DNA from: Flavobacterium marginilacus
GTDB taxonomy: Bacteria > Bacteroidota > Bacteroidia > Flavobacteriales > Flavobacteriaceae
Reading direction: 5' to 3'
Length of the DNA: 64,000 bases
Assembly: GCF_026870155.1 (NCBI RefSeq)
Contig: NZ_CP113975.1
Location: 3,968,001 to 4,032,000, forward strand
Below the pieces are notes generated by a model. The model worked only from the letters and a program-made list of their open reading frames with translations. It made no database searches and was not told where the DNA came from. Shown one piece after another: positions 1 to 64,000 of this stretch. The position numbers were made by a program, and so were the translations under genes. How positions within the stretch are numbered: position 1 is the stretch's first letter; each line of letters starts with the position of its first letter.

Positions 1-340
1 TATAAGAATCCTTATCAAATTTACCTCCCGCACCAATTTTAGTCATTACAACCTCAAGTGCAGAAACCCCTTCTTTTTTATGTAAATCTACCGGAATACC
101 ACGGCCGTTATCTTCAACTGTAATAGAACCATCTTCATTGATATCAACACGGATTGAATCGCAATGTCCTCCCATTGCCTCATCAATAGAGTTATCTACT
201 ACTTCATAAACTAAATGATGTAACCCTCTTACACCTACATCTCCAATGTACATCGATGGACGCATTCTCACGTGCTCCATTCCCTCTAAAGCTTGGATAC
301 TGTCTGCTGAATAATTGCCCTTCTTAATTTCTTCGCTCAT
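1..340 (-). CDS. gyrB: DNA gyrase subunit B, N-terminal part (cut by window edge)
   Basis: The first 113 codons of the ATPase subunit of DNA gyrase, which supplies the energy for negative supercoiling. Translation on the minus strand from the ATG at 338-340 gives the GHKL ATPase start of GyrB: a [15 protein letters not shown] motif, then the Bergerat-fold [15 protein letters not shown] segment with its conserved Glu and Asn, and [17 protein letters not shown]. The frame stays open to position 1, so the rest of the gene lies to the left. ParE is related, but this N-terminus reads as GyrB. A -7-like box lies about 38 bases upstream. Confidence 0.95.
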
Positions 341-377
341 ATAATTTAATCTAAAAAATGTGTTTTTCGTCTAACAA

Positions 378-385
378 CAAATATA
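378..385 (-). promoter_or_regulatory. Probable -7 box of the gyrB promoter
   Basis: The minus strand reads TATATTTG, an exact match to the Bacteroidota sigma-A -7 consensus TAnnTTTG, 38 bases upstream of the gyrB start codon. No clear TTG -33 element is seen at the expected spacing, so the call rests on the -7 box and its position. Confidence 0.5.
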
Positions 386-612
386 AGAAACCATAAAGGA
401 TTTAATGGTTAAAATCACATATTAAGTTGTTAAGTTATTAACAAAAAGACGAAAATATCTGTTTAAATTCCAGTATCAACAAAAAAACCAGATTCAATTA
501 CAAAAATCAAACCCAAAATGCAATTTCTGCCCAACAGCCTAAGTCTGATTATTCTTTTTTGAAGCAGAACATTGTACTTTCTTACAAGAATCCTCCCGCT
601 ATTCACTTCAAT

Positions 613-639
613 CTTGTGGACTAAACCCCAGTCCACAAG
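613..639. repeat. Stem-loop CTTGTGGACT / AGTCCACAAG
   Basis: Ten-base perfect arms (613-622 and 630-639) around a seven-base loop. There is no adjacent T-run on either side typical of a terminator. It may be a copy of a dispersed intergenic palindrome; a genome-wide copy count would show this. Confidence 0.55.
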
Positions 640-710
640 GATTTTCGTTTCTATCGGGGCTAAAAATCAACATTTTTGCTTTTTTTCCAGTAAATGTAGC
701 TGTCTAAATC

Positions 711-743
711 AGACCTGACAGGTTTTAAAAACCTGTCAGGTCT
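711..743. repeat. 33-bp perfect inverted repeat (16-bp arms)
   Basis: AGACCTGACAGGTTTT at 711-726 and its exact reverse complement at 728-743 around a single A. The symmetry is perfect and there are no flanking genes to explain it. It resembles dispersed palindromes I recall from Flavobacterium intergenic regions; that is memory, not a search. Confidence 0.75.
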
Positions 744-753
744 CAAGCCATAA

Positions 754-789
754 AAAAAGGGTTTGTATTTTTCAATACAAACCCTTTTT
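754..789 (-). terminator. Rho-independent terminator downstream of gatB/aspS
   Basis: Eleven-bp stem GGGTTTGTATT (759-769) / AATACAAACCC (774-784) with loop TTTC, flanked by A-run and T-run tracts that extend the stem and give a U-tract on the minus strand. It lies 22 bases past the aspS stop codon in the right orientation to end the gatC-gatA-gatB/aspS transcript. Confidence 0.8.
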
Positions 790-810
790 AAAAAATATAT
801 AGATTAAAAA

Positions 811-3800
811 CTATCTAATAATTCTAACATTCATTTCTTCCACTTTTTTATCCGAAAGCAGTGTTGGCGCTCCAAATAATAAGTCGTCGCTGGTTCCGGT
901 TTTCGGGAAAGCCATAACTTCTCTAATAGACGTCTTTTTCTCCAAAATCATCATTAAACGATCGATACCCCAAGCGATTCCTCCGTGTGGCGGTGCGCCG
1001 TACTGAAATGCTTTATACATGGTTCCAACACTTTTGATCATTTCTTCTTTGTTGTACCCCATATTTCTATAAGTTGCTTCCAGAATTTCCGATTTGTGTG
1101 CACGAACTGACCCTCCACCAATTTCGTAGCCGTTCAGAATTAAATCATACTGCTGTGCGATAATCGTTCCTATTTCGCTGTCATCACCTTTCATATGTTT
1201 TTCCAAATCATAAACAGCCGGCATAGAGAACGGATTGTGTGTAAATGTCCATCTTCCTTCGTCAGTTCTTTCAAACATTGGGAAATCAACCACCCAAGCC
1301 GGACGCAATTCCTTTGAATTAATCAAATGTAACATTTTACCCATTTCCTGACGAACAGCATCCAACGCTTTGTTAGCTGTTGCATAATCTGCTGCCGAGA
1401 AGAATACAATATCTCCCACTTCTGCATTGGTCGCTTTTATTATTCCGGCAGCGATATCTTCACCTAAGAATTTAATAATTGGCGACTGTAATTCATCTTC
1501 GTTTACAATAATATAAGCCAACCCTCCCAAACCGTGCTGTTGTGCAATCGCGGTAAGGTTTTCGATCTGCCCCTTAGACATACGCTTATTGCCTTGCTCT
1601 TTGGCCGAAACCTTAATACATTTTACGATTCCGCCTTCTTCAATTGGCTTGCTGAATACTTGGAAAGTAGTATCTTTTACAATATCGGTAATATCCTGCA
1701 TTTTTAAACCGTAACGCAAATCTGGCCGGTCACAGCCGTAGAAATCCATTGCTTCTTTATAGGTAATCACTTCAAATGGTTTCAAAACCCATTTATTTCC
1801 GTATATCTTTTTAACTACTTCATTAAACATTTTAGTGTTCAAATCGATAATCTGCTGCATACTTGCGTAGGCCATTTCAATATCCAATTGCGTAAATTCC
1901 GGCTGACGGTCTCCACGGGAATCTTCATCTCTGAAGCAGCGTGCTACTTGGAAATATTTCTCATAACCGCTTACCATCAGCATCTGTTTGAACTGCTGCG
2001 GCGCTTGTGGCAGCGTGTAAAATGCTCCAGCCTGCTTACGCGACGGAACAATAAATTCACGTGCACCTTCATCGGTTCCTGCGCTCAAAATTGGAGTTTC
2101 GATTTCCAAGAATTCTTCTTCATCAAGAATGTCTCGCAATAACTTGATTACTTTATGACGATTCACGATCGCTCTTCTTACCTCATCATTTCTGTGATCC
2201 AAAAACTTGTATTGAAAACGAACTGTTTCATTTGTTTTTGCCGCTCTTTTAATTTCAAAAGGTAATGTTTTAGACAGGTTTAAAATCTCCAATACCGAAG
2301 TTTCTAATTCAATTTTACCTGTACGCAATCCTGCATTGTAGTCGTCTTCATTACGTCCAACCACTTTACCGGTTACAGAAATCACCGATTCCGGTTTTAA
2401 TTTCACCAGCTCGTCAATATTGGGAAACGATTCTCTACTAATACGAACCTGAAAAATTTCATAACTTGAATCACGCAAATCAATGAACATCAATTCACCG
2501 TGATCACGAACACTCGCCACCCATCCGGACAACATCACTTCCTGACTGATGCTCTCTTCTGATAATTGCGAGATTTTATGCGTTCTGTAAATATCTTTTA
2601 CAATAATCGGAATTTCAGGCAAAACCTCTTCCTGAATTCCTTTCGATTCTGAATTTGATATGGATGATGGTACGGACAAGTCGCGACTTGTCCCTGCTGT
2701 ATCCACGGACAAATCGCGATTTGTCCCTGCAGATAATTTATCTAAAATAATCTGGCGGATTACTTTTCCGTTAGCTCCTTTTCCAATAATCCCTAAAACT
2801 TTACCAACCAAAATACCTGCTTTTCCTTGATCTCCTGCAGCAATATCATTGGCAACAGCCTCATTTTCTGCAATTACTTTAGCAATAACTTCCTGAATTT
2901 TATCTTCGGAAATCGTGTTTTCTTCAAAATACTTGTTGTAATCAAAAGTTCGATCTTTTAAATAACCAGTAATCGCATTTTGGACTAAAACCGCTGTAAT
3001 TTTTTCAGCTTTAAATAATTTAAAAATATCGGTTAACTGAGCAACACTATGAATTTCAGCATACTCTTCAGCCTTTATATTATTAGCCAAAGTTTTAGCA
3101 ACAAACGAAGGGTCTTTAATTTCGCTATTTATTTCTACAAATGTTTTGGAACGTATCGCATCTGCAGTAAAAAATTTAGCATCCTGTGGCAATACACCTC
3201 CATTAATCAGAATGGATTCCACTGCAAAAGGCAAAGCACTTGTATCTACTTTAATCGCTTCAATTTCGGCTTTAATGTTTACAAAAGGTAAATCTGGTTC
3301 CGAAATAAAACGGTAATCCGCTTCAAATTCTTTTTTACGCATTGTTTTAGTCTGCTTCAAATCAGCATCCCAAAGCACCGTCGTTTGATCAGGTCGAAAC
3401 TCTTTGTTTTCTATAAAGTAATTAAATTGCTTCTCCACTTCTTCTTTTAAAGCTTCCACCATAAACTTAAACGAGTTCAAGTTTTTGATTTCCGTTCTTG
3501 GATTCAAATCATAACTGTGTTTTTTGCGCAAAGACACAGAAACATCCGATTTGAATTCCCCTTTCTCCAAATTAGCTTCTGAGATTCCCAAGTTCTGAAC
3601 AATACGCTGAATGTACTGCGCATAAGTTGACGCATCCTCAATATTACGAATACAAGGTTCTGTTACAATTTCAATCAGCGGCACTCCCGCTTTGTTAAAA
3701 TCGACTAACGAAATCTTTTTTTCGTGCATCAATTTGGCTGCATCTTCCTCGATATGAACCTGAGTTAAATTTACCGTAAACTGCGTACCGTCATTTCGGT

Positions 3801-4161
3801 AGCAGGAAACGTGTCCGTCAGGAATTATCGGGTTGTGAAACTGCGTAATCTGAATATTTTTCGGGTTATCCGGATATTCGTAGTGCTTTCTGTCCCAAGA
3901 GATAATTTCATTGCTGAATGACGAATCAACCGCTTTTCCAAAATAAATCGCTTTTGTAATTGCTTCTTTATTTACGGCAGGCAGAACCCCCATTTGTCCG
4001 GTACAAACCGAACATATATTTTGGTTAGGTGTTTCAATTTCTTGATTTGGACAAGAACAAAACAACTTGGTTTTGGTATTCAATCGAACGTGAGTTTCCA
4101 GTCCGATTACCAATTCTAAATCGTGGGCTTTTAAAGCCGATGTTAATTGTTCCAATTCCAT
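811..4161 (-). CDS. gatB/aspS: Bifunctional GatB / aspartyl-tRNA synthetase fusion
   Basis: A 1116-residue fusion of two translation enzymes. Residues about 1-478 are GatB, the Asp-tRNA(Asn)/Glu-tRNA(Gln) amidotransferase subunit that activates the mischarged tRNA (GLETHVRLNTKTKLFC start, two Cys pairs of the zinc site, YqeY-like tail ending near VIRQIILDKL). Residues about 515-1116 are class II AspRS: OB-fold anticodon domain near 545, motif 2 FRDEDSRGDRQPEF near 745, insertion domain, and motif 3 GIAWGIDRLMM near 1062. The two domains are joined by a linker (about 479-512) holding a duplicated GTxRDLSV motif encoded by two palindromes. The start ATG overlaps the gatA stop by one base (TAATG). 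I recall this fusion as annotated in other flavobacteria, so the fusion itself is probably lineage-typical. Confidence 0.95.
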   Translation of the reverse strand: MELEQLTSALKAHDLELVIGLETHVRLNTKTKLFCSCPNQEIETPNQNICSVCTGQMGVLPAVNKEAITKAIYFGKAVDSSFSNEIISWDRKHYEYPDNPKNIQITQFHNPIIPDGHVSCYRNDGTQFTVNLTQVHIEEDAAKLMHEKKISLVDFNKAGVPLIEIVTEPCIRNIEDASTYAQYIQRIVQNLGISEANLEKGEFKSDVSVSLRKKHSYDLNPRTEIKNLNSFKFMVEALKEEVEKQFNYFIENKEFRPDQTTVLWDADLKQTKTMRKKEFEADYRFISEPDLPFVNIKAEIEAIKVDTSALPFAVESILINGGVLPQDAKFFTADAIRSKTFVEINSEIKDPSFVAKTLANNIKAEEYAEIHSVAQLTDIFKLFKAEKITAVLVQNAITGYLKDRTFDYNKYFEENTISEDKIQEVIAKVIAENEAVANDIAAGDQGKAGILVGKVLGIIGKGANGKVIRQIILDKLSAGTNRDLSVDTAGTSRDLSVPSSISNSESKGIQEEVLPEIPIIVKDIYRTHKISQLSEESISQEVMLSGWVASVRDHGELMFIDLRDSSYEIFQVRISRESFPNIDELVKLKPESVISVTGKVVGRNEDDYNAGLRTGKIELETSVLEILNLSKTLPFEIKRAAKTNETVRFQYKFLDHRNDEVRRAIVNRHKVIKLLRDILDEEEFLEIETPILSAGTDEGAREFIVPSRKQAGAFYTLPQAPQQFKQMLMVSGYEKYFQVARCFRDEDSRGDRQPEFTQLDIEMAYASMQQIIDLNTKMFNEVVKKIYGNKWVLKPFEVITYKEAMDFYGCDRPDLRYGLKMQDITDIVKDTTFQVFSKPIEEGGIVKCIKVSAKEQGNKRMSKGQIENLTAIAQQHGLGGLAYIIVNEDELQSPIIKFLGEDIAAGIIKATNAEVGDIVFFSAADYATANKALDAVRQEMGKMLHLINSKELRPAWVVDFPMFERTDEGRWTFTHNPFSMPAVYDLEKHMKGDDSEIGTIIAQQYDLILNGYEIGGGSVRAHKSEILEATYRNMGYNKEEMIKSVGTMYKAFQYGAPPHGGIAWGIDRLMMILEKKTSIREVMAFPKTGTSDDLLFGAPTLLSDKKVEEMNVRIIR
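2674..2726. repeat. Tandem pair of 20-bp perfect palindromes inside the gatB/aspS linker
   Basis: GGACAAGTCGCGACTTGTCC at 2674-2693 and GGACAAATCGCGATTTGTCC at 2707-2726 are each perfectly self-complementary. They differ by a compensated base pair and start 33 bases apart (11 codons), so both are read in the same frame as GTxRDLSV. They fall exactly in the interdomain linker. Confidence 0.9.
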
Positions 4162-5558
4162 TATATTGTATCTTTTAAGAAGTTAGCAAACTGCATCACT
4201 AATTCGTCATTATTTTTTGCTCCAGTAACCTGAAGTCCTGTAATTGTCCCTTGTGGCACTGTTAAAGTTGGCAATTGTCCTAAACTAAAACCAACCGTAT
4301 AAGCATCCGACAAATACATTGCGTGCGGATCTTTTAAACTGTCTCCAATTTTCGGAGGAGATGCTGGCGTAACCGGAGATAAAATAATATCTACTTCTTC
4401 GAAATCTTTACTGAAGTTCTCCGAAATCTGATCTCTCAAAGCCAGTCCTTTCAAATAGATTTCATCTGAAAAACCTTGAGACAATACTTGGTTTCCACCA
4501 ACAATTCTGCGTTTCGTCTCTTCCGAAAAGTTTTCAGAACGCGTTACTGCATAGGTTTCAATTAAGTTTTCTGCTTCAATTCGGTTACCATAATTTGTTC
4601 CGTCAAGGCGGGATAAATTCGAAGCTGTTTCGGCCATTGCCAAAGTATAATAAGTCGAAACCAAAATATCTGATTTAAAGAAATCCAATTCCTTTACGGC
4701 GATTCCTTTAGCTTTTATCTTTTCGATACTTGCTAAGAAATCGGCTTTTATTTCAGGATTAATTGCTTCGCTTTCGATAAAGTTTTTAAAATAACCTACC
4801 TTTTTCACAGTTGAAGTTGCGATTGCTTCTTCACTAATTTCGTTTGAAGCAATAGAAGTTTGATCTTTTGGATCTTTTCCGCTCATTACATTCAGCACGA
4901 TTCGGATGTCTTCAATTGATTTTGCCAATGGACCAACACAATCTGTAGAAGAAGCGTACGCCATCAAACCATATCTTGAAATTCTTCCATAAGTTGGTTT
5001 CAAACCATAAATATGATTGTAACCGGCAGGCTGACGAACAGAACCTCCAGTATCACCGCCAATTGAGAAAACAGTATATTCTTTGGCAACATTTACCGCA
5101 GAACCTCCACTTGAACCACCGGCAACTAAAGCCGGATCAACTGCATTTTTTACAGCACCGAAAATAGTATTTTCACTAGATGATCCGTGACCAAAACTGT
5201 CGCAGTTTTCTTTTACCAACGGAATAGCACCCGCATCCAATAATTTTTGAATAGCTGTAGCTGTGTATGGTGATTTATAATTTTTTAGCAAATCAGAACT
5301 TGCAGTCGTATAAGTTCCCTGCACCATAAATACATCTTTAATACCAAAAGGAATCCCTTCGAGCAGACCAATTGTTTCTCCGTTTGCAATTTTAGCATCT
5401 ACTTTAGAAGCTAATTCCAGCGCCAAAGTATCTAAAACTGAGTTTACAGAGTTGTATGTATTTTGCTTAAGTAAGTCTAATTTTTCCTGTACAAGAGCCG
5501 TACAGCTTATCTGTTTTGACACCAATTGCTGGTGTATTTTTTTTATCTGAGAATCCAT
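4161..5558 (-). CDS. gatA: Asp-tRNA(Asn)/Glu-tRNA(Gln) amidotransferase subunit A
   Basis: The glutaminase/amidase subunit of GatCAB; it releases ammonia from glutamine for transamidation of mischarged tRNA. At 465 residues it has normal family length. The amidase-signature triad is visible: Lys74 in GIKDVF, cis-Ser149 in GGSSGGSA and nucleophile Ser173 in GGDTGGS. It sits one base after the gatC-like gene (stop at 5560) and overlaps the gatB/aspS start by one base, consistent with translational coupling. Confidence 0.95.
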   Translation of the reverse strand: MDSQIKKIHQQLVSKQISCTALVQEKLDLLKQNTYNSVNSVLDTLALELASKVDAKIANGETIGLLEGIPFGIKDVFMVQGTYTTASSDLLKNYKSPYTATAIQKLLDAGAIPLVKENCDSFGHGSSSENTIFGAVKNAVDPALVAGGSSGGSAVNVAKEYTVFSIGGDTGGSVRQPAGYNHIYGLKPTYGRISRYGLMAYASSTDCVGPLAKSIEDIRIVLNVMSGKDPKDQTSIASNEISEEAIATSTVKKVGYFKNFIESEAINPEIKADFLASIEKIKAKGIAVKELDFFKSDILVSTYYTLAMAETASNLSRLDGTNYGNRIEAENLIETYAVTRSENFSEETKRRIVGGNQVLSQGFSDEIYLKGLALRDQISENFSKDFEEVDIILSPVTPASPPKIGDSLKDPHAMYLSDAYTVGFSLGQLPTLTVPQGTITGLQVTGAKNNDELVMQFANFLKDTI

Positions 5559-5559
5559 T

Positions 5560-5829
5560 TTATCCTTCTATAACTTTTGCAACCACTAAAAAACCATTTT
5601 TCTTGTTCGGGAAATTTTCTAAAATAATCTGTTTCTCAATAGCCGAACTCTCTATCACAACATCTTCTCTTAAATTATTTACTGACACACAATTACGATT
5701 GACATTATTTAAGGAATTATCATTTGATGAATTTGCATTTTTAATCACATCAAATAATTTGTTCACGCTCTCCGAAGGCTGTGCTCCCTTAATACTCGAC
5801 AAGATGTCGACTGTCATTATTTTACTCAT
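5560..5829 (-). CDS. gatC: Divergent GatC-like protein
   Basis: An 89-residue protein directly ahead of gatA. The C-terminal half fits GatC: NLREDVVIE, then an (I/L)LENFPNKKNGFLVVAKVIE tail, matching the family's (L)RED...(A)P...dgff.VPkV pattern. The N-terminal half does not show the usual LA.LAL helix of GatC and contains an Asn/Ser-rich stretch (NANSSNDNSLNNVNRN). I chose the ATG at 5827-5829; an in-frame TTG eight codons earlier is the alternative. Context supports GatC, the N-terminus does not. A canonical gatC may exist elsewhere in the genome. Confidence 0.6.
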   Translation of the reverse strand: MSKIMTVDILSSIKGAQPSESVNKLFDVIKNANSSNDNSLNNVNRNCVSVNNLREDVVIESSAIEKQIILENFPNKKNGFLVVAKVIEG

Positions 5830-6029
5830 AATTTTACGTAGTTTTAAAGTCAAACTTTTAAGCTCGCGAAATTACAAAAAGTTTTTTTAGGGATTTCTAT
5901 TTTTTAATGAATTGAACGGTTTTCTACGAAAGAACACATCGATTTAACATTATGTTTAATTTTGTTATAATATATGATGGTGTTGTGAAATATTCCGAGC
6001 AAAATGCCAAAATATTAAAGAAACATATA

Positions 6030-6115
6030 AAAACATTTGCGAATTCGCGGTTATTATTTTTTCACCGCAAATTGCTTTGCCTATTAGCTATCGCTCGGGT
6101 CGCAAATTATGATTT
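6030..6115. repeat. Repeat-like intergenic segment
   Basis: Contains short complementary pieces around GCGAATTCGCGG / ACCGCAAATT and the phrase TTAGCTATCGCTCGGGTC, locally more GC-rich than the surroundings. No gene is credible here. It is probably a degenerate dispersed intergenic repeat; only a genome-wide comparison could confirm this. Confidence 0.3.
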
Positions 6116-6141
6116 TAAACAACTGAGATTTAAAGCTGATT

Positions 6142-6591
6142 TTATTCAACACTCTCAATCAAATACTTCGTTCCGTTAATTTCAAAAGTAAAACCAACAG
6201 TATTCCCCATTAACTTATTTCCCAGCGGAGATTGCGGAGAAAGTGCAATGACATTAATTCCTTCAATATTGATTTTTGGCAAAGCCAAAGACAGATACAA
6301 ATAAATTCCGTTGGCTTTGACCAAACTTCCGACGATAATGGTTTTGGCAATTGTAGCAGGATCAATTTTGTCCAGAACTTTTTTTTGAGCCAAAACTTCT
6401 TTCAGTTTGTGATTGATTTTTTCCTGCTCAATGTGCATCATCGACAAAGCCGTTTCGTGTTTATCGCCTGCTGAGCCTTTAGCATCATTCTTAGAATCTT
6501 CGGTCAATTCGACAATCATGTCGCAAAAAGCATCGATTCGATCCTGAACTAGTTGTAGGTAATATTGGTGTATTTTTTGTTTGAAAGTCAT
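6142..6591 (-). CDS. GreA/GreB-family C-terminal domain protein
   Basis: A 149-residue protein with a helical N-terminal half (about 1-75, probable coiled coil, with SAGDKHETALSMMHIEQEKI-type spacing) and a C-terminal beta domain (about 85-149) with ALSPQSPLGNKLMG, which matches the ISP.SP.G..L.G motif of the Gre-factor FKBP-like domain. It is likely an RNA-polymerase secondary-channel factor homologue. Some databases label this family as a 3-oxoacyl-ACP synthase, which the sequence does not support. Monocistronic by position. Confidence 0.65.
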   Translation of the reverse strand: MTFKQKIHQYYLQLVQDRIDAFCDMIVELTEDSKNDAKGSAGDKHETALSMMHIEQEKINHKLKEVLAQKKVLDKIDPATIAKTIIVGSLVKANGIYLYLSLALPKINIEGINVIALSPQSPLGNKLMGNTVGFTFEINGTKYLIESVE

Positions 6592-6750
6592 AATGATGGC
6601 ACGCGGATAACACGGATTAAACTGATTTCCGCAGATTTTTATTTAATCTTTAAAAAAGTTAAACACAAAGATGCACAAAGAAAGCAGAAGGTTCACAAAG
6701 TTTTAAAATTAATTTCTGTGACCTTAGTGATTACTTAGTGGTTAAAAAGT
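6592..6750. repeat. Dispersed-repeat-like intergenic text
   Basis: Contains phrases such as ACACGGATTAAACTGATTTCCGCAG and TTAAACACAAAGATGCACAAAG ... CTTAGTGATTACTTAGTGG, whose halves are partly complementary. This style recurs in other gaps of the window (14389-14446, 39012-39095). No gene is present. Confidence 0.4.
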
Positions 6751-8565
6751 TTAAAAATCAAATTTATAATTTCCTCCAACCATTACCTGAAAGCCCTGAA
6801 CTTGATAATTTAGCCATTTTTGATAGTCATTATTCAAAATATTATTGGCTTTCAAAAAGGCAGTAAATCTGTCATTATGTTTGTATCGCACATTGGCATT
6901 CAAATCAAAATAACCATCAAGTGTAATTGGGCTTGGAGCAGTAACATAAACAATATCGGTATTCAGCTGATAATCTTTACGCTCGCCAACATAAAACAGA
7001 TTCACACCTGCAAACCATTTATCAGTAATCATAAAATCTGCTTTACCATTCAATTGAAGTTCTGGTAAATTCCATGCTTCCTGCTCTGACTTTTTCGTAT
7101 AACTGCTCACTGTTACATCAGCTTCAACGGTTACACCTTTGGCTAAATCGGCTTTTATTTCGCCATAAAAACGCATTGTTGTCAAATCATCATACACTAC
7201 TTTAAATGAGTTTCCGAATCCATAATTAGCGTTCGTGTCCTTTTCAGTATAATTATTACTTCTAAACAATGCTTTATTTTCATCATGTATATAGGATGCT
7301 TTTACGTCATAACTCACAGTACTCGCCAATTTTCCCTTTAACCCCGCCTGAATATCAAACAGCTCATTCGTTGGTTTAATATTCAACGTAGGCGAAACAT
7401 AAGGGTTATCATCTACAAAATCTTTATAGGTGTTCTGCTGTAAATTACCAATTGCATTCGCGTAAAATATCATCAAATCACTCACTACATTATACGAAGC
7501 TTTAACTGACGGATAAACATAAAACTTACTGCTGGTGTTATCTTTCCCCGCACTATATACTAAGCCTGCACCAATATCAATCGTCCAATCATCTCTTTTC
7601 ATCACGAAACTCGGTACTATTCCTAAATTAGTAAAGCCATATTTAATATCGGCAGTATTAGTTCCCGAATAATCCTTCTTGAAACTTCCGTCAATATAAT
7701 CGACAAAAATCTTTGTTTTTATGGCTTCGTCCATAACGTCAAACTTAAAAGTCGGAGCCAGCAAAAAACGATTCTCGGCTGAACTAAAATCATCTGTAAA
7801 ATGTGTAAAATCAATAGTCACATCATTTAGAATTCCATTTTCAAAAGCCATGGAACCGCCTGCAGTTAATGTATTATAAGATTGTTGCGGTTTTATGCCA
7901 TAAATCAGAGCCATATCTGCCGGCGGTGTCAAAGTACTTCCGAAATTAGCAGGTAATCCATACCAATTGTAAATCTGATTTTGATAGCCTGCTTTTATAT
8001 TCCATGTCATATCCTGTTCATCAGAACCATACATCAAATCAATTTTGGTATCATAATAGAAATTGTCAAGAAGCACATCTTTAATATCTCCTTGAGATGA
8101 ATTATGGCGAAACATTCCGCTTACATATTCATTGTTATTAAGATCTTCATTTACGTATAATTCTGCATTCAAACGCCCATAATTTCCAATACCAAGCGTT
8201 GCATAATTCTTAAACAAACGTTCCTGTTTTCCTTTTTCCACGCCTTGTGCATTTCCTTTGGCGGGAGCAAATGTCGAAGCAACCGGAAAAGGCAGAATCG
8301 AATAATTTACATTTTCTTTTTTAGCATTTTCATCAGTATTAATGCTCGCTGGAACTTCTTTTACCTTGAAAGCATCCGAAATTGTAGGCGTATATGGTTT
8401 TACTACATTCACGACTTCTGTGCCAATATTATCCTTTTTATCCTGAGCAAATGAAAATTGAGTAAGTAATAAAAAAAGAAGCCCAACCCCAGCACTCCCC
8501 GAAGGGGAGGGAGTTAAGGACGCTGATAATTTATTTATGAATGTTTTTATGTTTCTGATTTTCAT
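6751..8565 (-). CDS. TonB-dependent-receptor-like outer-membrane beta-barrel protein
   Basis: A 604-residue protein with an export signal ending near FSFAQ and then alternating aromatic/polar strands typical of an outer-membrane barrel, including a TonB-receptor-like C-terminus (FLKANNILNNDYQKW...GGNYKFDF, terminal Phe). No clear plug domain is visible, so it may be a plug-less relative rather than a transporter. It lies downstream of a TPR protein on the same strand, separated by phzF-like; an outer-membrane function with the TPR protein is an inference. The signal peptide is odd: SLTPSPSGSAGVG is encoded by a hairpin repeat lying between the basic N-region and the hydrophobic core. Confidence 0.7.
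   Translation of the reverse strand: MKIRNIKTFINKLSASLTPSPSGSAGVGLLFLLLTQFSFAQDKKDNIGTEVVNVVKPYTPTISDAFKVKEVPASINTDENAKKENVNYSILPFPVASTFAPAKGNAQGVEKGKQERLFKNYATLGIGNYGRLNAELYVNEDLNNNEYVSGMFRHNSSQGDIKDVLLDNFYYDTKIDLMYGSDEQDMTWNIKAGYQNQIYNWYGLPANFGSTLTPPADMALIYGIKPQQSYNTLTAGGSMAFENGILNDVTIDFTHFTDDFSSAENRFLLAPTFKFDVMDEAIKTKIFVDYIDGSFKKDYSGTNTADIKYGFTNLGIVPSFVMKRDDWTIDIGAGLVYSAGKDNTSSKFYVYPSVKASYNVVSDLMIFYANAIGNLQQNTYKDFVDDNPYVSPTLNIKPTNELFDIQAGLKGKLASTVSYDVKASYIHDENKALFRSNNYTEKDTNANYGFGNSFKVVYDDLTTMRFYGEIKADLAKGVTVEADVTVSSYTKKSEQEAWNLPELQLNGKADFMITDKWFAGVNLFYVGERKDYQLNTDIVYVTAPSPITLDGYFDLNANVRYKHNDRFTAFLKANNILNNDYQKWLNYQVQGFQVMVGGNYKFDF
8480..8524. repeat. Hairpin repeat inside a signal-peptide coding segment
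   Basis: The plus strand reads AGCACTCCCCGAAGGGGAGGG: arms CTCCCC (8495-8500) and GGGGAG (8504-8509) with loop GAA, set in pyrimidine-rich flanks ACCCC. It resembles the intergenic element at 12580-12616. In the minus-strand gene it encodes SLTPSPSGSAGVG. Confidence 0.65.
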
Positions 8566-8610
8566 CTTTTGTATTTTCTAATTTCTAACTTCTGAATTCT
8601 GCTTTCGTCC

Positions 8611-9474
8611 CTAGACTTCCCATTCTCCTTTTGCAATATATTGGGTCTTACCTCCAATTTTAATATCAAAATAATCTCCCGACAATTCCCCGTCAAAATA
8701 AATACTCGAAGGTCTGCTTATAAAATCTCCCTGATGATTGACAATTTTGATTTTCGGCAAATGATATTTCAAAAGGTAAGCCTGCAGACAGGTACTGGCG
8801 CTTCCAGTAGCTGCATCTTCCGTAATCTGATTATTTTCTATACAAAGCATCCTGCTAAAAATCTTTCCTTCGTCAAAACAATAGAAATACAGTGATCTAT
8901 GATTTGTCCTGCAGTTTGCCAAGAGCCATTCTTTCATTTTAATTAATTCCAGATTTAAATTTTCCAATGCTTTTTTACTCTTGAGAGGCACAATTACAAA
9001 CGCGCTTCCCGTGGTCACTTCCTGAACTTGTAATGTATCATTAAAATCTTCAAGGCTTAAATTACAGAATGACAGCAGTCCTTCTTTAGGGAAAACATCC
9101 CAAAACTGAGGCTGTGCTGCCTGAAGCCAAACCAATTCTCCGGACTGCTGGACTGGAATCTCACCGATAGGAACTTTTAGTTTCAGATTACGGGGCTGGT
9201 CTTTTATTATTTTGTTCATCAAAACCCAAGAAGTACCTATAACCGGATGGCCTGCAAACTGCATTTCATTTTCAGGAGTGAAAATACGGATCGATGCACT
9301 GCTCATTTCGGGCTGAATGGCAGTGATAAAAGTGCTTTCGGCAAAGTTTATTTCGCGGGCAATTTTCTGCATCGTTTCGGCATCCAGACCATCGGCATTC
9401 AAAAAAACTGCCAGTTGATTCCCAACATATTTTCCCTCAGCAAAAACATCTACTATATAAAAGGGTAATTTCAT
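8611..9474 (-). CDS. PhzF-family isomerase
   Basis: A 287-residue member of the PhzF (phenazine biosynthesis-like) family, diaminopimelate-epimerase fold. The catalytic Glu46 is seen in INFAESTF, with the family signatures FAGHPVIG (about 75-82) and EDAATGSAST in the C-terminal lobe. Family members isomerise small acidic metabolites, but the substrate cannot be told from sequence, and there are no phenazine genes nearby. It ends 45 bases before the barrel gene and starts 9 bases after the TPR gene, so it is probably co-transcribed with them. Confidence 0.85.
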   Translation of the reverse strand: MKLPFYIVDVFAEGKYVGNQLAVFLNADGLDAETMQKIAREINFAESTFITAIQPEMSSASIRIFTPENEMQFAGHPVIGTSWVLMNKIIKDQPRNLKLKVPIGEIPVQQSGELVWLQAAQPQFWDVFPKEGLLSFCNLSLEDFNDTLQVQEVTTGSAFVIVPLKSKKALENLNLELIKMKEWLLANCRTNHRSLYFYCFDEGKIFSRMLCIENNQITEDAATGSASTCLQAYLLKYHLPKIKIVNHQGDFISRPSSIYFDGELSGDYFDIKIGGKTQYIAKGEWEV

Positions 9475-9482
9475 ACTGCTTT

Positions 9483-12400
9483 CTATTTTGTTATTGATGA
9501 ATTTGTTTTGGACTCCTCTGCTTTTATTTTATTCAATTCTGTTTTTGCTTCTTCAACCACATCCGGATAATCAGTGAAATTTTCGATTACATTGTCCAAA
9601 ACATAAGTTGCCTGATAACTATCTTTCAAGCCATAGTAATTTTTTGCCATCAAGATCAAACCTTTGGCTCCATAATAACGGTAACTCGAATAATTTTTGG
9701 CTAATTTTTGAATCGCAGTATTCGAAAGTTCAAATTTCCCGTCTTTGTTTTTAAAATAAGCGTCATAATACAATGCTTCTGCAGATAATTCTCCTTTGCT
9801 TACGGTCATTAATTTTGCGTAAGCGGTTTTGGCTTTCGCTTCATCACCTGTCTGCATTGCTGAACGTGCCACAATAATCTGAGCGTCGCTTTTTACATTT
9901 TCTTCCGCTTTTGGATTAGCCAGAACTTTATCAGCATATACCACTGAATTTGTATAATTCTTGGTTTCGTAATAACACTTCATCAAGTTCGCCTGCGCAA
10001 AAGTTTTATTCTGCGGAAAATCGGCTTCATTTTCAATACGGGTCAAAACAGAAATAGTTTTGTCGCAATTTTTAGCTTTCAAAAAAATCTGCGCCAATCG
10101 CACCAAAGACTGTTCGGTGTATTCGCATCGTGGCTGACTGATTACATATTCATAATTAGGAATCGATTTGCTCTCTGAACCTTCAGTAAAATACAGCTGT
10201 GCCAATTGAAAATTAGCTTTCAGTATATTGACTCCATTTGGAAATTTGGAAATATAACCACTGTATCCCGAAATCGCCTGTTTGTTATTCCCCAGCCCAA
10301 GCTGTTTTTCGGACGCCTCAAAAGTATCGTTATCCAATTCCAAATCGGTAACGGCGACAAAATCCAATGTTCTTACCCAACTAGCGTATTCATCTACTTT
10401 ACCATTATCTACATAAATTAAGCGGGCTGTAGCAACGGCCTCATAGGCTTCGGGAGTTTTTGGAAATTCAGAAGCTACCTTTTTAAATTTGGCAATAGCC
10501 AGATCATCTTTATCCGAATTATAATAAATCAATCCCTGACGCAAAATAGATTTTGACGTATAAGAACTGCTTTTAAAACCTGTAATTAATTTATCATAAG
10601 CCTTAATCGCCAAGTCTTGTTTGTTCTCGGCTACATACGTATTTCCAAGTTCAAATAAAACATCGTCCTGATAATCTGATTTTGGATATAATGTCAAAAA
10701 AGCATTCAGTTCTTCGATCTTTTTACTGTTTTTCAAAAGGAAACCATAGCAAAGCGCTTTTTGAAAATACGCATAATCGGCATCGACACTTTTAGATTCA
10801 ATTACCTTAATGTAGGCATCCAAAGCCACCTGATATTTAGTCGTTACAAATCGGCAATCGGCCAAGCGCAGATACGAATCATTCAGACGAAATTTATCTG
10901 CCTTGTTGTTTTCTATTTGTTTTTGGAAAAAATCACCTGCGGTATCATATTCTTTCAATTTGAAATTGGCGTAGGCAATATTGTAATTAATGTTTTTGAA
11001 CTCAGCCGTTTCTTTCGCTTTTGGCAAATCCACAAACTGCTGATAACTTGCTAAAGCGTCTTTGAAATTTTCCAAATTATATTCGGATTCGGCTTTCCAG
11101 AAAGTGGTGCGGGCAGTAATTACAGCATCTTTCTGTTCTTTCAATCCTTTTTCGAACATTGCAATAGAACCAAAATAATCACTATTAGTATACAATTCCA
11201 ATCCTCTGTAAAAAGCTACTTTTTGGTAAACTGCTCTATTTTCGGAAGTTTTATTTTTTTCTAATAAAACCAATGCTTCCTTATAGTTTTTGGACGAAAT
11301 ATAAGAGTCAATCAATAATTTTTCTATCAGATTATTATTAGGATTCGTTGGGTATTTAGTCATAAAAGCCAGCAAAACTTCGGGAACAGTCTGGTACGAA
11401 TTACCAATTTCATAACTTAATTTGGCGTAATTAAAACTCGCATCTTCTTGCAGTTTCAGATTAAAATTCATTTCCGAGGCATTCTTGAAAGCATTCAAAG
11501 CCTGCTGTTTTTTTCCAGATTCCAAATAACTTTCACCCAAATGATAATAAGCATTCTGCGCTATGAAATCATTCCCATCAATAATTTTATTGAATTGCGA
11601 AACGGCATTTTCATAATCTTTCTGCACATAATACGCATATCCCAACTGATAGAAATCGGTGTTGTTCCATTTTCCATTTTTACCTTTATAACCCACCAAA
11701 TAAGGAATTGCCTTATCATATTGTTTTAAGTTAAAATAGCTTTCGCCGATAATTTTATTCAATTCTGATTTTTCCTCGGGAGTTGATTTTGACATTGCTT
11801 TAATACCTAAATCAATAGCTTTTTGAAACTCTCCAGCCTTGAAACTCATATCTGATTTGTAATAGGATAATTTCTCAGCATATTTTTCATTTCCAGAAAC
11901 CTGATCGAATTGTTTGTTAGCTTCGGCATAATCATCAGATTCATACGCCATGAAACCCATATAATATTTGCTTTGTGTGCCATATTCATCAGAATCGGTT
12001 ACTCTGCTGAAATAACTTTTTGCTTTTTTTGGATTTTTGGCATCAAAATAAGTATATCCTTTTTGGAAATTGAATTTGTTTTTTTCACTGTCCTTCAAAA
12101 CACTTTCATCCACTCTTTCAAACCAGTGCATCGCTTCTTTATATTCTTTATGGTCGAAATAGTAATAGGCAACATCGATAAAAGCCTGATTTTGTTTTCG
12201 GCTTGACGGGTATTCTTCGACAAAACGATTAATAAGTTCTTCGGCATTATCCTGATCGGTACGAATGGCACAATTGGCAATATAGTAAGCACAATCAGAC
12301 TGTAATCCTTCGGTCGTAGCTTTCTCTTTTACCTGTTTAAAAATAATTTGTGCCGACGCATACTGCTGATCTTCATACAATGAAACCGCTTTGTCGAAGT

Positions 12401-12497
12401 CTTTTAATGAGTATGTATAAACGGTCGATTGCTGAGAAAACAGAGAGGTTATTGGAACAAAAAAAAGGAATGAAAAAAGCCTGATAGGTATACGCAT
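9483..12497 (-). CDS. Exported tetratricopeptide-repeat protein
   Basis: A 1004-residue protein with a signal peptide (about 1-22, ending SLFSQ) followed by an almost continuous array of TPR-type helix pairs (recurring A..Y.......A...F motifs such as YYLGESYLESGKKQQALNAF and LGYAYYVQKDYENAVSQF). It probably acts as a periplasmic scaffold for protein assembly. There is no enzymatic motif. It is the first gene of a minus-strand unit with phzF-like and the barrel protein. Confidence 0.85.
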   Translation of the reverse strand: MRIPIRLFSFLFFVPITSLFSQQSTVYTYSLKDFDKAVSLYEDQQYASAQIIFKQVKEKATTEGLQSDCAYYIANCAIRTDQDNAEELINRFVEEYPSSRKQNQAFIDVAYYYFDHKEYKEAMHWFERVDESVLKDSEKNKFNFQKGYTYFDAKNPKKAKSYFSRVTDSDEYGTQSKYYMGFMAYESDDYAEANKQFDQVSGNEKYAEKLSYYKSDMSFKAGEFQKAIDLGIKAMSKSTPEEKSELNKIIGESYFNLKQYDKAIPYLVGYKGKNGKWNNTDFYQLGYAYYVQKDYENAVSQFNKIIDGNDFIAQNAYYHLGESYLESGKKQQALNAFKNASEMNFNLKLQEDASFNYAKLSYEIGNSYQTVPEVLLAFMTKYPTNPNNNLIEKLLIDSYISSKNYKEALVLLEKNKTSENRAVYQKVAFYRGLELYTNSDYFGSIAMFEKGLKEQKDAVITARTTFWKAESEYNLENFKDALASYQQFVDLPKAKETAEFKNINYNIAYANFKLKEYDTAGDFFQKQIENNKADKFRLNDSYLRLADCRFVTTKYQVALDAYIKVIESKSVDADYAYFQKALCYGFLLKNSKKIEELNAFLTLYPKSDYQDDVLFELGNTYVAENKQDLAIKAYDKLITGFKSSSYTSKSILRQGLIYYNSDKDDLAIAKFKKVASEFPKTPEAYEAVATARLIYVDNGKVDEYASWVRTLDFVAVTDLELDNDTFEASEKQLGLGNNKQAISGYSGYISKFPNGVNILKANFQLAQLYFTEGSESKSIPNYEYVISQPRCEYTEQSLVRLAQIFLKAKNCDKTISVLTRIENEADFPQNKTFAQANLMKCYYETKNYTNSVVYADKVLANPKAEENVKSDAQIIVARSAMQTGDEAKAKTAYAKLMTVSKGELSAEALYYDAYFKNKDGKFELSNTAIQKLAKNYSSYRYYGAKGLILMAKNYYGLKDSYQATYVLDNVIENFTDYPDVVEEAKTELNKIKAEESKTNSSITK

Positions 12498-12517
12498 TGT
12501 TGTTTTATTTAGTCAAT

Positions 12518-12525
12518 CAAAGATA
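12518..12525 (-). promoter_or_regulatory. Probable -7 box upstream of the TPR gene
   Basis: The minus strand reads TATCTTTG, an exact TAnnTTTG match, 21 bases before the ATG of the TPR gene. No convincing -33 TTG is seen. Confidence 0.5.
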
Positions 12526-12579
12526 TTTAATTCTGATTTTATAACGGAAGCCGAGACGTTTTTATTATAAATTATTTTT

Positions 12580-12616
12580 CCTCACCCCCGACCCCTCTCC
12601 AAAGGGGAGAGGAGCT
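12580..12616. repeat. Palindromic intergenic element (CCTCTCC AAAGG GGAGAGG)
   Basis: Arms at 12594-12600 and 12606-12612 in a C-rich left flank (CTCACCCCCGACC). It closely resembles the element inside the signal peptide at 8480-8524, suggesting the same dispersed family in both intergenic and coding DNA. Confidence 0.6.
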
Positions 12617-12735
12617 AAACGCAAATCTGAATTTACTTTCTTTGAAATTTGTTTTTTTGAGTTTTGAGTTTTGTCATTTGATTTTTGTTTTTTGAAATTT
12701 GATTTTTTACTTTTACCCAATAAACAAATTCTATC

Positions 12736-13419
12736 ATGGCTCAATCGGTACTGTCTTTAAAAAACGTAAACATATATCAAGAAGGAAAAACTATTTTATC
12801 TGATGTCAATTTAGAAGTTACTCACGGCGAATTTATCTACATCATCGGGAAAACAGGTTCTGGAAAAAGCAGTTTATTAAAAACACTATATGCTGATCTG
12901 CCATTAACTGAAGGCGAAGGCAAGATTGTAGAATTTGATTTGGCAACTTTAAAAGAAGAAGATATTCCGTTTTTGAGGAGAAAGTTTGGAATTGTTTTTC
13001 AGGATTTCAAATTACTGCCAGACCGTACTGTACAAGACAATATGCTTTTTGTTTTGAAAGCAACAGGCTGGACTGACAAAGCAGAAATGGACGCTAAAAT
13101 CGAAGAAGTATTAGCAAAAGTAAATATGAAAGATTTTGCAAATAAAATGCCGCATCAATTATCTGGCGGTGAGCAGCAGCGTGTTGCCATTGCAAGAGCT
13201 TTATTAAATGATCCGGAATTTATTCTTGCCGATGAACCAACAGGGAACCTTGACCCGCAAACCAGCATCGAAGTCCTTGAAGTTTTAAGACAAATCAATG
13301 CCTTAGGCAAAACAGTCATCATGGCAACTCACGATTATGCTTTGCTGATGAAATACCCATACAAAACCTTAAAATGTGAGGACGCAACTATTTTTGAAGT
13401 AGTTCAAAGAACGGTATAA
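12736..13419 (+). CDS. ftsE: Cell-division ABC-type ATP-binding protein FtsE
   Basis: A 227-residue ABC ATPase. Walker A GKTGSGKS is at residues 38-45, the Q-loop is in VFQDFKLLPDRTVQDN, the signature LSGGEQQR near 141, Walker B FILADEPTGNLD, and the H-loop in ATHD. The FKLLPDRTVxDN segment and the length point to FtsE, which with FtsX regulates peptidoglycan hydrolysis at the septum. FtsX is not adjacent. The stop overlaps the next gene's start by one base. LolD-like ATPases are the main alternative. Confidence 0.85.
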   Translation: MAQSVLSLKNVNIYQEGKTILSDVNLEVTHGEFIYIIGKTGSGKSSLLKTLYADLPLTEGEGKIVEFDLATLKEEDIPFLRRKFGIVFQDFKLLPDRTVQDNMLFVLKATGWTDKAEMDAKIEEVLAKVNMKDFANKMPHQLSGGEQQRVAIARALLNDPEFILADEPTGNLDPQTSIEVLEVLRQINALGKTVIMATHDYALLMKYPYKTLKCEDATIFEVVQRTV

Positions 13420-14312
13420 TGATTTCTATTCTTATTCCGGTTTACAATTACAATGCTTTACCATTAGTTTTGGAATTACATAAGCAGTGTTCAGAATGTA
13501 ATTTGGAATATGAAATAATCTGTCAGGATGATGCTTCCAATGTTTTTTTAGCTGAAAACAGCGAAATAAATTCCTTAGATAACTGTTATTTCTCTTCTAA
13601 TGAAACAAATTTAGGAAGAGGAAAAAACATCAACAAGATGTCACGAAAATCAAAGTATAGCTGGCAGCTTATTTTAGACTGCGATACTTTTCCCCAAAGT
13701 ACCGATTTTATAAAAAATTATCTTTTAGAAGTTCAGAAAAGCAACAATCCAATTATTTTTGGCGGAATACTTTACGAGCAAAACAAACCTAAAAAAGACC
13801 ATCTATTGCGTTGGATTTATGGTCATAAAAGAGAATCACTTTCTGTAGAAAAAAGAAAAAAAAAACCTAACAGCAGGGCATTATCTTCTAATCTACTGCT
13901 GAAAAAAAAGCTTTTTTCACAATATCCTTTTGATGAAAATATCACACAATACGGCTACGAAGATTTATGCTTTATGACAACATTGGAAGCAAACAATATT
14001 AAAGTAACCCATATAGAAAATCCTGTTTTTCATTTAAATTTAGAGACCTCGAATCTGTTTTTGAATAAAACAAAAACTGCTCTTGAAAACTTAGTTTATA
14101 TTGTTAATTTCAAAAAAATAGATTTAAAAGACAGCAAAATCATTACTGTGTATTCTTTACTGAAAAAACTAAAACTGATACACTTTACTGCATATTTCTT
14201 TAATTTATTTGAAGATAAAATTACTGCCCAATTAATTTCAGACAAACCTTCTTTATTGCTATTTGACCTGTATAAACTGGGGCATTTCTGCAGACTACAA
14301 ACCAAACACTAA
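13419..14312 (+). CDS. Glycosyltransferase family 2 protein
   Basis: A 297-residue GT-A-fold enzyme: N-terminal SILIPVYNYNALPLVLEL, an acidic LDCDTFP (DxD-like, near residue 86) and a YGYEDLCFMTTLEANN acceptor-side motif (the ED of GT2 enzymes). No membrane segments, so it is cytoplasmic or peripheral. The start ATG overlaps the ftsE stop (TAATG), so the two are translated from one message. Donor and acceptor are unknown; it may serve the adjacent surface-polysaccharide cluster. Confidence 0.85.
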   Translation: MISILIPVYNYNALPLVLELHKQCSECNLEYEIICQDDASNVFLAENSEINSLDNCYFSSNETNLGRGKNINKMSRKSKYSWQLILDCDTFPQSTDFIKNYLLEVQKSNNPIIFGGILYEQNKPKKDHLLRWIYGHKRESLSVEKRKKKPNSRALSSNLLLKKKLFSQYPFDENITQYGYEDLCFMTTLEANNIKVTHIENPVFHLNLETSNLFLNKTKTALENLVYIVNFKKIDLKDSKIITVYSLLKKLKLIHFTAYFFNLFEDKITAQLISDKPSLLLFDLYKLGHFCRLQTKH

Positions 14313-14519
14313 ACCACTATGGACTGAAAATCCATAGATTTGGTTAGGCAGAATGAAAGTCTCCTATGGATTGCGAAAATTGATGAAATTTTGCCACAGA
14401 TTCATAGATAAAAAATGATTTTAAAATCTGTGAATCTGTGGCAAAAACTTTTTTTGAAGCTAAAGCGAGATGCACTGAAAGTGCATAGTTTTAAACTCTA
14501 TTTGAGATCAATAAAAGAA
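14313..14519. other. Gap between convergent genes, filled with hairpins
   Basis: Holds a stem around ACTATGGACTGAAAATCCATAG (from about 14313), a long inverted repeat at 14389-14446 and a short ATGCACTGAAAGTGCAT hairpin near 14470. No gene. The structures probably separate the ftsE unit from the convergent glycosyltransferase unit. Confidence 0.5.
14389..14446. repeat. Inverted repeat with 21-nt arms (CCACAGATTC type)
   Basis: Left arm 14389-14409 and right arm 14426-14446 are complementary at 20 of 21 positions. The T-rich run that follows (about 14448-14455) could let it act as a terminator for the plus-strand unit. The arms contain GCCACAGATT, a phrase seen again in the gap at 39012-39095. 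Confidence 0.75.
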
Positions 14520-15605
14520 TTAGCGCAGGCTTTCAAAAAGATTCTTCCATTCTTTCATAATTATTTCCAAATCATAAACAGCAACACTTTCTTTGGCTCT
14601 TTTCCCCATCTGAAACCGCAGATTCTCATCTTCAATAAGCAATTCCAGTTTTTCTGCAAAAAAATTTACATTTCCGTCTTCTATTAAAAAACCATTCTCT
14701 CCATTTTTAATAATTGCTCGTGGACCGGAAGGACAATCATAAGCAATGCAAGGAACACCCGAAATCATTGCTTCGAGCAATACCATAGGAAAGGCTTCGG
14801 ATCTGGAAGTCATTAAAAAAATAGAAAATTGATTGTAGCTGTTTTGGATATCTTTGGTTGGCAAAAGAAAATTCACATTATCCGAAATATTTAAAGTATC
14901 AGCCATTTTTTGATATTCAGAATTAAGTTCCCATTTTCCATAAATATCCAGGATCCAATCAGAATGTTTTTCAACTATTTTACTCCAGACCAACAGCAAT
15001 CTGTCAAGACCTTTAATATATGGATTCATGCAAACGGACATTGCTTTTTTATTAACTAAATCCGCTTTTTCTGCAACCGAAAAACTCACGGGATTAGAGA
15101 TAATAATATTTTTTTTTGCATTCCACTCTTTACTTTCTTCATTGGTTACCGCCACAAAACAAGTGAATTTCTCCATTGTTTTCTGCTTAATGAAATGAAC
15201 CAATTCAGCCCGAAACTTAGTGTATAAACTTTTGTTTTTTACTTTTTCAAAAGAAACTGAAAAATGGGTTTCAAAAACCATTGGAATGTCCGTTTTTACA
15301 AACCACGGAATAAACAGCCATAAAACAGCGTCACAAATTACTATGACATCTGGTTTTTCTGTGGAAATTATCTTTTTTATTGAACGAATATAACTTTGTA
15401 AAAAGAATAGATTTTTAGATTTTTTAATATTAAACCATTTTATTGCAGGATTAAAATCGTAAAAACAATCGGGATAAGAATCATTTACGGAAAGAATACA
15501 AACTTCATATTCCAAATTGGACACTAAATAATCTGTCTTCAAAGAAATAACACGGGAAATCCCGCCAGAGTCTGTAATATCAGGTGTTATGTATAAAATT
15601 TTCAT
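14520..15605 (-). CDS. Glycosyltransferase family 4 protein
   Basis: A 361-residue GT-B enzyme. N-terminal ITPDITDSGGISRV is the acceptor-domain glycine-rich loop; the C-terminal domain has the E-x7-E donor motif EAFPMVLLEAMISG followed by CPSGPRAIIKNGENGFL. It probably adds a sugar from an NDP-donor to a growing glycan at the inner membrane. The start overlaps the isomerase stop by four bases (15602-15605), so it belongs to the minus-strand unit 17114 to 14520. Confidence 0.9.
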   Translation of the reverse strand: MKILYITPDITDSGGISRVISLKTDYLVSNLEYEVCILSVNDSYPDCFYDFNPAIKWFNIKKSKNLFFLQSYIRSIKKIISTEKPDVIVICDAVLWLFIPWFVKTDIPMVFETHFSVSFEKVKNKSLYTKFRAELVHFIKQKTMEKFTCFVAVTNEESKEWNAKKNIIISNPVSFSVAEKADLVNKKAMSVCMNPYIKGLDRLLLVWSKIVEKHSDWILDIYGKWELNSEYQKMADTLNISDNVNFLLPTKDIQNSYNQFSIFLMTSRSEAFPMVLLEAMISGVPCIAYDCPSGPRAIIKNGENGFLIEDGNVNFFAEKLELLIEDENLRFQMGKRAKESVAVYDLEIIMKEWKNLFESLR

Positions 15606-16009
15606 TTTTTTGATGCCAAAAATTCATCAAAATCCCTAATATAATCCTCTTCATCAAAAACATCTGATGCCAAAACAAGACAAACTGCTCCTGAAGAAAA
15701 ATTTTCAAGCTCTCTCCAAAAACCATTAGGAATCAACAAACCAATATTGGGTTTGTTCAACAAATAGCTTTTTTTACTGCTGCCGTCATGAATGGTTACT
15801 TCAAAACTCCCGCTCAAAGCAACAAGAAGCTCCATTTGCTCGATATGCGAATGCCCGCCTCTAAAAGCTGTACTGGGCACATCAAAAAGATAATAAACCC
15901 GCTTGAATTCAAATGGCAGGAAACCGCTTTCTATAACACCTAAATTTCCTCGAATATCTTCAATAACGGGGATTTTAAGCAACTGTATTTCTTTACTCAT
16001 TTCCTTCAT
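15602..16009 (-). CDS. WxcM/FdtA-type sugar 3,4-ketoisomerase (cupin)
   Basis: A 135-residue cupin with the FdtA/QdtA signature: IEDIRGNLGVIE near the start, RGGHSHIEQ (catalytic His pair, about residue 50), and FWRELENFSSGAVCLVLAS. Family members convert dTDP-4-keto-6-deoxyglucose to the 3-keto isomer, the step before 3-amino-3,6-dideoxyhexose formation. The product (Fuc3N or Qui3N) cannot be told from sequence. A matching aminotransferase lies at 20536-21648; the dTDP-glucose genes are not in the window. Its start overlaps the upstream glycosyltransferase by 17 bases. Confidence 0.85.
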   Translation of the reverse strand: MKEMSKEIQLLKIPVIEDIRGNLGVIESGFLPFEFKRVYYLFDVPSTAFRGGHSHIEQMELLVALSGSFEVTIHDGSSKKSYLLNKPNIGLLIPNGFWRELENFSSGAVCLVLASDVFDEEDYIRDFDEFLASKK

Positions 16010-17114
16010 TTTTTTTAATCTGCATTAAATCCAGCCATTGTTTTCCAATCTTATCTAAAGAAAAATGCTGAATACTCTCTAATGCATTTTTTTTACAAAA
16101 AAGATACAAATCTTTATCTTCTATTAATAAATTCATTGCTTCTGAAAGTTTTTCAAAATTTTGATTTTCTACCAAAATACCATTTTTTTCATGAATAATC
16201 ATTTCACTAGGTCCGGTTTCACAATCAAAAGCCACAACTGGAATTTCGCAGGCCAATGCTTCAAGAATCACATTGGGGAATCCTTCGTTGAGACTGCTCA
16301 AAACCAAAAAATGCGCCTTTTTTAAATATTTATATGGATTATCCTGAAAGCCAAAAAGATGCACATACTCATAAACAGTATTGTTTTTTGCAGTTTTTTC
16401 AAGTTCTTCTCTATTTCCATTTCCTAAAATGATAAGATGAATTTCTTTTTGTGGTAAAACAGAATTGGCATAACTCTGAATCAATTTATCAAACTGTTTT
16501 ATAGCATTTTCATACTGCCCAACAGCTATTATATACTCAAAATCAACAGCAATGATTTCATTACTGCGCTCATTTACTTCATCTAAATTAATTGGATTGG
16601 GAATTGTTATAACATTTTTCAAATGATACTGACTCTCAATCAAATCCTGAACTTGATTTACAATCGTTACTGCTGCATAACTTTTTTTATAAATTAATTT
16701 CGCCAGCCAGACATTTTTAGGAATATAGTAATCAATTAAAAAACTATGAATCGTAAAAATAGTTTTAGCTTTATAAATAAACCGGGCTATAATTAATTCC
16801 TGAAAAACCTTTTTTCTAGGACGAAAATCAATGATGAAATCAAATTTATTTTCATTTAAATATTGTCGCAAAAAAAGAAGCCGCTTCAATTTATTGCCAA
16901 ATCCATTCGAATCATTTTTAAGCTGGCCTAAATTAATAAGCCTGCCGGAATAGCAGTAACCTACAGAATCTAAAACGATTATATTATGAACTTCAACACC
17001 CGATTTTTCAAAAAAAAGAGACAGATTCGCCATCACTTTATCGCCTCCGCCTCCACTCAACCGATACCCGACTAAAGCTATTTTATATTTTTTTTCGGGT
17101 AATATCATTTTCAT
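15993..17114 (-). CDS. Glycosyltransferase family 4 protein
   Basis: A 373-residue GT-B enzyme with a YRLSGGGGDKVMANL acceptor-side loop and donor-binding EGFPNVILEALACE (E-x7-E) followed by FDCETGPSEMI and EKNGILVEN. First gene of the minus-strand unit, with a -7 box upstream. The start is either M1 (17112-17114) or M3 (17106-17108). It probably acts in the surface-glycan pathway. Confidence 0.9.
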   Translation of the reverse strand: MKMILPEKKYKIALVGYRLSGGGGDKVMANLSLFFEKSGVEVHNIIVLDSVGYCYSGRLINLGQLKNDSNGFGNKLKRLLFLRQYLNENKFDFIIDFRPRKKVFQELIIARFIYKAKTIFTIHSFLIDYYIPKNVWLAKLIYKKSYAAVTIVNQVQDLIESQYHLKNVITIPNPINLDEVNERSNEIIAVDFEYIIAVGQYENAIKQFDKLIQSYANSVLPQKEIHLIILGNGNREELEKTAKNNTVYEYVHLFGFQDNPYKYLKKAHFLVLSSLNEGFPNVILEALACEIPVVAFDCETGPSEMIIHEKNGILVENQNFEKLSEAMNLLIEDKDLYLFCKKNALESIQHFSLDKIGKQWLDLMQIKKNEGNE

Positions 17115-17130
17115 TTTATTATTTTCGTTT

Positions 17131-17138
17131 CAAATATA
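17131..17138 (-). promoter_or_regulatory. Probable -7 box for the glycosyltransferase/isomerase unit
   Basis: The minus strand reads TATATTTG, an exact -7 consensus, 16-24 bases before the start of the 15993-17114 gene. The divergent plus-strand glycosyltransferase begins only 30 bases away, so both promoters must be compressed or offset. Confidence 0.5.
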
Positions 17139-17144
17139 ACACTA

Positions 17145-18281
17145 ATGCGGATTCTACTTATTGGCGAATACAGTCTTTTACACAATTCTTTGAAAGAAGG
17201 ATTGATAGAGCTTGGTCATGAAGTTATTCTGGCTGCCAATAGAGATGGTTTCAAAGAATACGCAACAGATCACAACTACGAGGCCAAATGGCTCACTATC
17301 AAATTACTTAATATTCCCAGGAAAGCAATTTACCGTATTTTCAATTTTGATTTTGCAAGCATCGAAACAGGTATTCGCTTTTATTTTTTCCTTCCAAAAT
17401 TAAAGGATTTTGATGTCGTACAGTTTATCAACGAAGCTTCCATAAAAACTCCCAAAAAGTTTGAACTTTTTTTAATGAATAAAATATACGAAACCAACAA
17501 AAAACTTTATATGGTTTCCACCGGAATTGACTATTCTACATTAAAATTTTATATCGAAAATAAATCAAAAAAATCAATCCTGCAGCCTTATTTTCAAAAT
17601 CCAAAACAAGATAAAGAATTCAAACCTTTTTTTGATTATTTTGATAAAAATCATATCAAAATACATCATTTTATAAAAGAAAAATTTAACGGAATTATTG
17701 CTTCCGATTTTGATTATGTTGAAGCCAATAAAGTCAATACTAATTATTCCGGCTTTATTCCGTGTCCAGTAAACACAAAAAAATTAGTTTTCAAAGAATT
17801 AATTATCGAAGATAAAGTCATTATTTTTCTTGGTATTAACAAATGGAGTTATCATCAGAAAGGCATAGTGTTCTTTGAAAAAGCATTAGAAATAATCAAG
17901 AAAAAATTTAAAGATAAAGTAGAAATCATCACTGTCAATACCATTCCCTATCCTGTTTATATTGAACTCTACAACAAAGCACATATTCTGCTGGATCAAT
18001 TATACTGCTGTGACCAAGGCTACAATGCACTCGAAGCCATGGCAAAAGGAAAAGTAGTTTTTACTGGTGCCGAAAGTGAATTTACAGAACATTACAATAT
18101 TATCGAAAGAGTATGTGTAAATGCTATTCCTGATGTCGATTATCTGGTGAAAGAGCTGTCTTTTTTAATCGAAAATCCATCAGAGATTGTAAAAATTGGC
18201 AAAAGAGCCAGAGCTTTTATAGAAAAAGAGCATGATTATATAAGAATTGCGGAGAAATATTTAAAAACATGGGAAAGCTAA
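17145..18281 (+). CDS. Glycosyltransferase-like protein (GT-B type)
   Basis: A 378-residue protein resembling GT4 enzymes: a GEYSLLHNSLKEGLIELGHEV start and a C-terminal segment NKAHILLDQLYCCDQGYNALEAMAKGK. The first acidic residue of the usual E-x7-E motif is not obvious (DQGYNALEAM instead), so donor binding may differ. Transcribed opposite to its neighbours, with its stop 15 bases from the convergent acyltransferase. Linked by position to the surface-polysaccharide cluster; specific role unknown. Confidence 0.75.
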   Translation: MRILLIGEYSLLHNSLKEGLIELGHEVILAANRDGFKEYATDHNYEAKWLTIKLLNIPRKAIYRIFNFDFASIETGIRFYFFLPKLKDFDVVQFINEASIKTPKKFELFLMNKIYETNKKLYMVSTGIDYSTLKFYIENKSKKSILQPYFQNPKQDKEFKPFFDYFDKNHIKIHHFIKEKFNGIIASDFDYVEANKVNTNYSGFIPCPVNTKKLVFKELIIEDKVIIFLGINKWSYHQKGIVFFEKALEIIKKKFKDKVEIITVNTIPYPVYIELYNKAHILLDQLYCCDQGYNALEAMAKGKVVFTGAESEFTEHYNIIERVCVNAIPDVDYLVKELSFLIENPSEIVKIGKRARAFIEKEHDYIRIAEKYLKTWES

Positions 18282-18296
18282 GCTGAAACCAATAAA

Positions 18297-19052
18297 TTAA
18301 ACAATCAAGGATTGATCTAAAAGTTCTCTTTCGCCTTCCCAATCTCTTGAAATATTCTTTCTAATCAAACCTGCCGGAATACCTCCAATGAGAATGCTGC
18401 TTCCAAACAAAGTATAATCTTTATTACACAGACTATTCGATGCAATGGTACAATAATTGGGTGTTACTGTATCTTTCATAACAGAAACCCTGCTCCCGAC
18501 ATAATTGTAATTCCCAATCAAAATTGGACCATTCATATCGAATTTTTCCTTTGTTTCGGTATCAAACATTGGATGAAAGTTAGTGTCTATTATTTGAGAT
18601 TCAGATCCAAAACGAGCGTAATTCCCCAAAATTACTTTCTCCAAACAGACTAATTTTGCATTTGAGCCTAATGATGACATATGACCAAATTCGCAATATC
18701 CATCACCTCCGATGAAGATAAAATAATCCTTGCCAAACTGTACATGCCCTTTAAAAACAGCTTTCCCCTCGATATTAATTTCGGCTATTCCTTTATGCCG
18801 TGTATTCATTTCATAAGGCTGGCCAAAGCCAATCATACCTCTTTTAATATTTCCCTGGATTTCAAAATTCCCTTTAATACAAGTAAGCTTTACACTTCCG
18901 TAAAAAAAGATTGGCAGTTTTTTTGCAATGCTGAAAGGAAATTTTTTAAAATTAAAATACAGTGTTTTTGTCCAGTTTACTGAATAATAAAGCTTCAGTT
19001 TCTTAAAGACTTTTTTAAATTTTCGATAATAAAATTTCAAACTGTCAGTCAT
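18297..19052 (-). CDS. Left-handed beta-helix acyltransferase (hexapeptide repeat)
   Basis: A 251-residue protein with hexapeptide-repeat turns through the middle (GKAVFKGHVQFGKDYFIFIGGDGYCEFG..., ILIGNYNYVGSRVSVMKDTV), and a basic N-terminus (KFYYRKFKKVFKKLK). Such proteins are O- or N-acyl transferases of sugars. It overlaps the flippase gene by eight bases. It could acylate the amino sugar made by the isomerase and aminotransferase here, but the acceptor is unproven. Confidence 0.8.
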   Translation of the reverse strand: MTDSLKFYYRKFKKVFKKLKLYYSVNWTKTLYFNFKKFPFSIAKKLPIFFYGSVKLTCIKGNFEIQGNIKRGMIGFGQPYEMNTRHKGIAEINIEGKAVFKGHVQFGKDYFIFIGGDGYCEFGHMSSLGSNAKLVCLEKVILGNYARFGSESQIIDTNFHPMFDTETKEKFDMNGPILIGNYNYVGSRVSVMKDTVTPNYCTIASNSLCNKDYTLFGSSILIGGIPAGLIRKNISRDWEGERELLDQSLIV

Positions 19053-20532
19053 TTTTTCTTTTTAGTATTGAATTTAAAAAATTTCTCAATTCTACTTTTT
19101 TATTAATCTGAAATAACACAAAAATCAGCGACATCAAAACCATAAGTGACATCAGACTATACTTTAAAATTGGATCGCCCAAATATCTTAACAAAAAAGT
19201 AACCGCACACATCACGAAGCAGATAAAATAAACGAGATAAAAATCGGAGTCGAAATAAAAATTATATCTCTTTTTGGTAATTATTTTAAGTGCAATGAAA
19301 TGAATAATATAGTAAACAAAGAAACTAAATCCTGCACCTTCAAGACCACAAAAGTAATAACCGAAAACAGTCAAAGCAAAAGACAAAATACTAAATCCAA
19401 CAGCAGTTCTAATAAACATTTTCGAATCTCCCTTAGCCAGCAGCACAAACCCCATAGACCATGAAACGGCTCTAAACAACATACCCAATATCCCAAAACA
19501 CACCATTGGTATTACTGCATTAAATTTTGGCGTGTAAATAATTTTCACAATAAGCGGAATAAATGTCAAAAATAAAATTATTATTGGAGTGATAATAAGA
19601 ATGGATACAAATGACTGCTCAGCAACGCTGTTTCTAACTTTTACATTATCATCATTTACAGCTGCTAATTTTGGAAAATAATCCGTGCTCATTACCGTAA
19701 AAATAACTCCTACATAAGAATTCAGCAGTGTAAAACCTGCATTATAATATCCCACCTGCTCCAAACCTCCCTGTTTCCCGATGTAAACCTGAATTAAATA
19801 AGCCGCTAACAAAGTAAACAGACTGCTCACCGTCATCATTATTCCAAGCCGGACAATGCTTTTTCCTTCAGCTTTCCATTCTTTATTTGGTATAATAATC
19901 TTTTTAAATTTTATTTTTTTAGAATACAAAAAAGCGAAGAATAAAGCTGATAACGATGTTATAATAATAGTTGGAAGAATGGCATCTATTCCTAAAAAAT
20001 AATAAAAAGGAACAGAGAATAATAATCCAAATAAATTTCCGTAGAAATTAGCCTGCGCCAAAAGTTTCATTCTCCGCAATCCCTGCAGGACTACAAGTTC
20101 TCCGGACGCCAGCTGTTTCAACAGTAAAGTCACCGAAAGAAAAACAAATGAAAAGGTATGATCAGAATTTCCGAAAGTCAATATACTTAACCATTTTGAC
20201 AAAACAAGAGTAATTACAGTTCCAAAAATTCCAGTAATTACTGCCAGTTTTTTTATAGCCGTAACTATCGGTGCTGCAGAATCTATATCAGCTTTTATAT
20301 AATTTTCGGAAACATGCTTTACAGAACTGGTTTCAATTCCTAAACTGGTAAAACTGCTGATTACCGATAGCGTCGAATTTAACAATGAAATAATTCCCAT
20401 CCCGGCAGGACCGATAAATATGGCTATTAATTTGGTTCTTATCACCGAAAAAATAATTGTGAAAAATTGTACTCCTCCAAAAAGAGAAGCTGTTTTTAGA
20501 ATCTGCTGATATGAAGTTTTACTATCAGACAC
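19045..20532 (-). CDS. O-antigen / polysaccharide flippase (Wzx type)
   Basis: A 495-residue polytopic membrane protein of the MATE/MVF (polysaccharide transporter) fold, about 14 hydrophobic segments. The N-terminal KTASLFGGVQFFTIIFSVIRTKLIAI and GPAGMGIISLL segment is typical of Wzx-type translocases, which flip undecaprenyl-linked repeat units to the periplasm. It lies between the aminotransferase (4-base gap) and the acyltransferase (8-base overlap), so it is part of one operon. Confidence 0.9.
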   Translation of the reverse strand: MSDSKTSYQQILKTASLFGGVQFFTIIFSVIRTKLIAIFIGPAGMGIISLLNSTLSVISSFTSLGIETSSVKHVSENYIKADIDSAAPIVTAIKKLAVITGIFGTVITLVLSKWLSILTFGNSDHTFSFVFLSVTLLLKQLASGELVVLQGLRRMKLLAQANFYGNLFGLLFSVPFYYFLGIDAILPTIIITSLSALFFAFLYSKKIKFKKIIIPNKEWKAEGKSIVRLGIMMTVSSLFTLLAAYLIQVYIGKQGGLEQVGYYNAGFTLLNSYVGVIFTVMSTDYFPKLAAVNDDNVKVRNSVAEQSFVSILIITPIIILFLTFIPLIVKIIYTPKFNAVIPMVCFGILGMLFRAVSWSMGFVLLAKGDSKMFIRTAVGFSILSFALTVFGYYFCGLEGAGFSFFVYYIIHFIALKIITKKRYNFYFDSDFYLVYFICFVMCAVTFLLRYLGDPILKYSLMSLMVLMSLIFVLFQINKKVELRNFLNSILKRKND

Positions 20533-20535
20533 TAC

Positions 20536-21648
20536 TTATTGATATTGATTTAAAATCCTGATGATAAAACTCACTTCATCAGCTGTTAAGACAGGACTTA
20601 TGGGCAGACTCAGCACTTCCTGATGAATCTTTTCAGTTATAGGAAAAGATAAATCATTCCAAGATTCAAAAGCCTTCTGCTGATGTGGCGGAATTGGATA
20701 ATGAATTATTGTTTCAATATTATTTGCTGTTAAATAATTTTGCAGATCATCTCTATTTTTGGTCCTAATGACAAAAAGATGAAAAACATGGGATTTCTTT
20801 ATTTCTCCCAATAACAAGGCTGACAGAATAATTTTTTCATTTTTAATTTCAGACAAATAGCGTTTTGCGATTATTATTCGTCGTTCATTATCTGCATCTA
20901 AATTGGGTAATTTCAAATTTAAAAAAGAGGCCTGCAGTTCGTCCAGTCTTGAATTAACACCAATAAAATCATTTTGATATTTAGTTTCCGAACCATAATT
21001 CCGCATAGCTCTAATGACTTTCGCTAAATCCGTATCATTAGTAATAACAGCTCCACCATCTCCTAAACAACCTAAATTTTTACTCGGATAAAAACTATAC
21101 GCTGCGCTTGATTGCAGATTTTTGATTGCAGATTTTTGATTGCAGATTGCTCCCGCAGATTGTGCAGCATCTTCTACAACAATTAAATTATTTTGTTCTG
21201 CGATTTCGTTTATAACATTCATTTCTGCTAATTGACCATATAAATGGACAGCTAAAATGGCTTTGGTTTTTGATGTTATTTTTTCCTGAATTAAATCAGG
21301 ATCGATATTGTAAGTTTCTAATTTGGGTTCGACCAAAACAGGTACCAAATCAGCCTGAAGAATAGCAAGTATACTGGCAATATAAGTGTTGGCAGGTACG
21401 ATTACTTCGTCACCTTTCTGCAATTTTCCTAATTGGATATACCCTTTAAAAATCAGAACCAAAGCATCCAGACCATTTCCAACTCCAATGCAATATTTTG
21501 CGCCACAATAGCTTGCAAAATTAGCTTCAAACTCCTGAACTTCTTTTCCTAAAATATACCAGCCCGAGTCCAATACCGATTTCAGTTTTTCCTGAAAAGC
21601 GGTTTCATAGGGTTCGTTTATTTTTTTTAAATCTAGAAATCTGATCAT
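20536..21648 (-). CDS. DegT/DnrJ/EryC1-family sugar aminotransferase
   Basis: A 370-residue PLP-dependent aminotransferase of the FdtB/QdtB type: GNGLDALVLI start, VVEDAAQSAGA (Asp contacts the PLP pyridine) and YSFYPSKNLGCLGDGG, the Lys (about residue 188) forming the Schiff base. It would aminate a 3-keto-6-deoxy sugar from the FdtA-like isomerase. Odd: the usual G(K)xxGxxGD stretch before YSFYP is replaced by CNQKSAIKNLQSS, encoded by a tandem 14-base repeat (about residues 167-180). The start overlaps the upstream gene's stop by four bases. Confidence 0.9.
   Translation of the reverse strand: MIRFLDLKKINEPYETAFQEKLKSVLDSGWYILGKEVQEFEANFASYCGAKYCIGVGNGLDALVLIFKGYIQLGKLQKGDEVIVPANTYIASILAILQADLVPVLVEPKLETYNIDPDLIQEKITSKTKAILAVHLYGQLAEMNVINEIAEQNNLIVVEDAAQSAGAICNQKSAIKNLQSSAAYSFYPSKNLGCLGDGGAVITNDTDLAKVIRAMRNYGSETKYQNDFIGVNSRLDELQASFLNLKLPNLDADNERRIIIAKRYLSEIKNEKIILSALLLGEIKKSHVFHLFVIRTKNRDDLQNYLTANNIETIIHYPIPPHQQKAFESWNDLSFPITEKIHQEVLSLPISPVLTADEVSFIIRILNQYQ
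21108..21148. repeat. Three tandem copies of TTGATTGCAGATTT inside the aminotransferase
   Basis: Copies at 21108-21121, 21122-21135 and 21136-21148 (last one 13 bases). The 14-base unit times three is 42 bases, which keeps the frame. The gap at 32640-32671 holds similar text (GACTGCAGATTTTAGATT), suggesting the same dispersed repeat class. Confidence 0.8.
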
Positions 21649-22622
21649 TTTAATACGTTTTCAAGTTTAGAAAAATGAACCGTTTCTACTTCATAAAAAT
21701 CATGAATAATCATATTTGCTCCAAAACTTTCTTTCCAATACGATAATCCATTATTGAGCATTTTTCCATGATTTTCATTGGATATTCCAAAATCAAAAAA
21801 ACGCTTATGGGCAAATACATTGTTTATTAAATGATTATACAGAAAATCTAAACTTCCGAGATTTTCCTGCTTTTCATATTTTGAAATGTATTGGCAGTGC
21901 GCCACATTATCTGATTCAAAAATAGTACTTCCTGCTACAATTTCATTATTATAATACACATTAAACTGTCGTATATTTTTATCAAATAAACTTTTCAGCA
22001 ATTTAATTTCAGTAAGAGTGTGAACAGGTTCTGCCTGGTGACGTGCTTCTAAGTTAGGGATTAAAACCTGATTCCAAAACGGTTCAAAATCAATCTCTTC
22101 TTTTATGATTAAACCATTATTTTTTCCTTTTTGAATGCAGCGCTTTCTTATTTTTGAAAACTGATAGGGTTTGGACAAATCGATTACTGCCAATGTATCT
22201 CTTCTGATTAATTGAGCTTCGGCCAAAAACAATGCATAATTTAATTCTTCGGCTGGCTTTTTATGATAGATATGCGGAATAGTTTTTATCTGGATTTTGG
22301 CAATTTTATTTTCATTCAAATAGAATAAAACCGCTTTGAAAATGAGTATTACCGAAGCTAACTTTAAATTCTCTCTGTAAACCAAACCTCCGTAAGTCAA
22401 GCCCTGATGTGAATAAACAAACTCTCTTGATTTATTGGCTGGCAAAACTGCCACAAGCTTTTCGTTTTTGTAAATCATCAAAGAGTAGTCCTCAAAACGG
22501 TCTTTATGATACTCCATAAAATCGCGGTGAAACAAAAAAGCGGCATTCTTTGCTTGACTTACTAAAGTATTCCAGCCGTCATAATCACTTTCCTGATATT
22601 GCCTTACGCTATAATTTTTCAC
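21645..22622 (-). CDS. GNAT/FemAB-like acyltransferase
   Basis: A 325-residue protein with a GNAT/FemAB-type fold signature: N-terminal YQESDYDGWNTLVSQA, a central KIRKRCIQKGKNNGL and a C-terminal SNENHGKMLNNGLSYWKESFGA. No signal peptide. First gene of the minus-strand unit aminotransferase-flippase-hexapeptide enzyme; its stop codon overlaps the aminotransferase start. It may acylate the amino sugar (FdtC/QdtC role), but a peptidoglycan- or tRNA-linked FemAB role cannot be excluded. Confidence 0.75.
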   Translation of the reverse strand: MKNYSVRQYQESDYDGWNTLVSQAKNAAFLFHRDFMEYHKDRFEDYSLMIYKNEKLVAVLPANKSREFVYSHQGLTYGGLVYRENLKLASVILIFKAVLFYLNENKIAKIQIKTIPHIYHKKPAEELNYALFLAEAQLIRRDTLAVIDLSKPYQFSKIRKRCIQKGKNNGLIIKEEIDFEPFWNQVLIPNLEARHQAEPVHTLTEIKLLKSLFDKNIRQFNVYYNNEIVAGSTIFESDNVAHCQYISKYEKQENLGSLDFLYNHLINNVFAHKRFFDFGISNENHGKMLNNGLSYWKESFGANMIIHDFYEVETVHFSKLENVLK

Positions 22623-22750
22623 CTTTGAATATTAAAGACTGGAAAAGTACACAATTAGGGCAATATTCGAAATAGTAATGGAGAAAAACCTAATACAATT
22701 TTTAATTGACAAAAACAGAATATCGATTTCAGACTAAATATCTGAATTTA

Positions 22751-23353
22751 TTATTTATGTTCCAAAGGAGCCAGATGCCATTTGTATTTTACGGCCAGCA
22801 GACGGATTATGATAATTATGGATGATGTGGCGAGATACAGCACGTCATTTTCTACATTCATTTTTCGAAGGGCAAAAAATACGATTCCGCCAAAAATACA
22901 AATCGTTGCATAGACTTCTCTACGGAAAATTACCGGAATTTCGACGCATAAAATGTCACGGGTAACACCGCCAAAACAGGCGGTCATAGTCCCTAGCGCA
23001 ATGCAGATAACGGGATGAAGATGATAATCAATTCCTTTTTGGATTCCAATTAAAGTAAAAACTCCTAATCCGATGGTGTCAAATAAAGCGAGTGAGGTCC
23101 GAAGTCTATCTAATTTTTTTCTAAATATAATTGCCAAAATAAATCCCCAGACAATTACGTATACATATGTCGGATCCTGCATCCATCCTACTGGAGTTCT
23201 CCCGATCATGACATCACGCAGGGTCCCGCCCCCGACAGCAGTTACAAATGCGATGATAAAAACGCCAAACGGATCCAGCTTTTTACTCATAGCAGCTAAT
23301 GCTCCAGACATTGCAAATGCCATTGTTCCTATGATGTCGAGTAAGTGAAACAT
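22751..23353 (-). CDS. TRIC-type / UPF0126 membrane channel protein
   Basis: A 200-residue protein with about seven membrane segments and two GG.xRD motifs, VGGGTLRDVMIGR and CFGGVTRDILCVE, the internal duplication typical of the prokaryotic TRIC (trimeric intracellular cation channel) family. Likely a monovalent-cation channel of the inner membrane; physiological role unknown. Monocistronic. Confidence 0.9.
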   Translation of the reverse strand: MFHLLDIIGTMAFAMSGALAAMSKKLDPFGVFIIAFVTAVGGGTLRDVMIGRTPVGWMQDPTYVYVIVWGFILAIIFRKKLDRLRTSLALFDTIGLGVFTLIGIQKGIDYHLHPVICIALGTMTACFGGVTRDILCVEIPVIFRREVYATICIFGGIVFFALRKMNVENDVLYLATSSIIIIIRLLAVKYKWHLAPLEHK

Positions 23354-23384
23354 ATTTGGAGGTTGAATTTTAAAACTTTAAAGA

Positions 23385-24128
23385 CTACATGTTTTGAGTA
23401 TAAAAATTGTAATCTTTCAAAATGGTTCTTATAAACTCAATTTGATTATTCGTCTGCATTTTAATACCTGTAACCGACTGAATTTTTTGAGACAATTTTA
23501 AAACGGTTTCCATATCATTATTTTTTTCGGCAGTTAGAAAAGTTTCCTTTATAATCCGCATATCATTATCTGACAGCTTAATAACTAATGGATAGACAGG
23601 CACATAGGTTTCACCTATTTCCTCTAATATTGTACTATTGATTGATATATTGTTTTTCAGTGTTATAATAGCTGTTCCTGCTGCCATATCGCCCATTCGC
23701 TGGGTTTTGTTACTGATGCATATTGATACTAATCCAATTAATCCGCCAAGCATGTTGTTTTCTACAATTCTAAAAAGCCAACGGATAAGATAATCTCCAA
23801 AACTGGCCTGATAGCCGTCAATTTTAACGACTTTTATCTTTACTATTTTCTTACCGATGGTCTGTCCTTCAAAAATACTTTCCAGTGTCACGGAATAGAT
23901 CATTACAGGAAAAAAAAACAATATCAATATTGCAAAACCAGACCAAAAATCCATTCTGTCCATGATTCGTGAGATACCCAGCAAATTAAAAAAGACATAT
24001 GCGACAACAATAACATAGGCCGCTTTAACAACAAAATCCAGCAGACTAGCCAGCATTCTCTCGCCAACAGAAGCTGCCTTAAAATTTATTATAACATTTT
24101 GTGTTGTGTTTATAGATAATTCTGACAT
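23385..24128 (-). CDS. RDD-family membrane protein
   Basis: An RDD-domain protein, 248 residues from the chosen ATG at 24126-24128 (MSELSINTTQN); a longer in-frame extension upstream would overlap the divergent SpoIIM gene. It has the family's early AASVGERMLASLLDFVVKAA with the Arg-Asp pattern, two hydrophobic helices, and GQTIGKKIVKIKVVKIDG. Function unknown. Divergent from, and 20 bases away from, the SpoIIM-type gene, with which RDD genes commonly cluster in Bacteroidota. Confidence 0.85.
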   Translation of the reverse strand: MSELSINTTQNVIINFKAASVGERMLASLLDFVVKAAYVIVVAYVFFNLLGISRIMDRMDFWSGFAILILFFFPVMIYSVTLESIFEGQTIGKKIVKIKVVKIDGYQASFGDYLIRWLFRIVENNMLGGLIGLVSICISNKTQRMGDMAAGTAIITLKNNISINSTILEEIGETYVPVYPLVIKLSDNDMRIIKETFLTAEKNNDMETVLKLSQKIQSVTGIKMQTNNQIEFIRTILKDYNFYTQNM

Positions 24129-24148
24129 AATTCCTATTTTAGCACTTG

Positions 24149-25120
24149 ATGAGAGAAATTGCATTTATAAAAGCGAACAAAAACAAATGGCTTGAATTTG
24201 AGCAGGCTATTTTTGGTAAAGCTAAAAAAAATCCTGATGAAATGGCAAATTTATACATTCAATTAATGAATGATTTGTCATATGCCCAGACTTATTACAG
24301 CAAAAGCAAAACGGTTGTTTATTTAAACTACCTAGCGTCCAGCATTTATCAAAAGATATACAAGACCAAGCGCACTGAAAGCAATAGGCTGGTTTATTTT
24401 TTCAAAACCGAAGTACCACTCATTATTTATGAATACCGCAGGTATTTAGTATATGCTTTTGTACTTTTTTTTGTGACTGTCTTTATTGGAGCAGTTTCTG
24501 CCAGATACGATGCTGATTTTGTCCGATTAATTCTTGGAGATGGCTACGTCAATGAAACCCTGGAAAATATCAAAGCTGGAAATCCGGTTGCTATTTATAA
24601 ATCGGGAAGCAATTGGGGCAGTTTTATTGGTATCACCGTCAATAACCTGCGCGTTGGAATGATGTGTTACATTTTTGGAATCTTTGGCGGTATTGGCACT
24701 TTTTATATTTCACTGCAGAATGCCATTATGCTGGGTTCATTTCAGTACTTTTTCTTTCAGCAGGGCGTTTTCTGGAAAAGTGTCCGCGGTATCTGGATTC
24801 ATGGCTCCATGGAAATTTTTGGAATTGTAATTGAAACTGCAGCAGGTTACATTCTGGGAGCTTCGATCTTATTTCCAAAAACGTATTCCAGAATGAATTC
24901 ATTTAAAATTGGCTTCAAGAACAGTTTCAAAATACTGCTGAGCACTGTTCCTTTTACCATAGCTGCAGGATTTCTGGAAGGTTTCATCACCCGTTATTCT
25001 ATCGATATGCCCAACTGGCTAAGCAGTTTTATTATTTTGTTTACTTTATCTATTATTTCCTTTTACTATTTGATTTATCCATTTATAATTCACAAAAAAA
25101 CCAATAAGCCTCATGTTTGA
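24149..25120 (+). CDS. SpoIIM-family (stage II sporulation protein M-like) membrane protein
   Basis: 323 residues from the ATG at 24149. Hydrophobic segments follow a soluble N-terminal helix region (LYIQLMNDLSYAQTYY); GVFWKSVRGIWIHGSMEIFGI carries the conserved HG/E signature of SpoIIM-type proteins. In non-sporulating Bacteroidota this is an envelope protein of unknown role. It starts a co-directional series with short overlaps (8 bases with the next gene), probably one operon through the DUF4350 gene. Confidence 0.85.
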   Translation: MREIAFIKANKNKWLEFEQAIFGKAKKNPDEMANLYIQLMNDLSYAQTYYSKSKTVVYLNYLASSIYQKIYKTKRTESNRLVYFFKTEVPLIIYEYRRYLVYAFVLFFVTVFIGAVSARYDADFVRLILGDGYVNETLENIKAGNPVAIYKSGSNWGSFIGITVNNLRVGMMCYIFGIFGGIGTFYISLQNAIMLGSFQYFFFQQGVFWKSVRGIWIHGSMEIFGIVIETAAGYILGASILFPKTYSRMNSFKIGFKNSFKILLSTVPFTIAAGFLEGFITRYSIDMPNWLSSFIILFTLSIISFYYLIYPFIIHKKTNKPHV

Positions 25121-26060
25121 ACTTTACAAAGAACGCAATTTAAGCGACAATCTCTCCGACACAATTACTTTTTTCAAAACGTTTGGAAAACATTTTTTCA
25201 AAAACTTTTTTATCATAAACGGAATCTTCTTAATGATACTGATGGTTTTGATGTATTTTATTTCCAAAATATACACGGAAGTACTTTTTTCCAATGCAAA
25301 TAATTTTGCTAATAATCCGAACTATCTTTCCAATTTCATAAGTGAGAATATTTTTCTTGTACTGGGAGGCTTTATAACAGCTATTATACTGATCGCTATT
25401 TTATCGATGCTCAATATTACTTTCCCAATTGTTTATTTGAAATTATTTGAAAAAGAGCATCACACCAATTTTTCTACGCAGGAAATCATTAATGAATTGA
25501 AGAAAAATATTGGAAAAATGATTGCCTTTTTATTCGGAACCGCTTTTGTCATAGTGCCTCTAGCTTTCATTATTTTTGGTGTCTTAATACTGCTTTGTTT
25601 TATCCTCATCGGAATTCCATTGGTTTTCATTGCCATTATTGGTTTTTCTTCATGGATAATGCTTTCGTATCATGATTATATTCTAAATGACGTAGGTTTT
25701 TTCAAAGCATTGTCAAATGGATATTATCTGCTGAAACTAAAATTCTGGACTATTATAGGTACTACTTTTTTAATGATGATGCTGGTTCAGATTATTCAGG
25801 GAATAATCACTATTGTTCCCTATATGTTTATGATGGGTTCAATGTTCGTTTCGTCACAAAACGCAGGTTCACAAGCTGAAAATTTTTCTACTTTAGGAAT
25901 TCTTATGACGGTTATAATGGTACTTTCGGTAGTATTAAGTTATATATTTAATAATTTCATTGTGATTAATCAGGGACTTATTTATTATAGTCTACATGAA
26001 GACACTCAAAACTACACCACTAATAACCAAATTGATTTAATTGGCACAGACGTTGAATAA
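25113..26060 (+). CDS. Multi-pass membrane protein of unknown function
   Basis: A 315-residue protein with about six hydrophobic segments and no enzymatic motif that I recognise. It overlaps the SpoIIM-like stop by eight bases and is followed immediately by the DUF4129-like gene. Similar proteins sit in this position in related MoxR/DUF58 loci. I do not assign a function. Confidence 0.75.
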   Translation: MFELYKERNLSDNLSDTITFFKTFGKHFFKNFFIINGIFLMILMVLMYFISKIYTEVLFSNANNFANNPNYLSNFISENIFLVLGGFITAIILIAILSMLNITFPIVYLKLFEKEHHTNFSTQEIINELKKNIGKMIAFLFGTAFVIVPLAFIIFGVLILLCFILIGIPLVFIAIIGFSSWIMLSYHDYILNDVGFFKALSNGYYLLKLKFWTIIGTTFLMMMLVQIIQGIITIVPYMFMMGSMFVSSQNAGSQAENFSTLGILMTVIMVLSVVLSYIFNNFIVINQGLIYYSLHEDTQNYTTNNQIDLIGTDVE

Positions 26061-26814
26061 ATTTTTTCTATTAATTTTCTTTTTCTTTTACTTCAATGCT
26101 GGAGCAAAAGATTCATTGGCTGCAGCCAAAAAAGAAAAAATTATTTTCACAGAAAAAGATATTGTAATAGATACTGCTTCTGTCACAGCAAAATCATTTC
26201 CTGAAAATTTCAAAAAAAAGTATACTGATACTGATTTTATATATGAATTCAAAACTCCAGAAAAAAATGCCTGGGACCGTTTCAAGGAATGGCTCTCCAA
26301 TTTTTTAAAAAAATTATTTAGCATAAGTGACAATAAAACTTCCTCGCTTTTAGTAGATATACTTATAAGAGTAATCGCAATTGCCGTTGTTATTACAGTG
26401 ATTTATATGATTGTAAAAGCGATAATGAATAATGAAGGACAATGGGTTTTTGGTAAAAACTCAGATAAAAAAATAATTAATTATGATGAAATAGAGAAAA
26501 ACCTGCATCTAGCAGATTTCGAAAAACTCATTCAAAGCAGTTTAGAATCAGGTGAAAAAAGATTGACAGCAAGATACTATTATCTTTGGCTGCTTAAAAA
26601 AATGTCCGACAGACAAATCATCGAATGGGATATAGAAAAAACAAACTCAGATTATCTTTATGAAATAAAGAACCAAGCCCAAAAAGAGGATTTTGCCTAT
26701 TTGTCATATTTATATAACAACATTTGGTATGGCGAATTCGAACTGGACGACAGCACTTTTGAAAAAACCCGAAGTGCTTTCGAGAAATCTATAAAAAAAG
26801 TCAGCAATGGGTAA
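26053..26814 (+). CDS. DUF4129-domain membrane protein
   Basis: 254 residues with a hydrophobic signal/anchor (KFFLLIFFFFYF), a second membrane segment (about 100-125) and a C-terminal soluble helix region ending LLKKMSDRQIIEW...YGEFELDD, the DUF4129 pattern. There is no ATG; TTG codons at 26041 and 26053 are the candidates. I chose 26053 because it gives a short positive N-region (NKFF). The first option overlaps the previous gene by 20 bases, the second by 8. Confidence 0.7.
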   Translation: MNKFFLLIFFFFYFNAGAKDSLAAAKKEKIIFTEKDIVIDTASVTAKSFPENFKKKYTDTDFIYEFKTPEKNAWDRFKEWLSNFLKKLFSISDNKTSSLLVDILIRVIAIAVVITVIYMIVKAIMNNEGQWVFGKNSDKKIINYDEIEKNLHLADFEKLIQSSLESGEKRLTARYYYLWLLKKMSDRQIIEWDIEKTNSDYLYEIKNQAQKEDFAYLSYLYNNIWYGEFELDDSTFEKTRSAFEKSIKKVSNG

Positions 26815-28006
26815 AACACTAAAAATATATATCTTCCTTTTAGCTGTGCTTCTAGTGGCTATTGTTGTCATTGATATTAATCGTCCCAAACCTATAGATT
26901 GGACTCCTACCTATTCCATAAAGGATAAAATCCCTTATGGAATGTATGTTTTTGACAATGAAATTGGCTCACTTTTGAAAAATCAAAGTATAGAAAAATT
27001 CAGCAATACCCCTTATGAGTATTTTGACAGCGATCCTTATCTTGACACACTGATATCCAGCAACAAGAAAAAAGGAACTTTCGTCAGCATTTCCAAAATT
27101 TCAAATTTGGACGACCAGTCAATAAACACAATTTGTTCTTTTGTAAGACAGGGCAACAGCGCTTTTATCAGTTCGGAAACCATTCCGAATTCCTTGTTGG
27201 ACAGCCTGAATCTAGTAATGGACAGTGAGTATAAATATTCTGACAGCATTTATAACTGGGTTGCCAATAAAAAATTAGGGACTCAAAAGTATAAAATCAT
27301 TGAAGGCGTTAACAATAATTATTTTTCAAAAATCGACACGCTGAACACTACTGTTTTAGGCTATCAAAATGGGGATAGTGCCAGAGTAAATTTTATAAAA
27401 GTAAAGTATAAAAACGGTGATTTTTACCTGCACACACAGCCTGTTGCGTTTACAAATTTTCATTTATTAAAAGGAAATCATCACGAATATGCAGAAAAAG
27501 TCTTGTCCTATATTCCAAAAGGAAACGTGTTTTGGAGCATCAAAGACCAAAATGGAGAAGTAATTTCAAACTCTCCTATGCGGTATATCCTAAGCCAGCC
27601 AGCACTCAGATGGGCTTGGTATATTTTCCTGATTGGGATGATTGTCTTTATTTTTTTCAATGCCAAACGAAAACAAAGAGTTGTTCCTATTATCAAACCG
27701 CTGGCCAATACCACGGTTGATTTCACAAAAACCATCGGAAATCTGTATTATCAGGAAGGAGATCACAACAATATTATCGACAAAAAAATCATTTATTTTC
27801 TAGAAAAAATCCGAAACGAATACTTAATTGACACTAATAAGCTGGATGATGATTTTATCAAAAAACTGCACCATAAATCAGGGAAAGACTTAGCCAGCAT
27901 TCAAAATGCGGTGTATTTGATTAATTTATACCGAAAAAGCAATTACCTGAGTGTTGAATCCGATTTAATTCATATTAACGCAGCAATAGAAAAAATACTG
28001 AATTAA
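26807..28006 (+). CDS. DUF4350-domain membrane protein
   Basis: A 399-residue protein with an N-terminal membrane anchor (about 8-25), a periplasmic domain containing the DUF4350-type GMYVFDN and SSETIPNSLLDSL segments, and a second membrane helix (about 270-290, WYIFLIGMIVFIFFN). Probably an envelope protein. It overlaps the DUF4129 stop by eight bases and lies 77 bases before moxR. Confidence 0.8.
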   Translation: MGKTLKIYIFLLAVLLVAIVVIDINRPKPIDWTPTYSIKDKIPYGMYVFDNEIGSLLKNQSIEKFSNTPYEYFDSDPYLDTLISSNKKKGTFVSISKISNLDDQSINTICSFVRQGNSAFISSETIPNSLLDSLNLVMDSEYKYSDSIYNWVANKKLGTQKYKIIEGVNNNYFSKIDTLNTTVLGYQNGDSARVNFIKVKYKNGDFYLHTQPVAFTNFHLLKGNHHEYAEKVLSYIPKGNVFWSIKDQNGEVISNSPMRYILSQPALRWAWYIFLIGMIVFIFFNAKRKQRVVPIIKPLANTTVDFTKTIGNLYYQEGDHNNIIDKKIIYFLEKIRNEYLIDTNKLDDDFIKKLHHKSGKDLASIQNAVYLINLYRKSNYLSVESDLIHINAAIEKILN

Positions 28007-28083
28007 ATTAACCTGCCCAAAAATCTAAAAACCGCAAAATCATTAACCGCTCTGCCAAAAAAGCAACATAATTAAAGAAATAT

Positions 28084-29091
28084 ATGGAAGATATAACCAC
28101 AACTGAAAATATGACCGAAAGCGTAAATTTTCAATCCCGAATCAACTTGGAACCGCTTTTAAACAGTATCAATGCTATTAAACAAGAACTCGAAACTGTT
28201 ATCGTGGGGCAGAACAAAATGATTGATCAGCTGTTGGTCGCTATCCTGTCCAATGGTCATGTTTTGCTTGAAGGTGTTCCGGGCGTTGCCAAAACGATTA
28301 CGGCAAAACTTTTGTCCAAAACTTTAAACATTGGCTTCAGCCGGATTCAGTTTACACCTGATTTAATGCCTTCTGATATATTAGGAACTTCCGTTTTTGA
28401 CCTGAAAAAATCAGAATTCGAATTCAAAAAAGGACCTATTTTCTCCAACTTGATTTTGATTGATGAAATAAATCGTGCTCCTGCAAAAACTCAGGCAGCC
28501 CTTTTTGAAGTTATGGAAGAACGCCAAATTACCATTGATGGCGTGACCTATGCTCTTGACACGCCTTTCTTGGTTATTGCAACCCAAAATCCAATTGAAC
28601 AGGAAGGAACCTACCGCTTGCCAGAAGCACAATTAGACCGTTTTTTATTCAAAATTTCTATCGAATATCCAAAAATAGACGAAGAAATTGCCATAATCCA
28701 AAGAGAACATTTACTACAGAACCAAGGCAAACTGGACAATATTAAAACCCTGCTTTCATCGGAAGAAATTAAGCAGTACCAAACATTGGTCAAACAAATA
28801 ATTGTAGAACAAAACCTGCTGGAATACATTGCTAAAATTGTGGTTAACACTCGTGAAAACGCCTTTTTATATCTTGGTGCTTCGCCTCGTGCTTCGATTG
28901 CGATTTTAAACGCCGCCAAAGGTTTTGCTGCAATACGAGGACGCGACTTCGTGACTCCCGAAGATATTAAGGAAGCTGCAATTCCTGTTTTACAGCACCG
29001 TGTCATAGTAACTCCTGAACGTGAAATGGAAGGAATTACGAGCATCGAAATTGTCAAGCAAATATTGGAGAGCGTGGAGATTCCGAGGTAG
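28084..29091 (+). CDS. MoxR-family AAA+ ATPase
   Basis: 335 residues with Walker A GVPGVAKT (about 65-72), Walker B LILIDEINR (near 122-130), sensor-1 IATQNP and the family's LPEAQLDRFLF motif. MoxR ATPases act as chaperones for vWA-type or DUF58 partners. In this organism its usual neighbour, DUF58, is separated from it by an inserted restriction-modification pair. Confidence 0.9.
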   Translation: MEDITTTENMTESVNFQSRINLEPLLNSINAIKQELETVIVGQNKMIDQLLVAILSNGHVLLEGVPGVAKTITAKLLSKTLNIGFSRIQFTPDLMPSDILGTSVFDLKKSEFEFKKGPIFSNLILIDEINRAPAKTQAALFEVMEERQITIDGVTYALDTPFLVIATQNPIEQEGTYRLPEAQLDRFLFKISIEYPKIDEEIAIIQREHLLQNQGKLDNIKTLLSSEEIKQYQTLVKQIIVEQNLLEYIAKIVVNTRENAFLYLGASPRASIAILNAAKGFAAIRGRDFVTPEDIKEAAIPVLQHRVIVTPEREMEGITSIEIVKQILESVEIPR

Positions 29092-29146
29092 GTTTCAAAT
29101 TATAAAAATTGTAGGTTTGTATTTTAAACTCTAATGTTTCAATTCG

Positions 29147-30238
29147 ATGAAAGTAGTATCATTTTTTGCAGGAGCTGGAGGGCTTGATTTAGGCTTTGAA
29201 AAGGCTGGTTTTGATGTAATATGGGCAAATGAATACGACAAAGAAATTTGGGCTACGTATGAAAAAAATCATAAAAAAACAATTTTAGACAGGAGAAGTA
29301 TTGCTGATATCCCTTCAAATGAAGTTCCTGATTGTGACGGAATAATTGGTGGTCCACCTTGTCAAAGTTGGTCGGAAGCAGGTTCAAAAAGAGGAATCGC
29401 CGATAAACGAGGCCAACTGTTTTATGAATTTATAAGGATTTTGGCAGATAAAAAACCAAAGTTTTTTTTAGCTGAAAATGTATCTGGAATGTTATTACCT
29501 GCACACAAAGATGCTTTAGCAAATATAAAACAAATGTTTACAGATATTGGTTATAATTTGACATTCCAATTATTGAATGTTTCGGACTTCGGTATTCCAC
29601 AAGATAGAAAACGTGTTTTCTTTATTGGGTATAGAAAGGATTTAGGAATAAAGTTTACTTTTCCAAAACCAACTACTCCTGAAAGTAAAGTTACACTTGA
29701 AAAAGCGATTGGAGATTTAAAAGATACTGCATTACCTGCAAAATCAGGAAATTACACTAATGGAAATGATTGCAAAGTATTGAATCACGAATATATGATT
29801 GGAGGTTTCTCTTCTATGTTTATGTCAAGAAATAGAGTTCGTTCTTGGAATGAAGTTTCTTTCACGATTCAAGCTGGTGGTAGACACGCTCCGATACATC
29901 CACAAGCACCAAAGATGAATTTTATTGAACAAAATATTAGAGAATTTGTAAAAGGAAAAGAACATCTGTATCGAAGATTAAGCGTTCGTGAATGTGCAAG
30001 AATCCAAACTTTCCCTGATACCTTTTCTTTTGAATATAATAGTGTTGTAGCTGGTTACAAAATGATTGGAAACGCTGTTCCTGTTAGAATGGGAAAGGTT
30101 TTAGCTCAAAAAATATATTCTGATTTGGATGGGCTAAATGTTAATCAAAATATTAATCAAGAAAGTATTCTAACTGAAGTAAATGGAAATATTGTACTTG
30201 AAAAAATGAACGAAATAATTAAAAGTGTATCAGCATAA
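29147..30238 (+). CDS. DNA cytosine-5 methyltransferase, M.HaeIII-like (predicted GGCC)
   Basis: A 363-residue C5-MTase: motif I FAGAGGLDLGF (6-16), motif IV GGPPCQSWSEAGS with catalytic Cys near 70, motif VI ENV near 110, motif VIII QDRKRVFFIG near 152, target-recognition region about 190-280 (FMSRNRVRSWNE), motif IX RECARIQTFP near 281, motif X GNAVPV. Resemblance to remembered M.HaeIII sequence is strong, including EHLYRRL and HPQAP, so methylation of GGCC is predicted. Its stop overlaps the restriction gene by one base. Inserted between moxR and DUF58. Confidence 0.92.
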   Translation: MKVVSFFAGAGGLDLGFEKAGFDVIWANEYDKEIWATYEKNHKKTILDRRSIADIPSNEVPDCDGIIGGPPCQSWSEAGSKRGIADKRGQLFYEFIRILADKKPKFFLAENVSGMLLPAHKDALANIKQMFTDIGYNLTFQLLNVSDFGIPQDRKRVFFIGYRKDLGIKFTFPKPTTPESKVTLEKAIGDLKDTALPAKSGNYTNGNDCKVLNHEYMIGGFSSMFMSRNRVRSWNEVSFTIQAGGRHAPIHPQAPKMNFIEQNIREFVKGKEHLYRRLSVRECARIQTFPDTFSFEYNSVVAGYKMIGNAVPVRMGKVLAQKIYSDLDGLNVNQNINQESILTEVNGNIVLEKMNEIIKSVSA

Positions 30239-31209
30239 TGGCAAAAGTATCAACTCAAACAATAAATGGTAAAGCATTTGAATACGCTTTGTTAAATGAA
30301 TTCTTAGAACGTTTAAAAGTTACAACCTCTGTTACAGTTATCGAAAATGAACCATTTAAAACTGCTCTTAAATGTTTTGTGAGTTTTGATGAAAAAGAAC
30401 AAGGTAATTATAAATTAGTTGCAAGTTTTGCTGTTAATTTTTTACTTGATATAGAACCACGTTTAGCAAATGGAATTGACGAAAATGACATTTTACAATT
30501 AGAAATTGTTGCAGATAAAGCAGGTCAAACAGGTGATGTTCGTGATGTTTTAGCCATTAGGTCGTTGCAAAAATGGGAGATTGGAATTTCAGCAAAAAAT
30601 AATCATAGAGCAGTTAAACATTCACGCTTGTCAAATGATATTGATTTTGGTCAAAAATGGCTAAGAATTCCTTGTTCTATTGAATATTTTGAACAAATCA
30701 AACCTGTTTTCAGTAATTTGATGAAATTAAGAACCGCAAGTAAAGGAACACAAAAATGGGATACTTTAGGAGATTATCACACATCTGTCTATGTTCCTAT
30801 TTTGAATGCTTTTAAAACTGAATTATTGAGATTAGACAAAGAAAATCCTGGAAGCGTGGCAGAAAGACTAGTTGAATATTTAATTGGTAATCAAGATTTT
30901 TACAAAGTCATTAAAGGAAAAAACAAAGTTGAAATACAAGCCTACAACTTACACGGCACATTGAATTTATCCTTTGAAAATATCAAACCAAAAGCTAAAA
31001 TTCAAAGGTTAAAATTGCCTAATAGATTGATCGAAGTTGTTTATCAAGAAAATTCTCAAACAACCCTTTTAGTAACTCTAAATGAAGGCTGGCAAATTTC
31101 TTTTAGGATTCATAACGCAAGTTCTCGAATTGAGCCATCATTAAAATTCGACATTAACTTAGTTTCAGCTCCACATTCGCTTTTTTCAAATCAATTATTT
31201 ATTGGGTAA
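30238..31209 (+). CDS. HaeIII-like type II restriction endonuclease
   Basis: A 323-residue protein with an early KAFEYALLNEFLERL segment and GDVRDVLAIR ... WEIGISAKNNHRAVKHSRLS (about 97-132), the D...(E)xSxK arrangement of a PD-(D/E)xK nuclease core. I recognise it as HaeIII-family; with the adjacent M.HaeIII-like methylase, cleavage of unmethylated GGCC is expected. Start ATG overlaps the methylase stop (TAATG), so modification comes first on the same message. The exact catalytic residues are my reading, not verified. Confidence 0.82.
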   Translation: MAKVSTQTINGKAFEYALLNEFLERLKVTTSVTVIENEPFKTALKCFVSFDEKEQGNYKLVASFAVNFLLDIEPRLANGIDENDILQLEIVADKAGQTGDVRDVLAIRSLQKWEIGISAKNNHRAVKHSRLSNDIDFGQKWLRIPCSIEYFEQIKPVFSNLMKLRTASKGTQKWDTLGDYHTSVYVPILNAFKTELLRLDKENPGSVAERLVEYLIGNQDFYKVIKGKNKVEIQAYNLHGTLNLSFENIKPKAKIQRLKLPNRLIEVVYQENSQTTLLVTLNEGWQISFRIHNASSRIEPSLKFDINLVSAPHSLFSNQLFIG

Positions 31210-31300
31210 AATACACCATACTAATGCTGGAATTTGTTTAAAATCGATAATAGATTGAATACCTTATCGTCGTAATCAATCACTATACAAAGCATATACT

Positions 31301-32632
31301 ATGAAACCAATAAAAAGTTTATACATCAACAATTTCTTTTTCTATGCGCTTTTGGGCGTTATGGGATTGTTCATTTTGGCCTTTATTTTCCCAGCCTTGT
31401 ACAATGTCGCTTGGTATGTGCTGTTGGTTCTATTGACTTTTTTAGTTCTGGATATCATAATTCTGTTTTTTGCCAAAGACGGTATTGAAGGGACACGGAT
31501 TATGTCTGAAAAACTTTCCAATGGTGATGATAATGAAATAAAAATCAGTATTAAAAACTTTTATACCTTCCCTATTTCAATAAAAATAATTGACGAAATC
31601 CCTTTCCAGTTCCAAGTCCGCAATTTTGAAATCAAACGAAAAGTAAAAGCGGCTTCACAAAACGAAATCCAGTATTATCTGCGCCCCACAGAGCGTGGCG
31701 AATATTCGTTCGGGAATTTGAATATCTATGTTTCTTCTCCTTTATTTTTAATTTCGAGACGGTTTCAATTCGATAACGGAAGAATAGTTCCGACATATCC
31801 ATCCTACATTCAGCTACGAAAATACAGTTTAATGGCTTTTTCTAACAATTTGTTTCAATACGGTATCAAGAAAATCCGCAGGATCGGCCACACGATGGAA
31901 TTTGAACAAATCAAAGAATACAATCAGGGAGATGATATAAGAACGCTGAACTGGAAAGCAACGGCCAAGAAAAATGCACTAATGGTCAATCAGTTTCAGG
32001 ACGAAAAATCGCAGTCAGTTTATATGATTATTGACAAAGGCCGTGTAATGAAAATGCCATTTAATGGACTAAGTCTGCTGGATTATGCCATCAATGCCAC
32101 CTTGGTTTTATCGAATGTTATCTTGAAAAAACAGGATAAAGCAGGAATGTTTGCCTTTTCGAAAAAAGTAGAAAACCGGGTTTTTGCCGAAAGGCGCGCT
32201 TCGCAAATGCACAAAATTCTGGAAACCTTATATAACATCAAAACTGATTTTTTTGAAAGTGATTTCAGCCGTTTGTACACGGACATCAAAAAAAACATCA
32301 ATCAAAGGAGTCTGATTATTTTGTACACCAATTTTGAAACGATGGACGCTCTGCATCGGCAGCTTCCTTATTTGAAAGGAATAGCAAAAAATCATTTATT
32401 GGTTGTAGTTTTCTTCCAAAACACAGAACTCAACGAAATCATCATCAAAAAAGCCGAAAATATTCAAGAAGTATACGACAAGGTAATCGCCGAAAAATTT
32501 TCATTCGAAAAAAGATTAATCGTCAACGAACTTAAGAAATACGGTATTTATTCTGTCCTTACCCAACCGCAAAATCTGACTTTGGACACCATTAATAAAT
32601 ATTTAGAAATCAAAGCAAGGGGGATTTTGTAA
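31301..32632 (+). CDS. DUF58-domain protein (MoxR partner)
   Basis: 443 residues: two N-terminal membrane helices (about 12-57), then the DUF58 core with QGDDIRTLNWKATAKKNALMVNQF (about 205-230), including the RxxxWKATA signature, and a vWA-like C-terminal part. It normally pairs with MoxR in an operon; here the genes are about 2.2 kb apart because of the restriction-modification pair. The 91-base gap ahead of it has no clear -7 box, so expression may depend on read-through. Confidence 0.88.
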   Translation: MKPIKSLYINNFFFYALLGVMGLFILAFIFPALYNVAWYVLLVLLTFLVLDIIILFFAKDGIEGTRIMSEKLSNGDDNEIKISIKNFYTFPISIKIIDEIPFQFQVRNFEIKRKVKAASQNEIQYYLRPTERGEYSFGNLNIYVSSPLFLISRRFQFDNGRIVPTYPSYIQLRKYSLMAFSNNLFQYGIKKIRRIGHTMEFEQIKEYNQGDDIRTLNWKATAKKNALMVNQFQDEKSQSVYMIIDKGRVMKMPFNGLSLLDYAINATLVLSNVILKKQDKAGMFAFSKKVENRVFAERRASQMHKILETLYNIKTDFFESDFSRLYTDIKKNINQRSLIILYTNFETMDALHRQLPYLKGIAKNHLLVVVFFQNTELNEIIIKKAENIQEVYDKVIAEKFSFEKRLIVNELKKYGIYSVLTQPQNLTLDTINKYLEIKARGIL

Positions 32633-33030
32633 AAATTTCAGACTGCAGATTTTAGATTTTAGATTACAGATAGATCAGTATTCATAAAATAAAACTGCTT
32701 ACACAGAACAAAATTTTCAACACAAATTACATAACAATAGTTCTGACATATTTCTAGTCAATAACGATTCAATTAGAAGCACGGCATTCGTTTTTAAAAA
32801 TTTTTGACACTAATTACACTAATTTGCACGAATTAAGATTGCTATTTAATTACACAAAATCTTCTAAGCTGTAAAAATTTGTAAAATTTAGTTTCAATTT
32901 TGATAAAAATTAGTGTAATTGGTGAAATTCGTGTTTATCTTTTTTTAAATGCGAATGCCGTGAATTAGAAGGTTTTTAGAATTTAAAAAATGGTAGTACC
33001 TTAGCACCTCATAACTAAGCCTCTTTTCCA
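32633..33030. repeat. 398-base gap filled by a long imperfect inverted repeat
   Basis: No gene. The left edge holds GACTGCAGATTTTAGATT text, similar to the repeat in the aminotransferase. From about 32770 to 32970 the halves are partly complementary: CACGGCATTCG (32780-32790) against CGAATGCCGTG (32952-32962), and ACACTAATTACACTAATTTG against ATTAGTGTAATTGGTG. A degenerate dispersed palindrome is likely. Confidence 0.6.
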
Positions 33031-33816
33031 TTGAAACAAATCGCCTCCATACAAAATCCGTTTATTAAATCTTTGGTCTTATTACAGGAAAAAGCAAAAG
33101 CCCGTAAACAATCAGGAACATTTTTGATTGAAGGGAAAAGAGAAATTTCGCTGGCTTTGAAAGGCGGATACGTAATAGAAACGGTTTTGTTTTTACCCGA
33201 AGTATGCCCGGAAACCGAAACCCGAAAATTATCCGATAATGCCGAGTTAATTGAAATCAGCAGAGAAGTCTATCAAAAACTGGCATACAGAGATACCACC
33301 GAAGGAATTTTGGCAGTAGCCAAAGCCAAATCAATGCAGTTATCCGACTTGCAGTTATCCGAAAATCCGCTGATTCTTATTGCGGAAGCTCCAGAAAAAC
33401 CAGGGAATATTGGTGCATTATTGCGCACAGCTGATGCAGCAAATCTTGACGCCGTGATTATTGCCAATCCAAAAAGTGATTTGTACAATCCTAATGTTGT
33501 TCGTTCAAGCGTTGGCTGTTTGTTTACCAACCAGATTGCAACAGGAACTACTTCCGAAATTATTGCTTTTTTGAAAGAGCGGAACATTAATTTTTATTGT
33601 GCCACGCTGCAAAATTCTACTTCCTATCATACCCAGGATTATACATCGCCAACAGCATTGGTTGTTGGAACTGAAGCCACAGGCCTTACACAGGAATGGC
33701 GAGATATGGCAGCTCAAAATATTATTATCCCAATGCAGGGTGAAATTGACAGTATGAATGTTTCGGTAGCAGCCGCTATTTTGATATTTGAAGCGAAAAG
33801 ACAAAGAGGTTTTTAA
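33031..33816 (+). CDS. TrmH/SpoU-family RNA 2'-O-methyltransferase
   Basis: 261 residues with an N-terminal substrate-binding domain (SIQNPFIKSL, GTFLIEGKRE) and the SPOUT motifs EAPEKPGNIGALLRTADAA (motif 1), VGTEATGLTQEW (motif 2) and IPMQGEIDSMNVSVAAAI (motif 3, SAM-binding knot). It methylates a ribose in rRNA or tRNA; the site is unknown. The start is a TTG at 33031 with no earlier ATG. The 3' end overlaps a large hairpin. Confidence 0.88.
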   Translation: MKQIASIQNPFIKSLVLLQEKAKARKQSGTFLIEGKREISLALKGGYVIETVLFLPEVCPETETRKLSDNAELIEISREVYQKLAYRDTTEGILAVAKAKSMQLSDLQLSENPLILIAEAPEKPGNIGALLRTADAANLDAVIIANPKSDLYNPNVVRSSVGCLFTNQIATGTTSEIIAFLKERNINFYCATLQNSTSYHTQDYTSPTALVVGTEATGLTQEWRDMAAQNIIIPMQGEIDSMNVSVAAAILIFEAKRQRGF

Positions 33817-33863
33817 AATTAGATTTTTTAAAAGATTTTTTAATCTAAAAAAAATAGCCTCTT
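33804..33863 (+). terminator. Large hairpin at the end of the TrmH-type gene
   Basis: Arms AAGAGG (33804-33809) and CCTCTT (33858-33863), with inner arms TTAGATT and AATCTAA, form an extended A/T-rich stem that starts inside the gene's last codons. T-runs lie within the stem rather than after it, so termination is plausible but not certain. Confidence 0.4.
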
Positions 33864-33947
33864 AATTCCCATATCTAAATTCTGCTCCACAAAACCTTTG
33901 CAAATCTCCTGAAAATTTCTTATTTTTAAGAATTGAACCATGCCGTT

Positions 33948-36167
33948 ATGATAGAAATCGATATAGAAAAAGAAAACAAAGCAATTGCTCACGAATACAA
34001 AGAGCTTCTTCGCATTAGTTATCAAACCTTAACCACAGAGGATAAGAAAGTGATACGCAAGGCGTTTGATGTTGCTGTAGACGCTCATAAAGACCAGCGC
34101 AGAAAATCTGGAGAGGCCTATATATTCCATCCGATTGCTGTTGCCAAAATTGTAGCTTCAGACATTGGTTTGGGCGCAACTTCTATTGCTGCAGCCTTAA
34201 TGCACGACGTTGTCGAAGATACTCCCATTACAGTCAAAGACATCGAAAAGATGTTTGGACCAAAAATTGCTCAATTGGTCGAAGGCTTGACAAAGATATC
34301 ATTGGTACAAAAAGACCTTAATGTATCCATGCAGGCAGAGAATTTCCGCAAAATGCTTTTGACACTCAATGATGATGTTAGGGTAATCCTCATAAAAATA
34401 GCAGACAGACTCCATAATATGCTTACTATGGACTCTATGGAAGATTACAAACAGGTCAAACTAGCTTCAGAGACGTTATATATCTATGCACCATTGGCAC
34501 ATCGATTGGGGCTTTATAAAATAAAAAACAAACTCGAAGACTTAGGATTAAAATATACAGAACCAGAGAGATACAATAACATTGTCAGCAGAATAAGAGA
34601 AACTAAGGAAGAACAGGATCTTTACATCAAAGACATATCCGAAGTACTCAAAAAAGCTTTAGACGAAGAAAACATCGACTATATCATCAAAGGCCGTCCA
34701 AAATCCATTTATTCGATAAATAGAAAAATGCTGGCACAAAATGTAAGTTTTGATGAAGTCTATGACAAGTTTGCTCTGCGTATTGTTTACAAGTCAAATC
34801 CACATGATGAGAAATTCCTGGCCTGGAAAATATATTCCATCGTAACAGATCATTACAGACCCAGCCCTAGCCGATTGCGTGACTGGATATCTTCGCCAAA
34901 ATCAACTGGCTACGAAGCCTTGCACATTACCGTTATGGGACCAAAAGGACGCTGGGTAGAAGTACAGGTGCGAAGCGAACGCATGGATGAAATAGCCGAA
35001 AAAGGATATGCTGCCCATTACAAATACAAAAACGGAGCGACCGAAGAAAACGGTCTCGATGTCTGGTTAAATCTGCTCAAAGAAGCGCTTGAAAATTCGG
35101 AGACGAGTGCCGTCGATTTTGTCGAGGATTTCAAAATGAACCTGTACTCCAAAGAGATTTATATTTTCACCCCAAAAGGAGAAATCAAATCTCTTCCAAA
35201 AGGGGCAACATCGCTGGATTTTGCATTCAGCATTCATTCTGAAATCGGAATAAAAACAAGAGGAACCAGAGTCAACGGAAAATTAGTTCCGCTGAATTAT
35301 GAATTAAAAAGCGGTGATCAAGTTGAAATCATCACTTCGCCCCATCAAAAACCAACTGTCAACTGGCTTGATTTTGTAACCACTTCGAGAGCAAAAAATA
35401 AAATAAGAAACGTTCTCAATGAGAACACGAAAAAAATCGCCGAAGACGGAAAAGAACTGCTTACACGTAAACTGAAACATCTCAAAGTAACGCTAAACGA
35501 ACAGACAACTAACGAGTTAGTTAACTTTTTTAAACTAAAAACAAGTCTGGATCTGTTTTACAGAGTTGGCGTCGGATCAATTGACAACCAGCAGCTAAAA
35601 GATTATGCCAGCCAGAAAAGCAATTCTTTAATTAACTTTTTCAAAAATAAAATCAAGCGCAATAACAATGCTCCCAACGAGGATATCCACAAACAGGTTA
35701 TCAGCAGTAATTATGACATGCTGGTTTTTGGAAAAACGCAGGACAAACTCGATTATAAATTATCCAGCTGCTGCAACCCCATTCCGGGTGACGAAGTATT
35801 TGGTTTTGTCACCATAAACGAAGGCATCAAAATACACAAAAAAGACTGCCCGAATGCCATTGCCTTACAGTCCAATTATGCTTACCGAATCATGCAGGCC
35901 AAGTGGATCGACTCTACCCAGCAGGACTTCAAAGCCACCATCAACATTATGGGAATGGACAGTTTAGGACTTACAAACGAACTGACAAAAGTGATTTCAA
36001 ACAATATGAACGTGAATATACAAAGTATTTCACTCAATGGAGAAGCGGGTATTTTCAAAGGACAGATATCTGTAATCGTACCCAACATCACTATTTTGAA
36101 AAAACTAATGGACAACATCAAAAAGATTGACGGAATTGACAAAGTAACAAGGGTGTATAAAAATTAA
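33948..36167 (+). CDS. spoT: Bifunctional (p)ppGpp synthetase/hydrolase, RelA/SpoT family
   Basis: 739 residues from the ATG at 33948 (an in-frame TTG at 33933 is an alternative). Domains in order: HD hydrolase with HPIAVAKIV and MHDVVEDT (about 59-95), synthetase with GRPKSIYSI and KSTGYEALH (about 245-325), TGS (about 400-465, EIYIFTPKGEIKSLPKGAT), a zinc-finger-like SSCCNPIPGDEVFGF, and a C-terminal ACT (about 665-739). The HD residues look intact, so hydrolase activity is expected. It controls the stringent response. Upstream of fur and purA. Confidence 0.95.
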   Translation: MIEIDIEKENKAIAHEYKELLRISYQTLTTEDKKVIRKAFDVAVDAHKDQRRKSGEAYIFHPIAVAKIVASDIGLGATSIAAALMHDVVEDTPITVKDIEKMFGPKIAQLVEGLTKISLVQKDLNVSMQAENFRKMLLTLNDDVRVILIKIADRLHNMLTMDSMEDYKQVKLASETLYIYAPLAHRLGLYKIKNKLEDLGLKYTEPERYNNIVSRIRETKEEQDLYIKDISEVLKKALDEENIDYIIKGRPKSIYSINRKMLAQNVSFDEVYDKFALRIVYKSNPHDEKFLAWKIYSIVTDHYRPSPSRLRDWISSPKSTGYEALHITVMGPKGRWVEVQVRSERMDEIAEKGYAAHYKYKNGATEENGLDVWLNLLKEALENSETSAVDFVEDFKMNLYSKEIYIFTPKGEIKSLPKGATSLDFAFSIHSEIGIKTRGTRVNGKLVPLNYELKSGDQVEIITSPHQKPTVNWLDFVTTSRAKNKIRNVLNENTKKIAEDGKELLTRKLKHLKVTLNEQTTNELVNFFKLKTSLDLFYRVGVGSIDNQQLKDYASQKSNSLINFFKNKIKRNNNAPNEDIHKQVISSNYDMLVFGKTQDKLDYKLSSCCNPIPGDEVFGFVTINEGIKIHKKDCPNAIALQSNYAYRIMQAKWIDSTQQDFKATINIMGMDSLGLTNELTKVISNNMNVNIQSISLNGEAGIFKGQISVIVPNITILKKLMDNIKKIDGIDKVTRVYKN

Positions 36168-36500
36168 AACATCACAAAATAAACTTTAACAATAAAAATT
36201 GTGATATTCAAAACCAGAAAACAGCAGCAGATAATTCCAAAAAACATTTGGGCGTGCCGACATTAGGAAAAGAGACCTGCTAACAATATGACATACACCG
36301 TCTCTTTCCCTAATGCTGTCGGGCTATACGCTACGCAGCGGCGGATTGCTTCTATCCCTAACGCGGTAATCCAGAACCTGATTTATCATCGAGAAACACC
36401 TCAATAATAAAGTCTTAAACACCTATAAATAAAACTCAGGAAACAGAATTAAAACCCTATTTTTTTAAACTTTTAAAATAATAATTTATCTTTGCAGGAT
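36168..36500. other. 333-base gap with GC-richer inverted repeat
   Basis: No gene. About 36250-36380 is clearly GC-richer than the surroundings. Arms GCCGACATTAGGAAAAGAGAC (36256-36276) and their rough complement at 36300-36324 form a stem, followed by GGGCTATACGCTACGC and TTCTATCCCTAACGCGG. I recall this kind of text as a dispersed flavobacterial repeat, without a search. The last 15 bases contain the fur promoter. Confidence 0.55.
36487..36494 (+). promoter_or_regulatory. fur -7 box
   Basis: TATCTTTG matches TAnnTTTG exactly. It ends six bases before the chosen ATG (36501), so the transcript would be leaderless or nearly so. Confidence 0.65.
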
Positions 36501-36983
36501 ATGACACTCATTTCTACAGATAACAACAAAAATCAAGAGATTGTAAAAAATGTTTTTACAATGTATCTTGAAAATAAAGGACATCGCAAAACACCAGAAC
36601 GTTATGCTATCCTTCAGGAAATATACGAAAGTGAAGAACATTTTGATATAGAAAATCTATACCTCAAAATGAAAAACAAAAACTACCGTGTCAGCAGGGC
36701 CACCCTTTACAATACAATCGAACTATTATTAGACTGCGCCCTGGTCCGCAAACATCAATTTGGGCAAAATCAGGCACATTACGAAAAATCATATTTTGAC
36801 AAACAGCACGATCATATCATTATGACTGATACTGGTGAAGTAATTGAGTTTTGCGATCCGCGGATTCAGACTATCAAAAAAACAATCGAAGAAATTTTTG
36901 ATATCGAAATCACCAATCATTCCCTATACTTATACGGAAACAAGAAACAAGCAAAAACAGAAGAAAATACATTAGAAAATTAA
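36501..36983 (+). CDS. fur: Fur-family transcriptional regulator
   Basis: 160 residues: winged-helix DNA-binding domain ([17 protein letters not shown] to [11 protein letters not shown], about 28-77), then dimer/metal domain with HFDIENLYL and [17 protein letters not shown]. The usual CxxC zinc motif after HDH is absent (only one Cys, in EFCDP), so structural zinc is probably lacking or different. Likely senses iron or another metal. The reading frame begins at a TTG inside the -7 box; the ATG at 36501 is preferred. Only 18 bases before purA, so they are co-transcribed. Confidence 0.88.
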
Positions 36984-37001
36984 CTGCAAATAAAACATAG
37001 A

Positions 37002-38273
37002 ATGACTGTAGATTTATTATTAGGATTACAATGGGGAGATGAAGGAAAAGGAAAAATTGTTGACGTTCTCACATCAAATTATGACATAATTGCTCGTTTT
37101 CAAGGTGGGCCAAATGCAGGACACACTTTAGAATTTGACGGAATTAAACACGTTCTAAGAACTATTCCATCTGGAATTTTTCATAAAACGGCCGTAAACA
37201 TTATTGGAAACGGAGTAGTAATTGACCCAGTAGTATTTCAAAAAGAGATTGAAGGTCTTGAAAAATTTAATATGGATATCAAATCCAAATTAATCATTTC
37301 CAGAAAAGCACACTTAATTTTACCAACACACCGTTTATTGGATGCAGCATCTGAAGCTTCAAAAGGTAAAGCAAAAATTGGTTCTACACTTAAAGGAATC
37401 GGACCAACTTACATGGACAAAACCGGAAGAAACGGTCTGCGTGTCGGAGATACTGAATTAGAAGATTTTGAAGACCGTTACAGAGCTTTGGCTGACAAAC
37501 ACGAAGAAATGATTAAATTCTACGATGTCAACATTCAGTACAATCTGGCCGAAATGGAAAAAGAATTCTTCGAATCAATCGAAGTTTTAAAAACATTAGA
37601 TTTTATTGACAGTGAAGAATATTTAGCGCAAGCTCAAAAAGCTGGAAAATCAATCCTTTGCGAAGGTGCTCAAGGTTCATTGCTTGATGTTGATTTTGGA
37701 ACATATCCATTTGTAACCTCCTCAAATACAACTGCTGCCGGAGCCTGTACAGGTTTAGGGATTGCTCCTAATAAAATTAAAGAAGTATACGGAATTTTCA
37801 AAGCTTACGTAACACGCGTAGGAAGCGGTCCTTTCCCAACAGAACTTTTTGACGAAGACGGTGCTACAATGGCCAAAGTTGGAAACGAATTTGGTTCAGT
37901 TACTGGAAGACAAAGACGCTGCGGATGGTTAGATTTAGTAGCATTGAAATATGCTGTTCAAATCAACGGTGTAACTCAGTTAATGATGATGAAAGGTGAT
38001 GTTCTTTCTGGTTTTGAAACTTTAAAAGTATGTACTGAATACAACTATAAAGGAAAAAATATTTCACATTTCCCTTACAACATCGAACCGGAAAATGTAA
38101 CCCCGGTATTCAAAGAATTCAAAGGATGGCACCAAGATTTAACAGGCATGACAACTTACGAAGAATTACCTGTTGAACTGAAAGAATACATCGAATTCAT
38201 TGAAAAAGAAGTTGAAGTTCCAATAAAAATTGTTTCTGTTGGACCAGACAGAAAACAGACAATTTTAAAATAA
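37002..38273 (+). CDS. purA: Adenylosuccinate synthetase
   Basis: 423 residues catalysing IMP + aspartate + GTP to adenylosuccinate. Hallmarks: QWGDEGKGK (catalytic Asp and P-loop, about 9-17), GGPNAGHTLEFDG, KIGSTLKGIGPTY, and GRQRRCGWLDLVALKYA. Normal family length. It follows fur with an 18-base gap and is closed by a clear terminator. Confidence 0.97.
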   Translation: MTVDLLLGLQWGDEGKGKIVDVLTSNYDIIARFQGGPNAGHTLEFDGIKHVLRTIPSGIFHKTAVNIIGNGVVIDPVVFQKEIEGLEKFNMDIKSKLIISRKAHLILPTHRLLDAASEASKGKAKIGSTLKGIGPTYMDKTGRNGLRVGDTELEDFEDRYRALADKHEEMIKFYDVNIQYNLAEMEKEFFESIEVLKTLDFIDSEEYLAQAQKAGKSILCEGAQGSLLDVDFGTYPFVTSSNTTAAGACTGLGIAPNKIKEVYGIFKAYVTRVGSGPFPTELFDEDGATMAKVGNEFGSVTGRQRRCGWLDLVALKYAVQINGVTQLMMMKGDVLSGFETLKVCTEYNYKGKNISHFPYNIEPENVTPVFKEFKGWHQDLTGMTTYEELPVELKEYIEFIEKEVEVPIKIVSVGPDRKQTILK

Positions 38274-38281
38274 TAAGTAAA

Positions 38282-38310
38282 CGTCCCGAATTATCGGGGC
38301 GTTTTTTTTA
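38282..38310 (+). terminator. Rho-independent terminator after purA
   Basis: Eight-bp stem CGTCCCGA (38282-38289) / TCGGGGCG (38294-38301, one G-T pair) with loop ATTA, followed by eight T residues. Nine bases past the purA stop, ending the fur-purA transcript. Confidence 0.88.
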
Positions 38311-38329
38311 GCATTAAAAACATGAAAAC

Positions 38330-38914
38330 ATGGACAATCCTAAGTACAAAATACAGAAAACCGAATTACTTTCGGACAACTGGTACATCCTGAACAAAGT
38401 AACTGTTGATTATCAAAAAAAAGACGGAACATGGGACACTCAGGTACGTGAAGTGTATGACAGAGGCAATGGAGCTGCAATTTTACTGTACAACAAACAC
38501 AAAGAAACTGTTATTCTGACACGGCAGTTTAGACTGCCCAGCTATATGAACGGTAACAAAAGCGGTTTAATGATAGAAGTCTGTGCTGGACTTTTGGACG
38601 AAGACAACCCAGAAGCCTGCATTATCCGTGAAACGGAAGAAGAAACGGGCTACCGCATCCAAAAAGTTAAAAAAGTTTTTGAAGCCTATATGTCGCCTGG
38701 AGCGGTAACCGAAATTCTGCATTACTTCATAGGCGAATATGACATCAGCATGAAAGTAAATGAAGGCGGAGGACTGGCAAACGAACACGAAGAAATTGAG
38801 GTCCTCGAGATTCCTTTTGACCAAGCGTATGTCATGATAGAATCTGGCGAAATAAAAGATGCAAAAACTATTATGTTACTGCAGTATGCTAAAATCCATA
38901 ATTTGGTATCCTAA
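38330..38914 (+). CDS. nudK: NUDIX hydrolase, NudK-like
   Basis: 194 residues. The NUDIX box is [21 protein letters not shown] (residues split around 86-106), with the two-residue insertion in the loop that is typical of NudK (GDP-mannose pyrophosphatase). [14 protein letters not shown] upstream is also NudK-like. It hydrolyses a nucleotide-sugar pyrophosphate. ADP-ribose pyrophosphatase is the alternative. Starts 20 bases after the purA terminator. Confidence 0.83.
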
Positions 38915-39011
38915 AAAAGCAGACGAAATACAAAAGATTAAATTCTGTATTATCTGAGTGTAATTTTATAAAATGAAATATGACTATCCGCAAATCATAC
39001 TAAATGTTTTT

Positions 39012-39095
39012 TTGCCACTGATTACACAGATTCTCACAGATTTTACATGCATTTTTTAGAAATCTGTGTTAATCTTTATAATCTGTGGCCAATTT
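39012..39095. repeat. Imperfect inverted repeat (CCACAGATT type)
   Basis: Halves TTTGCCACTGATTACACAG and ATAATCTGTGGCCAA are complementary with mismatches; related to the repeat at 14389-14446. It fills the 208-base gap after the NudK-like gene and before the convergent AEC transporter. No gene is present. Confidence 0.6.
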
Positions 39096-39122
39096 TATCG
39101 ATTGGGTATTAGTCACGGATAG

Positions 39123-40037
39123 TCATAAAATGAAATTGGCAACAAAATACCAAAACACTAATGTGAAAAAAGAAATAGGAATTCCAAAACCGATCATCAT
39201 ACTGCACAATCGAGGCTTTAAACCATAAGAAGAAGCAATAATACTAGACGAAATCATCGGAGCCATCGCTGCTTCCATAACCGATACCTGAATCATCTGC
39301 GAATGCTGCTTCATAATCACAACATACAGCAGATAAATTAAAGCCGGAGTCATGATTAATTTATAGACAAGTCCTAATCCCAAAAATTTGAAATGCTTGC
39401 TCTTTCTGTCAAACTGCAGCTGCAGTCCTACCGAAAGCATTGCTAAAGGCGTCATTACACTCCCCGCCTTCTGCAGGCCAAACTGAATATATTCATGAAA
39501 ATCAAAATGAAAAACATTCATAAAACAGGCCAGCAGAAATGCAATAAACGGCGGAAAAAAAAGTATTTTTTTGATAATCTCCAGTCCGTTTGGGCTTCCG
39601 GTAGAATATAAAGTGGCGATAAAAACTCCCAAAGTGGAAAGCACGACAAATGTCCCCGGCTGATCGACCAGAATAGCCATTTTCAATCCTTCATTCCCGT
39701 ACAGAGCCTGAATAATTGGAAATCCTAAAAAAGACGTATTACTAAAACCCGCAGTCATAATCATGCAGCCTGTCAGTTTTCTGGACCATTTTAACCGCGC
39801 CCCCAACAGACTAAAAAACAAAATTGCTGTTGTAAACCCTATCCAGGTAACGCCAATCGGGTACAGTAATTTTGTATCCAGCACAATTTTTGGAATGTAA
39901 AATAAGGCTAATGAGGGAAGGCAAAAATAAATAACAATATAATTCAGCTTCTTATATAAATTGATCGGTAAACGCTTTACTTTTTGTAAAAAAATACCGG
40001 CTAATAAACAAACGAAGATTAAAATGATATTATACAT
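39123..40037 (-). CDS. AEC-family transporter (auxin-efflux-carrier fold)
   Basis: 304 residues from the chosen ATG at 40035-40037 (MYNIILIFVCLLAGI). A longer in-frame extension upstream would run into the divergent regulator, so it is rejected. About ten hydrophobic segments and the family pattern FSNTSFLGFPIIQALYGNEGL. Likely exports or imports small organic acids or amino acids; substrate unknown. Divergent from an Rrf2 regulator, which may control it. Confidence 0.85.
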   Translation of the reverse strand: MYNIILIFVCLLAGIFLQKVKRLPINLYKKLNYIVIYFCLPSLALFYIPKIVLDTKLLYPIGVTWIGFTTAILFFSLLGARLKWSRKLTGCMIMTAGFSNTSFLGFPIIQALYGNEGLKMAILVDQPGTFVVLSTLGVFIATLYSTGSPNGLEIIKKILFFPPFIAFLLACFMNVFHFDFHEYIQFGLQKAGSVMTPLAMLSVGLQLQFDRKSKHFKFLGLGLVYKLIMTPALIYLLYVVIMKQHSQMIQVSVMEAAMAPMISSSIIASSYGLKPRLCSMMIGFGIPISFFTLVFWYFVANFIL

Positions 40038-40104
40038 AATGCAGAATTGACTGCAAAAATACCACTTTAAATTTTTAAGACCATCATTTTTTTCACTAAC
40101 AGTC

Positions 40105-40134
40105 TTGCCGATATCAATTTTAGTTTTATATTTG
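40105..40134 (+). promoter_or_regulatory. Promoter of the Rrf2-type regulator
   Basis: TTG at 40105-40107 (-33) and TATATTTG at 40127-40134 (-7) with 19 bases between them, the Bacteroidota spacing. The regulator's ATG is 20 bases further on. The AEC gene diverges from the same region. Confidence 0.7.
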
Positions 40135-40153
40135 CAATAAATTTTATTACAGT

Positions 40154-40561
40154 ATGATTTCAGGTAAATTTGCCATAACAATTCACATTCTGACTTTGCT
40201 TTCTAAATTTCCAGATGATTATCTATCATCAGATTTTATTGCGGGCAGTATGAATGTTCACCCGGTTTTGGTCAGAAAAGAAATTGCAAACCTGAAAAAA
40301 AACAATATTGTAGAAAGCAAAGAAGGCAAAAACGGTGGTACGCGCCTGTTGAAATCGACATCAAAAATCACTTTGGATGACATTTTCAAAATGACTTTTG
40401 ATACCGTAACATTAGGTTTTTCTAAAAACGAACCAAATCCAGATTGCCCTATTGGCAGACAAATCAATAAAAATTTAGAGAATTTATATGAAGATATCAA
40501 CCAGACAATCGGCTCACAGCTGAGCGAAATCACACTGGAAGATTTTTCCAATAAATTTTAG
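40154..40561 (+). CDS. Rrf2-family transcriptional regulator
   Basis: 135 residues: winged helix (AITIHILTLLSK ... IAGSMNVHPVLVRKEIANLKK) and a short C-terminal dimerisation helix. There is only one Cys (DCPIG, about residue 98), so an Fe-S cluster of the IscR type is not expected; the closest style is YwnA, a repressor of an adjacent oxidoreductase gene. The NAD(P)-binding protein downstream (57-base gap) is the natural target, but this is inference. Confidence 0.85.
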   Translation: MISGKFAITIHILTLLSKFPDDYLSSDFIAGSMNVHPVLVRKEIANLKKNNIVESKEGKNGGTRLLKSTSKITLDDIFKMTFDTVTLGFSKNEPNPDCPIGRQINKNLENLYEDINQTIGSQLSEITLEDFSNKF

Positions 40562-40618
40562 TTCTATTTTTTTGACTAAAACTGTAACATTTTTTATTAC
40601 TTTTAAATATATAACACT

Positions 40619-41260
40619 ATGAAAATCGCTATTATTGGAGCTACAGGATTTGTAGGATCCGCAATTTTAAATGAATTAGCAGGCAGAAACCATGAAATTA
40701 CTGCTATTGCAAGAACCCCAAAAGATACTTCTGATGCTAAATGGGTAGCAGCCGATATCTTTAATACAGATTCTTTGGCAGAAACCTTAAAAGGAAACGA
40801 TATTATTGTTAATGCATACAATCCAGGCTGGACGAACCCAAATATCCACGATGAATTTATTGCAGGATCCAAAGCTATTCAGGAAGCTGTAAAAAAATCA
40901 GGGATAAAAAGATTCATCACCATTGGCGGTGCCGGAAGTTTATACATTGCACCAGATGTACAGCTAGTTGATACTGCAGAATTTCCAAAAGAATATTACG
41001 AAGCTGCTTCGGCCGCAAGAGAATATTTAAACATCATTAAAGAAGAAAAAGAATTAGACTGGGCTTTTTTCAGTCCTGCTATCGAAATGCATCAGGGAAT
41101 CACAACAGGACGAACAGGAAAATATAGATTGGGTCTAGAAAATCCGGTTTTTAACGAAGAACAGCGAAGCATACTTTCAGTCGAAGATTTAGCAGTGGTT
41201 ATTGCTGACGAAGCAGAAAACCCAAAACATCATCAGGTTCGTTTTACTGCAGCTTATTAA
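40619..41260 (+). CDS. NAD(P)-binding oxidoreductase (NmrA-like)
   Basis: 213 residues, Rossmann fold with dinucleotide motif GATGFVG (7-13) and a TIGGAGSLYI segment near residue 103. Resembles NAD(P)H-binding proteins of the YwnB/NmrA type commonly placed after Rrf2-family regulators. No catalytic Tyr-Lys pair is seen, so it may be a redox sensor or reductase of unknown substrate. A strong terminator lies just downstream. Confidence 0.83.
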   Translation: MKIAIIGATGFVGSAILNELAGRNHEITAIARTPKDTSDAKWVAADIFNTDSLAETLKGNDIIVNAYNPGWTNPNIHDEFIAGSKAIQEAVKKSGIKRFITIGGAGSLYIAPDVQLVDTAEFPKEYYEAASAAREYLNIIKEEKELDWAFFSPAIEMHQGITTGRTGKYRLGLENPVFNEEQRSILSVEDLAVVIADEAENPKHHQVRFTAAY

Positions 41261-41287
41261 TTTACAAGACTTATTAATTCACAAAAA

Positions 41288-41323
41288 ACAGTTTCAAAAG
41301 CATTTTTCCGCTTTTGAAACTGT
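41288..41323. terminator. Terminator after the NAD(P)-binding gene
   Basis: Perfect 14-bp stem ACAGTTTCAAAAGC (41288-41301) / GCTTTTGAAACTGT (41310-41323) with loop ATTTTTCC, A-run before and T-run after. It would end the Rrf2 unit. The A- and T-runs also allow function in the opposite direction. Confidence 0.85.
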
Positions 41324-41367
41324 TTTTGTTTTGATTACTTTTACTTCTTTCAAAAAAAACAAAAATT

Positions 41368-42462
41368 TTGTCAGTCCAAAAAACAAATTCAAGCACTTTA
41401 AAACTAAAATCCGGTGTTTCCCATCAAGAAACAATCAGCTTGAATGCTATACGCCAAATCAAAGAGTCAAGAAAAAAACAGCCTTCAGCATCAGAATTAA
41501 TCGAAGGAATTTTATCCAAAAATATAACAGCTCTGAGCCGTGCCATCACCTTGATTGAAAGCACTAATAACGATCATTTAGCCAAAGCAAATGAAATTAT
41601 CCAAGGCTGTCTTCCCCATACTAATAACTCCCTGCGTATAGGCATCACAGGTGTTCCGGGCGTTGGCAAAAGCACTTTCATTGAAGCTTTTGGAAAACAT
41701 TTGACAAGTTTAGGAAAAAAAGCTGCAGTTCTTGCCGTTGACCCCAGCAGTACCATTTCGCACGGGAGCATTCTCGGCGATAAAACCCGAATGGAAGAAT
41801 TGGTAAAAGACGAAAATGCTTTTATCCGCCCATCGGCATCAGGAGAAACTCTTGGCGGTGTTGCCCGCAAAACAAGAGAAACGATTACGCTTTGCGAAGC
41901 CTTTGGATTTGATGTTATCTTAATCGAAACTGTAGGCGTAGGACAAAGCGAAACAGCGGTTCACAGTATGGTCGATTTCTTTTTACTATTAAAAATTGCC
42001 GGCGCCGGCGATGAACTTCAAGGCATCAAACGCGGTATTATGGAAATGGCCGATGCAGTTATAATCAATAAAGCAGATGGAGATAATATCAAGAAAGCGC
42101 AAGCGGCAAAACTAGAATTCAACCGAGCCCTTCATTTATTTTCTCCAAAAAAATCAGGATGGATTCCTACGGTTTCAACCTGCAGTGCTTTGACCAGAGA
42201 AGGAATTGATACAGTCTGGCAGACAATTTTGAATTATTTCGAATTAGTGAAGTCAAATCATTATTTTGAAGAAAAAAGAAAAGAGCAGAATATCTCCTGG
42301 ATGATGGAAACCATTGATGAACAATTAAAAAATAATTTTCACAATCAGCCAAGAATCACTGAACTATTAAATTCCACAAAGAAAGCAGTTGATAATAATG
42401 AAATTTCACCTTTTGCTGCAGCTCAGATCTTATTGGATAATTATTTTAAAAACAAAGAATGA
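41368..42462 (+). CDS. meaB: Methylmalonyl-CoA mutase-associated GTPase
   Basis: 364 residues of the MeaB/ArgK G3E GTPase family: GVPGVGKSTFIEAFG (Walker A, about 94-102), DPSSTISHGSILGDKTRM, ETVGVGQSE (switch) and NKADGDN (base recognition). MeaB protects or gates adenosylcobalamin in methylmalonyl-CoA mutase. The mutase genes are not in the window. The start is TTG at 41368; no ATG is available upstream in frame. Convergent with the GH36 gene. Confidence 0.92.
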   Translation: MSVQKTNSSTLKLKSGVSHQETISLNAIRQIKESRKKQPSASELIEGILSKNITALSRAITLIESTNNDHLAKANEIIQGCLPHTNNSLRIGITGVPGVGKSTFIEAFGKHLTSLGKKAAVLAVDPSSTISHGSILGDKTRMEELVKDENAFIRPSASGETLGGVARKTRETITLCEAFGFDVILIETVGVGQSETAVHSMVDFFLLLKIAGAGDELQGIKRGIMEMADAVIINKADGDNIKKAQAAKLEFNRALHLFSPKKSGWIPTVSTCSALTREGIDTVWQTILNYFELVKSNHYFEEKRKEQNISWMMETIDEQLKNNFHNQPRITELLNSTKKAVDNNEISPFAAAQILLDNYFKNKE

Positions 42463-42504
42463 TTCGAGATACTGGATTCTAAATTTCAATACTGTAATAC
42501 ACAC

Positions 42505-44700
42505 CTATTCCACAGCGGTAATTTCGAGCACTACACTGTTTTCCTGACGGGAAGAAGAAACTTTCAATCCGATTTTCATGAGGAAATCACCCGAATATAC
42601 AGTTCCTGATTCTTCAAAAGTCTTTTTCCCTTTTGGCATTACATTGATTTCTTCTACTTTATACATTTTTTTGGCATCAAGCCCCTCTAATCTGACCAAA
42701 CCATAATTAGGATCTGTCAGTGGATGCAGGGTATATGAAAAAAGCACCGACTTCGTTTTATTTTCATTGACATACATCAATACTGCCCTGCTGTCCTCAT
42801 AAGGCGAAACCAATCGGTACAATTCTCCCTGCCAGATTGCTGGACTTAATCGTTTGTAATTGGCAACTGCCTCCTGACAATATTTCAATTCGTCGTCCTT
42901 AAGGCCTCCAACATGAATATCAAAACCCAGTTTACCCATCATGGTCACATCGGTTCTAAACTTTATGGATTGATTCCCCATAGAAGTAACGTGATTGCAA
43001 ACCGCCAATGCCGGATAAAAATTAGAATATCCCCACTGAATAAAAATACGGTCAAAAGGATCGGTATTATCGCTCGCCCAAAACTCGGTGAAATAATTCA
43101 GCATTCCATAATCCGACCTGCCTCCTCCTCCGGCGCAGAGCATCATTGGCAGATTCGGGTATTTCGACTTTATTCGGTCCAAAACTTTGTACAATCCCTT
43201 GGTGTAATCAATAAACAAATGGGATTGCTGATTTTTTAAATAAGTCGAATACGCACTGGTCATCATTCGATTACAGTCCCATTTAAAGAAAGCCACACCC
43301 GACTGTGTCTGCATAATATCATCGACCACCTTAAACACAAAATCCTGCACTTTTGGATTACATAAATCAAGAACCAATTGTGTTCTATAAAAACTCTTTT
43401 CTCTATTTGGAAGACTCAATACCCAGTCAGGGTGCTTCTCATACAATTCGGTTTTTTCATTAATCATTTCAGGTTCAATCCAAATTCCGAATTTCACATC
43501 TGTTTTTTTGGCTTGTTCCAATAGAAAACCAATCCCATCGGGAAGTTTTGCTTTAGTCGCCTGCCAATCTCCCAAACCTGAAGTAGAACCGCTTCTTGGA
43601 TATTTATTCCCAAACCAGCCGTCATCGAGTAAAAACATATCAACTCCCAATGTTTTGGCATCGGTAAACATATTAGCCAATTTATTTTGATCAAAATCAA
43701 AAAAAGTTGTCTCCCAATTATTCAGCAAAGTAAGACGTGATTTTTCACCGTCTTTCAGACCGTATTTTCTTGCCCAACTGTGCAGATTTCGGCTAGCCTG
43801 CCCTTTTCCGTTATTGGAAAACGTATAAATAAAAGCTGGTGTTTTGAATATTTCTTTGGGTTCCAAATTGTATTCTGAAGCAAATTCATTGATACCTGAA
43901 ACGATTCGCAGTTCATTATTATTATCAATCTCAAACTTATGCTTAAAGTTACCCGACCAAGCTATGGTACCAGCAATAACTTCGCCTGTATTTTCACCTG
44001 ATTTTGAATTAAGCGAAAGAAAAAAATTGGGTGAAGCAAACATATTGGTCCGCACTCCCAGTTTGGAGTCGATAACTTTACTGCCTCTGGTAAGCTGGCT
44101 TTCTTCCATTCGCATCTCTTCGACAACATCGCTGTAAAATTGGGTCAGCCAGTATTTATCGGCATCCAAATGCAATGCTGAAGAAGCATAATTATAAAGC
44201 ATCACCGGTTTTTTCTCCTGATGCTGAATTTCTGTCCACGATTCGATTACATTTTCCTTGTAAAAAACTTTATAGTGAAGATCAACAAATACAGGATATT
44301 GAGGATCTTTTAAGCGAATGACAGTTTCCGTAGTATTGGCATCTATTTTTGCAGAATTATGATTTTGATATTCCAATTCCAATGAAGGATTTCCGTCGTT
44401 GTGCTTTATACGGATGGCGGGTTCAAATAAATTATCTGTGCCAAAAGTCGGGTAAGCCAGATGACGCAGATCGATTAAAGGATTGCCGTCGTTTATGACA
44501 AACTTTTTGGTGTTTTCTTTCGAAATGAATTCATACTCTGAACCGTTATTGAGCTTAGTTCCAAAATAAGTCTGATAAAGCTTTTTGTTCTTACCTATTT
44601 TTAAAACAAGAGCTGAACTTTCCGTTTCAATGCGAATCATTTCTTGCGCCTGAATTGAGGAACACAGCAGAGTTAAGAATGAGAATAATAATTGCTTCAT
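42505..44700 (-). CDS. Exported GH36 alpha-galactosidase
   Basis: 731 residues with a signal peptide (1-18, ending SSIQAQ). The N-terminal beta-sandwich is followed by a TIM barrel with LLDDGWFGNKYP, the nucleophile motif FKWDCNRMM (Asp near 474) and acid/base ASDNTDPFD (Asp near 542), the set typical of GH36 alpha-galactosidases. It acts outside or in the periplasm. It ends the minus-strand cluster of glycosidases and peptidases that continues to the window edge. In plant extensins serine can carry alpha-linked galactose, a possible substrate. Confidence 0.93.
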   Translation of the reverse strand: MKQLLFSFLTLLCSSIQAQEMIRIETESSALVLKIGKNKKLYQTYFGTKLNNGSEYEFISKENTKKFVINDGNPLIDLRHLAYPTFGTDNLFEPAIRIKHNDGNPSLELEYQNHNSAKIDANTTETVIRLKDPQYPVFVDLHYKVFYKENVIESWTEIQHQEKKPVMLYNYASSALHLDADKYWLTQFYSDVVEEMRMEESQLTRGSKVIDSKLGVRTNMFASPNFFLSLNSKSGENTGEVIAGTIAWSGNFKHKFEIDNNNELRIVSGINEFASEYNLEPKEIFKTPAFIYTFSNNGKGQASRNLHSWARKYGLKDGEKSRLTLLNNWETTFFDFDQNKLANMFTDAKTLGVDMFLLDDGWFGNKYPRSGSTSGLGDWQATKAKLPDGIGFLLEQAKKTDVKFGIWIEPEMINEKTELYEKHPDWVLSLPNREKSFYRTQLVLDLCNPKVQDFVFKVVDDIMQTQSGVAFFKWDCNRMMTSAYSTYLKNQQSHLFIDYTKGLYKVLDRIKSKYPNLPMMLCAGGGGRSDYGMLNYFTEFWASDNTDPFDRIFIQWGYSNFYPALAVCNHVTSMGNQSIKFRTDVTMMGKLGFDIHVGGLKDDELKYCQEAVANYKRLSPAIWQGELYRLVSPYEDSRAVLMYVNENKTKSVLFSYTLHPLTDPNYGLVRLEGLDAKKMYKVEEINVMPKGKKTFEESGTVYSGDFLMKIGLKVSSSRQENSVVLEITAVE

Positions 44701-44758
44701 CTTTTATATTTTTAAAATAAATCTGTATTTTTTCAATAAACACTAAACGTCTTTCCTG

Positions 44759-46099
44759 CTAATTAATCTCAGGAACCGTACCAAATAACTGAAACTGATA
44801 AGGCCATTGCTCGTCCGGTGTTTTGTCTGGATTGTCGCCCCATCTGTTAGGCCGAGGCCAATGTTGGGTGGGAGCACCGGAAACAACTAGCCATAAATGT
44901 TCGGTGTTTTTTGGGACTGTAAAAGAAGCTTTACCAGCACTCTTTTTGAAAATTTCACTATACACCCGGTCTCCATTTTTTAATTGAGCCACAAAACCAT
45001 AACGCCAGCCCGCTTTTTCAGCTTTCACTTTTGAAAATCCATCTGCTCCTGCAATTCCCTCAAAATTCAATTTTATTTTAGTTCCAAATTTCGGAACAGT
45101 CAGCTTAATTCCATTGTAGCCATAGTTTTGAGGACAATTGATTGAATCAATCTTATACCAGCCATTTTGCATTTTATCAACTTTGGTGTAATGCTTGTTA
45201 GCATAAGGCTTGGCAACAGAATCAATTCTTTTTAAATCCCAAGTTATAAATTTTCGGCTGGCATCAAATATTTCATCATTAAACTGTTCTTGTGTGAGTG
45301 CATTCAAGCGTTTGTATGTCATTACGGGATCTTCTCCTTCCTGAGTATTCCGCATCAGTTTTCCGAAAAAGTCTTTTCCCCGTTTCTCTGACCAATATTC
45401 AATTACATAAGGAGAATGATACATATTATATGGATGCAGAAAACCATAATAAGTTCCTTTTAAATAATCCGTCAAATGATAATTTTCAAAAGTCATCCAG
45501 TCAGGATATACCTGCCAAAGCATATACTGTGCAGACATTTCCTGTATAACTCCATCGGTGCCTTTTCCTGTATCGGCGTGGCTTAAATACTGAAAACTGT
45601 GTCCCAATTCATGCGCCAAAACTCCGTAAGGTTCTTTGTGCACACGAACCGCAGGTGTCCAAAAAATTCCAACTTTATCTTCCTCTCCTCCACCGAAAGC
45701 CGTCTTTTCCTCACCTTTGAATACATAGACCAAAATCTTGTATTTATTTACAAGTGAATTACCTGATTCCACCAGTTTTAGCTTATTGACATAGATATCG
45801 TAAATCCTTTCGCATTCAATCAACATTCGATCAGGGTTGAAACGCTCTGATTCTTCGGGATTGGACATTGGATTCTTCCCATAATCTTTATGCCAAAAGA
45901 TTGCAATGTTTTCTGAAGTGACCATATAATTAAAATTATAGTCACTATTTGGATTTTTATAATCATTATCATCAGGAATCATCCAGACTTTTTTAGGAAG
46001 ATATAATTCTTTCTCCTTCAATTCTTTAGAAAAACCGACGAAAAATGCAAAACAAAGTAAGCAAGTTAAATTTTTTATCAGAGTTTTATTTTGCTGCAT
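44759..46099 (-). CDS. DUF6055-like putative zinc metallopeptidase
   Basis: 446 residues with an N-terminal hydrophobic signal (NLTCLLCFAFFVGFS). The core has VLAHELGHSFQYLSH (HExxH variant near residue 160) and, about 20 residues on, QEMSAQYMLWQ, which could give the third metal ligand (gluzincin style). The C-terminal half is beta-rich with WLVVSGAPTQHW. I recall the family as DUF6055, with a putative peptidase; no substrate is known to me. It lies between Xaa-Pro peptidase and alpha-galactosidase, consistent with glycopeptide breakdown. Confidence 0.65.
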   Translation of the reverse strand: MQQNKTLIKNLTCLLCFAFFVGFSKELKEKELYLPKKVWMIPDDNDYKNPNSDYNFNYMVTSENIAIFWHKDYGKNPMSNPEESERFNPDRMLIECERIYDIYVNKLKLVESGNSLVNKYKILVYVFKGEEKTAFGGGEEDKVGIFWTPAVRVHKEPYGVLAHELGHSFQYLSHADTGKGTDGVIQEMSAQYMLWQVYPDWMTFENYHLTDYLKGTYYGFLHPYNMYHSPYVIEYWSEKRGKDFFGKLMRNTQEGEDPVMTYKRLNALTQEQFNDEIFDASRKFITWDLKRIDSVAKPYANKHYTKVDKMQNGWYKIDSINCPQNYGYNGIKLTVPKFGTKIKLNFEGIAGADGFSKVKAEKAGWRYGFVAQLKNGDRVYSEIFKKSAGKASFTVPKNTEHLWLVVSGAPTQHWPRPNRWGDNPDKTPDEQWPYQFQLFGTVPEIN

Positions 46100-46156
46100 A
46101 ATCGCTAGTTTTATTAACTAAAGTGAGTTAATGTTCTTTATAAAATTAGAAACCAA

Positions 46157-47368
46157 TTAATACCCAAAAGGATTGTCCACACTCTGCATGGGAGTGGTAA
46201 ACCACTTCGGTCCGTTTTCGGTCATGTAAAAATGGTCTTCATGCCGGATTCCAAATTTTCCTGGGACACATATCATTGGTTCATTGCTTATCACCATTCC
46301 TTCAAGCAGTTTTATTTCACTTCCTCTGACTAAATACGGATATTCATGAATATCGAGTCCGGTTCCGTGACCAACCCTGTGAGGCAATCCGGGTAAATTA
46401 TAATCAGAACTTAACCCTGCTTCTGCCAATGTTTTTCGGGCAGCATCATCTACCGATCCGCAGAAAGAACCAATCTGTGCTGCTTCAAAAGCGGACTGCT
46501 GCGTTTTCTTTTCCAAATTCCAAAAGGTTCTGTATACATCAGAAGCTTCGCCATAAGCATATGATCTGGTAATATCCGAAAGATATCCTTCCAGTTTACA
46601 GCCGGTATCAATGATAACAGCTTCATTTTCTTTTAACGGCTGAGGAACTGAAACCCCATGAGGATATTGGGTGTCATCGCCAAACAAAACAATACAGAAA
46701 TAAGAACCGGAAACTATTCCCGCTTTAATGTGTGCTTTATTAACAAAATCCACAACTTCTCCAACAGTAATACCGGGTCTTAATATCCTGGCAGCAGCTT
46801 TTTGAACCTCGATCGTAATGTCTTTTGCTTTTTGAATTATCGCAATCTCATTTTTGGATTTTTGCATTCTGCAGCCTGCAGTAACCTGCTGGGCATTAAT
46901 AAAATCAAATGATCTATTTGCTTTTGAAATTCCATCAGCCAAAAAATAAGGTGACGACTCATCAATGGCAATTGAGCCGTCACTAATATTTTTATCCTCC
47001 AATAATTTACTAATCAATAAATAAGGAGATTCATGCTCTTCCCAGCAATTAATTGTCGATTGAACTTTCATGTATTTTTTGAAAGTGCCTTCTTCAAATT
47101 TTGGAACTATATATTCCAGAGAACCATCATCAAACAACAGTGCGCCCACCATTCTTTCCGAAGCACTCCAAAGAGTTCCCGTAAAATAATACAGATTGGT
47201 CCCAGCGTTTAGATAAAGAACCTTCACAGAATGCTCTTTCATTAACCGCACCGCTTTTTGAATCCGTTCCGAATATTCATTCAGCTGAATAGACTTCACA
47301 TTGTGAATTCTGTTTTCTATTTTTTCCAATTCAATGCCCACTGATGAACCGCCTACACCTATTGTCAT
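46157..47368 (-). CDS. M24 Xaa-Pro aminopeptidase/dipeptidase
   Basis: 403 residues with a creatinase-like N-terminal domain and a pita-bread catalytic domain. The five metal ligands are visible: VIIDTG (Asp near 252), LSDITRSY (Asp), LPHRVGHGTGLD (His), SNEPM (Glu) and IRHEDHF (Glu). No signal peptide, so it is cytoplasmic, unlike its neighbours. It cleaves the bond before proline (or hydroxyproline) in imported peptides. Located between GH43 and the DUF6055-like gene. Confidence 0.88.
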   Translation of the reverse strand: MTIGVGGSSVGIELEKIENRIHNVKSIQLNEYSERIQKAVRLMKEHSVKVLYLNAGTNLYYFTGTLWSASERMVGALLFDDGSLEYIVPKFEEGTFKKYMKVQSTINCWEEHESPYLLISKLLEDKNISDGSIAIDESSPYFLADGISKANRSFDFINAQQVTAGCRMQKSKNEIAIIQKAKDITIEVQKAAARILRPGITVGEVVDFVNKAHIKAGIVSGSYFCIVLFGDDTQYPHGVSVPQPLKENEAVIIDTGCKLEGYLSDITRSYAYGEASDVYRTFWNLEKKTQQSAFEAAQIGSFCGSVDDAARKTLAEAGLSSDYNLPGLPHRVGHGTGLDIHEYPYLVRGSEIKLLEGMVISNEPMICVPGKFGIRHEDHFYMTENGPKWFTTPMQSVDNPFGY

Positions 47369-47412
47369 TTTCTTAAAAATTAAAAGTTATTAATCATGGA
47401 TGCATCAATAAT

Positions 47413-49557
47413 TTATTTCATCTGAGGCTTCGTTTTCTTCATGAGGTTCATTACATCTCCCTGATTAAGCGCATAATCATACATACGCAGCGAAACCATA
47501 AAGCCAGAGAAATTTTCACCAATATCTGATGCCCCAATTATGATTTTTGCTTTATCAATAGCTGATGACAAAAGCATGTTTTGCGAATTGTCCAAAATAC
47601 CATCCACATAAACGTTCTCCACAACACCATCAAAAGTCAAAACGATATGATGCCATTTATCAGCCAGTGGCACTTTATTATATCTCATATCGAAATGCCC
47701 ATCCAGATGCACTCCAGCTCCATAATTTCCGCTGTTGTATGCCAAAGCATTGTATGAATTTGCCAAACCAAATTCGGTTCTGTCACACCAAGAAGCCAAA
47801 ATTTCCCCTTCATTTGACACTACGGGATTTTTAACCCAGACCGCCACTGTATAAGAACCGTTCCAGGCCAGACTTTTAGGCACTGGTTTATCCAGAGTCA
47901 AAGCACCGTTTGTAAAATTAAAAACCTTAATTCCATCTTTTTTTTCCAAAGAAACCTCTCCGCTTTTGGTGAAAATCCCTCCGATTGACCCTTTATTTTC
48001 GATGCCTGTAACGATTGAATTTCCTTGAATTCTATTGGCATCAAGATCGACCAATAATTTCTTTGTGCTTTTTATTGCAGGATCTTTGTCTGATTTTCTG
48101 TTTTTCAGCTGCAGCGGAATCTCAAACAATGAACTGTATACTTTAATGTTCCAAACCGCAGCATAAAGTCCTGCTTTTTCTGTAGTCAAAACCGTTAATT
48201 TAATATAACGGGCAGTTACGTCATTATCATCAATCATTGGGCTTCCGGCTGTATGGTTATTCGATTTATCCGCATACATATTCCATTTGTTTCCATCCGC
48301 TGAGTATTCCAGTTTGTATTGATAATAATAACTGGCAAATTCAAATTGGGTCATTATCCTTTTTATTTTTTGGGCTGTACCCAAATCGATGGTCAGATGC
48401 TGAGGAGTGGTATTATCAGCCGCTTTCCACATCGTTGCATTGTTATCATCAGTGGCAAACGAAGGCTTGTACTCATAATCATACTGAAGCGATTTCAAAT
48501 GATAAAATGACGAAGCTGTTGTTTTTGCCATAAAAGCAATATCATCAGGGACATCAGATTTCAACAAATCACCTATTCCCTTACTCGATGGTACCACTTT
48601 TTTTATAGTCGAATCATTTTCAAAAATCATTTTATCAATGCAGACCTGTCTCGCAAGCCCGCCTCTGGTCATTGGGTAATCGTGCTTATGATACACAATG
48701 TAGTAATCATCATTCTCCTTCAAAACCGAATGATGTCCCGGGCCATGAACTGTCTTATCCTCATTGGTGCTAAGAATCGGGTTGTTTTTTCCGGGAGTAA
48801 AAGGCCCATAAGGTGAATCCGAATAAGAATACCGCACATTGTAGGTCTCGTCATGACAGGACGCACCGGAATACATCAAAATGTACTTCGACCCTTTCTT
48901 CATCATATAAGCCGCTTCAAACGGAGCCGGCGTCTGTTCCAATGGTATATTAACTGAATGCATCATTTCACCCATTGTCTTTTTATTTAATTCACCCACA
49001 GCATACCCGCCATTGTAATGCACCCAGGTCCCCCAATATCCGTATATTTTGCCGTCAGTGTCTTTAAAAAACTGTGCGTCCAGCGAAGGAAAACCTTCTC
49101 TTGGAAATCCATTTGAAATCACGGGTGTGTCATTTTCACTTAATTTTTTCCAAGGCCCTACAGGCGTATCTGAAACATATCCATAAATATTACAGCCTAT
49201 TTCACAGTTTCCAAAATACAGATAATATTTACCGTCCTCCCCTTCAATTATGTCGGGAGCCCAAAAATTAGTAATCGCTTTTGCCGAAAAAGAAGGAATC
49301 TCCATTACATAATTATACCAGTTTTTAAAGTCTTTGCTGTACCAGACTGTGGGAGCCCCCGATGCCAGCATTTCATTATCTGTAGTGGCATAGATATAAT
49401 AAATATCACCAAACTTTTTAATGGTAGGATCGGCAAACCAGCCTGGTAAAATCGGATTTTTTGCTCCAGGGGCATTTATTTCAATGTCCTTTTGGGCGAA
49501 AATTATTCCCGCAAATGCAAATGCAATAAGGCTGTATACTAGTTTCTTTTTCAGCAT
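47413..49557 (-). CDS. Exported GH43 glycosidase with discoidin and LamG modules
   Basis: 714 residues: signal peptide (1-21, ending IIFAQ); five-bladed propeller catalytic domain with GWFADPTIKKFGD (general base Asp near 42), SLDAQFFKD (Asp near 165) and PFEAAYMM (acid Glu near 217); a discoidin (F5/8 type C) module about 350-480; and a LamG-like module about 505-700. GH43 enzymes are arabinofuranosidases, xylosidases or galactanases; the exact specificity is not readable. The two binding modules suggest surface or glycan contact. Only six bases separate it from the DUF5695-like gene upstream. Confidence 0.88.
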   Translation of the reverse strand: MLKKKLVYSLIAFAFAGIIFAQKDIEINAPGAKNPILPGWFADPTIKKFGDIYYIYATTDNEMLASGAPTVWYSKDFKNWYNYVMEIPSFSAKAITNFWAPDIIEGEDGKYYLYFGNCEIGCNIYGYVSDTPVGPWKKLSENDTPVISNGFPREGFPSLDAQFFKDTDGKIYGYWGTWVHYNGGYAVGELNKKTMGEMMHSVNIPLEQTPAPFEAAYMMKKGSKYILMYSGASCHDETYNVRYSYSDSPYGPFTPGKNNPILSTNEDKTVHGPGHHSVLKENDDYYIVYHKHDYPMTRGGLARQVCIDKMIFENDSTIKKVVPSSKGIGDLLKSDVPDDIAFMAKTTASSFYHLKSLQYDYEYKPSFATDDNNATMWKAADNTTPQHLTIDLGTAQKIKRIMTQFEFASYYYQYKLEYSADGNKWNMYADKSNNHTAGSPMIDDNDVTARYIKLTVLTTEKAGLYAAVWNIKVYSSLFEIPLQLKNRKSDKDPAIKSTKKLLVDLDANRIQGNSIVTGIENKGSIGGIFTKSGEVSLEKKDGIKVFNFTNGALTLDKPVPKSLAWNGSYTVAVWVKNPVVSNEGEILASWCDRTEFGLANSYNALAYNSGNYGAGVHLDGHFDMRYNKVPLADKWHHIVLTFDGVVENVYVDGILDNSQNMLLSSAIDKAKIIIGASDIGENFSGFMVSLRMYDYALNQGDVMNLMKKTKPQMK

Positions 49558-49563
49558 CGAATA

Positions 49564-52254
49564 TTATAAATTAATTTGAATGGCTTTACTTTTCAAAGCA
49601 ATTTTGTAGGCTCCTCTAACTTTCTCATAAGACAGATTCACATCTTTGTCTATTCGTAAATAAGCATCGGGCGTAAACTCCGTTTTAGCATCCAAAGTAA
49701 TTTTTACTGCACCGGTTTTTGTATTGTAACTGATACTTTTAAATGTTCCCGCATCCAGAGTCAGCCACATTTTTTTAGGCGCAAGAAATATTTTAGATTT
49801 TGCAGCCGTTGTAATTTCTACTTCAGCTTCATCGCCGTTTTCTTTTAAATTACCTCCAAAAGCAACCCAGCCGTAATCCTTTTCATTTGTAATAAAGGTC
49901 GCAGTATTTACGGCGTAGCCAAAGAAACCGGAACCGTAATCTCCGGATAAATAATCAATTTTCAGGGTTTCAGGATAGGAATGGAAAGCCGCAGGTCCAA
50001 AACCATCTTCGGTAATATTTGAAATTCCTCCTAATAATCCGCCGTAACCTACTTTCAGCAGATGAAAATCATCAGGTGTTTTTTTGAACTGCTCCAAAAC
50101 CGGTATCGCATTCAAAGCCGAACCATAATGATGAATCTGACGCTCTACTCTGGAAAGTTTCCCTCCGTATAAAAAATCCCAGTATCTGCGGGCATTTCCA
50201 TTATAAGCCCAGTGCGGCATAGTAGGCATATAAGCCAAAATAGCATCAAGAGTAACCTTCGCTTTATCATTATATCCAAAATAATCCGACCACATATACA
50301 CCTCTTCCTGACCTGTGGAATCCCAAGGCATTTCGCTTCCAAAAGGATAATTAAGTGTTCTCCAATGATCAGCTCTTTCTTTCATCTTGGCTTCCAGATT
50401 ATTGGCCATTTCTGTATATCCTTCTGTTTTTAAATCTTTTAAAATCAATAAAAAGACAGTTCCTTCCATTTGCCCAAACTGCGCATAATAAGGTGCCAAT
50501 TTTGTCATTGCAATACTTGTTTCGTAAGCACTCTTCAGATACCAATCCCAAGAATGGTTGGTAACCAAACCTTTGTAATATCTGGCCAGACGGTACATTG
50601 TCCAATGTGCGGCGGCAACGTGCGGATAATTATAGGAACGTCCCGGATCATCAGCTCCTTTTTTGTCCCAAGCGGCCCAAGTCTTGAAATTAATGTCTTT
50701 GCAGTACGTTCCTTCAGGCATCTTTGCAGGTTCATAATAAAAAACACTTTTCTTAACCCCATACTTAAGAGTATCAGCTGTATTGTATTGAATACCGCCC
50801 CATAACGTTTTATCCACAAACTGCTCCAGCTTTTTTATTTCTTCTTTATTCGGTTCTATCAGCTGCTTCATCATCGCGCCAAGCCATCCGCCTGCACCTC
50901 CTTCATCACTTAAGCCACAAATCCAGGCACGGCTGTCCTGAACTACTTGCTTTTTGGTTTCATAATCATACGATATCACCGAAGGATTTCTGTGAAAAGG
51001 ATCGTTCTTTTGATCAAACCATTGTGCCGTTGTCAAAAAATGCCCAAAATCGGCGACAACTTCTTTTTCAGATTTAATCACCTTGTAATTAATTGTCTGC
51101 TGCAGTCCATCTTCATAAATCACTGTCAATCTGGCTCTTCCCCATTTTTTACCATGCACGGCATACTGGAAATATCCATTTTTGTTTTTCGATTTTTCCT
51201 CAACTGTCAAAGCTCCTTCCGGCTCAATTTTAAAGGATTTCACTGCTTTTTTATAATTCAAAAAAAGCTGTCCGTCTACATCCTGAGGCAAAACATAACC
51301 CGGAATTCCTACGGCTACAGGACGCTCATTTTGAATTAAAGCCGATTGAATATTTTTTATTTCATCAACCGATACAAACTTCAGCGAAAAATTTTTAACC
51401 TCTCCCGGCTGAAGCATCAGTGAAGTTGGTGTATTCCATTGATCGGCGGTTTTCCATTCGTTTTCAGCATAGGCTTTGCTTAACGGCATCCATTCGTGAA
51501 AACCTTCAAAAACAATGCTACGTGGTGTTTCATCATCCGATAAAGGGCGGTAAGCCTCAAATGGCATATTCGCTTCAGGAAGCAGCAGTAATGCCGGCCC
51601 GTGACCGCTCAGCCGTTTCACTTCAAGATAACCGGCATCTTTACCGATGTAAGGATCAAAAAACACGTTTTGAACATGCGTTTCATCCAGTGTTTTTCCT
51701 TCAAGTATGTTATTAAAAATCATTGGAACACCTAAAGCTCCAATTTCCTGAGCTGTATTGGATTTGTTTGTAATTTCAAAACGCATTACCAGACTCCCGT
51801 CCTTTTCTTCATAAAAACGTTTTATGGTTAAAGGAATTTCCTGAGGCAGGGTATTGGACAAATCTGCTCCAGCTAAAACATTTCCGGAAACATTCAAAGC
51901 GGTAACTGCTGACCGTTTGGCCGCTGTCGAATAACTTTTCCAGCTTCCGTCTGCTGCTTTTACCCGTAGATTAATATCGCCCAATTGATACAGCCCGTCT
52001 TTATCACGAATAGCCAGCCTGTCTCCCGGTGTAAAATCGAAACTTTTATCACTGACCGGAGATAAGGCAGCTACTGTCTGGGAAGATTTTACCAATTTCA
52101 ATTCAAAAGATTTTGTATTCAAATTAATAAATCCCTTATCTATTTCAAGCGTTGATTTTTTTGCTTTAATTCTGTCCCAATACTCTTGTGCCTGCAAATT
52201 ATTTGAAGCCACTAAACAGCAAATTGACAAGGCTATTGTTTTTATTTTTTTCAT
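49564..52254 (-). CDS. Large exported protein of unknown function, DUF5695-like
   Basis: 896 residues with signal peptide (1-22, ending NNLQAQ). Residues about 35-330 are beta-rich (GDRLAIRDKDGLYQLGDINLRV); about 400-800 contain paired aromatic helices, for example YNYPHVAAAHWTMYRLARYY and YSDYFGYND-type segments, that resemble an (alpha/alpha)6 glycosidase toroid. I believe it belongs to DUF5695 but this is memory. No catalytic pair is assigned. The position in a glycosidase cluster makes it a candidate uncharacterised glycoside hydrolase or lyase. Confidence 0.55.
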   Translation of the reverse strand: MKKIKTIALSICCLVASNNLQAQEYWDRIKAKKSTLEIDKGFINLNTKSFELKLVKSSQTVAALSPVSDKSFDFTPGDRLAIRDKDGLYQLGDINLRVKAADGSWKSYSTAAKRSAVTALNVSGNVLAGADLSNTLPQEIPLTIKRFYEEKDGSLVMRFEITNKSNTAQEIGALGVPMIFNNILEGKTLDETHVQNVFFDPYIGKDAGYLEVKRLSGHGPALLLLPEANMPFEAYRPLSDDETPRSIVFEGFHEWMPLSKAYAENEWKTADQWNTPTSLMLQPGEVKNFSLKFVSVDEIKNIQSALIQNERPVAVGIPGYVLPQDVDGQLFLNYKKAVKSFKIEPEGALTVEEKSKNKNGYFQYAVHGKKWGRARLTVIYEDGLQQTINYKVIKSEKEVVADFGHFLTTAQWFDQKNDPFHRNPSVISYDYETKKQVVQDSRAWICGLSDEGGAGGWLGAMMKQLIEPNKEEIKKLEQFVDKTLWGGIQYNTADTLKYGVKKSVFYYEPAKMPEGTYCKDINFKTWAAWDKKGADDPGRSYNYPHVAAAHWTMYRLARYYKGLVTNHSWDWYLKSAYETSIAMTKLAPYYAQFGQMEGTVFLLILKDLKTEGYTEMANNLEAKMKERADHWRTLNYPFGSEMPWDSTGQEEVYMWSDYFGYNDKAKVTLDAILAYMPTMPHWAYNGNARRYWDFLYGGKLSRVERQIHHYGSALNAIPVLEQFKKTPDDFHLLKVGYGGLLGGISNITEDGFGPAAFHSYPETLKIDYLSGDYGSGFFGYAVNTATFITNEKDYGWVAFGGNLKENGDEAEVEITTAAKSKIFLAPKKMWLTLDAGTFKSISYNTKTGAVKITLDAKTEFTPDAYLRIDKDVNLSYEKVRGAYKIALKSKAIQINL

Positions 52255-52317
52255 ATCTCGGTATTTATTGTTTTTTTTATCAGTCTATAATCATCGCTTT
52301 AAAGAAGCGCTTTTTAA

Positions 52318-54009
52318 TTATTTAAAATCTGTTGAGAACTTCCAGTTTGTTTTATAATCTTCTGAAACCGGTAAATCTTCAAGCAAAATCCTAAGCATTT
52401 CCACCGGCATTATATTTTCCTTCAAAACCCGGTCATGAAACTGTTTCTCTGTCCATCCTTTGGCCAGCAATTCGTTTCTTAAAGCATAAAACTGTAATCC
52501 TCCCGTCATGTACGCTACCTGATACAGAGGTGCATCTCCGCTTGCAAAAGAACGTCTGACTTCTGCTTCTGCATTTGCCCTTTCATGCCCGACTTCATTC
52601 ACCAGTAAATCAATACATTGCTGCGGTGTCATTTCTCCCAAATGGTATTTTAACGAAAAAATGATTCGGGCACAGCGGTGAATTCTCCAGAATAACATTC
52701 CTAATTTTTGCTCAGGTGTCTGCGGAAACTGTTTGTTCCAAAGATTGATTTCCCAATACAAAGCCCAGCCTTCCATCCAGAAAGGAGTATCAAAAGGAGC
52801 TCGATACGATTTGTAACGGCTGTTCATAAAAAACTGCAGATTGTGACCCGGCAGCAATTCATGCTGAACAGTAGCACGGGAAAAATTTGGATTATTTCCC
52901 CGCATACTCATCAGTTTGTCTTTCTGATCCATGTCCTCGGTAGGATACGAAATACTGATTTCCCATCCTCCGGTAAAAAAGGGATTCACCTTTTGCCGTT
53001 CGGGCGTCATCATAATCATCTGCCAGGTTTCTTTTGCCAAATCCGGGAAAGTAATTAAATCCCTGTCTTCTATAAATTTTACCGATTGATTATATAAATC
53101 CGTAATCGCTTGAGGCTGTTCGCCTGCAGGCACATAAGTGTCTTTAACGTGTTCCAGTGCTGCTTTCCAATTGTTCCCATAACCCAATTCAGCCGAAGCT
53201 TTGATCATTTCTTTCTTGCACCACTCAAATTGATTTTGAGCAGTAGCAATTAATTCTTCTGGTGAATAGGGAATGTATTCAAAAGCCAGACTTTTAATTA
53301 CAGCTTCTCTGCCTATTGGTTTACCAATGATACCGCTTCCGTCATCTTTTATACTGGTTTGGGGATAATTTGTTTTTAAAAAATCCTCATATGTTTTAAG
53401 CTTTTCTGACAGCTTTTTATATGGCTTTTCCATCCACCAGGTAAAATCAGGATCATAACTATAATAGAAATCATAAGCTTCTTTAAGTGATTTTTCAAAA
53501 GCAGTTACCGATTTTGAAGCTTTGTCAGCAGCAAACCAATCTTTGAAAGGTTTGCCTTTTAACTGCTCGATTTTTTTGTCAATACTGATTACAGCCACAT
53601 CAAACGATTTGGCCAGCTGACTTGAAACCGGTTTTTTGCCTCTTCTTCTTTCTTTAATAAAAAGATTCATCTCGTCTGAAAAATCTAAAACAGCCGCGAT
53701 TTCCTTAAAAGCTTTATACTCCAGCTGCAAGAAATAATCACCTTTGACTATCAGGTTTTTCAATAATAGATAATCGACCTTTCCGTCTTTGGATAAACTT
53801 TTAAAATCAATATTTTTTACCGTTTTGCCCCAATCATCATAGAACTTGGAAAAACGCACATAATATTCTTCCGATTCATTGTTTGAATAAAAATTTTGCA
53901 GTGCCGTTTTATCTGACTGAAAAGTGTTCACTACATCCACAAGTTCACTTGAAAACGCTGTTGTCGTCATAAATAAGAATAAAAGAATACTTATAATTGA
54001 TTTTTTCAT
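52318..54009 (-). CDS. DUF885-family putative metallopeptidase
   Basis: 563 residues with a signal peptide (1-20). The DUF885 signature VQHELLPGHNLQFF is at about 382-396 and MEGWALYWE, a possible third ligand Glu, at about 412. The all-helical architecture with HExxxGH-like motif suggests a zinc carboxypeptidase-type fold. Substrate unknown; the neighbours suggest peptides from glycoproteins. 63 bases from the DUF5695-like gene and 35 from the GH127/146 gene. Confidence 0.8.
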   Translation of the reverse strand: MKKSIISILLFLFMTTTAFSSELVDVVNTFQSDKTALQNFYSNNESEEYYVRFSKFYDDWGKTVKNIDFKSLSKDGKVDYLLLKNLIVKGDYFLQLEYKAFKEIAAVLDFSDEMNLFIKERRRGKKPVSSQLAKSFDVAVISIDKKIEQLKGKPFKDWFAADKASKSVTAFEKSLKEAYDFYYSYDPDFTWWMEKPYKKLSEKLKTYEDFLKTNYPQTSIKDDGSGIIGKPIGREAVIKSLAFEYIPYSPEELIATAQNQFEWCKKEMIKASAELGYGNNWKAALEHVKDTYVPAGEQPQAITDLYNQSVKFIEDRDLITFPDLAKETWQMIMMTPERQKVNPFFTGGWEISISYPTEDMDQKDKLMSMRGNNPNFSRATVQHELLPGHNLQFFMNSRYKSYRAPFDTPFWMEGWALYWEINLWNKQFPQTPEQKLGMLFWRIHRCARIIFSLKYHLGEMTPQQCIDLLVNEVGHERANAEAEVRRSFASGDAPLYQVAYMTGGLQFYALRNELLAKGWTEKQFHDRVLKENIMPVEMLRILLEDLPVSEDYKTNWKFSTDFK

Positions 54010-54044
54010 TGCCTTTTTGATTGTTTTAAATACTTTTAAGCAAA

Positions 54045-57000
54045 TTATTTAAGCGTAACATCCATATAAACAGAGTGACGACCATAAGTATCATAAAATG
54101 GTTTATAGAGAACTCCGTCAATGGTAAACTCTAGTTTCTTTGGGTCACCCTGAATCGATTTACTGATATCTTTAGCGTCCAAAGTCACTTTTCGCCAATC
54201 TTTCCGAGGTTCCGTTTCCTGCGCGGCTAATAATACAGGACCATAAAACAAACTGGCAATATTCTGCTGATCCATAACTGGTTCCAAATGAAACTCAAAC
54301 GGCATGCGAAGCTCGATTGTGTCTCCGTCTTTCCATTTGCGGCTCAAAGTAAGATAGCTTCCCGGTGTGGCTTTCACTTTTTCTTCTTTACCATTTATTT
54401 TTACAAAAAATCCTTTTGCTGCCCAATGAGGCACACGGACATTGATGTCAAAATTTCCGCTTCCTTTAATAGTCAATCGGGTAAAATCTTCATTAGGAAA
54501 ATCTGTTGTTTGTTCTATGGTTATATTCTTTTCGGTCCATTTTAATGTTGAAGGCACATACAGATTTACATAAAGTGCGCCGTTGTCTGCACTTTTAAAA
54601 TAAATTGAATTCTGAAATTTCGTGTTACTCTCAATAGCCGTTCCGTTACAGCAGGTGAAACCCATCATGTGCGGATTACCAAACTGTTTTACTGAACCTG
54701 GCCGCAACGGAACATGATACGTATTTGCAGGACTATCCTTTGCCACCGAAGCCAGTATGTGATTGTAAAGTCCGCGCTCGTAATAATCCATCAGTTCGCC
54801 GCGCTGCTCATAAAGGAACAAATCTCCCGTTAATTTTAACATATTATAAGTGGCGCAAGTCTCATTTTGACCTCCGGATGAAAAACCGTTTTCATAAATT
54901 GTTGCTGGCTGACTGATAAAGCATTCTGCATTGGCAGGATTTCGTGCTCCCGCAACTCCCCCGATGCTGTACATATAATCATTTACAGTTTTATGCCAAA
55001 AATTATCTGCCACACGGTAATAGTCAGGTGTATTGGAATCGCGGTACATTTCAAGCGCTCCCATAATCTGCGGAATGTGCTGGTTCGCGTGCAATCCCCG
55101 GAAAGTATCTACATTTTTAGCCAGTCCGTGAGAATGCTGTGCGTCGCCATAGAATACTTTTATATTGTCAAACAGCTGTGCTGCTTCTAAATAATGGGGA
55201 TTTTTGGTTATTCGGTAAAGTCTGGCCATTGCTTCATTCATTCCTCCAAACTCGCCTGCAATATATCTGTTCCACATACTGATGAGTGTCTCTGTAGGCA
55301 GTTTTTTCAAACGGGCATACACCCAGTCTCCCATTCCTTTGGCTGTTTCGAGCGCTTTTTCGTTACCGCTTACTTCATAAACATCCATTAAACCGGCAAG
55401 AATTTTATGCAGTGTATAATAGGGCGCCCAAATTTGTGTTTTCTGTCCGCCGTATGTTGCGCCGTTTTCCAGCATAATAAACTGATCCGGAGGATAGGCA
55501 CTTATAAAACCTTTGCCCCAATTCCAGTAATCGGTGCGCATGCCTTCATTGCTCAATTCTGATTCATAAGCTGTTTTATCTGGTCCAAAAGGCACTGCTG
55601 CTGGGTCTGAAACGAACTTTCCTCCAGCTTCTTTCGGATTTCCGGAAAGCTGCGACAATTGATAAAGTGTATTAACCATATACTGCATTTTATCAGTAAA
55701 ATTGGCCTGCAAAACTTTATCATAGCCCGTACTTGCATAAGCTTGGGCAATTGCTGTCAGGTAATGTCCTGTGACATGACCGCGCAGTTTTGTTTCCTGA
55801 GTATCCCACACACCAAGCGGTTCGGCCCCTTTTGGCTGTTCTTGTCCAAAAGCATTTCGGAACATGTAAAGAAAAGAATCCGGATCTGTCTGCGAAAGTG
55901 CTGTAAGGAACTTATCCCGATTCTCAATGAGTTTTGTATGGTTTCCGTCAAGATTGTTATTTAATGAAACCTGATCCAAATGGAAGGCTTCCAGCTTACG
56001 TTCCGGTGTGATAGCTTTTTTTGCTTCTTTTATGGTAACAACGGCTTTTGGCTTCAAATCTGTTCCGGGAACAATTCCAGTTACCGTGTACTGCCCAGTT
56101 TTAAGCACTTGGCTGTTTTCTTTTGGCGAAGGCCAGATTACGCGCACTTCCGGCCCTTGAATGCCATCACGATAAATACCTTTTACATAAGCCGGAATCC
56201 TTGGCAGATTCCCTACTTCAGTTTCCACTTTAATATCAGCGACGCTTTTCAGAAACTGATTGTACAGCTGTGGAGTGTTTTTTGAAAACAAAGGTAATCC
56301 TGCAGCCTGATCTTCTGCCGTTTCCTCTTCCTGATCTGCTGTTAAAGAATTCTTGTAAATTCTGCCAATCTGCTTGTCGCTCAAAGACACTCTGTAGATT
56401 CTGAAATCATGTAGTTTGGCGTTAAGAAATACATTTCCAGAACCCAATGCTTTACCTATATAGAGTTTATTCTCTGAACCTGCAGTTTTATTAAACAATT
56501 GGTTCAAATCCAATTCTACATTCTTGGCTTCGCTTACAAGAACTCCGTTTACGTAAGTACTTATTAATTTTGAAGGTATATTAATAACCACTGCCAAATG
56601 ATTCCACTTGCCTGCCTCAAGAGCGGGAGAATCTGTTTTGTATTTATTCAATCCGTTACTGATTTCGGTATGAAATCCCTGATCCGTTTTGGTACCCATC
56701 GGCGCAGCAAAAAAATGGGACTTGTCATCTTTTCCAAAATCAAAAAAACACTGGTCTTTTTCAGTGGAACGCATAAAAATCCATCCAGTTATGCTAAGTG
56801 ATTCTTCTCCCGCCAATGCATCAGCCGGAATCGAAACAAAAGCCTGATTATCGGGAAGCAGATAAAGTACTCTGCCAAACTGTTCGTCATTAACAAATTT
56901 GACTTTAGATTCCTCAATTTTACCATGCAGATTATTTCTCGACCAGTCCTTTGCACTGCCATCAAATAAATACCGGGCAATTAGTTCCGTTTCACCAATT

Positions 57001-57098
57001 CCGTCTAAAATCTGATCTCCGTTTTGAGCCTGTACTTTTGTTGTGTTTAATCCAAAAAAACTTAATACTATACAAATAAGCAAGTTATATCTATTCAT
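54045..57098 (-). CDS. Exported beta-L-arabinofuranosidase-type protein (GH127/GH146) with LamG and Ig-like modules
   Basis: 1017 residues: signal peptide (1-25, ending KVQAQ), LamG/concanavalin-like module (about 35-250), Ig-like stretch (about 285-360), then the DUF1680 catalytic fold (about 366-1000). Active-site features ETCATYNMLKLTG (Glu and Cys near 743) and FTCCNGTAIESN (Cys pair near 816), which fit the Cys-Glu mechanism of beta-L-arabinofuranosidases. GH127 versus GH146 cannot be separated by eye. Known members of these families include enzymes acting on hydroxyproline-linked beta-L-arabinose. Confidence 0.85.
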   Translation of the reverse strand: MNRYNLLICIVLSFFGLNTTKVQAQNGDQILDGIGETELIARYLFDGSAKDWSRNNLHGKIEESKVKFVNDEQFGRVLYLLPDNQAFVSIPADALAGEESLSITGWIFMRSTEKDQCFFDFGKDDKSHFFAAPMGTKTDQGFHTEISNGLNKYKTDSPALEAGKWNHLAVVINIPSKLISTYVNGVLVSEAKNVELDLNQLFNKTAGSENKLYIGKALGSGNVFLNAKLHDFRIYRVSLSDKQIGRIYKNSLTADQEEETAEDQAAGLPLFSKNTPQLYNQFLKSVADIKVETEVGNLPRIPAYVKGIYRDGIQGPEVRVIWPSPKENSQVLKTGQYTVTGIVPGTDLKPKAVVTIKEAKKAITPERKLEAFHLDQVSLNNNLDGNHTKLIENRDKFLTALSQTDPDSFLYMFRNAFGQEQPKGAEPLGVWDTQETKLRGHVTGHYLTAIAQAYASTGYDKVLQANFTDKMQYMVNTLYQLSQLSGNPKEAGGKFVSDPAAVPFGPDKTAYESELSNEGMRTDYWNWGKGFISAYPPDQFIMLENGATYGGQKTQIWAPYYTLHKILAGLMDVYEVSGNEKALETAKGMGDWVYARLKKLPTETLISMWNRYIAGEFGGMNEAMARLYRITKNPHYLEAAQLFDNIKVFYGDAQHSHGLAKNVDTFRGLHANQHIPQIMGALEMYRDSNTPDYYRVADNFWHKTVNDYMYSIGGVAGARNPANAECFISQPATIYENGFSSGGQNETCATYNMLKLTGDLFLYEQRGELMDYYERGLYNHILASVAKDSPANTYHVPLRPGSVKQFGNPHMMGFTCCNGTAIESNTKFQNSIYFKSADNGALYVNLYVPSTLKWTEKNITIEQTTDFPNEDFTRLTIKGSGNFDINVRVPHWAAKGFFVKINGKEEKVKATPGSYLTLSRKWKDGDTIELRMPFEFHLEPVMDQQNIASLFYGPVLLAAQETEPRKDWRKVTLDAKDISKSIQGDPKKLEFTIDGVLYKPFYDTYGRHSVYMDVTLK

Positions 57099-57150
57099 AA
57101 TTCCTTTTCTTCTTGATTAAAAAAACGTTTTTCTCCTATCCTTTTAATAG

Positions 57151-59406
57151 TTACTTTTTATAAATTTCATCCCAGGAAGGCGGTGTAACTCCCAATAAAT
57201 GCTGTACAAAATAATCTCTTCGTTTTCGTTCTCCAAAATCTCCTCCGGCTGAATGCCCCATTCCCGGAACTGTAACCAATTCAAAATTCTTATTGGCTTT
57301 TATCAATGCATTTGCAAACTGCATCGTCGAAGCCGGATCAACATTATCATCCAATTCTCCCAGAATTAACATTAGATTTCCTTTTAACTGTGCAGCATTA
57401 GCAGTATTTGAACAAGCTTCATATTCTGGTCCTATCGGATATCCCATCCATTGCTCATTCCACCACATTTTGTCCATTCGGTTATCGTGACAGCCGCAGG
57501 ATGCTACAGCTACATCATAAAAATCAGAATTAAAAACTAGGGCTGCTCCTGCATTTTGTCCGCCTGCCGATGTTCCGTGAATGCCGACTTTGTCAATATT
57601 CATATAAGGATATTTGGCTGCCGCTGCTTTCATCCACAATTTTCTATCAGGAAAACCGCCGTCCTTTAAATTTTTCCAGCATACATCCTGAAAAGCTTTG
57701 GAACGGTTTGAAGTTCCCATTCCGTCAATCTGAACTACAATAAATCCTAATTCTGCCAAAGATGACATTGCCCAATAGTAAGGCTGAAAATTTTTTGGAA
57801 CAAATGAATCCTGCGGGCCTGCATAGATATATTCGATAATTGGATATTTACGATCCGGATCAAAAGTCGTAGGACGTACAATAACTCCCCAAATATCTGT
57901 TTTACCATCCCTTCCTTTGGCCGTAAAAACTTCCGGGGTAATCCACCCAGTCTGCTTCAATGCCGAAATATCAGCCTGCTGCATTTCTAAAACTGTCTTT
58001 TGTGTATCGGTTCTTTTCAAAAGAGTCACAGGCGGCAAATCAACTCTGGAGTATTGATCGACATAATACTTATAATCCGGCGAAAAAGTTACTTTATGGT
58101 TTCCGTTTCCTGTTGTCAGTCTTTTAAAGTTTTTTCCTTCGAAATCAATTTGGCAATAGTGCAGCAGATACGGATCCTGATTACTGTCCAGTCCGCTTGC
58201 TGTAAAATAGACTTGTCTTTTTTCCTCGTCTATTTTAATTATTCCTCTAACAGGCCAGTTTCCTTTTGTAATCTGATTTTTGACCTTTCCGGTAACGGCA
58301 TCATACAAATACAAATGATTCCATCCGTCACGCTCTGAAGCCCAAATTATTTCGTTATTTTTTTTAATATTATATCGGTATCTTTTTCCGCTGTATTCTA
58401 CAAAAGTCGGACTCGTTTCTTCAATAATAACCTTTACTTTTCCTGTTGTCGCGTTTACTTCCAGAACACGGTAAACCTGATGCCCCCGCTGATTGTATTC
58501 AAAAGTAAAACCGCTGCTGTTATCATTCCATTCTATCCCTGAAATATCATACTGCTGCTGAAATAAATCTGTAGTAACTGAAATTTGTTTTTTGGCAGCC
58601 ACATCAAATACCTGCGGACTTTTAAAAGGCAATTGATCTCCCGGTTTTAAATAATCACGCGTCTGCAGTTTTGGCTGCAACTGATCTTTTGGACTCGATT
58701 CTACAAAATAGATTTTATGTTCTTCACCAGGTCTTACTTTATAAGCCATTATTTTTCGGCTGTCTGGTGACCATTGCATGTATGAGGAATAATAAAATCC
58801 TTTTGAGCCGTCATAACTCAACTGAATTTCTGCCTTTGTTTTTTTGTTTCTGATATATAAATTATAGTTTTTTATAAAAGCAATGTTCAGTGAATCTGGT
58901 GAACCGACAGGTTTATTTCCTAACTCATCAAAATTATCTCCCCAGTATTCATCCTTTTTCGCTGGCTTTTTATACCCTCCTTTTATTCTGCTTAATTGAT
59001 AGTTTTTTAAATCACACGAAAATTTAATAGTATCAATAGTAAACAGTAATGTTTCATGGTTTTTACCAAATTCTAAATTATCTATGGGAAGGTCATTAAA
59101 ATTTATTTCTTTACCCATATTTTTTGATAACGATGCTGCCAGCTGATTAGGGTTAAAAGCTGTAAATTGTTTTTCTCCCTTAGCATCAACCAAAAGAAAC
59201 TCCTTTTCTTTTCCATTGTTATTACTGTACCATAAATAACCATCTTCCAGCCAATGGAATTCTTTGGGAGTATTAAACACCTTATTTTTGAATAAAGAAT
59301 CTACCGCATTTGCACGTTTATATTCTTTCAATGTTCCTTGACTGTGCGCAGTTAAACAGCACGAAAGTGTTAAAATCACACTTATTATTTTACTAGTTTT
59401 TCCCAT
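57151..59406 (-). CDS. Exported S9 prolyl peptidase, DPP-IV-like
   Basis: 751 residues with a signal peptide (1-22, ending TAHSQG). An N-terminal beta-propeller (about 50-500, DYKYYVDQYSR motifs) and an alpha/beta-hydrolase C-terminus with Ser in GTSAGGQNAG (near 612), Asp in GELDDNVDP (near 686) and His in GMGHSAGGDFGERKRRDYF (near 716). Dipeptidyl peptidase IV types release Xaa-Pro (or Xaa-Hyp) dipeptides. Probably periplasmic. It sits between the permease and the beta-L-arabinofuranosidase. Confidence 0.9.
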   Translation of the reverse strand: MGKTSKIISVILTLSCCLTAHSQGTLKEYKRANAVDSLFKNKVFNTPKEFHWLEDGYLWYSNNNGKEKEFLLVDAKGEKQFTAFNPNQLAASLSKNMGKEINFNDLPIDNLEFGKNHETLLFTIDTIKFSCDLKNYQLSRIKGGYKKPAKKDEYWGDNFDELGNKPVGSPDSLNIAFIKNYNLYIRNKKTKAEIQLSYDGSKGFYYSSYMQWSPDSRKIMAYKVRPGEEHKIYFVESSPKDQLQPKLQTRDYLKPGDQLPFKSPQVFDVAAKKQISVTTDLFQQQYDISGIEWNDNSSGFTFEYNQRGHQVYRVLEVNATTGKVKVIIEETSPTFVEYSGKRYRYNIKKNNEIIWASERDGWNHLYLYDAVTGKVKNQITKGNWPVRGIIKIDEEKRQVYFTASGLDSNQDPYLLHYCQIDFEGKNFKRLTTGNGNHKVTFSPDYKYYVDQYSRVDLPPVTLLKRTDTQKTVLEMQQADISALKQTGWITPEVFTAKGRDGKTDIWGVIVRPTTFDPDRKYPIIEYIYAGPQDSFVPKNFQPYYWAMSSLAELGFIVVQIDGMGTSNRSKAFQDVCWKNLKDGGFPDRKLWMKAAAAKYPYMNIDKVGIHGTSAGGQNAGAALVFNSDFYDVAVASCGCHDNRMDKMWWNEQWMGYPIGPEYEACSNTANAAQLKGNLMLILGELDDNVDPASTMQFANALIKANKNFELVTVPGMGHSAGGDFGERKRRDYFVQHLLGVTPPSWDEIYKK

Positions 59407-59571
59407 AATTAAATTATTAATAAAAATAGTTTTAATTCACTGAACCTTGTTGGTCAATATTAACAGATACTATGATTATATTACCTCTAAAACCGCAAAT
59501 ACAATAAGAAAACGGAATATTAATACATCTCTTCCTGTAGCTTATTTTCTGCTATAAAAGCATAATAATAG

Positions 59572-60987
59572 CTAAACAGTCTCTTTTTCTTTTATCAGAT
59601 AATAAATCGGGATTCCTATCAGCATAATCAAAACACCCCAGCCACAAGTTGACATTTTTGTAAATAATAATGATATACATATCCCTGAAGCAATTATTAT
59701 ATACAGCAATGGTAAATAAGGATACCCAAAAGCTTTATAAGGACGTACTGTATCCGGCATTTTTTTGCGGAGAATAATTATGCCTAAAATTGTAAGAATA
59801 TAGAAAATAAGCACAATTATAATAACAAAGTCCAGTAAATCACTGTATTTACCAGTAAGGCACAACACCGAAGCCCATAAACACTGTGCCCAAAGTGCCC
59901 ATGCAGGAACACTGGCATTGTTAAGTTTTGCCGCTTTTTTAAAAAACAATCCATCATTTGCCATTGTATAATACACTCTGGCTCCAGCCATAATCAATCC
60001 GTTGTTGCAGGCAAATGTCGAAATCATAATCATCAGCGCAATTATTAATGTCCCGATGTCTCCAAAAATATACTGCGAAGCCACAACCGCTACCCTATCG
60101 GATTTAGCTGTCGCAATTTCATTTAACGGAATAACAGCAACATACATTAAATTCGTCAGAACATAAATTATGGTAACGATAACTGTTCCCAAAAGCATGC
60201 TTAACCCAACATTACGCTTTGGATTTTTAATTTCGCCTGCAATAAAAGTAACTCCAGTCCAGGAATCACTGGAAAACAAAGCCCCTACCATAGCTGCTGA
60301 AATTCCCGAAATCAAAGCCGTTCCTCCAATTGGAGACCAAGAACCTGAATCTGAATTAAAAGAACGCGGTGTCCAGGCATCGCTCCAATTGGAATTCCAA
60401 ATTGATGCTTTGGCAGCCAATGCAAATCCAAAAATAATTAATCCTGAAATCGAAAGTATTTTTATAATAGTTAGAATAGTCTGCAGCATTTTACTTTTTT
60501 TTACCCCGCAGGTATTCAGATAAGTGAGAAAAATAATGGTTACAATAGAAACAATCTGCGCGACATTGAGCTTAAAACTGCCCAATTGATAAAGAATGTT
60601 CTCGTCACTTACAGCCGGAATCAGATAGGCAGCAAATTTTGAAAAAGCGACTCCCACTGCTGCAATGGTTCCGGTTTGGATCACTGCAAAAAAGCTCCAG
60701 CCATACAAAAAGGCAATTAATTTATTATAGGCTTCTTTTAAGTAAACATACTGTCCGCCGGCATTGGGAAACATTGCGCTCAATTCTCCGTAGCTTACCG
60801 CCGCGATCATGGTAATTAATCCGGAAATCAGCCATATTAAAATCAGCCAGCCTGTAGAACCTACCTGCCTGGCAATATCGGCACTCACAATAAATATTCC
60901 CGAACCAATCATTGATCCTACCACAAGCATGGTTCCGTCGAGAAGTCCTAGTTCTTTCTTAAATTCTTTTTGATTGTCTTTTGTCAT
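59572..60987 (-). CDS. APC-family amino-acid permease
   Basis: 471 residues with about 12 membrane segments and the APC motif GTMLVVGSMIGSGIFIVSADI near the N-terminus (unwound helix 1). It imports amino acids with a cation or by exchange. Placed between the hydroxyproline catabolic genes and the prolyl peptidase, so proline, hydroxyproline or another released amino acid is a reasonable substrate, but specificity cannot be read. Confidence 0.9.
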   Translation of the reverse strand: MTKDNQKEFKKELGLLDGTMLVVGSMIGSGIFIVSADIARQVGSTGWLILIWLISGLITMIAAVSYGELSAMFPNAGGQYVYLKEAYNKLIAFLYGWSFFAVIQTGTIAAVGVAFSKFAAYLIPAVSDENILYQLGSFKLNVAQIVSIVTIIFLTYLNTCGVKKSKMLQTILTIIKILSISGLIIFGFALAAKASIWNSNWSDAWTPRSFNSDSGSWSPIGGTALISGISAAMVGALFSSDSWTGVTFIAGEIKNPKRNVGLSMLLGTVIVTIIYVLTNLMYVAVIPLNEIATAKSDRVAVVASQYIFGDIGTLIIALMIMISTFACNNGLIMAGARVYYTMANDGLFFKKAAKLNNASVPAWALWAQCLWASVLCLTGKYSDLLDFVIIIVLIFYILTILGIIILRKKMPDTVRPYKAFGYPYLPLLYIIIASGICISLLFTKMSTCGWGVLIMLIGIPIYYLIKEKETV

Positions 60988-61175
60988 TATGTAGTTGGTT
61001 TGTTTAGTTAAACTTTAAAAATCTGTTTCAGATTCCAAATATGGTCAGCATTTAGAATTTAGTTTGAATAAAATAATTTAAAACTGCACAGCATTATTTT
61101 AAAAAAATGTAACTGCTCTGTGATTAGTTACAAAAAAATTAGCTTCACTTTTAAATCAAAAATGAAGCTGAATTT
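60988..61175. other. 188-base gap holding the terminator of the hydroxyproline catabolic genes
   Basis: The permease promoter presumably lies here but no exact TAnnTTTG is seen. Besides the 61133-61170 hairpin there is a second short stem, GTAACTGCTCTGTGATTAGTTAC, near 61110-61132. No gene. Confidence 0.55.
61133..61170 (-). terminator. Rho-independent terminator after the D-amino-acid dehydrogenase gene
   Basis: Minus-strand stem AGCTTCA ... TGAAGCT (61163-61169 and 61141-61147) with an A/T-rich loop, followed by AATTTTTTTG. It begins six bases past the stop codon of the 61176-62411 gene, so it separates the hydroxyproline catabolic transcript from the permease and hydrolase genes. Confidence 0.7.
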
Positions 61176-62411
61176 TTAGAGTTGAAACATTTCGGTATCA
61201 ACAGACGTTCGTTTTCCGGAAATAATTTCCGTGACTATTTTTCCGGTTCCAGGAGCCAGACTTAGCCCCATCATAGCATGTCCTGTTACCAATGTCAGAT
61301 TTTTAAGTTTTTTGTCCCTGGCAATTATCGGCATCCCTGAAGGCGTGCAGGGCCTGAATCCAAACCAAGTTTCTTCCGCCTTGGGCATTTCAATTTTTAA
61401 ATCAGGATAAAAATCATTGATTGAATTTACGATTCCCTGTACTCTGTTCTTGTTAATTTTGATATCATTAGTATGAGTAATTTCCATTGTTCCTCCAAAC
61501 CGAATATCATTATTCATAGGTGTTACGGCAACTTTTCCTTCACATAAAATAGATGGAATTGAAGGTTTGTGACTTTGATCTTTTAGAGTAAAACTATACC
61601 CTTTCCCCGGCAGAATTGAAATATTAACATTCAGTTTTTTAGCAATTTCAGGGCTCCATGAACCTGATGCCAAAATAACCTCATCAGTTGCAAAAGTTCC
61701 TTTGTCCGTTACGATTTCGGTAATTTCATTTTGCTTTAAAACAAAATCATTCACAGCTGTCTGAAGATGAATCTTTACATTCAGCCTGTATAATTCTTCT
61801 TTTATAAACTGCATGAATTTTTGCGGATAAATATGTGCATCACTTTTATAATGAACACCTCCAATCACACTTGTTACTGTTCCATTTTCTAATTTTGAAA
61901 CTTCCTCTTTCGAAAGAAAATCAACTTCCAGCCCTAATGCTTCAGCCAATTTTCCTTCGTGATGCATGTCTTCAGCAGTTTTATCAGTTTTATAAAGCAT
62001 TAAAAGTCCTTTTTCCTCATAGAAAAAAGAATGGTTCTCTTTGGCAAAATCCTGATACAATTCTTTGCTCAAAAGCGATAGATGACAAAGTGCCGGCATT
62101 GCTTTCTCCACATGCTGTAAATTGGCATGCTTATAAAACTGTAATCCCCATTTCATCAAATCCAGATTTAATCTGGGTTTCACATAGAAAGGACTGTGAC
62201 TATCAAACATCCATTTTATCCCTTGGGCAATCATGCCTGGCTGTGCAAGCGGAATTATATGGGACGGCACAATCATTCCTGCATTCCCGTAAGAACAGCC
62301 GTCTGTCATATCTGATTTATCAAAAACAGCTACTTCATAGCCTTCTTTGGCTAAATAATAAGCTGAACACAAGCCTATTATTCCTCCGCCTATTATACTT
62401 ACTTTTTTCAT
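61176..62411 (-). CDS. FAD-dependent D-amino-acid dehydrogenase, likely D-hydroxyproline dehydrogenase
   Basis: 411 residues with a Rossmann FAD motif GGGIIGLCSAYYLAKEGYEV (near 8) and a DadA-like body, ending ATMEITHTNDIK and TGHAMMGLSLAPGTGK. DadA-type enzymes oxidise D-amino acids through FAD to a quinone. In hydroxyproline catabolic loci this protein oxidises D-cis-4-hydroxyproline to the pyrroline carboxylate. It lies between 4-hydroxyproline epimerase (72-base gap) and the terminator, which supports that role. Generic D-Ala dehydrogenase is the alternative. Confidence 0.8.
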   Translation of the reverse strand: MKKVSIIGGGIIGLCSAYYLAKEGYEVAVFDKSDMTDGCSYGNAGMIVPSHIIPLAQPGMIAQGIKWMFDSHSPFYVKPRLNLDLMKWGLQFYKHANLQHVEKAMPALCHLSLLSKELYQDFAKENHSFFYEEKGLLMLYKTDKTAEDMHHEGKLAEALGLEVDFLSKEEVSKLENGTVTSVIGGVHYKSDAHIYPQKFMQFIKEELYRLNVKIHLQTAVNDFVLKQNEITEIVTDKGTFATDEVILASGSWSPEIAKKLNVNISILPGKGYSFTLKDQSHKPSIPSILCEGKVAVTPMNNDIRFGGTMEITHTNDIKINKNRVQGIVNSINDFYPDLKIEMPKAEETWFGFRPCTPSGMPIIARDKKLKNLTLVTGHAMMGLSLAPGTGKIVTEIISGKRTSVDTEMFQL

Positions 62412-62483
62412 TATTCACATAAATTAAAAAAACATTGGCAGTGATACTTATCCGCAAACCAATTATTTTTCATTACTATTTAC

Positions 62484-63494
62484 TTAAATCACCTGAAAAC
62501 CAAAAGCATACGGATCATCATCTTCATCGATAATAATCGTATTGTAACCATATACTTTTGCCCAGCCCTGAATGCTTGGTACAATAGCACTAATATCTCC
62601 TATGGATGTTTCTTCTTCAACCCTTCCGATGAATTTGCTTCCGATAAAACTTTCATGAACATAATCTTCTCCCTTTTTCAATTTTCCTTTGGCATGAAGC
62701 TGTGCTATTCTAGCCGAAGTTCCTGTACCGCAGGGAGAACGGTCTATGGCTTTATCTCCGTAAAAAACAGCATTTCTGCCGGATGACGCAGGATCTATCG
62801 GTTCTCCTGTCCATAGCATATGACTTACATCACGAATCGTGTCATTTTCAGGATGAATAAAAAGATTTGGATATTTTTCATTAATCCGTTTTCTCACTTC
62901 CTGACTGTACTGCACAATTTTTCCAGCCGTAAAATCCTGAATACCTGAAAAATTCTTTTGCGGATCCACAATAGCATAATAATTTCCGCCATAAGCCACA
63001 TCAAAAACAATCTCTCCCAATTCAGGACAATCAACAGTAAGACCTTCGGCTGCCAGATATGATTTTACATTTGTCAAACGAACCCAATCCACCTTTTTTC
63101 CTGTCTGCTGGTATTCAATCTGAACCAGACCGGCAGGAGCTTCCATTTTTATTTTCCCAGGGATTTTGGGTGTAATCAATCCTTCTTCGACGGCAATGGT
63201 TATAGTTCCAATGGTTCCGTGACCGCACATAGGCAGACATCCTGAAGTCTCGATGAATAAAATTCCAATATCATTCTCCGAATTACTCGGCGGATACAAG
63301 ATACTGCCGCTCATCATGTCGTGACCTCTCGGTTCAAACATTAATCCTTTACGGATCCAATCGTATTCTTTTAAAAAATGCTGCCGCTTTTCACTCATGT
63401 TGTTTCCAACAAGATTTGGGCCTCCGCCGGCAACTACTCTTACTGGATTACCGCAAGTATGCGCATCTACACAAAAAAATGTTTTTCTTGGCAT
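62484..63494 (-). CDS. 4-hydroxyproline 2-epimerase
   Basis: 336 residues of the proline racemase family. Two active-site cysteines are present: PMCGHGT (Cys near 89) and DRSPCGTGT (Cys near 252), so it is a racemase/epimerase and not the Thr-containing dehydratase type. MSGSILYPPS and the neighbours indicate 4-hydroxyproline epimerase (trans-4-L-Hyp to cis-4-D-Hyp), the first step of hydroxyproline catabolism. It is followed at 4-base distance by the aldehyde dehydrogenase reading upstream on the same strand. No signal peptide. Confidence 0.9.
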   Translation of the reverse strand: MPRKTFFCVDAHTCGNPVRVVAGGGPNLVGNNMSEKRQHFLKEYDWIRKGLMFEPRGHDMMSGSILYPPSNSENDIGILFIETSGCLPMCGHGTIGTITIAVEEGLITPKIPGKIKMEAPAGLVQIEYQQTGKKVDWVRLTNVKSYLAAEGLTVDCPELGEIVFDVAYGGNYYAIVDPQKNFSGIQDFTAGKIVQYSQEVRKRINEKYPNLFIHPENDTIRDVSHMLWTGEPIDPASSGRNAVFYGDKAIDRSPCGTGTSARIAQLHAKGKLKKGEDYVHESFIGSKFIGRVEEETSIGDISAIVPSIQGWAKVYGYNTIIIDEDDDPYAFGFQVI

Positions 63495-63497
63495 AAA

Positions 63498-64000
63498 TTA
63501 TATTGGATTCTTTGTTAGTATATCATTTATGGTTCTAGTGATATTCCGCAGATTTTTATCCTGCAGAGCTGCTGGCAGCAATGCATCCGGCCAATCCTGA
63601 TAAGTTACCGGGCGCACCCATCTTTTTACTGAAGTTAATCCCACTGACGTAAATTTACTGTCTGAACTCGCAGGAAATGGTCCGCCGTGTGTCATTCCGG
63701 AACAAACCTCAACTCCCGTAGGAACATTATTAAAAACTAACCTTCCTACTTTATTTTTGAGGTTTTCGATTACTTCCCTGAACTCATCCAATTCTTTTAA
63801 ATCAGAATTTATTATCGTTCCTGTCAGCTGTCCTTCCAAATCATGAATAATTTCATTCAGCTGATCCACATCATCACATTTGACAACAACCGAAAAAGGC
63901 CCGAAAACTTCCTTATGGAATGTTTTATTTTTTAAAAAAGTACCGCCATCAACCGATATTATATTCTGCAGTGCATAATTTGGTTTTATCTCTTTATTCA
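63498..64000 (-). CDS. Aldehyde dehydrogenase, probable 2-oxoglutarate-semialdehyde dehydrogenase, C-terminal part
   Basis: The last 167 codons; the frame is open through the window edge (it extends past the internal GTG at 63867, reading EVFGPFSVVVKCDD just upstream). The EVFGPF motif is the aldehyde-dehydrogenase signature, followed by the RLVFNNVPTGVEV and MTHGGPFPAS substrate-loop region. In hydroxyproline loci the partner is 2-oxoglutarate-semialdehyde dehydrogenase, the last step to 2-oxoglutarate. The catalytic Cys lies outside the window, so the specificity is not fixed. Confidence 0.8.
   Translation of the reverse strand, partial: NKEIKPNYALQNIISVDGGTFLKNKTFHKEVFGPFSVVVKCDDVDQLNEIIHDLEGQLTGTIINSDLKELDEFREVIENLKNKVGRLVFNNVPTGVEVCSGMTHGGPFPASSDSKFTSVGLTSVKRWVRPVTYQDWPDALLPAALQDKNLRNITRTINDILTKNPI

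What the first reader, a model, noticed from the sequence alone, without database searches (positions are those of the whole stretch)
42505..64000. Candidate locus for hydroxyproline-rich glycoprotein (extensin-type) use: deglycosylation, prolyl proteolysis and hydroxyproline catabolism side by side
Seen: twelve consecutive minus-strand genes. They include exported GH36, GH43+discoidin+LamG, GH127/146+LamG+Ig and DUF5695-like proteins; DPP-IV-like S9 and Xaa-Pro M24 peptidases; two HExxH-type proteins; an APC permease; 4-hydroxyproline epimerase; D-amino-acid dehydrogenase; and aldehyde dehydrogenase. Known: plant extensins carry hydroxyproline-linked beta-L-arabinofuranosides with a terminal alpha-L-arabinose, plus serine-linked alpha-galactose, and trans-4-Hyp is degraded by epimerase, D-Hyp dehydrogenase, deaminase and semialdehyde dehydrogenase. 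Inference: the combination matches that substrate closely and links sugar removal directly to Hyp breakdown. The alternative is an arabinan/pectin cluster lying by chance beside a Hyp catabolic operon.
Basis: partly seen in the sequence, partly recalled or inferred. Interest (0 to 1): 0.88.

Follow-up and report, generated by a model that had tools for sequence, protein, structure and literature searches.

The report
Plant wall glycoprotein-eating gene regulon
This stretch of a Flavobacterium genome looks like a jointly controlled toolkit for eating hydroxyproline-rich glycoproteins of plant or algal cell walls, from stripping off arabinose sugars to burning the rare amino acid hydroxyproline, and related bacteria tend to keep the same parts together.

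Summary
In detail: twelve minus-strand genes fill 42505-64000. The grouping is not chance. All 9 of 121 congeners with full-length DUF5695 also carry a proline-racemase-family gene, 10-19 kb away in the 8 where one contig holds both, in two gene orders. The linkage recurs in Allomuricauda/Flagellimonas, with L-arabinose catabolic genes alongside. A 31-bp direct repeat (TAATATART-N12-TAATAWTRRC) precedes the SusCD, hydroxyproline and peptidase/glycosidase operons. These are its only three perfect copies in the 5.3-Mb genome. In relatives it often precedes S9, the deaminase gene, SusC and an Svx-like peptidase gene, and rarely other genes. Svx of Pectobacterium cleaves extensin (PMC13164431). 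So one AraC-type regulon probably couples deglycosylation, proteolysis and hydroxyproline catabolism of hydroxyproline-rich glycoproteins. Extensin is the best single guess; arabinogalactan proteins or algal glycoproteins are not excluded. DUF5695 folds like the PL27 rhamnose-cap lyase. No biochemistry has been done, and the linkage is not universal.

The parts
42505..44700 (-). GH36 alpha-galactosidase-type protein, signal peptide (by eye)
   Evidence: Pfam PF02065/PF16875/PF16874; best PDB matches are alpha-galactosidases
44759..46099 (-). DUF6055 metallopeptidase-like protein, remote relative of the Svx peptidase domain, short form
   Evidence: PF19527 461.6 bits; NF040510 Svx/AvrXca E 5.7e-15, 55 bits, cut-off 625; HEXXH-X19-E motif
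46157..47368 (-). M24 Xaa-Pro peptidase-like (creatinase/prolidase fold)
   Evidence: PF00557, PF01321
47413..49557 (-). GH43 + F5/8 type C + LamG, signal peptide (by eye); GH43 subfamily not determined
   Evidence: PF04616, PF00754, PF13385; best PDB matches 5msx, 3qz4
49564..52254 (-). DUF5695, signal peptide (by eye); predicted beta-sandwich plus alpha/alpha barrel, PL27-like fold
52318..54009 (-). DUF885 peptidase-like protein, signal peptide (by eye), HE-x4-H motif
   Evidence: PF05960; PDB 3u24 putative lipoprotein
54045..57098 (-). LamG + Big_4 + GH127/146-type beta-L-arabinofuranosidase, signal peptide (by eye)
   Evidence: PF07944, PF20736; 5opj (GH146) E 6.4e-64; E725, E746, C748, C816, C817 invariant 36/36
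57151..59406 (-). S9 DPP-IV-like prolyl peptidase, signal peptide (by eye); first gene of the presumed peptidase/glycosidase operon
   Evidence: PF00930, PF00326; bacterial DPP-IV structures
59453..59483 (-). Direct-repeat regulatory site 47 bp before the S9 gene
   Evidence: TAATATAATCATAGTATCTGTTAATATTGAC, 0 mismatches
59572..60987 (-). APC amino-acid permease
   Evidence: PF13520
61176..62411 (-). FAD D-amino-acid dehydrogenase, inferred cis-4-hydroxy-D-proline dehydrogenase
   Evidence: PF01266; NF001933 subfamily 280.9 bits, below its cut-off of 383
62484..63494 (-). 4-hydroxyproline 2-epimerase
   Evidence: NF010578 592.7 bits, cut-off 376
63498..64000 (-). Aldehyde dehydrogenase, inferred alpha-ketoglutarate semialdehyde DH, cut by the window edge (continues to L002:3066)
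   Evidence: PF00171

Best explanation
It is a hydroxyproline-rich-glycoprotein utilization regulon. Inferred steps: the SusCD pair takes up arabinosylated, Hyp-rich glycopeptides. Periplasmic GH43 (alpha-Ara), GH146-type (beta-L-Araf), GH36 (alpha-Gal) and DUF5695 strip the sugars. The DUF6055, DUF885, M61, S9 and M24 peptidases cut the Hyp/Pro-rich peptide. The APC permease brings the amino acid in. Epimerase, D-Hyp dehydrogenase, DHDPS-family deaminase and aldehyde dehydrogenase turn trans-4-hydroxyproline into 2-oxoglutarate. An AraC-family protein, encoded beside the Hyp operon, switches on three operons (SusCD; Hyp catabolism; peptidases plus glycosidases) through the direct repeat TAATATART-N12-TAATAWTRRC. 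Shown computationally: gene content, conservation and the shared site. Inferred: enzyme activities, operon structure, regulator binding, Hyp or a catabolite as inducer, and extensin-type glycoproteins as the substrate.
For: Deaminase-type gene, AraC and SusCD are present past the edge. In the genus DUF5695 always co-occurs with HypE: 9 of 9, hypergeometric p 1.5e-8, 10-19 kb apart in the 8 with both on one contig, in two arrangements. The ~1020-aa GH127-type protein is seen in the same 9 genomes only. HypE-family genes are in 49 of the 50 genomes tested among the 80 DUF5695 loci. In the family sample, 15 of 16 DUF5695 genomes against 142 of 283 others have it, p 3.9e-4. Three perfect sites occur in the whole genome, all in this locus. 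In other genomes the site precedes S9 in 36 of 54, DHDPS 24 of 53, SvxLong 11 of 15, SusC 7 of 17, and other genes 8 of 629. Twenty permuted patterns average 0.35 hits or fewer per class and at most 4. The 4 Svx-like genes without the site lie in genomes with no racemase-family match. GH36 is replaced by a GH97 relative of retaining alpha-galactosidases (727.8 bits, under its cut-off of 800, one protein tested) in the second arrangement. AraB, AraD and AraA lie beside the cluster in Muricauda L156. Svx cleaves extensin (PMC13164431, Results read). Some GH146 enzymes act on Araf-beta-Hyp (PMC10850190, passages).
Against: No enzyme was assayed. The window's DUF6055 lacks the acyltransferase-like domain that Svx needs to cut extensin (PMC13164431), and it is the only DUF6055 match in this genome. 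DUF6055 is in 7 of the 9 DUF5695 genomes of the genus but also in 7 without DUF5695. None of the locus proteins scanned matched a GH121, although the known Hyp-arabinoside pathway uses one (PMC6085000, abstract); no GH121 search was made. In the family sample 5 of 13 full-length DUF5695 genes are not near the epimerase gene. Of 18 Hyp operons detached from DUF5695, only 6 have the site at 2 mismatches or fewer (Leeuwenhoekiella and Galbibacter lack it). DUF5695's fold points to a uronate lyase of arabinogalactan protein, not to an extensin enzyme. The motif was found by eye in this genome before being tested in others.
Confidence: 0.75

Rival explanations
1. The substrate is not extensin but another hydroxyproline-rich glycoprotein: arabinogalactan proteins, or algal wall glycoproteins in the relatives recalled to be marine. 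The regulon logic stays the same.
For: DUF5695 folds like PL27 BACCELL_00875, one of three PL27 enzymes reported to release rhamnose from gum arabic (PMC8377490, passages). Some sister genomes carry GH42 beta-galactosidase (18 of 80 loci). Allomuricauda and Flagellimonas carry the cluster.
Against: No GH16, GH30 or GH79-type AGP enzymes appeared among the cluster proteins scanned; the GH43 subfamily was not determined, so GH43_24 is not excluded. Alpha-galactosidases and the Svx-like peptidase fit Ser-O-alpha-Gal extensin better.
Confidence: 0.35
2. A pectic-arabinan cluster lies beside a Hyp operon by chance.
For: GH127/146, GH43 and GH36 families also act on arabinan or galactosides. In Maribacter, Galbibacter and Leeuwenhoekiella the glycosidase module is away from the Hyp operon.
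Against: Linkage survives rearrangement and recurs across genera. Similar sites stand before both operons. Peptidases are embedded among the glycosidases.
Confidence: 0.07
3. The locus serves collagen-type or other non-arabinosylated Hyp peptides, and the glycosidases are passengers.
For: Eleven genomes of the genus sample have a Hyp cluster without DUF5695; in G088 it has aminopeptidase P, DPP-IV and SusCD.
Against: Here the glycosidases are packed into one gene run with the S9 peptidase, and none of the locus proteins scanned matched a collagenase family. Arabinosidases have no evident use on collagen.
Confidence: 0.08

Closest known systems
Xanthomonas euvesicatoria XeHypAA/XeHypBA2/XeHypBA1 and Bifidobacterium longum HypAA/HypBA2/HypBA1 (PMC6085000 abstract; PMC10850190 passages)
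   Same: GH43 plus GH127/146-family enzymes for Hyp-linked arabinofuranosides.
   Different: GH121 is the middle enzyme there and was not seen here; DUF5695 is present here instead. The abstract and passages read mention no peptidases or Hyp catabolism in those systems.
Svx peptidase of Pectobacterium (PMC9266454 passages, PMC10815107 abstract, PMC13164431 abstract, Results and part of Discussion)
   Same: DUF6055 relatives with the gluzincin motif. Sister genomes hold a long form; the one tested (L148) matches Svx 41-557/601 and has a T9SS tail.
   Different: The window's own copy is the short form without the acyltransferase-like domain, and it lies in a nutrient-type locus.
Trans-4-hydroxyproline catabolic operon (4HypE, DAAO-family oxidase, DHDPS-family deaminase, KGSA dehydrogenase; PMC4113996, passages)
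   Same: All four enzyme families adjacent.
   Different: Joined by position and a shared site to glycosidases, peptidases and SusCD.
Polysaccharide utilization locus (SusCD; definition recalled)
   Same: SusC/SusD pair, exported glycosidases, local regulator.
   Different: The inferred target is a glycoprotein; the peptide's own amino-acid catabolism is encoded inside it. An AraC-type regulator was seen rather than HTCS or ECF.
PL27 L-rhamnose-alpha-1,4-D-glucuronate lyase BACCELL_00875
   Different: 16% identity and no HMMER match. Catalytic residues could not be compared.

Membership tests
trans-4-Hyp epimerase pathway | Cys-Cys 4-hydroxyproline 2-epimerase | tested here: met
   NF010578 592.7 bits vs cut-off 376; MCGHGT and DRSPCGTG both found in 68 of 71 homologues, the second alone in the other 3
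trans-4-Hyp epimerase pathway | DAAO-family D-Hyp dehydrogenase, DHDPS-family deaminase, ALDH-family KGSA dehydrogenase adjacent | tested here: met
   PF01266, PF00701, PF00171 adjacent; met at family level only, no NCBIfam model passed its cut-off for these three among the rows shown
Polysaccharide utilization locus | adjacent SusC and SusD | tested here: met
   L002:6974-8575 and 8587-11598
Svx peptidase | HEXXHX(8,28)E gluzincin motif | tested here: met
   HELGH-X19-E
Svx peptidase | C-terminal acyltransferase-like (LbH) domain | tested here: not met
   446 aa; one Pfam domain, 26-444. The long homologue tested (L148) matches Svx to residue 557. The window protein is therefore not filed as Svx.
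GH146/GH127 beta-L-arabinofuranosidase | Zn(Glu,Cys3) site with Cys nucleophile and acid/base Glu | tested here: met
   ETC and CC motifs aligned with 5opj and 8k7y; invariant in 36 of 36. Zn ligands E723, C725, C804, C805 of Bll3HypBA1 from PMC10850190 passages. The acid/base assignment to E725 is inferred.
GH146 | CAZy family assignment | not testable with these tools
   nearest solved relatives are GH146
PL27 | fold | tested here: met
PL27 | sequence-level family membership and catalytic residues | tested here: inconclusive
   no HMMER hit in PDB up to E 10; residues not comparable, source paper not held

The most novel reading that the evidence does not exclude
An amino acid, hydroxyproline or one of its breakdown products, is the signal that switches on glycan removal. 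One AraC regulator governs SusCD, glycosidases, an extensin-cutting peptidase and Hyp catabolism as a single glycoprotein-utilization regulon in many Flavobacteriaceae, and DUF5695 is a new enzyme for the Hyp-linked glycan (filling the GH121 step, or a PL27-like uronate lyase). The similar site before Hyp-only operons is what suggests that Hyp is the inducer.
Probability: 0.4. Interest if true: 0.82.

Novelty: new variant of a known kind. Interest (0 to 1): 0.72.

Why it matters
Extensins and related wall glycoproteins are a main store of plant hydroxyproline (background knowledge). A bacterial locus that uses their sugar and peptide together did not turn up in the listings of the searches made here (an open-access subset, and long hit lists were seen only in part). 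It would extend the PUL idea to glycoproteins, give a purpose to DUF5695 and DUF6055, and suggest how plant- and alga-associated Bacteroidota use wall protein. The regulon is directly testable.

Tried and rejected
Bacteroidetes -33/-7 promoter patterns were scanned in 14 intergenic gaps and gave no hit. Sequence searches of the DUF5695 profile against PDB found nothing. The GH127-type structure model was poor (pLDDT 69.9; 708-747 under 50), so active-site geometry was not read from it. L145's Hyp operon looked near by coordinates but lies on another contig, and so do those of L173, L184, L186, L197 and L207 (contig lengths differ; L145 also by sequence); they were not counted as linked. At 2 mismatches the motif is no better than its reversed control in the whole genome (13 against 19 places at up to 2 mismatches); only the perfect matches stand out. 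The pattern was tuned after seeing relatives; one search uses the untuned one. In both tests the window genome and L130 were left out and genes whose proteins share the same first 150 residues were counted once (57 dropped). GH121 was not searched for.
Full report
WHAT IS THERE. The twelve reported genes exist on the minus strand from 42505 to the window edge. The window is G000:C1:3968001-4032000 of a 5.3-Mb genome. It is a Flavobacterium by its neighbours; the nearest named relative found is Flavobacterium sp. HJJ (98% in DUF5695). Taking the next 20 kb (L002; window coordinate = L002 + 62000) shows aldehyde dehydrogenase (1498-3066 -), DHDPS-family protein (3087-4010 -), AraC regulator (4131-5075 +), M61 peptidase (5150-6736 -), SusD (6974-8575 -) and SusC (8587-11598 -).

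CONSERVATION. In a sample of 121 genomes of the genus (own included), full-length DUF5695 is in 9 and a proline-racemase-family match in 21, of which 20 score like this epimerase (E below 1e-124). All 9 DUF5695 genomes are among those 20 (p 1.5e-8). In the 8 with both genes on one contig the gap is 10-19 kb; in G074 they are on two short contigs. The long (~1020 aa) GH127-type gene is seen in the same 9 only, although the GH127 family passes its cut-off in 56 of 121. DUF6055 is in 7 of the 9, and also in 7 genomes without DUF5695. Twelve genomes have the racemase family without DUF5695.

Two core orders exist. G000, G060, G079 and G103 run SusC-SusD-[AraC]-DHDPS-ALDH-HypE-dehydrogenase-APC-S9-GH127L-DUF885-DUF5695-GH43-GH36, with M61, GH42, M24 and DUF6055 genes coming and going. 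G042, G049, G102 and G112 have GH127L-DUF5695-(GH42)-GH43-GH97 as one block and AraC-DHDPS-ALDH-HypE-S9-DUF885-dehydrogenase-APC-M61 as another. There GH36 is absent and GH97 is present; the one GH97 tested (L147) scores 727.8 bits for 'retaining alpha-galactosidase' (cut-off 800), and the four are 87-96% identical to it.

Among 80 named loci found with DUF5695 (240 candidates, best 80 kept), the held DNA shows at least one Hyp-pathway gene in 37, GH127L in 63, S9 in 48, DUF885 in 43 and GH43 in 38. The Hyp counts are lower bounds, because flanks were at most 10 kb and only 12 loci were extended. Of 50 of those 80 genomes searched, 49 contain the racemase family. In 299 genomes of the family, 15 of 16 with a DUF5695 match carry it against 142 of 283 without (p 3.9e-4). 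Of the 13 with full-length DUF5695, 8 have it within 17 kb and 5 do not. In Muricauda sp. CP2A (L156), a NUDIX/AraR-type regulator, GH51, L-ribulokinase, ribulose-5-P epimerase and L-arabinose isomerase genes follow DUF5695. Ten of 80 loci show both Hyp and arabinose genes. Shared ancestry means these counts are not independent events.

ONE REGULATORY SITE. Reading the intergenic DNA I noticed a direct repeat, TAATATART-N12-TAATAWTRRC, before S9 (59453-59483, 47 bp upstream), before the DHDPS operon (L002 4142-4172, 132 bp upstream, farther than in relatives) and before SusC (L002 11667-11697, 69 bp upstream). These are the only perfect matches in the genome. A perfect fit is expected for the sequences the pattern came from; what is informative is that no other place matches perfectly. 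One other place has 1 mismatch and nine have 2, against 19 places for the reversed control.

With the window genome and its near-twin L130 left out, and up to 3 of 19 mismatches within 250 bp on the same strand, the site precedes S9 in 36 of 54, DHDPS in 24 of 53, the long Svx-like gene in 11 of 15, SusC in 7 of 17, M1 in 3 of 13 and unassigned genes in 8 of 629; three of those 8 are DHDPS-like at 28-29% identity. Genes inside the runs rarely have it: HypE 0 of 68, dehydrogenase 0 of 64, DUF5695 0 of 80, DUF885 0 of 49, ALDH 1 of 56, GH43 1 of 38, APC 1 of 21, GH127L 2 of 64. A pattern refined after seeing relatives gives S9 39 of 54, DHDPS 33 of 53, SvxLong 11 of 15, SusC 10 of 17, GH127L 8 of 64, other 5 of 629; twenty permuted patterns give at most 4 of 54. 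The 4 Svx-like genes without the site belong to G052, G075, G091 and G114, which have no racemase-family match.

In the Hyp-only clusters, 8 of 10 measurable DHDPS genes have the refined site at 2 mismatches or fewer, beside an AraC of 52-57% identity. This points to Hyp or a catabolite as the signal (inference). Results against: of 18 Hyp operons lying apart from DUF5695 (L228-L246), only 6 have it at that level; those of Leeuwenhoekiella and Galbibacter do not.

SUBSTRATE. DUF6055 is related to Svx: the window protein weakly (E 5.7e-15), the long form of a sister genome (L148) over Svx 41-557 of 601 (E 4.5e-62) with a T9SS tail. Pectobacterium Svx cleaves extensin and needs its acyltransferase-like domain to do so (PMC13164431: abstract, Results and first part of Discussion read). 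The window's copy has the HEXXH-X19-E motif but is short, so it may act on flexible or already trimmed glycopeptides (inference). Extensin carries Ser-alpha-Gal and Hyp-linked arabinose chains up to alpha-Ara-(1,3)-beta-Ara3 (same paper). GH43, GH146-type and GH36/GH97 families fit that glycan, and the Xanthomonas and Bifidobacterium enzymes use GH43 and GH127/146 plus GH121 (PMC6085000 abstract; PMC10850190 passages). An earlier in-silico paper assigned extensin use to Latescibacteria from GH127 (PMC4454575, passages), without Hyp catabolism in the passages seen.

VERDICT. The grouping of deglycosylation, proteolysis and Hyp catabolism is real, conserved in many though not all carriers, and very probably co-regulated. 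Extensin is the best single guess, and other hydroxyproline-rich glycoproteins remain open.

Noticed in passing
window 49557-49564: Many sister genomes carry a GH42 beta-galactosidase gene between DUF5695 and GH43 (GH42 in 18 of 80 loci); the window genome and L130 lack it and the two genes are 6 bp apart, so it was probably lost here.
   Followed up: partly
L119 (G088) 233-13571 and similar loci: Hyp clusters without arabinosidases; in G088 with aminopeptidase P, DPP-IV, SusC and a SusD-like_2 protein: a second, peptide-only kind of Hyp locus with a similar AraC-type site.
   Followed up: partly
L002:12025-12819 -: 264-aa protein upstream of SusC without a Pfam match.
   Followed up: no
L156:12648-13439 -: NUDIX plus NrtR/AraR-type winged-helix regulator beside GH51 and araBDA, next to the Hyp cluster.
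   Followed up: partly
L148:19893-22502 -, L149:18344-20953 -: 870-aa protein recurring in the second arrangement; the one tested (L148) has only a T9SS sorting domain recognised.
   Followed up: no
window 41368-42462 +: A GTPase that by eye resembles ArgK/MeaB borders the locus; what looks like a relative also appears near DUF5695 in Leeuwenhoekiella L202:411-1448. It may be a conserved neighbour or coincidence.
   Followed up: no
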